Shown here piece after piece: positions 1-30,367 of a stretch of 30,367 bases of DNA. Within the stretch, counting starts at the first letter, position 1; every line of letters begins with the position of its first letter. The position numbers and the translations under genes are program-made. The stretch comes from a virus, in the IMG/VR virus record IMGVR_UViG_3300044991_000896, positions 1 through 30,367 of that record; one strand, given 5' to 3'. The notes beneath the pieces are model-generated. The model was given only the letters and a program-made list of their open reading frames with translations. It had not been told where the DNA came from and searched no databases.

Positions 1-234
1 CCCCCCCATTTTGAAAAAAAGTGCGGGGGTTTTTTGTGTGGCGGCGGGGGGGGGATGGTAATTCCTCGCTCTACATTCAACTAAAACCATCTTAATTTAA
101 TTACTTGCGCCACATGGCGCAATCCCGCGCATTTGCGCCACATAAACTTAATACCCCCCACCCTTTTCTGAGAAAAAGAGAAAAAACTTAAAAACAACTA
201 AAAGTAAAACTCGCTTTCCGGGCGGGGGGAAATT
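1..234. other. non-coding, homopolymer-rich region with alternative hairpins
   Basis: I see no credible gene here. The composition is unlike the rest of the AT-rich window: a C7 run at 1-7, G5 followed by T6 at 25-35, G9 at 46-54, C6 at about 154-159 and G6 near 225-230. The C-run at 1-7 could pair with G25-29 just before the T-run, which looks like a plus-strand terminator cut by the window edge. The block lies just downstream of the last minus-strand gene, so it may hold that operon's end. It could also be a genome or contig terminus, or homopolymer assembly error. Confidence 0.5.
105..143. repeat. direct repeat TTGCGCCACAT with mutually exclusive hairpins
   Basis: TTGCGCCACAT occurs at 105-115 and 133-143. 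Between them lies GGCGCAA at 116-122, which can pair with the left copy (TGCGCC 106-111 with GGCGCA 116-121, 4-nt loop) or the right copy (TTGCGCC 133-139, 10-nt loop). The two stems exclude each other. No T-run follows on either strand, so this is not a simple terminator. Its function is unknown. Confidence 0.6.
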
Positions 235-819
235 CTATAAAACCTTTAATACATCTTCTTTTTTGCAGCTTAAAGAAGCACTCATAGCTTCTTCATGTGT
301 ATTAAATGAACCAATATAAGTTTTAAATCTACTAACATAAAACTTTTTTACGCCATTCTTTAAAGTATATACTTTTATTCCATGATTAAATACTTCTGTA
401 TTCTCGTTATTTCCTTCATAATCAACTTCTTTTAAGTTTGATATAGAGTTATTTAAAGGATTGTTGTCATCATGATCAACCAAAATACCTAAATGCGGCC
501 AACGATTATGATACATAGCAAAAATGATAATATGCAACAATATAGCTTTTCCTTTGATAGAAACTCTCTTATACCCAAGAAAATTAGAACCTAATTCTTT
601 ATTGGTTTTTCTATTAAATAACTTACCATTTTTAAAATCAGCAATATAGTTATCATGTAAAAACTCTATAGATAATTTATTTTTATAATCTAGATAAGCT
701 TTTATATATCGTTCTTTATTGATAGGAGAATAACTAAGATATTCTAAAAGAGCTTCTTTTTGCTCAAAAGTAATAAAAAACTCTTCAGATTCTTGATTTT
801 GCTGCTGATCTTCGCTCAT
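235..819 (-). CDS. HNH endonuclease with AP2-like C-terminal segment (194 aa)
   Basis: This is probably a free-standing (homing-type) HNH endonuclease. Residues about 93-130 match the HNH_3 pattern: a conserved LLH, then YHNRWP, VDHDDNN (114-120) and an N-x3-NL ending (124-129). Asp115-His116 and Asn128 are likely active-site or metal residues. Residues about 147-181 (GIKVYTLKNG...YIGSF) resemble the AP2-type DNA-binding strands often fused to phage HNH enzymes. It lies 3 nt after the stop of the neighbouring HNH gene and is read in the same direction, so the two are a tandem, probably paralogous pair despite low identity. It is the last gene of the minus-strand block. No intron boundary is visible around it. 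Endonuclease activity is inferred from the motif only. Confidence 0.75.
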   Translation of the reverse strand: MSEDQQQNQESEEFFITFEQKEALLEYLSYSPINKERYIKAYLDYKNKLSIEFLHDNYIADFKNGKLFNRKTNKELGSNFLGYKRVSIKGKAILLHIIIFAMYHNRWPHLGILVDHDDNNPLNNSISNLKEVDYEGNNENTEVFNHGIKVYTLKNGVKKFYVSRFKTYIGSFNTHEEAMSASLSCKKEDVLKVL

Positions 820-822
820 AAA

Positions 823-1494
823 TTAGTTTTCGTTGAAAAATTCGCCGTGAAGTTCTCTGGCGGTAGCGTCACGCCAAGTTTTGGCGGCGAGGATAGTTTC
901 TTCTTTAGAGCCATATTTTTTAAAAGAAAAATATTTTGAATATCTTTTTCTATTTTTTGAAACAATAGCATTAACACCATCTTTTAATATATTAATACCT
1001 TTTATGCCTGATTTAGTTATTCTAAATAATCTTCTATTAGTCGCATTATCTGATTTTGTACCTTCTCTTAAATTACAAGGTCTATTATCCCACGGTTTGT
1101 TATTTATATGGTCAACATCATAGCCTTTTTTGGCCCAACGACCATGATATAAACAAAAAACAATTTTAGCCACAGCAACTCTAAATCTATAATGTTTATA
1201 ATTAAAATCAATAGTCAAACTAAGACTTTCTCCATTAAAATAGCCAACTTTTCTATCTGTTTTAATTCTAAATACATCGCCATTATCATTATGCCTAAAT
1301 AATGTAGCTATTTTTTCAGGAGAAATGCAATCTTCTATTTCATGTTTGAAACGATAAGCTTTCCAAACCTTTATAGACTCAGGAAAATTCTTTATTCCGC
1401 CGATCTTACTTAAAAGATCTAAAAAATCTTTAACAACTGTGGCAGTTATAACAACTTTTTCTTTTGGAGGTGCTTTTGTTTTATTTAAACCCAT
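823..1494 (-). CDS. HNH endonuclease with AP2-like DNA-binding domain (223 aa)
   Basis: Residues about 108-145 form an HNH_3-type core: YHGRW (116-120), DVDHINN (126-132), then N137 and NL (141-142). Asp128-His129 is the expected catalytic pair. Residues about 162-216 (SGIKGINILKDG...FSFKKYGSKEET...ARELHGEF) match an AP2-like domain, a common partner of HNH homing endonucleases that supplies DNA recognition. The protein shares order and core with the next gene downstream (YHxRW, then VDHxxNN), which suggests local duplication and divergence. The start at 1494 gives a normal full-length enzyme. Both nicking and double-strand cutting occur in this family, and which applies here cannot be told. 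Confidence 0.8.
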   Translation of the reverse strand: MGLNKTKAPPKEKVVITATVVKDFLDLLSKIGGIKNFPESIKVWKAYRFKHEIEDCISPEKIATLFRHNDNGDVFRIKTDRKVGYFNGESLSLTIDFNYKHYRFRVAVAKIVFCLYHGRWAKKGYDVDHINNKPWDNRPCNLREGTKSDNATNRRLFRITKSGIKGINILKDGVNAIVSKNRKRYSKYFSFKKYGSKEETILAAKTWRDATARELHGEFFNEN

Positions 1495-1507
1495 ATAAAT
1501 ACCTTAT

Positions 1508-1825
1508 TTAACTCTTTTTATTAAAAGTATCAAGAATAACTCTATAATCAGCTTGTCTATTACCTACCTTAGAGATATTTAGTCCTAATGTATTTAATTC
1601 GGGGCTTAAGGTCCACTGTTGGTCTTTAAAGAATACCCATCTTTTGTTTCTTCTGCTGTAGAAAGACTTTAAGTCTAAACGAATAGCTTCGTTAAGAACG
1701 GAAATTCTTGTTTTAAGAAGTTCAGACAATGATTGGAGCGTCTGAGCTTTTTCGTTTATGTCTGCGTCGATGAATAAAGCCCAGAACTTGGGCCATTTTT
1801 TATTTTTTTTATTATTTGTTTCCAT
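1508..1825 (-). CDS. hypothetical protein, 105 aa
   Basis: I do not recognise this protein. The open frame extends upstream to 1912, but the first 29 codons would overlap the HAD gene. The internal ATG at 1825 starts 10 nt after that gene's stop and gives a polar, plausible N-terminus (METNNKKNKKWP). No strong Shine-Dalgarno sequence precedes it. The predicted protein has a Lys/Asn-rich start, a probable amphipathic helix (residues about 25-50) and a basic, aromatic patch (SFYSRRNKRWVFFKDQQW). It has no membrane segment, cysteines or recognisable motif. Tight spacing with its neighbours points to co-transcription. Confidence 0.6.
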   Translation of the reverse strand: METNNKKNKKWPKFWALFIDADINEKAQTLQSLSELLKTRISVLNEAIRLDLKSFYSRRNKRWVFFKDQQWTLSPELNTLGLNISKVGNRQADYRVILDTFNKKS

Positions 1826-1835
1826 AGAGAATAGT

Positions 1836-2324
1836 TTATTGCACTTCTTCTTGTAAAAGTAACAGAAGATCATCTGAATCAAGCTGATCCGCAGAATAAT
1901 GATCCATTTCAAAAACTTTAACGTAATTTAACGGCCCCAAATGTGTCAAAAATGCACACTTTTCATCATTATAGCTTGATGGAAGGTTATCGAACAGCCA
2001 TATTACGCCCGGTTCAATTTTAAGGGGTTTAATTGGCTTTCGGCGCACATCCTCACGCGAGTATATATCTTCTGCCTTAAATCCAAGAGAAAAGGCTTTG
2101 TTCATGGCAAGCGCATAGTCTTTAGTTGCTACTGTTAGCATAAAAACTTTGGCCTTTTTGCGTGCAGCTTCTAAAAAGGCTAGTGAACAACCTCTTAATC
2201 TACTGTTGTAACTCTCATGTTTAGATAAAGATATCTTCTTATAATTAAGTATATCTGTACCTGTATGTAAGCCAACAGTATGAATTAATGTTTCATCTAA
2301 ATCAACGAATATGTATTTGTTCAT
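1836..2324 (-). CDS. HAD-superfamily phosphatase (NLI/FCP-like), 162 aa
   Basis: The N-terminus carries the HAD motif I, DLDET (residues 8-12). Asp8 is the expected nucleophile and Asp10 the general acid/base. A hydrophobic strand ending FMLTVAT (61-67) fits motif II, the basic stretch RRKPIKP (95-100) could supply the motif III lysine, and WLFDNLPSS (109-117) fits motif IV with Asp112. The size and the DLDETL form resemble NLI/FCP-type phosphatases and small phage HAD enzymes. The substrate cannot be deduced; a phosphoprotein, nucleotide or nucleic-acid 3' phosphate are all possible. A good ribosome-binding sequence (AGAGGA) lies about 6 nt upstream of the ATG, supporting this start. It is read with the accessory minus-strand genes. 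Confidence 0.75.
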   Translation of the reverse strand: MNKYIFVDLDETLIHTVGLHTGTDILNYKKISLSKHESYNSRLRGCSLAFLEAARKKAKVFMLTVATKDYALAMNKAFSLGFKAEDIYSREDVRRKPIKPLKIEPGVIWLFDNLPSSYNDEKCAFLTHLGPLNYVKVFEMDHYSADQLDSDDLLLLLQEEVQ

Positions 2325-2356
2325 GTTATCCTCTAATTAGAAATGCTAAAAATAGC

Positions 2357-2944
2357 TCAATCAGAGCAGCCAATTTGAAACCCAAGTATAAGCTGATCCC
2401 CAGTAAAATCCTGTTTTTGAATGTTTTCATTAAATTTTGGTAATTTGCATAAGTATTGTTCTAGAGTGTATCTTCCAAAGTGAAATTCGGCATGACAGTT
2501 TCTACATAACGGCACGCACTTCAGTAATTCGTCTATCCATTTTTGACTTTTTAATGGATAGCGTATTATAGTATCACCGATTGTAAATAATTTTTTAGAT
2601 GGATCAATATGATGAAAATCAATTCCTTCTGGATGTGAATAACCGCATCTAATACACATTCCACCTAGAAAATTCACCATATCAATCTTCGCTTGTCTTG
2701 AAAATCCTTTATCTTTTGGATTTTGTAATTTAGAACACTCTTTGCACTCATGATATCGACCATCTTTAGATGATGTTCGACGATGAAATTCAGAAAAATT
2801 TTTTATTTGTTTACAACTATAGCAGATCTTGTGATCTAAGATATTAGAACACAAAAGCTTGTTTTTACGGCCTTCATTAGAAATTTTATAAACTAACACT
2901 TCTTCTATCACTAAATCATCAATTATTGTATTAGTCTGTATCAT
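2357..2944 (-). CDS. HNH endonuclease with N-terminal zinc ribbon, 195 aa
   Basis: Two zinc-binding units are visible. The first is C41-x2-C44 with C67-x2-C70, in the context K..F.EFHRR..SKDGRYHEC seen in many phage HNH proteins. The second is the HNH core: C97-x2-C100, DFHHIDP (109-115), then C147-x2-C150-H151 and H155. His111/His112 are the likely catalytic residues. This is a different HNH class from the two AP2-tailed enzymes nearby, so it is an independent acquisition. A GAGGA ribosome site sits just upstream of the ATG. The first 14 nt overlap the end of the upstream membrane-protein gene. It may be a selfish homing enzyme or act in DNA processing; a role in packaging is not indicated by position. 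Confidence 0.8.
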   Translation of the reverse strand: MIQTNTIIDDLVIEEVLVYKISNEGRKNKLLCSNILDHKICYSCKQIKNFSEFHRRTSSKDGRYHECKECSKLQNPKDKGFSRQAKIDMVNFLGGMCIRCGYSHPEGIDFHHIDPSKKLFTIGDTIIRYPLKSQKWIDELLKCVPLCRNCHAEFHFGRYTLEQYLCKLPKFNENIQKQDFTGDQLILGFQIGCSD

Positions 2945-3137
2945 TTAAATCCTCTTCGTAAGGAAGATAGTATCCATTTTTAACATAAAAAACGAGTTCT
3001 TTGAAGCCTTTAACAAAATCATGCCCGGCTTCTTTGGGATTAAAGCTCAGTTGAACTAGAAAGGTTAAACCCCCAAGCACAATGAACGCTGGTATAGCTA
3101 GTAATGCCCAGATTATTCTTAAAATTATGCTTTTCAT
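2931..3137 (-). CDS. small single-pass membrane protein, 68 aa
   Basis: I chose the ATG at 3137 (MKSIILRII) because the longer frame to 3194 would run back into the upstream gene, whose stop lies 1 nt before this start. Residues about 6-31 form one strongly hydrophobic helix (IIWALLAIPAFIVLGGLTFLV). A polar, acidic C-terminus follows (EEDLNDTD). A positive N-terminus with a hydrophobic helix suggests either a membrane anchor or an uncleaved signal. It has no lysis-type motif and its function is unknown. It is coupled to its neighbours on both sides. Confidence 0.6.
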   Translation of the reverse strand: MKSIILRIIWALLAIPAFIVLGGLTFLVQLSFNPKEAGHDFVKGFKELVFYVKNGYYLPYEEDLNDTD

Positions 3138-3138
3138 T

Positions 3139-3738
3139 TTAGGTCCAAAACTTTTCACGGTTTTTGACAACAAAATCGCATAATACTGTATCACATTCTG
3201 TTAAATACTTATCTGCTTCAAGATACTTTTGAAACTCGTCATTGTCCATGTTCATTAAAGTATTATCAACTTCATCAATCAGCTTGGCGCGCCCAGTCTT
3301 AGCGTAATCATAAGCCTCTTTAAGCTCAAGCTCAAATTCGCTCTTAGCGTCCATTAGGCTGCAACACGTTTCAAAGTATTTTTCTTTTTCGACAAGCTCA
3401 ACGACACAGTTAAGGTGGAAAAGGACGATCATTTCGACCATATCCATGTCGCCGTGTTTAGAAAACACAGCATCACGGAAATCTTTACGAGGATGGCGCA
3501 AGTAATTCTTGATTGTACGTTTAGTAGTGCGGTAATTAAACGAAATGCTATGCCTCCAGCTACTGCAAGTCTCTCTTAAGAAACGTTGAACAGGATATTC
3601 GACAGATAAGTAAGCATCGTAAACATCCCATTCTCCTCTAGGCAAAGCAAATGGCATAACGTACCATCCAGTAGGCCAAAACCATACTTTCTTTTCTGTT
3701 TTTTCTTTGCCTTGTGAAATGTATTCTTGTACAGTCAT
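3139..3738 (-). CDS. hypothetical protein, 199 aa
   Basis: I do not recognise a family. The frame is open to 3948, but that extension would lie inside the phosphoesterase gene. The ATG at 3738 (MTVQEYISQG) begins 4 nt after the phosphoesterase stop and is the best start. The N-terminal third is aromatic and Pro-rich (VWFWPTGWYVMPFALPRGEWD), with a charged helical remainder and an acidic C-terminal helix (NMDNDEFQKYLEADKY). Five cysteines are scattered and form no obvious metal site. The predicted fold is mostly alpha-helical and cytoplasmic. The aromatic N-terminal motif is distinctive enough to use as a search seed. Confidence 0.6.
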   Translation of the reverse strand: MTVQEYISQGKEKTEKKVWFWPTGWYVMPFALPRGEWDVYDAYLSVEYPVQRFLRETCSSWRHSISFNYRTTKRTIKNYLRHPRKDFRDAVFSKHGDMDMVEMIVLFHLNCVVELVEKEKYFETCCSLMDAKSEFELELKEAYDYAKTGRAKLIDEVDNTLMNMDNDEFQKYLEADKYLTECDTVLCDFVVKNREKFWT

Positions 3739-3742
3739 AATT

Positions 3743-4378
3743 TTAGAGTTGAATAATTCTTGGAGCGTTGGTAGGTTTGTAGTCTTCACCACAGATAGCC
3801 GCATTAACAAACATTGTGTTGTTTTTAACCTCAACGCCGTAGCCATTGTGAATATGGCCAAAGACATGAAGCTTAAGTTTAAGTTGTTCAGTGATTGTGG
3901 TGAATAAATTGGCGCATCCAACGTGAGTACCTTGAATAGTTTTGTCAAGGATGGTCATAGCTGGGCCGTGAGAGATCAAAATATCAGTATCTTTGGGAAT
4001 CAAGTCCCAATGTTGCTGGATAGCTGATCCGCGCTTGCGATTAAACGCCCAATCAAAGAATTCTGGTTGAACAGGAGAACCCCAAAAGTTCAAACCTTCG
4101 ATTGTGACGCCTTCGTCTTGCAAGTAATGTATGCCCGGTGGTATGATTGCGTTAATTCCAGAACGGCTCGCCTTCTCCATCCAAATATCATGGTTGCCAG
4201 CGATAGCAAGCTTGTATTTGTGCGGCAAAGCGCCAAACCAATTAAAAAATTCGACGCATTCAAAGTAATCTCCACGGTTACAGAAGTCTCCAGAGTGGAT
4301 AATCATATCTCCATCTGGAATTTTGTTATTAATGTGTCCGTGAAGACCGTGCGTGTCAGATATGCAGATAATTTTCAT
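3743..4378 (-). CDS. calcineurin-like metallophosphoesterase, 211 aa
   Basis: The binuclear-metal phosphoesterase motifs appear in order: DTHG (8-11), GD with His28 nearby (HSGD 28-31), GNHD (61-64), SHGP (136-139) and GHIH (174-177). This is a complete active site, and the length is normal for the compact family that includes MPPED/239FB-like enzymes. The expected activity is hydrolysis of phosphodiester or phosphomonoester bonds with Mn or similar metals; the substrate (cyclic nucleotide, nucleic acid end or phosphoprotein) is unknown. Its ATG overlaps the upstream gene's TGA as ATGA, so translation is probably coupled. A HAD-type phosphatase lies in the same block. Confidence 0.85.
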   Translation of the reverse strand: MKIICISDTHGLHGHINNKIPDGDMIIHSGDFCNRGDYFECVEFFNWFGALPHKYKLAIAGNHDIWMEKASRSGINAIIPPGIHYLQDEGVTIEGLNFWGSPVQPEFFDWAFNRKRGSAIQQHWDLIPKDTDILISHGPAMTILDKTIQGTHVGCANLFTTITEQLKLKLHVFGHIHNGYGVEVKNNTMFVNAAICGEDYKPTNAPRIIQL

Positions 4379-4584
4379 TCAAATTCGATCATCCATCTTG
4401 AATCGTTTTGTAAAAAGTCCCAAAGAATATTATATTCTGGCGAATCCTTGTCTTTTATGTCAAGGATAAGCGCAGTCATTTCAATTTCCTCTTCTATCTT
4501 CTCATGAAGGTGCTTAATGTCTTTTTGCAAACGCAAAACGTGACCTTCAAGACTTTTTGGGATTTTTAGTTTTTGGTTTTCCAC
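4375..4584 (-). CDS. small hypothetical protein, 69 aa (GTG start)
   Basis: This small acidic protein begins with a GTG codon at 4584 and overlaps the end of the preceding gene by 38 nt. Its stop overlaps the phosphoesterase start (ATGA). Residues about 13-40 are likely a helix or short coiled coil (HVLRLQKDIKHLHEKIEEEIEM), followed by an acidic C-terminus ending in WMIEFE. No ribosome site is obvious before the GTG, and the next in-frame ATG lies about 35 codons in, so the start is uncertain. Function is unknown. Confidence 0.5.
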   Translation of the reverse strand: MENQKLKIPKSLEGHVLRLQKDIKHLHEKIEEEIEMTALILDIKDKDSPEYNILWDFLQNDSRWMIEFE

Positions 4585-4873
4585 TTTTTTTGGTAGGTTT
4601 TTCTCTATACTCCGCCGTATCTATGCCATAGTAATTGCCGACAAGACAAAATGCCGCTAAAAGAAGCTCGTAATATTCTTTGTCTTCTTTTTCCCAATCT
4701 ACAAGATTTTTCTGAGATTTATATCTCTCTAGAGTTTGTTTGGTGCATCCTAAATGGAATTTAATACTCGCCACAGCTATTAGGTCAAGCATATCGTCAT
4801 TAATAACTTCACGCAAAACAGATTCTACTGTTGGGTACTTTAAATAGTCTTGATTTAACTTTAAATTTTTCAT
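4547..4873 (-). CDS. hypothetical protein, 108 aa
   Basis: I chose the ATG at 4873 (MKNLKLNQDY) because AAGGA lies directly upstream with good spacing. The longer frame to 4912 lacks such a site and would overlap the preceding small gene. The protein is helical and acidic for about 85 residues (for example VLREVINDDMLDLIAVASIKF), then ends in a Lys/Pro-rich tail (EKPTKKSGKPKTKNPKKS) typical of flexible nucleic-acid-binding or charged tails. The segment LGCTKQTLERYKSQ could be a weak helix-turn-helix. Function is unknown. Confidence 0.6.
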   Translation of the reverse strand: MKNLKLNQDYLKYPTVESVLREVINDDMLDLIAVASIKFHLGCTKQTLERYKSQKNLVDWEKEDKEYYELLLAAFCLVGNYYGIDTAEYREKPTKKSGKPKTKNPKKS

Positions 4874-4874
4874 A

Positions 4875-5054
4875 TTATTCCTTAGAGTGATCAGTATTAA
4901 ACCAAATGTCAAGAGTTGCCGTTAAAAAATCGTGAAATTCATCATCTTCTTCGACAGAATTAAAATGAATGTCGCGTTTTGCGAGTTCTTGATAAGCCGC
5001 ATTGGTCATGGCAGCAATATCTTCTTTGTAGATTTCTTTATTGGTTGTGATCAT
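4875..5054 (-). CDS. short hypothetical protein, 59 aa
   Basis: This small gene is easy to miss. It reads from ATG at 5054 to TAA at 4875, starting MITTNKEIYKEDIAAM and ending FNTDHSKE. Its ATG overlaps the TGA of the preceding gene as ATGA, the same coupling seen elsewhere in the block. Its last codons carry the AAGGA ribosome site of the next gene. It fills an otherwise empty 180-nt gap in the operon. The product is acidic (a VEEDDEFHDF segment), without cysteines or membrane segments. Position and coupling support it as a real gene; the function is unknown. Confidence 0.65.
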   Translation of the reverse strand: MITTNKEIYKEDIAAMTNAAYQELAKRDIHFNSVEEDDEFHDFLTATLDIWFNTDHSKE

Positions 5055-5611
5055 GCGATTTTGTGGAAAAAGTTAGCGATTGCTGTGAAAAACTTATATT
5101 TATAGTGAGAGAGCTTGCGATAAGGAAGAGTATAAAAAATATACTTATTGTACCAAAGGTTATGATCTCTGATAAGTTCTTCTTTCCACTTTTTATCTCT
5201 TTCTACTCTTTCTTTATTTGACTCTTTAGTGAATTTTACCAAAACGATGTTTTCGCAAACTCCATTTGTGAAAGTAGCTTCATATTCTTCCCAGCAATCC
5301 CAAACATCGAGAACATCTTGGTGAGAAGTATAGAAATTAACTTTACCATGATGAATAACTTGTTCAAGGTATTCGCCGCTTCTTTCCATATGGCCGAAAT
5401 TCCAACCATCAGATGATTTTTCAGGCTTAACATATTCATTTACTTTGTATTTTTTGACAAAAAGTTTTTTGTCTTGTAAAATATAAGTTTCTAAGCAGTT
5501 AATTAAGTCTTTGGTTTGAAATTCTCCGTCATTTGAGTTTAGGCCAAGGCAAATCATTTCCTCTGAGTAAGGAAGAGTGTCGCTAACGATAAGTGTGTCG
5601 AACATTCCCAT
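5051..5611 (-). CDS. conserved-type phage hypothetical protein (MGMFDT start), 186 aa
   Basis: The N-terminus MGMFDTLIVSDTLP, followed by GEFQTKDLINCLETY (residues about 29-43), matches a widespread but uncharacterised phage protein type that I recognise by its start and the EFQTK motif. The family has no established function that I know of. The central part is rich in His, Trp and Glu (WNFGHMERSGEYLE, VWDCWEEYEATF), and the C-terminal 45 residues are basic and aromatic. The start lies 4 nt after the AbrB-like gene's stop, consistent with one transcript from the divergent region at 5865-5916. Probably cytoplasmic. Confidence 0.65.
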   Translation of the reverse strand: MGMFDTLIVSDTLPYSEEMICLGLNSNDGEFQTKDLINCLETYILQDKKLFVKKYKVNEYVKPEKSSDGWNFGHMERSGEYLEQVIHHGKVNFYTSHQDVLDVWDCWEEYEATFTNGVCENIVLVKFTKESNKERVERDKKWKEELIRDHNLWYNKYIFYTLPYRKLSHYKYKFFTAIANFFHKIA

Positions 5612-5615
5612 AAAA

Positions 5616-5864
5616 TTATTTATTTGGTTTTAAAATTTTGGAAACGAGATATCCGTCTCCTGATGGAATCAAATCAACACTATCTCCTTCATTAAGTCCA
5701 GCCTTTTTGAGCATTTTTTTTGGAATTTTAATAAAGTAACCGTCTTCGTCTTGAAGAACAGGTACTTGCACCTTATTTTTCTTTTTAAAGATATCGTCAA
5801 TTCTGTTTGCGAACTCATCAGAAGAAATAGAAGATGGGCGACGTTTTGATCCTTTTCCGTTCAT
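5616..5864 (-). CDS. AbrB/MazE-like (SpoVT-AbrB) small protein, 82 aa
   Basis: Residues about 42-77 (DGYFIKIPKKMLKKAGLNEG, then DSVDLIPSGDGYLVSK) fit the swapped-hairpin AbrB/MazE DNA-binding fold: a strand, xIPKxxLxxAGLxxGDxV, then strands. The first 27 residues (MNGKGSKRRP...EFANRIDDIF) match a separate short motif found at the start of many small phage proteins. The protein therefore looks like a fusion of that leader with an AbrB-like domain. It is the first gene of the minus-strand block, next to the divergent promoter region, a natural place for a transcription regulator. No toxin gene is apparent beside it, so a toxin-antitoxin role is not supported. Confidence 0.65.
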   Translation of the reverse strand: MNGKGSKRRPSSISSDEFANRIDDIFKKKNKVQVPVLQDEDGYFIKIPKKMLKKAGLNEGDSVDLIPSGDGYLVSKILKPNK

Positions 5865-5916
5865 AGCTTATAGTAGTTCAAGAGGTGGTTTTTCCAGTTA
5901 AAGTGTAAAAAATAGT
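5865..5916. promoter_or_regulatory. divergent intergenic region between minus and plus gene blocks
   Basis: These 52 nt separate genes read in opposite directions, so promoters for both are expected here or nearby. On the plus side GTGTAAA (5903-5909) lies 7 nt before the ATG at 5917. On the minus side ACTATAAG lies very close to the ATG at 5864, too close for a conventional -10, so the minus promoter is not resolved. The AbrB-like product of the first minus gene could act here. Confidence 0.45.
5903..5909 (+). promoter_or_regulatory. GTGTAAA motif, copy 1
   Basis: GTGTAAA followed by an A-rich stretch, 7 nt upstream of the ATG at 5917. It is one of six copies in front of plus-strand genes. 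If it is a -10-like promoter element, the transcript would be nearly leaderless. Confidence 0.35.
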
Positions 5917-6282
5917 ATGGAAGATCAGATGAATTCTTTTATTTCTCAAAATTCGGTACTTTTAGTAGCGGGCGTTGCTTCGTTGCTGTTTAAAGAATTT
6001 ATTATCAACATTGTCAAGAGTATTATCTTTAAAATGACTTCTGGATTAAAAGAAGATGACGTTTTAATGTTTTGGGATGGCACAAAAAGCCCAGCAAGAA
6101 TCGTGAGAATCGGTTTAATGTCAACAACCTTATTTATCTACGATGTTAACGAAGAAGGAATCATCACTGGTGGCAGTCGTTTGGTTATGCAGAACGTAAA
6201 ACTAGAGAATGTCAAGTTCTTGAAACGACTCGCAATGATTGACGACGCTGATCTTAAACAGTTCAAAAAAAGTGTAAAATAA
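5917..6282 (+). CDS. membrane protein with MscS-like beta domain, 121 aa
   Basis: Residues about 12-40 form one or two hydrophobic helices (VLLVAGVASLLF, then FIINIVKSIIF). Residues about 45-100 are beta-rich: DDVLMFWDGTKSPARIVRIG, LMSTTLFIYD, then SRLVMQNVKLENV. This resembles the small beta domain that follows the pore helix in MscS-type channels (a G-x-V-xx-I-G-xx-ST pattern, then an N/P-x-L turn). It is much shorter than a full MscS subunit, so it may be a partial homologue rather than a channel. It is the first plus-strand gene, preceded by GTGTAAA and no clear ribosome site. Function in infection is unknown. Confidence 0.5.
   Translation: MEDQMNSFISQNSVLLVAGVASLLFKEFIINIVKSIIFKMTSGLKEDDVLMFWDGTKSPARIVRIGLMSTTLFIYDVNEEGIITGGSRLVMQNVKLENVKFLKRLAMIDDADLKQFKKSVK
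6272..6278 (+). promoter_or_regulatory. GTGTAAA motif, copy 2
   Basis: It lies in the last codons (Ser-Val-Lys) of the preceding gene, 8 nt before the ATG at 6287. Coding constraint could explain this copy, so it is weaker support than the intergenic ones. Confidence 0.25.
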
Positions 6283-6286
6283 TCAG

Positions 6287-7084
6287 ATGGCTTACGTTAC
6301 TTACGATAAAATCAGAGCGTATTTTACTAACGCTGATAGCGCCACTGACAACATCTTATACGCAACTAGTTTAAGCGCATCAAATACAACTAGTTTAAAA
6401 AGAGTTAGAAGAATTGGTCAGCAAATGGACTACTATATCCAGACTGGCCCAAAAAGCTCAAGCATTTCCGCGAATGTCCTTTTGGTTTCTGGAGAAATCA
6501 ACAAAATCATCAATTTAACTGGAGATTCGGTTACTGGTTCGCTGATTAAAGTTCCAGATTACCAATTTAACAAGTGTTATTTGAAAAGTTTCTCCGCATC
6601 ATTTGAGCCGTGGAAAGTTGCATCTGCGGCGCTGCAATTTGACTCTTACGGACTAGCAACTGGCTCTGGAATCTACGTTCATTCGGAGCAGCAAGCCACT
6701 ACTGGCAGCGGCATTACTTTATTATCGCCTTTAAGAGCAACAACAGTTCAATTCACTGCTCCAAATTTTTCCGCTACTCCAATTTCACAATATGAAAATA
6801 TTTCTTTCGATATTCAAGTCGATAGAGTTCCAAATTTTGTTATTGGCTCGGAATATCCTGAAAAAGTTAGCGTTTCTAAAATTACAAAGTCCTTGCAAGT
6901 AAACGGACTGAGTAATGCGGATTGGCTATCTGATTATCAACCAAATACGACAGTAACCTGCACCATCACGATGTCAGATGCTACTGTTTTTTCGGTAGCT
7001 GGCGTTTTATCTAATCAAACCCTCTCTGTTGATTCTAACGGAGTCGCTAAAGGAGGATTGCAGATTATTGAAGAGATGGTTTAA
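6287..7084 (+). CDS. probable virion structural protein, tail-tube-like, 265 aa
   Basis: The protein is rich in Ser, Thr, Asn and beta-strand patterns, with no cysteine pairs or enzyme motifs. Two halves resemble each other loosely: residues about 44-118 (QMDYYIQTGP...CYLKSFSASFEPWKVASAALQF) and about 155-200 (SQYENISFDIQVDRVPNFVIG). This organisation recalls tail-tube and related virion proteins built on one or two beta-sandwich/tube domains. The support is sequence style and location in the virion-gene strand only. It starts 4 nt after the preceding stop without a clear ribosome site. It is separated from the fibre genes by about 12 kb, and no tape-measure, sheath or baseplate gene is nearby, so the assignment is tentative. 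Confidence 0.45.
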   Translation: MAYVTYDKIRAYFTNADSATDNILYATSLSASNTTSLKRVRRIGQQMDYYIQTGPKSSSISANVLLVSGEINKIINLTGDSVTGSLIKVPDYQFNKCYLKSFSASFEPWKVASAALQFDSYGLATGSGIYVHSEQQATTGSGITLLSPLRATTVQFTAPNFSATPISQYENISFDIQVDRVPNFVIGSEYPEKVSVSKITKSLQVNGLSNADWLSDYQPNTTVTCTITMSDATVFSVAGVLSNQTLSVDSNGVAKGGLQIIEEMV

Positions 7085-7090
7085 CACTTT

Positions 7091-7870
7091 ATGGCAAAAA
7101 AAGCCCCTAAGAATAAGAAAACCAAACCTGCGGGAATCACAATTCCGCAACTAAAACAAGAAATCAAATTTAAAGAAAGAAAATTTAAGTTTTCAGATAA
7201 GCAACAAGACTTATTAAAAATACTTTTAAACGAGCAGACCAAAATCTCTTTCATCGCTGGACCAGCGGGAACATCAAAGACATTTATGGCTGTTTACGCA
7301 GCGTTAAACCTCATTAGTAACAATGACAAAGAAATTATTTACATTAGAACAATCGCAGAGAGTGGAGAAAAGTCTCTAGGCGCACTGCCCGGAACAGTTG
7401 GCGACAAATTCGCACCTTACCTGATTCCTCTTGAGGATAAAGTTCACGAAATTATCGAAGCTACTGATGCTCACCGTCTTAAAGACGACGGAAGACTTAC
7501 CGCAGTACCAGTAAACTTCTTAAGAGGCAGTACATTCACTGATAAAATCATCATTGCTGATGAAGTGCAAAACTTTACAGCTAAAGAGATTACAACTCTG
7601 ATTACTAGAATCGGAGAAGGCACAAAAATCTTTTTATGCGGAGATTTTATGCAATCGGATATTAAAGTTAAGAATGGATTCCTTGATTTTTTTGAGCTTT
7701 TCACTGGAGAAGACTGCGTTCAAAAAGGAATTTATACTTTTGAGTTCTCTGAAGAAGATATTAAAAGAAGCGAAATCTTAAAATTCGTTGTAAAGAAGAT
7801 TAACAACATTAATCTCCGTTATAGAATAAAAGATGAGCAGCGCAACGTCAAAAACGTCTCAGTTGAATAG
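7091..7870 (+). CDS. phoH: PhoH-like ATPase, 259 aa
   Basis: Walker A is GPAGTSKT (residues 57-64) and Walker B is IIIADE (153-158), with the PhoH signatures RTIAESGEKSLGALPG (86-101), FLRGSTF (143-149) and LCGDFMQSDI (172-181). PhoH-family P-loop NTPases are very common in phages of aquatic bacteria and are predicted to act on RNA or in phosphate-stress metabolism, though the phage role is unsettled. The N-terminal 15 residues are Lys-rich and probably flexible. The length is normal. The 3' end overlaps the next gene by 38 nt. Confidence 0.9.
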   Translation: MAKKAPKNKKTKPAGITIPQLKQEIKFKERKFKFSDKQQDLLKILLNEQTKISFIAGPAGTSKTFMAVYAALNLISNNDKEIIYIRTIAESGEKSLGALPGTVGDKFAPYLIPLEDKVHEIIEATDAHRLKDDGRLTAVPVNFLRGSTFTDKIIIADEVQNFTAKEITTLITRIGEGTKIFLCGDFMQSDIKVKNGFLDFFELFTGEDCVQKGIYTFEFSEEDIKRSEILKFVVKKINNINLRYRIKDEQRNVKNVSVE

Positions 7871-8174
7871 TTGGGCAAATATTATTAAGGTATTTGGCGG
7901 AATTTTGATCGCCTGTACATTGTATTACCTAAATACAACGTATGTAAAGAAGGATGATTTTAATCCTGTTGCTTTAGAGATGAAGGTTCAGGCAGAGCAA
8001 ATGTCTTACGTTAATACAGAAGTAAAAAATATTTCTCGACGCCTTTCAAAGATAGTAGATGATGAAGGAAAGCCAGTTAATACGGACAAAATGGTTGAAA
8101 TACAGAAAGATATAACTAAGATATTAGTAAAGCTGGAAAATCTTAACGATAAGGTTGACCGCATATCTAAATAA
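7833..8174 (+). CDS. single-pass membrane protein with coiled coil, 113 aa
   Basis: Residues about 16-34 are a hydrophobic helix (ANIIKVFGGILIACTLYYL). Residues about 48-113 are heptad-like (VNTEVKNISRRLSKIVDDE, then ITKILVKLENLNDKVDRI) and should form a coiled coil outside or inside the membrane. The topology (N-terminal anchor plus coiled coil) resembles inner-membrane spanin-like or tail-associated anchors, but there is no lysis cassette next to it. The start overlaps PhoH by 38 nt; no later Met would keep the membrane helix, so the overlap is probably real. Confidence 0.6.
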   Translation: MSSATSKTSQLNSWANIIKVFGGILIACTLYYLNTTYVKKDDFNPVALEMKVQAEQMSYVNTEVKNISRRLSKIVDDEGKPVNTDKMVEIQKDITKILVKLENLNDKVDRISK

Positions 8175-8179
8175 TAACT

Positions 8180-8557
8180 ATGGCTATCACTTTCTGTTCA
8201 TCGTGCGGTGCAAAACATGAGTATGTTGGATTTGCACCAAACTTTTGCTCAAAATGCGGCAACTCTTTTGGCTCGAAAGCTGTTCAACAGTCAACGGCAA
8301 AAGTCCAGCAGAAACCAACTGCTATTCGCAGTTCGCAAGTAGAAGACGATGACGAAGATTCTTCGGACATTGAGGAGCTTCCACACATAGAGTCGTTAGA
8401 CGTTGAAATCGAAATGGATGGAGGGTTTAAATCCTTCAACCTAGAAGATTTACAACGGAATCCCATGCAAGCGCAAGCTAAGAAATTCAAAGCAAAGCGC
8501 TCTGATGGTATTGATGGCCTATCTCCTGAAAAATATGGAAGCTCAAAATCTGGGTAA
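8180..8557 (+). CDS. zinc-ribbon protein with acidic linker, 125 aa
   Basis: The N-terminus carries a zinc ribbon: C6-x2-C9 and C23-x2-C26, in the zinc-ribbon-like context FCSSCGAKHEY...NFCSKCGNSFG. A Gln/Ser-rich linker follows, then a very acidic stretch (EDDDEDSSDIEELPHIESLD, about 56-75), and a basic C-terminus. Such proteins usually bind a nucleic acid or another protein. Its position directly before the sigma-like gene, which it overlaps, raises the possibility that it works with transcription, but that is inference. Confidence 0.65.
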   Translation: MAITFCSSCGAKHEYVGFAPNFCSKCGNSFGSKAVQQSTAKVQQKPTAIRSSQVEDDDEDSSDIEELPHIESLDVEIEMDGGFKSFNLEDLQRNPMQAQAKKFKAKRSDGIDGLSPEKYGSSKSG

Positions 8558-9242
8558 AATAACTTACGACGATAAGAAAGATGTAATAGACAAAATCATT
8601 GAGAAGCACAGATATATCTGGCAGCTCAAAGCTATTTGTTGGATGGATTACGAAGATGTCGCGCAGATTGTGAGATTTCACATCTCAAAGAAGTGGCATA
8701 TGTGGAAACAAGATCGCCCACTTGAACCTTGGATAGCTAGAATCACTTCTAATCAGATTAAGAACTTACTTCGTAACAACTATTCTAATTATACTCGCCC
8801 ATGTTTAGGTTGCAAGTTTAATCAAGGTAACGAACCACCAGCTTGCTCGATCACACCAAGCGGAAGACAATGCTCTGAATGTCCGCTATACAGGAAATGG
8901 GAAAAAACAAAGAAGAGTGCATATGATGTTAAGCTATGTGTATCTATCGAAGGTCATATAGATGCTGTTCATTCGATGCGCGATCAGAATTTCGACATTT
9001 TATCTAGTGCCGCTCGCCTTCACGAAGAAATGCGCTTATACTTAGCTCCTAAGCAGTATAGAGTTTATACAAGACTCTTTGTTGATGGAGTAGATGAAGA
9101 AAAAGTAGCTGCCGAAATGGGTTACAAGACAAATGAAAAAGGTAAAAAGGCTGGATACAAACAAATCAAAAATCTTAAGAAGCTATTTAGGCAAGTAGCT
9201 CTAAAAATTTTACAATCGGAGGATATTTTAAGTGGAAGCTAA
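8535..9242 (+). CDS. phage RNA polymerase sigma-like factor with Cys-rich insertion, 235 aa
   Basis: Numbered from the ATG at 8535, residues about 25-82 resemble sigma-70 region 2 (MDYEDVAQIVRFHISKKW, then PWIARITSNQIKNLLRNN). Residues about 170-225 resemble region 4, with a helix-turn-helix (EEKVAAEMGYKTN, then GYKQIKNLKKLFRQVALKIL). Between them lies C90-x2-C93, C104 and C113-x2-C116, probably a zinc-binding insertion. The likely role is to redirect host RNA polymerase to phage promoters, as other phage sigma factors do; the recurring GTGTAAA motif is a candidate target. An alternative in-frame ATG at 8505 would add 10 residues and lengthen the overlap with the zinc-ribbon gene; neither start has a good ribosome site. 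Confidence 0.7.
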   Translation: MEAQNLGKITYDDKKDVIDKIIEKHRYIWQLKAICWMDYEDVAQIVRFHISKKWHMWKQDRPLEPWIARITSNQIKNLLRNNYSNYTRPCLGCKFNQGNEPPACSITPSGRQCSECPLYRKWEKTKKSAYDVKLCVSIEGHIDAVHSMRDQNFDILSSAARLHEEMRLYLAPKQYRVYTRLFVDGVDEEKVAAEMGYKTNEKGKKAGYKQIKNLKKLFRQVALKILQSEDILSGS

Positions 9243-10308
9243 AGAAGAAACAACAGACATCTCTTTTACAAATGAAGAGGCAACACAAATTAGAGACTTA
9301 GCTAAACAATTTCCTGATTTAAATACTATCACGCGTAAATTCTTTGCTAATGAGAAGCTTGATGGGCGATCTAAGCAAGGAATTGCTATTAGGTCGTTCT
9401 TAGCAAGTAATAAAATCAATTATAAAACATCTAAGTACGAAAAGGCAGCGGACATTGAGTTCACAGAGTCTCAAAAAGAGTTTATCATTGACCAAACAGC
9501 TATTGGATTGTCCGCCGTAAGAATTGCGGAGCTTATTTTTCCTGATCGCAGAATCGTTAACCTTGGAGTCGAGCAAAGAGCTGTGGCAAACTTCGTTAGA
9601 ACGGCAAATGTAGAAGGTCAACCTGAATCCGAAACTGCTGTTGGTTTAAAATACTTAGTTCCGCGTTCTGTTGAGCGTGTTATTAACAAAATCAATCAAG
9701 CTACTGGCGAAAAGATCAATAAAGAAAAATTAAACCGCCAACATAAATTCTGTATTGAGAAGCTCACTATCAATTTAGCTAACTCGCGGTTTCAAAAGAT
9801 CATCAACTGCTATACATCGCAAGAAGATCGTAATATCTTTGAAGAAGAGTTCATTAGAATGACTTGGGACAAGCCTGACCTTACTGCTGATGAAGTTAAT
9901 TTGTACATGAACGTGTGCAAAGAAATTATCAACTTAGAAACAACTTCAAGACACTTGGATAAGCTCAATAAAATGTTTGAAGATACTCAAGAGCAGAATG
10001 AAATGAGTATTCGTCTTGCCGAAATCATCAAAGCTAAGAGTGGTGAGTACCATCAGTGTGAAGGTCGCGTCGAAAGTCTTATTAAAAAGCTTCAAGGCGA
10101 TAGATCAGGACGTATCAATGCTAGACAAAAGGAAAATGCTTCTATCTTGGCTATCGTTCAGCTATTTCAAGACGAAGAAGAGCGCGCTAACATGATCAAG
10201 ATCGCCGAAATGCAAAAGACTCTTGTTAGAGAAGAAGCTGGCAAGCTTGAAAGCATGGTGGAGTGGAAAGCTCGTATCTTGGGCATATCATTAGATGATG
10301 CCGTTTAA
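9232..10308 (+). CDS. hypothetical DNA-binding-type protein before the packaging genes, 358 aa (GTG start)
   Basis: It starts with GTG at 9232, set by a strong ribosome site CGGAGGA (about 9217-9223), and overlaps the sigma-like gene by 11 nt. The protein is almost wholly alpha-helical and charged. Residues about 75-105 (FTESQKEFIIDQTAIGLSAV, then RIAELIFPDR) look like a helix-turn-helix, and the C-terminal 150 residues are coiled-coil-like (RLAEIIKAKSGEYHQ, then MIKIAEMQKTLVREEAGKLE). Its place two genes upstream of TerL is where small terminase subunits often sit, but the length (358 aa) is above the usual 100-200 aa and no TerS signature is certain. Confidence 0.5.
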   Translation: MEAKEETTDISFTNEEATQIRDLAKQFPDLNTITRKFFANEKLDGRSKQGIAIRSFLASNKINYKTSKYEKAADIEFTESQKEFIIDQTAIGLSAVRIAELIFPDRRIVNLGVEQRAVANFVRTANVEGQPESETAVGLKYLVPRSVERVINKINQATGEKINKEKLNRQHKFCIEKLTINLANSRFQKIINCYTSQEDRNIFEEEFIRMTWDKPDLTADEVNLYMNVCKEIINLETTSRHLDKLNKMFEDTQEQNEMSIRLAEIIKAKSGEYHQCEGRVESLIKKLQGDRSGRINARQKENASILAIVQLFQDEEERANMIKIAEMQKTLVREEAGKLESMVEWKARILGISLDDAV

Positions 10309-11269
10309 GTGCAAAGAATGTAATCAAGATTTTCCAAGCGAAAGAAGTCTTCATACTCATTTGAAGAAGCATAAGATGTCGCTTGGAGACTACTACTGTG
10401 CCCATTACCCGAAGAAAAACCTCTTAACTGGTACAAAGTTAAGCTTCAAGGATAAAGAGTCTTATTTTGAAAAGGATTTCGAGAACAGAGAGCAGTTATT
10501 AAAGTGGTGCAACTTTGAAAAAGCAGAAGTTGTTAAACCGTACATAAAACAACTGCTTGAAAGACGAGTAACTAATAAAGAATTAGTTGTTGCGCCTAGT
10601 CATATCGAAATTGAAACAAGCGAACTGCCAAGTATCAACTGTTTCAAGAAGCATTACGGTTCTTACTCGGCGGTTTGTTCTGAGATTGGCATAAAGCCAA
10701 TGTTCACAAAGAATATCCACAAAGATTTTCACTCTGACTACTCTAACGTTAATATTTTCATTGATACAAGAGAACAGCAACCATTGGAGTTTAAGAATCA
10801 AAGAGAAGTTAAGCTAGATTTTGGAGACTATACTGCTGGTGGTCAAAATTACTCTAAAACATTCGTTGATAGAAAATCAGAAAGCGATTTTAAGAGCACT
10901 TTAGTTGGAGAGAACTTCGACAGATTTAAAAGAGAGATCGAAAGATGCAAATCTATGGATTGTTTCTTGTTTGTTGTCGTGGAATCTAGTTTTGATCAGA
11001 TCAAAAACAATAATGACTTCACCTCACATAAATCTAATTTAAAATTCGTATATCACAATATGCGTTTGCTGCAACAAGAGTTCCACAAGAACTGTCAATT
11101 CGTTTTTTCTGGTAGCAGAAAAAATAGCGTAGTTTTAATACCTAAACTTCTTGTTTGTGGCCCAAAACTTTGGGAAACAGACATTCAATACTTCATAGAA
11201 AAGGATCAATCATGGCTTGGATCGTTGGCGACCAAAAAAGAAAAAGCGTTTACAACAGTAACAAAGTAA
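10295..11269 (+). CDS. C2H2 zinc finger-ERCC4-type nuclease fusion, 324 aa
   Basis: Residues 6-26 form a canonical C2H2 finger (C6-x2-C9-x12-H22-x3-H26). Residues about 153-235 match the ERCC4/XPF-Mus81 nuclease domain: IDTRE (156-160), DFGDYT (175-180), a VDRK variant of the ERK motif (191-194) and Asp198, then FDRFKREIERC and VVVESS. These nucleases cut branched or flap DNA, often next to a junction. It sits between the HTH-like protein and TerL, overlapping both (14 nt and 58 nt), so a role in resolving branched replicating DNA before packaging is attractive, though inferred. The middle region (about 50-150) resembles no family I recognise. Confidence 0.75.
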   Translation: MMPFKCKECNQDFPSERSLHTHLKKHKMSLGDYYCAHYPKKNLLTGTKLSFKDKESYFEKDFENREQLLKWCNFEKAEVVKPYIKQLLERRVTNKELVVAPSHIEIETSELPSINCFKKHYGSYSAVCSEIGIKPMFTKNIHKDFHSDYSNVNIFIDTREQQPLEFKNQREVKLDFGDYTAGGQNYSKTFVDRKSESDFKSTLVGENFDRFKREIERCKSMDCFLFVVVESSFDQIKNNNDFTSHKSNLKFVYHNMRLLQQEFHKNCQFVFSGSRKNSVVLIPKLLVCGPKLWETDIQYFIEKDQSWLGSLATKKEKAFTTVTK

Positions 11270-13083
11270 ACGAAGAGATTTTAAAGAAAGAAGGCTATCT
11301 AGAAGAGCGCGAAGCTAAGATTCTTCTATATAAATTTCTACGCAGCAACATTTCATTCTCTTCTGAGATTATTTGCGGCGTAAAACCGTTTCCATTTCAG
11401 CATCTCGCAATTAAAACGATGTTTGAAACAGACTATTCCATGATGGTGTGGAGTCGTGGTCTTTCTAAGAGCTTTACTTGCGCTGTATTCGCAGCGTTGG
11501 ACGCTATTTTGAATCAAGGTGTTCACATTGGTATCGTAAGTAAAACATTTCGTCAAGCAAAGATGATTTTCCGCAAAATTGAAGAAATCGCGGACAAGCC
11601 AAATGCTATTTTCTTAAAGCAAGCTATCACAAAAGTATCTAAGAGTTCTGATGAATGGACAATGGAGTTTGGTCGCAGTAAAATTACCTGCTTACCACTT
11701 GGTGACGGTGAAAAGCTTCGTGGTTTTCGCTTTCACCGTATGATGATCGACGAATTCTTGTTGATGCCAGAAAGAATCTTCAACGAAGTTATTATTCCGT
11801 TCCTTTCTGTAGTGCAGAACCCAACAGAGAGAAAAGAAGTATATGACTTAGAGACTCAGTTGATCGCTAGAGGAGATATGATTGAAGAAGAGCGTTTTAG
11901 ATGGCCGAATAATAAAATTATCGTGCTATCATCTGCTTCTTATCAGTTTGAATATATGTACAGGCTTTATAAGCAGTACGAATCACTCATTAAGTTCCCA
12001 GAAAAAGATGGAAAAGGTAATTCAACTAGAGCTATCCTGCATTTTTCTTATGATGTAGCTCCTCATGGTCTTTACGACGAGAGTTTGCTGACACAAGCTA
12101 AGTCAACTATGTCTGAGTCGCAGTTCCAAAGAGAATTCGGCTCTAGATTCATGGACGATTCTTCTGGTTACTTTAAATTGAGCAAGATGCACGAATGTAC
12201 AATCAAGCCGCTTGAAGGACAAGCGATTGAAGTGGCTGGACAGAAAGGTTCTGATTATATTTTAAGCTTCGATCCTTCGTGGGCCGAAAATGAATCGTCT
12301 GACGACTTTGCGATGAACCTTATTAAGCTTGATGTGGCTAACCGTAAAGGAATCATCGTTCATAATTACGCCGTATCAGGAACTAATCTTAAAAAGCATA
12401 TCGACTACTTAGCTTACTTGATGAATAATTTTAATATCGTTGGAATGTGCGGCGATTATAACGGTGGTGTGCAGTTTATTAATGCCGCAAACGAAAGCGA
12501 AGTATTTAAAAACGCTAAAATCGAAATTAAAATGTTTGAAGCTGATTTTGATTCGCCTGAAAAGTATCAAGATGAAATTCGTAGAGCAAGAAGAGCGTAT
12601 AATTTAAAAGATACTCGCATCTGTTACCTTAGAGTGCCAACAAGCTCTTGGATTCGCTACGCCAACGAGTTATTGCAATCTAACTTCGATCATAGAAAGA
12701 TGCTGTTCGCTGCCGAAGCTGTTGATAACGATTTCACAGCTCAAAAGAACAAAACTATTCCAATTAAAACGATTAAATTCTTCCGAGATCAAGAAGATAA
12801 TCAAACGAACGACGCAAAGATGGTCGATTTCGTTGACCATCAATCTGATTTGATTGAATTGGTTAAAGCGCAATGTTCTCTAATCATTCCAACAACAACA
12901 GCTAATGGACATCAGAGTTTCGACTTGCCACCAGAACTTAAAAGACAAAGTGGAGCAGAAAAAACCCGCAAAGACTCGTACTCTTGCTTAGTATTAGGCA
13001 ACTGGATGATGAAAATCTATTTTGATATGATGGATTGTCCAGAACAACAGGCGCAAACTTTTACTCCGTTCTTCGTGAGGTAA
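11212..13083 (+). CDS. terL: terminase large subunit, 623 aa
   Basis: The ATPase domain has a deviant Walker A (SRGLSKSF, residues 81-88, after MMVW), Walker B RMMIDE (176-181) and a coupling motif LSSAS (239-243). The nuclease domain has SFDPSW with Asp354, CGDYNG with Asp415 and VDFVDHQSD (538-546) for the third acidic residue, the pattern of RNase H-like terminase nucleases. It is the motor that pumps DNA into proheads through the portal, encoded next. The start at 11212 is chosen because AAGGAT (11201-11206) precedes it; a longer frame to 11155 has no such support. It overlaps the nuclease gene by 58 nt. Confidence 0.93.
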   Translation: MAWIVGDQKRKSVYNSNKVNEEILKKEGYLEEREAKILLYKFLRSNISFSSEIICGVKPFPFQHLAIKTMFETDYSMMVWSRGLSKSFTCAVFAALDAILNQGVHIGIVSKTFRQAKMIFRKIEEIADKPNAIFLKQAITKVSKSSDEWTMEFGRSKITCLPLGDGEKLRGFRFHRMMIDEFLLMPERIFNEVIIPFLSVVQNPTERKEVYDLETQLIARGDMIEEERFRWPNNKIIVLSSASYQFEYMYRLYKQYESLIKFPEKDGKGNSTRAILHFSYDVAPHGLYDESLLTQAKSTMSESQFQREFGSRFMDDSSGYFKLSKMHECTIKPLEGQAIEVAGQKGSDYILSFDPSWAENESSDDFAMNLIKLDVANRKGIIVHNYAVSGTNLKKHIDYLAYLMNNFNIVGMCGDYNGGVQFINAANESEVFKNAKIEIKMFEADFDSPEKYQDEIRRARRAYNLKDTRICYLRVPTSSWIRYANELLQSNFDHRKMLFAAEAVDNDFTAQKNKTIPIKTIKFFRDQEDNQTNDAKMVDFVDHQSDLIELVKAQCSLIIPTTTANGHQSFDLPPELKRQSGAEKTRKDSYSCLVLGNWMMKIYFDMMDCPEQQAQTFTPFFVR

Positions 13084-13084
13084 A

Positions 13085-13123
13085 ATGAAAGTCATAAAAG
13101 TACTTTTGATACTTTTAGTGTAA
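13085..13123 (+). other. 12-codon hydrophobic mini-frame in the terL-portal gap
   Basis: ATG at 13085 begins one base after the TerL stop and encodes MKVIKVLLILLV before TAA at 13121. It overlaps the repeat and promoter-like sequences in this gap. It could be a leader peptide, a remnant of a lost gene or chance; there is no independent evidence of translation. Confidence 0.15.
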
Positions 13124-13138
13124 CTTTTACTATATAAT
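13096..13138 (+). promoter_or_regulatory. putative promoter/operator for the portal and capsid genes
   Basis: The terL-portal gap contains a perfect 12-bp palindrome AAAAGTACTTTT (13096-13107), three ACTTTT copies (13102, 13111, 13124), a GTGTAAC variant of the recurring motif (13118-13124) and TATAAT (13133-13138). TATAAT ends only 3 nt before the ATG at 13142, so if it is a -10 box the portal would be leaderless or nearly so. GTGTAA lies 17 nt before the ATG. The density of elements suggests regulation here. Confidence 0.4.
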
Positions 13139-13141
13139 CAT

Positions 13142-15133
13142 ATGTCGCGTTCATATAACAAGAAGTCGGACTATTGGAGCAAGTTTAACAAGCCAGAAAG
13201 CAGCTCGCTTACTGTTCATAACAACTACGAACCAAAGCTTTTAGGTGAATCTTACTTCACAGAAGTTGCCAAAGCTTCTTATAGTCGCCCAGTTCAAGGA
13301 GCTACAGACACAGCGCAGAGCACAAAGATTCCAAGAAACGGAACTGACCACAACATTCGCCGCTATGCTCTTTTGAGTCAAGGAATGCTTCCTTATCAGT
13401 TCTCTAAAGACGGTGTTGATATTCGTGATGCTATCTTGCTTTGCCAAAAGGCTTACGCAAACGTCGCTTTAGTTAGAAACACAATCGACATTGCCACAGA
13501 GTTCGCTAATACAGAGATTTATCTTGAAGGTGGTACTGCACGTAGCAGAGAATTCTTTACTAAGTGGTTTGAGAAGATCAAACTGTGGAAATTAAAAGAC
13601 CAATACTTCCGCGAATACTATCGCAGTGGAAACATCTTCTATTATCGTATCGACGGTAAATTCAAAGCAGAAGATTTTAAACTTTTGTCTGGTTTGAGCG
13701 AAAACGGAGTTGTTAATAACAAAATTCCTCTTCGCTACATCTTAATTAATCCTTACGAAATCGTTGCCAAGGTTTCTGCTTCGTTTTCAGAAGCGATTTA
13801 CGAAAAACTTCTTTCTGAATACGAGTTAGAAAGACTCAGAAATCCAAAAGATGACGCTGATAGAGAATTGTTTAAAGCTCTTCCTGCTGATATGCAGAAG
13901 AAGGTTAAAGATAAGGCTTATTTCAGAGATGGATTAAAGATGAAACTCGATCCATCATTCTTACTATACTCTTTCTATAAGAAACAAGACTATGAACCGT
14001 TTGCAATTCCATTTACCTTTCCAATCATGGAAGATGTTAATGCAAAACTGGAATTAAAGCATATTGATCAAGCTATTTCTCGCACAGTAGAGAATGTATT
14101 GCTGCTTATCACTATGGGCGCGCCTCCAGATCAAGGCGGCATCAATCCAGCGAACATGGCGGCAATGCAATCGCTGTTTATGAATGAAAGTGTTGGTAGA
14201 GTTCTCGTTTCTGACCATACGACAAAAGCTGAATTCATTATTCCTGATTTAAAGAAGGTCGTTGGTGAAGAGAAATACAAAATTCTTAATCAAGACATTA
14301 AAGAAGGCTTGATGAACGTTCTTGTTGGCGACGACAAGTATAACGGACAGACCGCGAAGATTGGTTTCTTCATGGAACGCCTTAAAGAATCGCGCAACTG
14401 TTTCTTGAACGATATTCTCCAACCAGAAATCATTCGCATTTCAAAAGATTTAGGTTTCAAAGCTTATCCTACTGCTAAATTTAAACAAATTGATCTTAAA
14501 GATGAGATTCAATATATGCGTACAGTTAGCCGCTTGATGGAACTGTCGATTATCACTCCAGAACAAGGTATTGAAGCTATGGCTAACGGCAAATTGCCTT
14601 CTCCAGAAGAGTTAAGCCCAGCTCAAGACAAGCTTGTAGAAGAAAGAAAGAAAGGACACTACAATCCTCTTGTTGGCGGCGTTCCAATGACTGAAGATCT
14701 AAATGCACCAGAGCCAGCTGCTCCTGTTGCCGCTGGAAAACCAGTTAATAAAATCTCTAGAACACCAACGGCTAAACCAAAGAACTCTACCTCTGGCAGA
14801 CCGTTAGGAGCAAAGTCAAAAGCCTCTACTTCTGATATTCAATCTACTGTTTATGCAGTTGATGCTTTCATGAAGGCTTCCGAAACATTCACTGCCGAAA
14901 AGTTCGGCGTAAATCAACTTAACGATCAACAAAAATCGAGCATAATCGAGCTATGTAAGAAAGTTGTTGCCGCTTCTAACAAAGAAGAATGGACAACTAG
15001 ACTACAAGCTTGCGTGCAAGATTTAGGTAACATCGAGAAGCTTCAACCAATGAAAGAAATCTCTGATACTGCTGATGAATTTCTATTGGACGAATATTCT
15101 GCGGCCATTTTGTATCATTCTGCTGTAAAGTAA
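13142..15133 (+). CDS. portal protein, 663 aa
   Basis: Position (directly after TerL, before protease/scaffold), size and sequence all fit a phage portal. Recognisable features are an N-terminal region with DIRDAILLCQKAYANVALVR and NTIDIATEFAN (residues about 99-129), an FREYYRSGNIFYYR strand-helix segment (about 158-171), and a helical domain ending near PEIIRISKDLG. The C-terminal ~150 residues include a low-complexity linker (PEPAAPVAAGKPVNK, then RTPTAKPKNSTSGRP) and a helical tail, probably flexible and not in the ring core. Portals form the dodecameric channel at one head vertex for DNA entry and exit. No ribosome site is obvious at its start. Confidence 0.85.
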   Translation: MSRSYNKKSDYWSKFNKPESSSLTVHNNYEPKLLGESYFTEVAKASYSRPVQGATDTAQSTKIPRNGTDHNIRRYALLSQGMLPYQFSKDGVDIRDAILLCQKAYANVALVRNTIDIATEFANTEIYLEGGTARSREFFTKWFEKIKLWKLKDQYFREYYRSGNIFYYRIDGKFKAEDFKLLSGLSENGVVNNKIPLRYILINPYEIVAKVSASFSEAIYEKLLSEYELERLRNPKDDADRELFKALPADMQKKVKDKAYFRDGLKMKLDPSFLLYSFYKKQDYEPFAIPFTFPIMEDVNAKLELKHIDQAISRTVENVLLLITMGAPPDQGGINPANMAAMQSLFMNESVGRVLVSDHTTKAEFIIPDLKKVVGEEKYKILNQDIKEGLMNVLVGDDKYNGQTAKIGFFMERLKESRNCFLNDILQPEIIRISKDLGFKAYPTAKFKQIDLKDEIQYMRTVSRLMELSIITPEQGIEAMANGKLPSPEELSPAQDKLVEERKKGHYNPLVGGVPMTEDLNAPEPAAPVAAGKPVNKISRTPTAKPKNSTSGRPLGAKSKASTSDIQSTVYAVDAFMKASETFTAEKFGVNQLNDQQKSSIIELCKKVVAASNKEEWTTRLQACVQDLGNIEKLQPMKEISDTADEFLLDEYSAAILYHSAVK

Positions 15134-15136
15134 TTC

Positions 15137-16750
15137 ATGGCGTTTAAGTATAAGACGAAATTAGATAACATTTCTGTCGCTTGTCACAAAGTCGGCAGCA
15201 AAGATTTTCAAATTTCAAAAGCCTCTCTTGACGAGCTAAAAAAGCTCTCTCCAAATATTAACTTTGAAGATAATCCTGATTTATTAGGAGTGTCTTTTAA
15301 CTTAGCTGTGCCAAATATGGTAAATCATAACGGCGACAGTATTTCAGGAGCTACTGCTGCTAAAATCGCCAAAAGATTTCTTAATAAATACTTAAACATC
15401 GAACATAATAAGAAACGCGTTATTGGTCATATCACTAACTACGGATTTAATAGACTAAGTGATAATGTTCAAATGACAGAAGAAGAAGCGGGCAAAACAT
15501 TAGAACCATTTTACTTATCAGTTGCAGGAGTCATTTATAAAACAGTAGATTCATCTTTTACTTCGTTGATGATTCGCAATTCTGATCCTGCTGATTCGTT
15601 CAGAAACTCAATTTCGGCAAGTTGGGAGATTGGTTTTAGTAATTATTATTTGGCTGTTGGAAGTGAGAATTTAAAAGAAGCCGACATCATTACTGATCCA
15701 GAAACCGTTGCAGAATACTCAAAATATTTAAAAAGCAAAGGCGGAAAAGGAAAACTCCAAGATGGAACAATGATTAACAGAGTTATTGTTGGAGAAATCT
15801 ATCCGCTAGGAGGAGGGTTCACCACAAATCCAGCTGCACAAGTTAATGGTGTAGTAGCATTTGATTCTAAAGTTTCAGTTTCCTTGCAGGACTCGGAAAA
15901 CGAAATTTCAGAAGAAGAACCACAAGATTTAGAGATGCAAGATTCATCAAAAGACTACCGTCATGAAGTGATGGCATTCTTGATGAATAAAAAATCAAAT
16001 TCCATTTTAGAGATAAAAAATGTAAAAAATATAAACCATATGGACTTAGAAAAACTTATCACAGAACTCAAGAGCGCTCTTCTTGAGAAAAAATTCGGTG
16101 AAGAAGCTGTCGCTTCAATGACTAGCCAATTCACAGAAGCTATCAAACAAAAAGACACAGAATATCGCGATTCAATCGCTGCTGAAAAAAACGCTAAAGA
16201 ACAAGCTCAGAAGCTTTACGAACAAACCGTCGCTTCTGTTGAAGAAATCAAAGCTTCTTTGGCCGCAGCTCAAGATGAGCTGAATAAAATTAAAGAACAA
16301 AAAACTCAAGAAGAAGCTTTTGCTCGCCTGAATAACCGCATGGCTGAACTTGACGCCTCTTACGAACTCTCCGACGAAGACCGCAAGGTTATCATGGGTG
16401 AAATTCAAAATGTTGACTCCACAGAAGAAGCTTTCGCTTCTTACAAAGATAAATTTAGTGTTATGATGAAGCATAAGAACAAAGAAACAATCAAGGCTCA
16501 AGCCGCCGAAATGGAAAAGAAGATTTCGGAAATGGTTGAATCTCGTCTTAAAGAAGTCAGCAAAGCTTCTGTCACTGCCGTTGTTGAAACAAAGGTAGAA
16601 GACAAGAAACCTGACATTACAGCCGCTCTCGAAAGCGCTGTTGCCACAAACACCGCGCCAGATAGTCAAACATCTGTCGAAATCAACTTCCGCGATAAGT
16701 TTGCACAAGCTTTTTCGCGTGAAAACATTAGCGTAAGCTATTCTAAATAA
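15137..16750 (+). CDS. prohead protease-scaffold fusion, 537 aa
   Basis: Residues about 1-245 look like a phage prohead protease: LGVSFNLAVPNMVNHNGDSI, then LNKYLNIEHNKKRVIGHI with a conserved His (about residue 94), and ISASWEIGFSNYYL (about 157-170) with a Ser that may be catalytic. Residues about 250-290 are an acidic linker. Residues about 302-500 are Lys/Glu/Gln/Ala-rich coiled coil (ALLEKKFGEEAV..., EEIKASLAAAQDELNKIKEQ) typical of scaffold. The C-terminal 40 residues are unstructured with a basic end. The likely role is to assemble the procapsid around the scaffold, then cleave scaffold and capsid proteins. An in-frame ATG at 16040 could produce the scaffold alone. It starts 3 nt after the portal stop. 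Confidence 0.7.
   Translation: MAFKYKTKLDNISVACHKVGSKDFQISKASLDELKKLSPNINFEDNPDLLGVSFNLAVPNMVNHNGDSISGATAAKIAKRFLNKYLNIEHNKKRVIGHITNYGFNRLSDNVQMTEEEAGKTLEPFYLSVAGVIYKTVDSSFTSLMIRNSDPADSFRNSISASWEIGFSNYYLAVGSENLKEADIITDPETVAEYSKYLKSKGGKGKLQDGTMINRVIVGEIYPLGGGFTTNPAAQVNGVVAFDSKVSVSLQDSENEISEEEPQDLEMQDSSKDYRHEVMAFLMNKKSNSILEIKNVKNINHMDLEKLITELKSALLEKKFGEEAVASMTSQFTEAIKQKDTEYRDSIAAEKNAKEQAQKLYEQTVASVEEIKASLAAAQDELNKIKEQKTQEEAFARLNNRMAELDASYELSDEDRKVIMGEIQNVDSTEEAFASYKDKFSVMMKHKNKETIKAQAAEMEKKISEMVESRLKEVSKASVTAVVETKVEDKKPDITAALESAVATNTAPDSQTSVEINFRDKFAQAFSRENISVSYSK
16040..16750 (+). CDS. possible nested scaffold protein, 236 aa
   Basis: An in-frame ATG at 16040 (MDLEKLITELKSALLEKK) sits exactly at the junction between the protease-like part and the coiled-coil part. 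Upstream is an AT-rich stretch with ATGTAAAAAATATAAAC, close to the GTGTAAAAAATAGT before the gene at 5917. Codon choice becomes richer in C-ending codons from about here, like the capsid genes downstream. Nested protease/scaffold genes are known in other phages (lambda C/Nu3). No Shine-Dalgarno sequence is visible, so independent expression is a hypothesis. Confidence 0.35.
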   Translation: MDLEKLITELKSALLEKKFGEEAVASMTSQFTEAIKQKDTEYRDSIAAEKNAKEQAQKLYEQTVASVEEIKASLAAAQDELNKIKEQKTQEEAFARLNNRMAELDASYELSDEDRKVIMGEIQNVDSTEEAFASYKDKFSVMMKHKNKETIKAQAAEMEKKISEMVESRLKEVSKASVTAVVETKVEDKKPDITAALESAVATNTAPDSQTSVEINFRDKFAQAFSRENISVSYSK

Positions 16751-16785
16751 TAACAATCAAGTAAATATATAATAAGGAAAACAAT

Positions 16786-17406
16786 ATGGCTATTCGTCTC
16801 TTACCATTCCGTCAACTCAACGAGTTTGACGTGGTCAATATGTACGCCCTTGTTGACGCTGCCGTTAACGAGAGCACAACAGGCGTTGGCAGCGGTGACG
16901 CAGGTGTTTTCGTTAAAGTTTCCGCAGGTAACTTTGACTTAGACCCAGTTTCATACGCTTCTGACTCATACCTCGGCAAAACCGATTATCCGCATATCGG
17001 TGCTGCCCAATACCCAAAGGTTAACCTCAAGGTTACCCCCGCCGCCTCTGGCGATCTCACAAACTGCCTCGGACTCACCCTCCGTCAGACTGCTAAAACA
17101 GATGAAAACGGCGAAAAGCTTCTCTACTACCGCCAAAAAGCGGAAGAGCTGATGGCTGTTCTCCCTGGTCAAGCTGTTCCAGTCGCTACTCGCGGTATCT
17201 TCTCGCTTGGCGCTAACGCCGTCGATGGTACTCTCACAGTTGGCTCTGGCTTCAAGCTTTCCGCCAATGGTGGTAAAGTTACAGGCTGCGCTCACAGTGA
17301 CGCTGGCAAACTCGGCCTTGTTCTCGGAACAGGCTCACGCACAACTCTTAACGGTGTTGCTGATCAATTCAACGGCAATTTCGCCGTCGTCGGTCTGCGT
17401 ATGTAA
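16786..17406 (+). CDS. probable capsid decoration/stabilisation protein, 206 aa
   Basis: Position between scaffold and major capsid protein is where decoration proteins such as lambda gpD are encoded. The sequence is Gly/Ala/Val-rich and beta-like, with few charged patches (GSGDAGVFVKVSAGNFDLD, then DGTLTVGSGFKLSANGGKV), as expected for a virion surface protein. A strong ribosome site AAGGA (16774-16778) precedes the ATG, and codon choice is biased toward C-ending codons, both signs of high expression. It might instead be a head-fibre base or a minor capsid protein. No enzyme motif is present. Confidence 0.6.
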   Translation: MAIRLLPFRQLNEFDVVNMYALVDAAVNESTTGVGSGDAGVFVKVSAGNFDLDPVSYASDSYLGKTDYPHIGAAQYPKVNLKVTPAASGDLTNCLGLTLRQTAKTDENGEKLLYYRQKAEELMAVLPGQAVPVATRGIFSLGANAVDGTLTVGSGFKLSANGGKVTGCAHSDAGKLGLVLGTGSRTTLNGVADQFNGNFAVVGLRM

Positions 17407-17440
17407 TTGAACAATAAAATATAAAAGGAAAAAATTTATA

Positions 17441-18580
17441 ATGAAAATCACATTAAAGCGCACACCAGAACAGATTGAGCTTATCAAAGCTATGGCCAGC
17501 CGCAACCGCACCGTCGCTTATGACGCGCAAGTTGCTCTCGCCTCCTTCATCGGACCTGTACTTGCAGAAGTTATCAACAACGCTCCTACACTGAGCAACT
17601 TGTTCACAACTCTGCCATTCAACGCCGATGACAATCCCAGCATCCCGCTCGACCTCTACTTCGACATCAATGACGAAGATTATATCACAGTATATTCTCA
17701 GTCCGTCGCTGGTGGTCTTCCAACCAATCAAGTTCTCCCAACCACATCCGAATTGAAAGTTGCTACTTACAGCCTCGACAGCGCTCTGTCGTTTGATCGT
17801 AAGTACGCCGCCAAACATCGTATGGACGTTGTAGCGAAAACCTTCACCCGCATGGCCCAAGAAGTTCTCTTAAAACAAGAACGCACTTCCGCCTCGCTGG
17901 TAATGGCCGCTCTCGCCGCCGCCACCACAAATAGCAAGCAACACGTTCAAAAAGCTAACCAAGCTGGTCGTTTCCTCTTGGCTGACTTGAACGAACTGCT
18001 CACCCTCGCAAAGCGTATCTCCACATCGTGGGCTAACGGTACTCCTGCTGGTGGCGCTCGCGCTGGTTTGACCGACATTCTGGTTTCCCCAGAAATCGTT
18101 GAGCAAATTCGTGCAATGGCTTATAACCCAATCAACACCGTTTCTGGTATCACCGCTTCTGGCGGCACAGCTTCTTCGGTCGGCATCGCTGCCACCGACG
18201 AAATGCGCTCCGCTATCTACGGCGCAAGTGGTATCCCAAGCTTCTACGGTGTTTCGATCTTGGAATTCGTTGAAATGGGCAAAGGCCAAAAGTTCAACAC
18301 CATTTTCGACACCGCTGCTGACGCCACAACCTTCACAAAGGCTGATGGTACAAGCTCTGGTGACTTCACTGGTTCCACACAAGAAATCATCGTTGGTATT
18401 GACCGCAGCCGCGAGTCTCTCCTTCGTGTTGTCGCTACCGATCCAGATTCCAACTCGGAATTCACGCTCGTTGCCGACGACCAATTCAGCATCCGCCAAA
18501 ATAAGATCGGTTATTTCGGCTCGATGGAAGAAGGCCGCATGATTCTCGACAATCGCGCCCTCGTTGGCAAGATCGTCTAA
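17441..18580 (+). CDS. major capsid protein, 379 aa
   Basis: It follows the protease/scaffold and decoration genes, has the usual length (about 350-400 aa) and strong expression signals: ribosome site AAGGAA (17425-17430), C-ending codon bias and a perfect terminator right after. The N-terminal region is helical (TPEQIELIKAMASRNRTVAY), followed by NNAPTLSNLFTTLPF and a conserved-style beta segment, while the middle has a Gly/Ser/Thr-rich loop (NTVSGITASGGTASSVGIAA). The C-terminal segment (STQEIIVGIDRSRESLLRVV, then DDQFSIRQNKIGYFGSMEEG) is typical of HK97-fold capsid proteins. The HK97 fold is inferred from context and pattern. Cleavage by the protease is possible; no clear site is seen. Confidence 0.85.
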   Translation: MKITLKRTPEQIELIKAMASRNRTVAYDAQVALASFIGPVLAEVINNAPTLSNLFTTLPFNADDNPSIPLDLYFDINDEDYITVYSQSVAGGLPTNQVLPTTSELKVATYSLDSALSFDRKYAAKHRMDVVAKTFTRMAQEVLLKQERTSASLVMAALAAATTNSKQHVQKANQAGRFLLADLNELLTLAKRISTSWANGTPAGGARAGLTDILVSPEIVEQIRAMAYNPINTVSGITASGGTASSVGIAATDEMRSAIYGASGIPSFYGVSILEFVEMGKGQKFNTIFDTAADATTFTKADGTSSGDFTGSTQEIIVGIDRSRESLLRVVATDPDSNSEFTLVADDQFSIRQNKIGYFGSMEEGRMILDNRALVGKIV

Positions 18581-18599
18581 TAGAATAGTTCTTACGAAG

Positions 18600-18630
18600 C
18601 CCGCCTCGAAAGAGGCGGGTTTTTTATTCT
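18600..18630 (+). terminator. intrinsic terminator after the major capsid gene
   Basis: CCCGCCTC (18600-18607), a GAAA tetraloop (18608-18611) and GAGGCGGG (18612-18619) form a perfect 8-bp GC-rich stem, followed by T6 (18620-18625). It lies 19 nt after the capsid stop and should end the packaging/head transcript. Confidence 0.93.
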
Positions 18631-18645
18631 CTATATTCTAGAAAA

Positions 18646-18652
18646 GTGTAAA
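18646..18652 (+). promoter_or_regulatory. GTGTAAA motif, copy 4 (after the terminator)
   Basis: It lies between the capsid terminator and the next ATG (18672), 19 nt upstream of it. A new promoter is needed here because the terminator ends the previous transcript, so this copy is among the best evidence that the motif is promoter-related. Confidence 0.4.
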
Positions 18653-18671
18653 CTGTAAGGTATCATCTAGT

Positions 18672-19067
18672 ATGGAAACATCAACTGGACAGTCTAAAGT
18701 TAAAGAAAATCCGAGTCTTATGAGTGCTTTAAACAACATTCAAGATAAGAACTCTAAGGAGTATCGTGATAAAGTTCGTGAATTAGAAACTGCTTTAGGC
18801 GTTAAAGAAGTAAATATTTTTGGTACAGCAAATCGCTCTATCTTTGAAGAAAATTTAAATGAGATGAATGAGATGCAAATGCAAGCGTTGGCGCGTCGTC
18901 TTTATATTGATCAGTCTGGTAGCAAGCCTATGTTAAAGAAGCGTCTAATGAAGCAGTTTGACACACAAAACGTTCAGAGTCGCGGTTATTTTTCTCCACA
19001 ACCTAAACAAAAAGAGCTATTTTCTGAAAAACAGAAGATCGCTATGAATAAAATCTTAAATGGCTAA
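18672..19067 (+). CDS. hypothetical protein with SAP-like helix pair, 131 aa
   Basis: The protein is charged and helical. Residues about 63-97 (MNEMQMQALARRLYIDQSGS, then KPMLKKRLMKQF) resemble a SAP-type DNA-binding helix-extended-helix (L-x2-L-A-x-R-L...G-x-K-x2-L-x-x-R-L), suggesting DNA binding. The remainder is not recognised. It is the first gene after the capsid terminator and overlaps the next gene by 8 nt, so the two are probably expressed together. Head-completion proteins often sit here, but a SAP domain would be unusual for one, so I do not assign a virion role. No ribosome site is clear. Confidence 0.55.
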   Translation: METSTGQSKVKENPSLMSALNNIQDKNSKEYRDKVRELETALGVKEVNIFGTANRSIFEENLNEMNEMQMQALARRLYIDQSGSKPMLKKRLMKQFDTQNVQSRGYFSPQPKQKELFSEKQKIAMNKILNG

Positions 19068-19548
19068 TATCGAACAAGTAGCAAGCGGTATATTCTTCTA
19101 CGAATTTGATGCGGATACAGCGGAAGCTAATATCAGTATCATTTCTGGTTGGATTACCGCAAACTTAGGTGAAATCAACAACTTGATTTTTACTAATTTC
19201 ACAGGTGAAGACGCTAGTCTTGGAAAAGAAGAACAAGATATTCTCAAGCATCTTTATATGGCGAGCTACTACAAAAAGAAGTCGAGAAACGTTATTAAAT
19301 CTATTGGTTCTTCCTCTGGAAACGGAATCTTGTCTTTGAAAGACGAAGACAATACAATTGTATTTGTTAATACAAACGAAGTGAGCAAACAGTTCCATTC
19401 TTTATCAAAAAGTCATATGGAAGAAGTTAATAAACTTGTTTACGCTTATAACTCTTATCAAGCAAGACCAACTCAAGTTGTGAATAAGAGTATGTTTAAT
19501 GATGTTATGGGTTTGGTTGCTACTGGTACAGGTTTCATCATCTACTAA
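19060..19548 (+). CDS. hypothetical protein, possibly head-tail or neck related, 162 aa
   Basis: I do not recognise a family. Residues about 1-55 resemble a mixed alpha/beta start (VASGIFFYEFDADTAEANIS, IISGWITANLGEINNLIF), with a helix-rich middle (EEQDILKHLYMASYYKKKSR) and a hydrophobic C-terminus (MGLVATGTGFIIY). The segment with several aromatic residues followed by basic helices is similar in style to small head-tail connector proteins, which often have a length near 160 aa and lie downstream of the capsid gene. That is positional inference. It is followed by an intrinsic terminator. Confidence 0.5.
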   Translation: MANIEQVASGIFFYEFDADTAEANISIISGWITANLGEINNLIFTNFTGEDASLGKEEQDILKHLYMASYYKKKSRNVIKSIGSSSGNGILSLKDEDNTIVFVNTNEVSKQFHSLSKSHMEEVNKLVYAYNSYQARPTQVVNKSMFNDVMGLVATGTGFIIY

Positions 19549-19570
19549 AGTCTAGTTTTAATTAAAATTC

Positions 19571-19603
19571 AAAAGCGCACCCTTAAAAGTGCGCTTTTTG
19601 TGT
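19571..19603 (+). terminator. intrinsic terminator after the post-capsid gene pair
   Basis: AAAAGCGCAC (19571-19580) pairs with GTGCGCTTTT (19589-19598) around an 8-nt loop, and T-rich sequence follows. The A/T ends of the stem make it potentially active in both directions. It separates the small head-gene pair from the fibre region. Confidence 0.88.
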
Positions 19604-19606
19604 AAA
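19600..19606 (+). promoter_or_regulatory. GTGTAAA motif, copy 5 (after the second terminator)
   Basis: It begins 2 nt after the terminator stem and ends 21 nt before the ATG at 19628. As at 18646, a fresh promoter is expected immediately after a terminator. Confidence 0.4.
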
Positions 19607-19627
19607 TTTAAATGAAAGCTTCTAACA

Positions 19628-19969
19628 ATGTCTGCTTCTACTTATAACATTTCCATAGAAACAAATACAGATTATTCTGTTAGTCTTATACTTAAAGATG
19701 CTGGAGGCGTAGCAATCAATCTTACTTCTGCAACAATTGATGCAGAAATAAAACAGAATTATTATTCGCCAACACTTGTTGCTTTTACAGTAACGAAAAC
19801 AAATCCTAGTATTGGATCAATCAAACTCGCTTTAACTGCTGCGCAAACTGCGGCATTACATCCGGGCGATTTGCAGTATGATGTTTTAGTAAAATTTGAT
19901 AATGGTACATTTCAAAAAATATTAAAAGGAGTTATTTCGGTAACATCAGGCATAACATCACTATCATAA
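19628..19969 (+). CDS. beta-sandwich virion protein, fibre/baseplate-associated, 113 aa
   Basis: The sequence reads as a single immunoglobulin-like beta-sandwich: TNTDYSVSLILKDAGGVAIN, LTSATIDAEIKQNYYSP, IGSIKLALTAAQTAALHPGD and QYDVLVKFDNGTFQKILKGV. This organisation (a short strand, LTSAT-like, then a GDLxYDVxV strand) is common in small structural proteins next to phage tail fibres and in the N-terminal domain of upper baseplate proteins. It could be a connector or a fibre-base accessory. It opens the fibre operon and ends 1 nt before the next ATG. Confidence 0.6.
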   Translation: MSASTYNISIETNTDYSVSLILKDAGGVAINLTSATIDAEIKQNYYSPTLVAFTVTKTNPSIGSIKLALTAAQTAALHPGDLQYDVLVKFDNGTFQKILKGVISVTSGITSLS

Positions 19970-19970
19970 A

Positions 19971-20660
19971 ATGTCCGAAGTAGTTGAAATTATTATATCT
20001 GGTAATGATGATGGGCCGATTCAAATTATTGAAGCGGATCAGTTCAACCATAACTCGCTTCCTGACTTACAAGGAGGAACTGGTGGTCAATATTATCACT
20101 TAACAAGTGGTCAATACAATTTCGTTACTGGAATTTTCGCAGATCAGATTGATCCTACTCATGACGTATTCTTTGAAAAGAATGTCTCTGTCTCAGGCAC
20201 ACTTCTTCTTGGCAGTGGGACAGACAATTCATTAAGCGGAATTCGTACAGCTGCTGACGGTAGCTTTTCTCAAGCTGGTGACGCTCAATATTCGGAGTTT
20301 ATTTTAAAAAGAGAAACAACAACAACTGGAACTTATGAGTTGTCGTTTCCAAATCAAATCAAGAAGTTAACTTTACCTAATAACACTTCATGGTTCTTTA
20401 AAGTGAGAGTTATCGGAAGATCAACTGCTGGTTTAACATCAACGTTTAATGCAGAAGGTACAATTAAAAAAGGTATAAGCGCAGGATTCACAGAAATTGT
20501 TGGAGGAACAATTGTGAACGGGGTAACTGATGAGTTGGCAGTTGGCGGAATCTTAATCGACGCTGATACAACTTACGGATACCTCAAAATCAGCGTTTTG
20601 GGGTTAACAGCAACTACAATTCACTGGGTCGCATTTCTAGATTTAATACAAGTAAAATAA
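19971..20660 (+). CDS. tail fibre-like protein, 229 aa
   Basis: Residues about 26-54 (NHNSLPDLQGGTGGQYYHLT then SGQYNFV) match a motif found repeatedly in phage tail fibre proteins. Residues about 101-229 (GDAQYSEFILKRETTTTGTY, then NTSWFFKVRVIGRS, DADTTYGYLKISVLG, TTIHWVAFLDLIQV) are a C-terminal domain common at the ends of fibre proteins, probably a trimeric tip or knob. The same domain ends the next fibre gene. The short middle suggests a compact fibre or a component that binds a longer one. The start is 1 nt after the previous stop. Confidence 0.7.
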   Translation: MSEVVEIIISGNDDGPIQIIEADQFNHNSLPDLQGGTGGQYYHLTSGQYNFVTGIFADQIDPTHDVFFEKNVSVSGTLLLGSGTDNSLSGIRTAADGSFSQAGDAQYSEFILKRETTTTGTYELSFPNQIKKLTLPNNTSWFFKVRVIGRSTAGLTSTFNAEGTIKKGISAGFTEIVGGTIVNGVTDELAVGGILIDADTTYGYLKISVLGLTATTIHWVAFLDLIQVK

Positions 20661-20670
20661 CAACAAAATC

Positions 20671-20677
20671 GTGTAAA
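20671..20677 (+). promoter_or_regulatory. GTGTAAA motif, copy 6
   Basis: It lies in the 43-nt gap before the fibre gene at 20704, 26 nt upstream of the ATG. A CGGAG ribosome-like site follows. There is no terminator in this gap, so the copy would be an internal promoter. Confidence 0.35.
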
Positions 20678-20703
20678 TAATTCAACAACGGAGAATTTAA
20701 AAA

Positions 20704-22734
20704 ATGGCTATCTACTATACAGGCTCACTGGTCGGCAATCAAATCAACTTTACAACAGGCTCTGCGTCGATTGTTGCCGCTGACCTCAAACAGTACGTTA
20801 TCGACCAGACAGTTTCTGGTGGACAAACTGGTTTAACCCCAAGCACAAAGGCTACATTCGACTTTACCACTGGTGTTTCTGGCTACTTTAGCGGCCAAGA
20901 CTACAACCTAAGAGTCGCTACAGGAGTTATCTCCAATTTCACTGGTACTCTTGGCACTTCTGCTTTCCGCGATATCTCTGAAACTGTCGCAGAAAATGGC
21001 ACAGGTGTTTCAACATCTGATTCTGTATGGGATTTCGGCACAGGCTTGTCTGGCTACCTCTCTATCAACGCTGGTAATCTTTACCAAGTTAATGCTTCTA
21101 GCCCAACTGCTAATACAGCTAATATCAATTTAACTGGTCGTGTTAGCGGTCAAGTTTTCAATGATTTTGTTCAAGTAGTTGCTGGAACTGGTCTTGAACT
21201 TTCTGTTGCTACTGATGCAATCACAATTTCTCACAAAGATACTTCTAGCGTAGCTGATGTTACTGTTGCCGCTGCTGCTGGTTCTGCTATTACTGGTGTT
21301 GTATTCACTTTTGACCCATTTGGCCACGTTCTCTCCGCTACTGGTCAAACCGCAGTTATCGTTCGTGATCAAATCGCTAGCGGCGTAACAACAACTGCTC
21401 CAAGCGAAGGTTCTGTTCATACCTTGTCTGGTATGCTGAGAACTTTAATCAATGAATCTTACGCTAGAGATCTTGACAGCGTAACAAGCAGCGGAAATTC
21501 TACCACAAACGGAATTACAGTTGGCGATCTTACTGCAAATGGTAATGTAATTCTTGGTAGTGATGCTTCTGATACATTAACAGTTAAAGCTGGTCCAGTT
21601 GTTTTCCTAAACTCTGTTCAAAGCTCTGACGCTGTTGTTTTCGGTCCAAACGACGCGACAAAAGTTTCGGCTTATAAATCCGACACAAATCTTTTAAGAC
21701 TTGATGGTAGTTTAGTCATTACTGGCAACTTAACTGTTAGCGGTACTACAACCTACATCAACACAACCGAAACAAACATCGGTGATGCGACAATTACTCT
21801 TAACGCTGACTTTACTGGAGCAGTACCAACTGAAAACGCTGGTATTGAAATTGAACGCGGTACAGAAGCAAACACAGCTCTCCGCTGGAACGAAGGTCTT
21901 GATCGCTGGCAGTTCACAAACGATGGTACGACATACTACAATATGCCGATCACATCGGAATTCACCATGTACGACCTCGCAGTCGCTGCTGGTGGAACAA
22001 ACGACGCAATCATTCGTATCACAGGTTCTAATGGCGACGTAAATGACATTACTGTTAGCGGTTCTAGCGGTATTCTCGTTACTGATAACGGTTCAAATCT
22101 TATTGTTGTTTCGCACGAAGATACTTCTTCTGCTGTCAACACAGTTAGCACAAATACCCAAGGCGTCGTAATCCAAAGCTTCACTGGTTTGGTTGATACA
22201 TACGGTCACATTACTGGTCTTGGTCTTCAAACAACTGACCTCGACGTTCTTTATCCTCGTACTGGTCAAGTAACACTTGATTACATCACCACAAACGGTT
22301 CTGGCACAGCTAACGACCTTGTTATCGGCGGTATTACAGTTTCAGGTTCTGCTCAAGCTAAGTCTGATCACTTTGCAGTTTACTGCACAACCACAGGTGA
22401 CGCAACTACAGAAATGTTCTTAAACGGAACATCTGGACGAGTCACTATCGCAAATAATTCTGCCGCTTCTTTCAAAGGAACAATCACAGCGTTCGATACA
22501 ACAAACGCCAAAGCCGCTTCTTGGTCTTATGATTGCTTGGTTGCTAACAAAGCTGGTAATACAGCTCTTGTCGCTAACGCTATCGTCACAAAGTTCGCTT
22601 CTGAAAGCAACGCTCCTTGGGAAGTGTTCGTTGATGGCGACAATACAACAGATTCTCTAAAGCTCCAAGTTAAAGGCGAAGCCGCCGCTACAATCAAATG
22701 GACTGCTAGCGTAATTAGCGCTGTCGTTTCATAA
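20704..22734 (+). CDS. tail fibre protein with repeated beta modules, 676 aa
   Basis: The N-terminus (MAIYYTGSLVGNQINF) is like that of the two collagen-like fibres downstream. Two similar modules each begin with ISH/VSH-(K/E)DTSS and end with a FGH or YGH turn (near residues 178-218 and 470-512). In between, residues about 345-420 hold TTYINTTETNIGDATITLN, NAGIEIERG and RWNEGLDRWQF, a segment seen in many marine and freshwater phage fibres. The C-terminal ~130 residues match the tip domain of the preceding gene. The protein is very Ser/Thr/Gly-rich and lacks cysteine pairs or enzyme motifs. It probably forms a trimeric fibre whose tip contacts the host or another fibre. Confidence 0.75.
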   Translation: MAIYYTGSLVGNQINFTTGSASIVAADLKQYVIDQTVSGGQTGLTPSTKATFDFTTGVSGYFSGQDYNLRVATGVISNFTGTLGTSAFRDISETVAENGTGVSTSDSVWDFGTGLSGYLSINAGNLYQVNASSPTANTANINLTGRVSGQVFNDFVQVVAGTGLELSVATDAITISHKDTSSVADVTVAAAAGSAITGVVFTFDPFGHVLSATGQTAVIVRDQIASGVTTTAPSEGSVHTLSGMLRTLINESYARDLDSVTSSGNSTTNGITVGDLTANGNVILGSDASDTLTVKAGPVVFLNSVQSSDAVVFGPNDATKVSAYKSDTNLLRLDGSLVITGNLTVSGTTTYINTTETNIGDATITLNADFTGAVPTENAGIEIERGTEANTALRWNEGLDRWQFTNDGTTYYNMPITSEFTMYDLAVAAGGTNDAIIRITGSNGDVNDITVSGSSGILVTDNGSNLIVVSHEDTSSAVNTVSTNTQGVVIQSFTGLVDTYGHITGLGLQTTDLDVLYPRTGQVTLDYITTNGSGTANDLVIGGITVSGSAQAKSDHFAVYCTTTGDATTEMFLNGTSGRVTIANNSAASFKGTITAFDTTNAKAASWSYDCLVANKAGNTALVANAIVTKFASESNAPWEVFVDGDNTTDSLKLQVKGEAAATIKWTASVISAVVS

Positions 22735-22769
22735 GTGGGCGATGAATTTTGAAATTAACATAAAGCAAT

Positions 22770-24674
22770 ATGGGAGTTTACTATCTAGGAGCAAGTCCTC
22801 AACAAGTTGATTTTCAAATCGTCGATGTTGATACTGGCGTTTTCTTAAATGCACAGAGCGGTATAGCTTATAGTTCAACTCGCTTAAGCGGACAGTTTTC
22901 ATCTTACTATACAGACGCATCTAATCTAACTGGAACTGCGAATTTACCTTCTGGTGTTTTCGGTACATTAGATGTTGATTCGTTTATTAGAAATGTATCA
23001 ACTAAGTTCGTTGATTATACAGTTTCTACTGCTGACGATGTTATTATCTCAAGTTCAGCTGATCCAAAGACAATTAGTTTAATCTACGCTTCTGGCAACG
23101 CTGGCAGACAATTTGTAATCAAAAATAAAGGAGCTGGAACTGTTACAGTTAATGCTTCTGGAGTTGGTCAGATTGATGGCGCGAACACTTATTCTTTGCC
23201 GCAGTATGAATCTATTGCTGTGTTTAGCGATGGTTCTACTTGGAACGCTGATGCTGGCAAGCAAGGCATTCAAGGTATCCAAGGTATCCAAGGAGTTCAA
23301 GGAACTCAAGGTGTGCAAGGTACGCAAGGTGTTCAAGGAACTCAGGGTGTTCAAGGTACTCAAGGTTTGCAAGGCCCACAAGGAATTCAAGGAGTTCAGG
23401 GGACGCAAGGTATTACTGGTTCTCAAGGCTCAACAGGCGCAACTGGAGCGCAAGGAACTACTGGAGCTACAGGCGCGCAGGGAACAACGGGAACTACTGG
23501 TAATACTGGTAATACTGGTTCACAAGGCGCGACAGGTTCTACTGGCTCAACAGGAGCAACAGGAGCGCAGGGAACAACTGGCGCAACAGGCGCTCAAGGA
23601 ACTTCGGGCGCAACAATTTTAGGTAATACTCAAACTTGGACTGGCACAAATACATTCAACAATACAATTAGCGGTTCTGTAAGCGGATCATCTGCTACTA
23701 CTACAAAAATGACGGTTCCAGATCTTCGGTCAACCTCATTAACACCATCATATTTTGGACAAAATGTTGCAGCGGCATTTATGTCAAACGCCACCGATAG
23801 TCTTAACGATGGTGGTTCGTATCATGGTATTTTGCAATTTCAACAATGGGGCGATGCAAGTGGCGGCGGTTCCCACCAATTAGGATTTACTGATAGCAAT
23901 AATATTTATCATCGTGGTAGCAGCGGAGCACTCACATCATGGTCTTCATGGTATAAATTTTTAGATAGTAATAATTATAATTCATATTCTCCAACATTAA
24001 CTGGCGGCAATGCTTCTGGTACTTGGGGTATCAATATTACAGGTAGTTCAGCTTCTTGCTCTGGCAATGCTGCCAATATCACGGCGCATACAATTAATCA
24101 AAGTGTTGGTACTGGTAATTCTCCTACATTTTCCAATTTAACTTTAACAAGTAATTTAACAGTAAGTTCTGGCAACGGTACAGGTGGAGGCATCATTCTT
24201 GCCGATGATGGTGATATCGTTGATTTAAACGATGGTTATTGTGCAATGAGATTCTCCTCTGGTGTCCGCATTCACGCAGGAAACAGAACTGGTGGCGCAG
24301 TAATTCGTCTCGGTAGCGACGGAACAATCGTCGCAAATTCTAATATTACAGCTTATGGATCTGCTTCTGATCTTAGATTAAAAGAAAATGTTATTCGTAT
24401 TGACGACGCTTTAGGAAAAGTAATGCAAATGAATGGTTATTACTTTAACTATATTGGTAAAAACGAACGTATGGTTGGTGTTATTGCTCAAGAAATTGAG
24501 CCTGTTTTAAAAGAAGTCGTATATGAATACAAAAATATCGAAACAGAAGAAAATAACAAAGCTGTTTACTACGGAAATATCACTGCTCTTCTTATCGAAG
24601 CTATGAAAGAACAGCAAGCGACCATCGAATCACTAAAAGACCGCATTTTAGTGCTGGAAAACATTAAAAACTAA
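22770..24674 (+). CDS. collagen-like tail fibre with S74 intramolecular chaperone, 634 aa
   Basis: Order of parts: N-terminal anchor motif (MGVYYLGASPQQVDFQ), a globular pre-collagen module (residues about 70-162, FVIKNKGAGTVTVNASGVGQ), a Gly-X-Y region at about 163-283 dominated by G-x-Q triplets, a beta-rich region and a C-terminal chaperone of about 102 residues. The chaperone has the S74 signature SDLRLKENV: Ser533-Asp534 is the expected self-cleavage site and Lys538, five residues later, the partner. Such chaperones guide trimer folding and are then cut off. The chaperone ends in a helix (LIEAMKEQQATIESLKDRIL). The middle beta region includes GASGTWGINITGSSASCSGN, common in phage fibres. 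Confidence 0.85.
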   Translation: MGVYYLGASPQQVDFQIVDVDTGVFLNAQSGIAYSSTRLSGQFSSYYTDASNLTGTANLPSGVFGTLDVDSFIRNVSTKFVDYTVSTADDVIISSSADPKTISLIYASGNAGRQFVIKNKGAGTVTVNASGVGQIDGANTYSLPQYESIAVFSDGSTWNADAGKQGIQGIQGIQGVQGTQGVQGTQGVQGTQGVQGTQGLQGPQGIQGVQGTQGITGSQGSTGATGAQGTTGATGAQGTTGTTGNTGNTGSQGATGSTGSTGATGAQGTTGATGAQGTSGATILGNTQTWTGTNTFNNTISGSVSGSSATTTKMTVPDLRSTSLTPSYFGQNVAAAFMSNATDSLNDGGSYHGILQFQQWGDASGGGSHQLGFTDSNNIYHRGSSGALTSWSSWYKFLDSNNYNSYSPTLTGGNASGTWGINITGSSASCSGNAANITAHTINQSVGTGNSPTFSNLTLTSNLTVSSGNGTGGGIILADDGDIVDLNDGYCAMRFSSGVRIHAGNRTGGAVIRLGSDGTIVANSNITAYGSASDLRLKENVIRIDDALGKVMQMNGYYFNYIGKNERMVGVIAQEIEPVLKEVVYEYKNIETEENNKAVYYGNITALLIEAMKEQQATIESLKDRILVLENIKN

Positions 24675-24692
24675 TTTAAAATATATAAATTT

Positions 24693-25052
24693 ATGGCTAT
24701 CACATATACATGGAAAGTAACAGGTATCAAGGTAAAGGACGAAGGCGCAAATAAGAACGCTATCGTTCAAACCTACTGGAAAAAAATCGGTACAGACGAA
24801 AACGGCAACGTTGGAGAATTCTCTGGCGCTACTCCTTTCACAAGCGCGAATGTTCCTGACGGAGAGTTCGTTGCATTTGAAACTCTTACCGAAGCTAATG
24901 TTATCGCGTGGGTTCAAAGTGTCGTAACTGGCAGCTACGAAGAACACGTTAACGAGCAAATCGCCAAGCAACTCGCTAAGAGCGATCCAGTAGAAATCAA
25001 AATGCCTTGGGATACTGGTGTGTCTCCTTCTGGCTCTGCTCCAACCCCATAA
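24693..25052 (+). CDS. small conserved-type protein in the fibre cluster, 119 aa
   Basis: The protein starts MAITYTWKVTGIKVKDEG, continues with an NAIVQTYWKKIGTDENGNVG core and a TPFTSANVPDGEFVAFETLT stretch, then a helix (ANVIAWVQSVVTGSYEEHVN). I recognise this type from fibre regions of aquatic phages, where the start and the VQTYWKK-G-DE-G pattern are shared, but I cannot give it a known function. Its place between two collagen-like fibres suggests a virion or fibre-assembly role. It begins 18 nt after the previous stop. No ribosome site is clear. The C-terminus is Pro/Ser-rich. Confidence 0.65.
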   Translation: MAITYTWKVTGIKVKDEGANKNAIVQTYWKKIGTDENGNVGEFSGATPFTSANVPDGEFVAFETLTEANVIAWVQSVVTGSYEEHVNEQIAKQLAKSDPVEIKMPWDTGVSPSGSAPTP

Positions 25053-25167
25053 GTTAGGTTGAGTTTATATAGCAGCTATGTTTTAGCCGTAAATGGTTAA
25101 AATATAGTTCGTTTTATGCTCAATTTAACTGTAAATCTAGTTATCGGATTAAGGTAACTATAATAAC
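25053..25167. promoter_or_regulatory. 115-nt gap before the giant fibre gene, possible control region
   Basis: This is the longest non-coding gap in the plus-strand fibre block. It contains a small inverted repeat ATAGC-A-GCTAT, AT-rich stretches and AAGG 13 nt before the ATG at 25168. No convincing terminator stem is visible. A promoter or a transcript leader for the giant fibre is plausible, but only ACTGTAAAT partly resembles the GTGTAAA motif here. Confidence 0.3.
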
Positions 25168-28100
25168 ATGGGTAAATACTACTTAGGTTCTCAATCAGGT
25201 GCGCAGGTAAACTTCTCAGTAGCAGATGCTACTGGAGTTGTTAGCGATCTTAATTTAAGTGGTCTTTATCTTAGCGTAACTGGTAAAGCCGCAGATTCCG
25301 CGAAACTTGGCGGAACTGGCGCTGACTATTATCGAAATGCTGGTAACTTAACTGGCTATATATTTGTTGATACAACAGGAATCACAAATGATATTACTGG
25401 TTTATTAGATCTTCCGAATAACTATCTTTCAATTACTGGTAAAGCTGCCGATTCTAATCTCTTAGATGGGTATGATAGCTCTTATTTTAGAGATGGAAGT
25501 AATATTACAGGAAATGTAGTATTAAGCGGCGTTTTTACTGGTCTATTTAGCGGTGCAGTATCTCATACTGATTATGTTGATTTCCATACTGGAACTTTGT
25601 TTGGTTCACTTCCAGCTCGTTTAAAATGGAACGAAGACGACGGAACAATTGACCTTGGATTAAAAGGTGGAAACGTAGTTCTCCAAGTTGGGCAAGACGC
25701 TGTCTCTTATGTATCAAACGCAGAAGCGACAACTCTTAATAAAGGTGAAGTTGTTTATCTTTTCGGCGCTCACGGAGATCGCGCTTCTGTAAAAAGAGCT
25801 TCTAATTCTACTGAAGCTACATCAAGCAAAACATTAGGTGTTGTATTAGAGTCTATTGCTCCAAACGGTGTTGGATTTGTAATGTCAAATGGTGTTGTTG
25901 AAGGGTTAGCTCTTGGAAGTTATCAAGCTGGCGATGCTGTTTGGCTAGGCTCAACACCCGGCACTTTTACTGCAACTAGAGCGCTCGCTCCAAGTCATCT
26001 TGTTTTTATCGGTGTTGTAGCTAGAGCAAATAACGGTAACGGTCAATTATACGTTAAAGTTCAAAACGGTTTTGAACTAAACGAAATTCATGACGTAAAA
26101 ATTACTGGTTTAGCTAACAACGATTTCTTAATTTATAATAGCGGTTCTGGTCTTTGGGGAAATAAACAAGCTGATGCTTCAATTATTGTTAACACTCCGT
26201 ACAGCGGAATTTCTTCAACTAACGTTCAAGCCGCAATCAATGAATTAGAAGCTGAAAAACTTTCAATCACAGGAAAATCTGTTGATTCAGATTTGTTAGA
26301 CGGAAATGATTCTACATATTATAGAAACGCCGCAAACTTAAGCGGCGTTGCGACTTTACCTTCTGGTGTTTTCAATTATCTTAATGTTACTGGAACTCTT
26401 GACGCCGATTCTTTTGTTAGAAACGTAAATGTAAAAACTGGTCACTATACTTTAACAACTAGTGATGATAATATTGTTTTTGATTCCGCTACTCCATATA
26501 CTGCAACTCTAATCCCAGCTTCTTCTAATGTTGGTCGCCAATTTGTTATTACAAACAAAGGATCTGCCCAAATTACTGTTGACGCTACATATAATGGACA
26601 AATTGATGGAGCTAATGCTTATTACTTAGAACAGTATAAGACTCTTGTTTTAATCAGTGATGGAGCAACTTGGAATTCTGTTGGTGGAACACAAGGCGTA
26701 CAAGGTTTGCAAGGATTACAAGGCGTTCAAGGAACTCAAGGTGTTCAAGGAACACAAGGAATTCAAGGAACGCAAGGTGTTCAGGGCACACAAGGTGTTC
26801 AAGGCACTCAAGGAGTTCAGGGTACGCAAGGAATTCAAGGATTGCTTGGCATTCAAGGAGCCGAAGGCGCGCAAGGCATTCAAGGAATTCAAGGTGTTCA
26901 AGGAACAACTGGTATTCAAGGTACTGCTGGTTATATCGGCGCAGACGGTTCTCAAGGCACTTTTGGTTCGCAAGGCACACAAGGAACTCAAGGAATTCAA
27001 GGTCTTCAAGGACTTGAAGGCTCACAAGGAACTCAAGGAGTTCAAGGCGTTCAAGGCGTTCAGGGAACTCAAGGAGTTCAAGGCGTTCAAGGATTGCAGG
27101 GCGTTCAAGGAACACAAGGAATTCAAGGCACTCAAGGCTTAGAAGGCTTACAAGGCGTTCAAGGCACACAAGGAGTTCAAGGAATTACTGGCGCTCAAGG
27201 AGCAACAGGTTCACAAGGAGCGCAGGGAACTCAAGGCATTCAAGGCTTAGAAGGTGCGCAAGGTACACAAGGAGTTCAAGGAACACAAGGAATTCAAGGA
27301 TTAGAAGGACTGCAAGGCGTTCAAGGCACACAAGGAATTCAGGGCGTTCAAGGCACTCAAGGCATTACTGGTTCTCAAGGCGCAACAGGTTCACAAGGCA
27401 CTCAAGGCACTCAAGGAGTTCAAGGAACAACTGGATCACAAGGCACGCAAGGTACTCAAGGCGTTCAAGGCACTCAAGGTGTTCAAGGCGACAGAGGTAT
27501 CGAAATATCTACTTCTGCAACTGCTCCAGTTTCTGCTGAAGCTAATGATCTTTGGTGGAACTCTTCTGATGGCAATTTAAATATTTATTATAGCAGCAAT
27601 TGGGTAGAAGCTTTCTCTGCTATCGCTGGTCCACAAGGAACAACTGGCGGACAAGGCGTAACAGGCACACAAGGAACTGCTGGAACTTTCGGCGGAGCTG
27701 CTTTCGATTATACTTTCAGCGACTCAACAACTGACGCTGACCCAACAACTGGTAAACTTCGTTTAAATAACGCTCTATTCTCTTCTGCTACTGAATTATA
27801 CATTAGCCAAACAGACGATTTAAGCGTTTCTATATATAATTTCTTACAGACCATTGATGATTCTACTTCCGCAATCAAAGGTCACTTCTCGATCACTAGC
27901 AAAACAACTCCAGCTAATTCTGTTTTATTTAGTATCACTGGAAGTCATACTCATGCGACAAATTACTTTAAAGTTCCAGTAAGTAAATTATCTGGCGTAA
28001 ATTCTTTCTCAAACAACGAAGACATTGTAATTACTTTTGCTAGAACTGGTGACGTTGGTGACGCTGGCGCTCAAGGTACACAAGGGTTGCAAGGCGTTCA

Positions 28101-30367
28101 AGGGTTGCAGGGCGTTCAAGGGTTGCAGGGCGTTCAAGGGTTGCAGGGCGTTCAAGGAATCCAAGGAGAAACTGGTTCGCAAGGAGCAACTGGTTCTCAA
28201 GGTATTCAAGGATTGCAGGGCGTTCAAGGATTGCAGGGATTAGAAGGTGCTCAAGGCGTTCAAGGCGTTCAAGGAACGCAAGGAATCCAAGGAGAAACTG
28301 GTTCACAAGGAGCAACTGGTAGCCAAGGAACACAAGGAGTTCAAGGAATCACTGGTCTGCAAGGCACGACAGGATCACAAGGAACTCAAGGCGTTCAAGG
28401 AACTATTGGTTCTCAAGGAACTGCTGGTTACATTGGCGCTGATGGCGCACAAGGAGCAACTGGAACAACTGGCGCTCAAGGATCGCAAGGAATTCAAGGC
28501 GTTCAGGGTGTTCAGGGAGTTCAAGGCACTCAAGGTGTTCAGGGCACGCAAGGACTTCAAGGCGTTCAAGGATTGCAAGGAGTTCAAGGCGTTCAAGGTA
28601 TCACTGGCTCGCAAGGTACTAGTGGCTACGTTGGTTCTGATGGCGCGCAAGGCTCCACAGGCGCGCAAGGCATTCAAGGCTTGCAAGGTGTTCAAGGTCT
28701 TAAAGGAACACAAATAACAACATCAGACTCTGCACCCGGCTCTCCAACCGTTAACGATCTTTGGTGGAACTCCACATCTGGTACATTGATGATTTATTAC
28801 TATGATGGTGATACTTTTCAATGGGTAGATGCTGCTGCTGGCGCAGTTGGTTCGCAAGGCGCAACTGGCGCTCAAGGTGCAGTTGGTCCGCAAGGCGCAA
28901 CTGGTTCACAAGGCGCTCAAGGAACTCAAGGAGTTCAGGGAGCTAACGGTTCGCAAGGAGCAACTGGAGATACTGGCGCTCAAGGCTCAACTGGCGCTCA
29001 AGGAATTCAAGGCATCACTGGTACGCAAGGTATCACTGGTCAAACAGGCGCTCAAGGAGCAACTGGCGCGCAAGGAACTTCTGGGACAAACGGTTCACAA
29101 GGCACAACTGGTAGCCAAGGAGCTACTGGTACTCAAGGAACAGTAGGAGCGCAGGGAACAACTGGTGCTCAAGGAACTCAAGGAACTTCGGGAGCTTCAA
29201 TTCTTGGTACAGCGAATACTTGGACAAATACAAATGCGTTTACGTCAGTAACGGCGAGCACTAGTATCAGTGCTGGCACTGGTTCTCCTCCTGTTGGTGG
29301 TCTAATCAACTCAGTTGGTGCTGTTGGTTTTGCTACTAGCGATAATGTTAATTCATCTTTATATATCCGTAATGGTTCTGGAGGAACTATTATAGGAACT
29401 GATGCTGGCGGTGTTTTACGGTTAGCGGCTAATGGTTCTACTTCTTCTCAAGTTGTTGGTGTATTTAGCTCCACCGGACTCGCTGTTACAGGCGCGTTGA
29501 GCGCGACGGGTGCCCTTTCGATTACTGCAACCGCAGCAAGTTCTATCTCGCGGACTCTAAGTGTGGGCGCACTAATTGCATCAGGAAATCTAAATGGCTT
29601 GGGTTTTGTGCCTAATTCCACGGGCCTAAGTGCGGGTTACAATTATAGCGGAGGCGATGCGGAAACTAACGTTATTTTTGGCGCAAGTTCTTCTTCGCAG
29701 CAAATGCGTTTCCAACGCTGGGATGGCACCACTCTGACGAATGTGCTAACCCTTGTAGGCAGCGGCAACGTCGGCATTGGGACGGCGAGTCCTCTATCCA
29801 AACTGCACGTTGCGTCGTCTGGCGTCATGTCTTCTGGCGGTTACAATGGTCAATCCGCTACGACTCAAATAGCCTATACAGGAACCGCCTCTGCCATTAA
29901 TTCAGATGGCCCATCGCTTGTATTCTCCCAGCAATACGACAGCAGTGACCCGACAAGTTATGTTCGCACCGGTGCCATTTACGGATATAAGGGTGAAGCA
30001 AATGGTAATTTTGGAGGTGGCCTTAAATTCCGCACTCAGCCAACTGGTGCGAGTGCCATGGTGGACGTAATGACGCTAGACAAGAACGGCAACGTCGGCA
30101 TTGGGACGACGAGTCCTGATCATCCGTTAAACACAAGTCGTCCGCTAGCAACAGTTTGGAGACCAGACATCCGAGTTGGCGGTTATCTGGGTACGCAAAA
30201 AGGATTTATTGGAAGCAATAATTCTGACAGCCGAATTAAATTATCAGGTGGAGCTGAACAAACCGACAGTGATGGTGTTTCAAACTGGGCAACGGCATAC
30301 GGTACTACCGGAGCTTTTGTTGATATTGGAGAATTAGGCGCTACCAGATTCTTTAATAATTCAGGAT
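25168..30367 (+). CDS. giant collagen-like tail fibre, over 1,730 codons, 3' truncated by the window
   Basis: The frame stays open from ATG 25168 to the window end without a stop. Parts: the anchor motif [16 protein letters not shown]; three related modules with an (A/V)DS-x2-L-(D/G)-G...YYRNAxNLTG pattern (near 25275, 25432 and 26263); a globular domain; a pre-collagen module (about 26402-26680); collagen-like region 1 (about 26680-27492); a spacer with DLWWNSSDG; region 2 (28057-28713); a spacer with DLWWNSTSG; region 3 (28834-29193); then a beta-rich tail with two GNVGIGT motifs. It is probably a long trimeric host-binding fibre. An S74 chaperone may follow beyond the window, as in the other collagen-like fibre. 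Gly-X-Gln triplets dominate the collagen parts. Confidence 0.85.
26680..27492 (+). repeat. collagen-like repeat region 1
   Basis: About 270 codons of Gly-x-y triplets, mostly G-V-Q, G-T-Q, G-I-Q and G-L-Q, interrupted by [10 protein letters not shown] near 26920. At the DNA level these are degenerate 9- to 18-bp tandem units mixing GGA/GGC/GGT glycine codons. Confidence 0.85.
28057..28713 (+). repeat. collagen-like repeat region 2
   Basis: About 219 codons of Gly-x-y triplets. It includes the tandem 18-bp units at 28084-28155, a 39-bp near-identical block at 28156-28194 and 28282-28320, and interruptions [10 protein letters not shown] (near 28420) and [10 protein letters not shown] (near 28618). 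Confidence 0.85.
28084..28155 (+). repeat. 18-bp tandem repeat, 4 copies
   Basis: Unit GGGTTGCAGGGCGTTCAA (Gly-Leu-Gln-Gly-Val-Gln); copies start at 28084, 28102, 28120 and 28138. The first copy differs by one base. Such near-perfect, in-frame repeats allow copy-number change without frameshift. Confidence 0.9.
28834..29193 (+). repeat. collagen-like repeat region 3
   Basis: About 120 codons of Gly-x-y triplets, with more G-A-T and G-A-Q and fewer G-V-Q than regions 1 and 2. It ends in GTSGAS, the same kind of exit as the repeat of the shorter collagen-like fibre (GTSGAT). Confidence 0.8.
29764..30117 (+). repeat. 30-bp direct repeat encoding GNVGIGT
   Basis: The 30-bp element beginning GGCAACGTCGGCATTGGGAC occurs at 29764-29793 and 30088-30117 with one mismatch. 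It encodes GNVGIGT(A/T)SP, a turn found in phage and surface-fibre beta regions. The two copies bound a segment that is richer in G+C than the rest of the gene. Confidence 0.85.

Follow-up and report, generated by a model that had tools for sequence, protein, structure and literature searches.

The window, by which we mean the whole analyzed stretch of 30,367 nucleotides (IMG/VR record IMGVR_UViG_3300044991_000896), carries on its plus strand a terminase large subunit gene, a portal gene, a gene for a sigma-like protein (sigma 1) and six copies of a short word, GTGTAAA or GTGTAAC, each located shortly before a gene. These features and their neighbors are given below; distances run from the first base of the motif to the ATG, fractions are distinct upstream sequences of relatives with GTGTAA, and ranks refer to a matrix scan of the window.

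5903..5909, plus strand: GTGTAAA before gA; ATG 5917, distance 14; 10/10; matrix rank 5
6272..6278, plus strand: GTGTAAA before gB; ATG 6287, distance 15; 12/18; matrix rank 4
8535..9242, plus strand: sigma-like protein, sigma 1; ORF open from 8505; PF04542, 25.3 bits (cut-off 24)
11212..13083, plus strand: terminase large subunit (terL); PF03237, 32.6 bits (cut-off 22); PHROG 2
13118..13124, plus strand: GTGTAAC before the portal gene; ATG 13142, distance 24; 23/23; matrix rank 3
13142..15133, plus strand: portal gene, by remote similarity to portals annotated in Bacillus phages
15123..15132, plus strand: possible variant element CTGTAAAGTA before ORF 15137-16750; distance 14; matrix rank 8
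18596..18623, plus strand: intrinsic terminator-like hairpin, 12 pairs and a T-run; precedes the 18646 element
18646..18652, plus strand: GTGTAAA before gG; ATG 18672, distance 26; 15/15; matrix rank 9
19571..19598, no strand assigned: hairpin abutting the 19600 element; called by the scan as a minus-strand terminator
19600..19606, plus strand: GTGTAAA before gI; ATG 19628, distance 28; 18/18; matrix rank 2
20671..20677, plus strand: GTGTAAA before gK; ATG 20704, distance 33; 7/7; matrix rank 1

All six copies were found exactly where an earlier note on this DNA had placed them. Neither heptamer occurs anywhere else in the window on either strand, and the gaps between the end of the heptamer and the ATG (7, 8, 17, 19, 21, and 26 nt) agree with the 7-26 nt given there; counted from the first base of the motif, the distance is 14-33 nt. 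The comparison with shuffled sequences that the note had proposed put the number of copies at chance level (5 GTGTAAA versus 5.17 ± 2.26 expected); it is their placement that is unusual. The zone 7-45 nt upstream of a start makes up 2.2% of the strand-positions of the window and holds 6/6 copies, so that the chance of such placement is about 1e-10, a post hoc figure for which the independent evidence comes from relatives. The sigma 1 gene and terL belong to the gene run that starts behind the gA and gB elements, and the 6272 copy overlaps the final codons of the preceding ORF. Two copies had been described as lying just after intrinsic terminators. This is clear at 18646 and plausible at 19600, where the hairpin is called for the minus strand; the plus-strand 3' arm of that hairpin ends with five T immediately before the motif. 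At the variant site (15123..15132), TGTAAA was present in 20/20 distinct upstream sequences from relatives of ORF 15137-16750, which coding conservation may account for, since the terminal part of the portal ORF covers the site.

Relatives were retrieved with the terminase large subunit as the query. The isolate collection searched contained no close relative of these phages, and the portal as a tblastn query gave only short matches, spanning 9% of its length, to Stills, Stahl, and Staley (E 6e-3) and to MaeS (E 3e-4). No relative was found by a pattern-seeded terminase scan of genome contigs made for the host, and seven tRNA genes in 16 stretches gave no hint of it either. Judging from its genes, the phage group looks siphovirus-like: the 127-kb relative G009 has a siphovirus-type PF10145 tape-measure protein and PF05100 and PF13550 tail proteins, which makes a T4-like virion unlikely, despite the T4 type of the window terminase.

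A motif search of gene upstream regions in eight phage records revealed GTGTAA as the most enriched 6-mer, with 68 of its 170 copies located upstream of genes against a background of 2.5%. Per base, the word is much more frequent close upstream of genes than within them (68 copies in 27,090 upstream strand-positions versus 95 in 870,659 intragenic ones), the opposite of the equal frequency that the earlier note had named as fatal to its proposal, and among the 64 NNNTAA words, its upstream fraction of 0.40 was followed by 0.109 for the next-best word. The same genes keep GTGTAA in front of them across relatives, although flanks and spacing differ. It precedes gA, the portal gene, gG, gI, and gK in all distinct relative sequences compared, with a constant distance of 26 nt in 15/15 gG relatives, and, of seven records, the three that lack it before gB carry one before gA. 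By comparison, no GTGTAA was found upstream of terL (0/34 distinct sequences), MCP (0/17), or gD (0/20). In phages whose portal is just 49-55% identical to the query, the motif is retained as GTGTA; with near and distant loci pooled, 80/82 distinct portal upstream sequences contain it, and the remaining two have GTGTA before a small ORF that precedes the portal gene. In 50 dereplicated distant loci, GTGTA and GTGTAA were again the top 5-mer and 6-mer. A cross-species matrix, trained on 57 sites in seven other records that include sites orthologous to those of the window, placed five of the six window sites at ranks 1-5, and the 18646 copy ninth, below three intragenic sites. Orthologous sites are common to many of these conservation tests. 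In Microcystis phage MaeS, which had the top terL score among the best 20 of 67 records, 1/12 GTGTAA copies lay upstream of genes (40,810 of 79,995 bases examined). The comparison among relatives gives strong support to GTGTAA before virion genes as a promoter element shared by this group of uncultured phages, which is its most likely function.

The layout of the sites is informative about the type of promoter. Against shifted controls, a TTGACA-like −35 at 16-18 nt was not enriched in either the near (9/51 sites; controls 5-10) or the distant group (14/59; controls 3-21). In both groups, the distance from motif to ATG has a sharp minimum of 14 nt. A Shine-Dalgarno-like sequence was found in 1/28 genes at 14-18 nt versus 12/37 at 19-40 nt (Fisher p 0.004); the difference between the 1/28 and motif-free genes (85/514) was not significant (p 0.10). 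The near absence of a leader at two window copies, which had been flagged as needing explanation, would be explained by the 14-nt floor, which is what one would expect if a −10-type element gave rise to transcripts of which the shortest begin at the AUG. Leaderless transcripts are, on the sequence evidence, the best explanation of the short leaders, and the available text of PMC5312081 describes them as frequent in phages. With conservation, placement, strand, the missing −35, and the 14-nt floor established from the sequences, we infer promoter function and the start site as follows. The transcription units of the virion genes in these phages would be driven by a −10-like promoter that consists of a single element with GTGTAAA(T/A) as its core, a reading to which we assign a probability of about 0.6. 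An ATG 14-16 nt from the first G would give an mRNA with no leader or almost none; where the ATG lies farther away, a short leader would result, in some cases with a Shine-Dalgarno sequence.

Such a promoter would switch the virion genes on, probably with a sigma factor made by the phage as its reader; the identity of this sigma and the timing are inferred in the same manner. The sigma-like factor that the earlier note had assigned to 8535-9242 does match sigma region 2; its ORF spans 8505-9242, and 8535 corresponds to Met-11, the start in 6/14 aligned rows. The PF04542 match exceeded the cut-off in 5/5 records, and 16/18 aligned members matched at E 0.01. Sigma 1 is conserved in the phages that carry the motif, and distant relatives have it at the same place. 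For region 4, PF08281 was found in 0/5 records, with a working positive control. The predicted structure, a poor model (pLDDT 57.8), contains a helical, region-4-like C-terminal domain, which sigma 1 thus seems to retain; Foldseek with this model returned chiefly sigma factors, at weak scores (best E 0.02), and a sequence search of the PDB gave no trustworthy match. By the reasoning in the accessible part of PMC8948821, a sigma with region 4 is expected to need a second promoter element, so that a region-4-like domain together with the lack of a second element here counts against sigma 1 as the reader. A host-type promoter right before the sigma 1 gene was set aside: in several relatives, candidates with 10/12 matches lie some 400 nt ahead of the gene, within coding sequence. 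A phage-encoded RNA polymerase was likewise rejected: multisubunit polymerase (PF00562) was absent from five records with a positive control, and PF00940, also 0/5, was uninformative because its control matched nothing anywhere. A phage sigma such as sigma 1 is a plausible, putative reader of GTGTAA, and it has a competitor.

This competitor, sigma 2, is a second sigma-like protein of 193-195 residues. If it read the GTGTAA promoter, early sigma 2 would turn on the GTGTAA genes including sigma 1, giving a two-step cascade; we regard this as unlikely, yet it is the strongest of the alternatives. Its attraction is that the sigma 1 gene itself lies downstream of GTGTAA promoters, so that another factor must act earlier, and sigma 2 is present in 28 contigs and in 4/7 distant records. 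A TTGACA word precedes its gene run in G009, and the 260 nt before its ORF lack GTGTAA in 9/10 loci, the tenth having one copy far upstream. Against it, the region 2 match of sigma 2 stays under the Pfam cut-off (PF04542, E 0.0014 and 0.0048; 0.074 or no match in another search), the incomplete records closest to the window yielded no sigma 2, and nothing links it to the motif. Foldseek with its model (pLDDT 57.9) returned chiefly sigma factors (best E 0.03).

The remaining explanations dispense with a phage sigma. The element might serve the host main sigma, aided by a phage activator, as an extended −10-type promoter that lacks a −35, by analogy with T4 middle transcription, which works in this way. 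Elements of the distant group, frequently GTG+TATAAT or GTG+TAATAT, favor such a reading, and AAGT-(0-2)-ACTT repeats close to the portal element offer a candidate activator site. However, these repeats were seen at the portal only, T occupies the last position of the TANNNN hexamer in no more than 26/51 near and 37/59 distant sites though GTG is kept, GTG lies one base nearer than the usual TGn of an extended −10, and other genes of these phages have ordinary TTGACA-type promoters. We consider this reading improbable. A signal acting in translation or at the RNA level, suggested by the invariable position of GTGTAA close upstream of start codons, is more improbable still: the distance of 14-39 nt is variable and too great for a ribosome site, most genes in each transcription unit lack the word, and it comes after a terminator-like hairpin. 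Chance or Val-stop (GTG TAA) gene ends would suit the window count, and Val-stop does account for the copies at PhoH genes and for three sites at 8-10 nt. Yet in-frame stops make up only 5/68 upstream copies, which contradicts a stop-codon artifact, and the upstream enrichment and conservation in near relatives, 50 distant loci, and portal upstream sequences contradict chance; we give the two together almost no weight.

Among known phage systems, SPO1-type cascades, with several phage sigmas per genome, resemble this group with its two sigma-like proteins, but differ in that SPO1 promoters are two-part. The closest promoter types are those of phiEco32 and the T4 late genes. According to the available text of PMC8948821, phiEco32 middle/late promoters, read by gp36 with the host RNAP core, also consist of one element without a −35 ahead of middle/late genes and start 6-8 bp downstream. 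TGTATA is common to their consensus, tAATGTAtA, and to GTGTATAAT, the form of the distant group. The window group differs in its motif, GTGTAAA(T/A), and its near-leaderless layout. PMC8948821 reports gp36 to lack region 4, and sigma 1 has no detected homology to gp36 (hhalign probability 0.1). T4 late promoters (TATAAATA, gp55), in the available portions of PMC5587285 and PMC5780444, likewise have a single −10-type element before virion genes, and the window sequence TGTAAATA at 20672 agrees with TATAAATA in 7/8 positions. In contrast to T4, the window group keeps GTG where T4 has TA, and sigma 1 has no detected gp55 homology (probability 0.1); exact T4 late elements occur in the window at 1494 (plus) and at 1101 and 5097 (minus), none ahead of virion genes. 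Phage 7-11 also uses a sigma, gp47, to guide host RNAP to virion genes, but its late promoter is bipartite, GTAAtg-(16)-aCTA, according to PMC8948821, and sigma 1 shows no gp47 homology (probability 0.3). Each of these hhalign comparisons is a weak test against a single gp36, gp47, or gp55 sequence. Limited literature text searches returned nothing on the GTGTAA motif family among the matches listed, which does not prove its absence from print; PMC5587285, as far as available, shows an ordinary −35/−10 promoter.

Tentatively, and at somewhat less than even odds, these data may outline a large group of uncultured siphovirus-like phages with a two-sigma programme of their own, which would pass from TTGACA host-type early promoters to a −35-less GTGTAWW class read by a new sigma family with a four-cysteine linker, the shortest transcripts starting at the AUG and virion genes being expressed partly from leaderless mRNA. 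GTGTAA offers a short signature marking virion-gene starts, and the 14-nt floor predicts sharply where transcript 5' ends should fall, which could be checked in metatranscriptomes, no cultured host being needed. The result is a transcription map, open to testing, for phages to which the searched isolate collection holds no close relative and, if sigma 1 reads the motif, a further sigma family that does without a −35 despite a seemingly retained region-4-like domain.

All six copies of GTGTAAA (once GTGTAAC) read by eye in the earlier note were found at exactly the positions it gave, and all lie on the plus strand. In the comparison with shuffled controls that it suggested, their number equaled the expectation, so that the window by itself was unable to settle the question; only the placement of the copies was unusual. 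Relatives were gathered in IMG/VR with a terminase query (80 of 118 loci, 82–100% identity), and distinct 50-nt upstream sequences were counted for GTGTAA. Genes devoid of a motif copy in the window were counted in the same way in the relatives.

Genes of the window and GTGTAA in distinct upstream sequences of close relatives
gA, start 5917, element at 5903 (+): 10/10
gB, start 6287, element at 6272 (+): 12/18
portal, start 13142, element at 13118 (+): 23/23
gG, start 18672, element at 18646 (+): 15/15
gI, start 19628, element at 19600 (+): 18/18
gK, start 20704, element at 20671 (+): 7/7
gD, start 8180: 0/20
sigma 1 gene, 8505–9242: 0/10
gF, start 16786: 0/15
MCP, start 17441 (our label, from its place after the portal and protease-like ORFs): 0/17
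gH, start 19060: 0/17
gJ, start 19971: 1/10
terL: 0/34
protease-like ORF: 0/20
PhoH: 3/14

GTGTAA was kept upstream of orthologues, with variable flanking bases and distance to the ATG. The copies at the PhoH gene were rejected as elements, being the Val-stop codons of the preceding gene. The gB element was missing from three of seven whole records, and the same three carry one before gA, so the gene run retains a predicted promoter. A tail-region gene of 149–151 aa had the element in 4/4 records, always at 14 nt. By eye, several ORFs at 235–2944 (minus strand) resemble HNH endonucleases, and the tail-fibre-like ORFs at 22770–24674 and 25168–30366 hold long collagen-like GVQGTQG repeats.

The motif search on upstream regions proposed in the earlier note led to the same word. 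When k-mers were counted within 45 nt of called starts in eight records (ORFs came from a simple script of our own, and some called starts are wrong), GTGTAA was the top 6-mer (68 of 170 copies; background 0.0254, log10 p −61) and GTGTAAA the top 7-mer (51/95). The remaining GTGTAA copies lay within genes in sense (36) or antisense (59) orientation or elsewhere between genes (7). A variant, ATGTAAAGTA or CTGTAAAGTA, was enriched near starts too and was seen, as the element ATGTAAAGTATTT, ahead of a 373–388-aa gene in four records (L082, 15106–16233, minus strand; orthologues in G002, G006, and G007).

More distant phages, with portals 49–55% identical to the query, were retrieved with the portal of locus L032 (at least 599 relatives among at least 600 stretches; 80 loci obtained). 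The 75 nt before the portal match, examined in 77 of these loci, contained GTGTAA in 62, at the same spot GTGTATAAT in 11 and GTGTAC in one, and nothing in three. Pooling near and distant phages gave 82 distinct portal upstream sequences: 65 with GTGTAA, 11 with GTGTAT, one with GTGTAC, and five scored as lacking it. Three of these five had been shortened by an extrapolated start and contain GTGTAA in the 75-nt view, and the other two (L257/L283 and L282) carry it before a 51-aa ORF reaching the portal start. Among 50 dereplicated of 63 distant loci, GTGTA led the 5-mers near starts once more (85/417, background 0.0187), as GTGTAA did the 6-mers (59/195).

In the profile of 60 upstream sites, A/T-rich bases precede GTGTAA, which the search itself had set; the positions after it hold A in 77%, T in 58%, and then T or A in 95% of cases. 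No −35 element was found, as TTGACA-like words at 16–18 nt (9/51 near and 14/59 distant sites) stayed within the range of shifted controls. Measured from the first G to the ATG in near genes of at least 60 aa, 11 sites lay at 14 nt, seven at 15, five at 16, and none at 9 or 11–13; three at 8, 10, and 10 nt were rejected as elements since they fall on Val-stop codons. The distant group had 29 sites at 14 nt, eight at 15, one at 7, and none at 8–13. For phiEco32, PMC8948821 places the RNA start 6–8 bp past the element; with the same offset, a 14-nt distance would put the start at about the A of the AUG. A Shine-Dalgarno-like sequence preceded 1/28 genes at 14–18 nt versus 12/37 at 19–40 nt (p 0.004) and 85/514 motif-less genes (p only 0.10 against the 14–18-nt class), although these counts, like the distances, include orthologues and are less independent than they appear.

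The working principle resembles that of phiEco32 gp36 promoters and T4 late promoters. Single-sequence comparisons detected no homology of sigma 1, the sigma-like protein, to either gp36 or T4 gp55, and no multisubunit RNA polymerase was seen in five records searched. Sigma region 2 of sigma 1 exceeds the Pfam cut-off. Between the two putative sigma domains of the protein (8535–9242) lies a zinc-ribbon-like stretch with four cysteines, C100, C103, C114, and C126, which are invariant in 18 aligned relatives. The predicted structure, a poor model (pLDDT 57.8), has a helical C-terminal part, and its top Foldseek matches were ECF sigma factors (E 0.02 or worse). Sigma 1 was found in 22/63 distant loci (35–60% identity); among 24 with an upstream flank listed, only L223 and L225 lacked it (flanks of about 4.0 and 3.5 kb), and it occurs in six of seven long distant records, the seventh, L242, stopping 3.9 kb before the portal. 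A second sigma-like protein, sigma 2 (193–195 aa), is present in G009 (a 127-kb relative) and G006, in 28 contigs, and in 4/7 distant records; its Pfam match is under the cut-off, most of its fold matches are, as for sigma 1, to sigma factors (best E 0.03), and homology to sigma 1 was not detected. The sigma 2 gene (L083, 15791–16372, minus strand; L093, 606–1193, plus strand; L178–L205) adjoins ORFs resembling dUTPase and SSB by eye. A contig end lies 570–620 nt before it in 12/28 loci (L181–L183, L186, L188–L190, L200–L204), and a G-rich low-complexity stretch lies near it in G009 (L083, 16901–17140); these may mark either a genome end or an assembly break. The comparative data leave sigma 1 and sigma 2 undistinguished as the putative reader. 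We favor sigma 1, for the weak reason that its gene lies inside the virion-gene block, beside the elements; its apparent region 4 is to some degree an argument against a promoter with a single element. What we propose about timing, start sites, and the sigma involved is inferred from metagenomic contigs, several of them incomplete.

A palindrome, AAAAGTACTTTT, at 13096–13107 lies 10 nt before the portal element, and AAGT-(0–2)-ACTT occurs within 70 nt upstream of 78/82 distinct portal starts, where its overall density in the loci would predict 0.0115 per 70 nt; it is possibly an operator. Across from gA, on the other strand, 8/12 listed sequences (L038, L042, L047, L052, L054, L059, L071, and L077) have a predicted promoter of host type (TTGACA, 16 nt, TANNNT) directed toward the minus-strand gene, which was missing from the four window-type ones. 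Some relatives therefore have predicted promoters of the early and the virion type in a back-to-back arrangement. Since this host-type promoter ends just 6–7 nt before the ATG, early transcripts may be leaderless as well. The elements of gA and gB head the gene run that includes sigma 1, and this arrangement suggests that sigma 1 expression is self-reinforcing.
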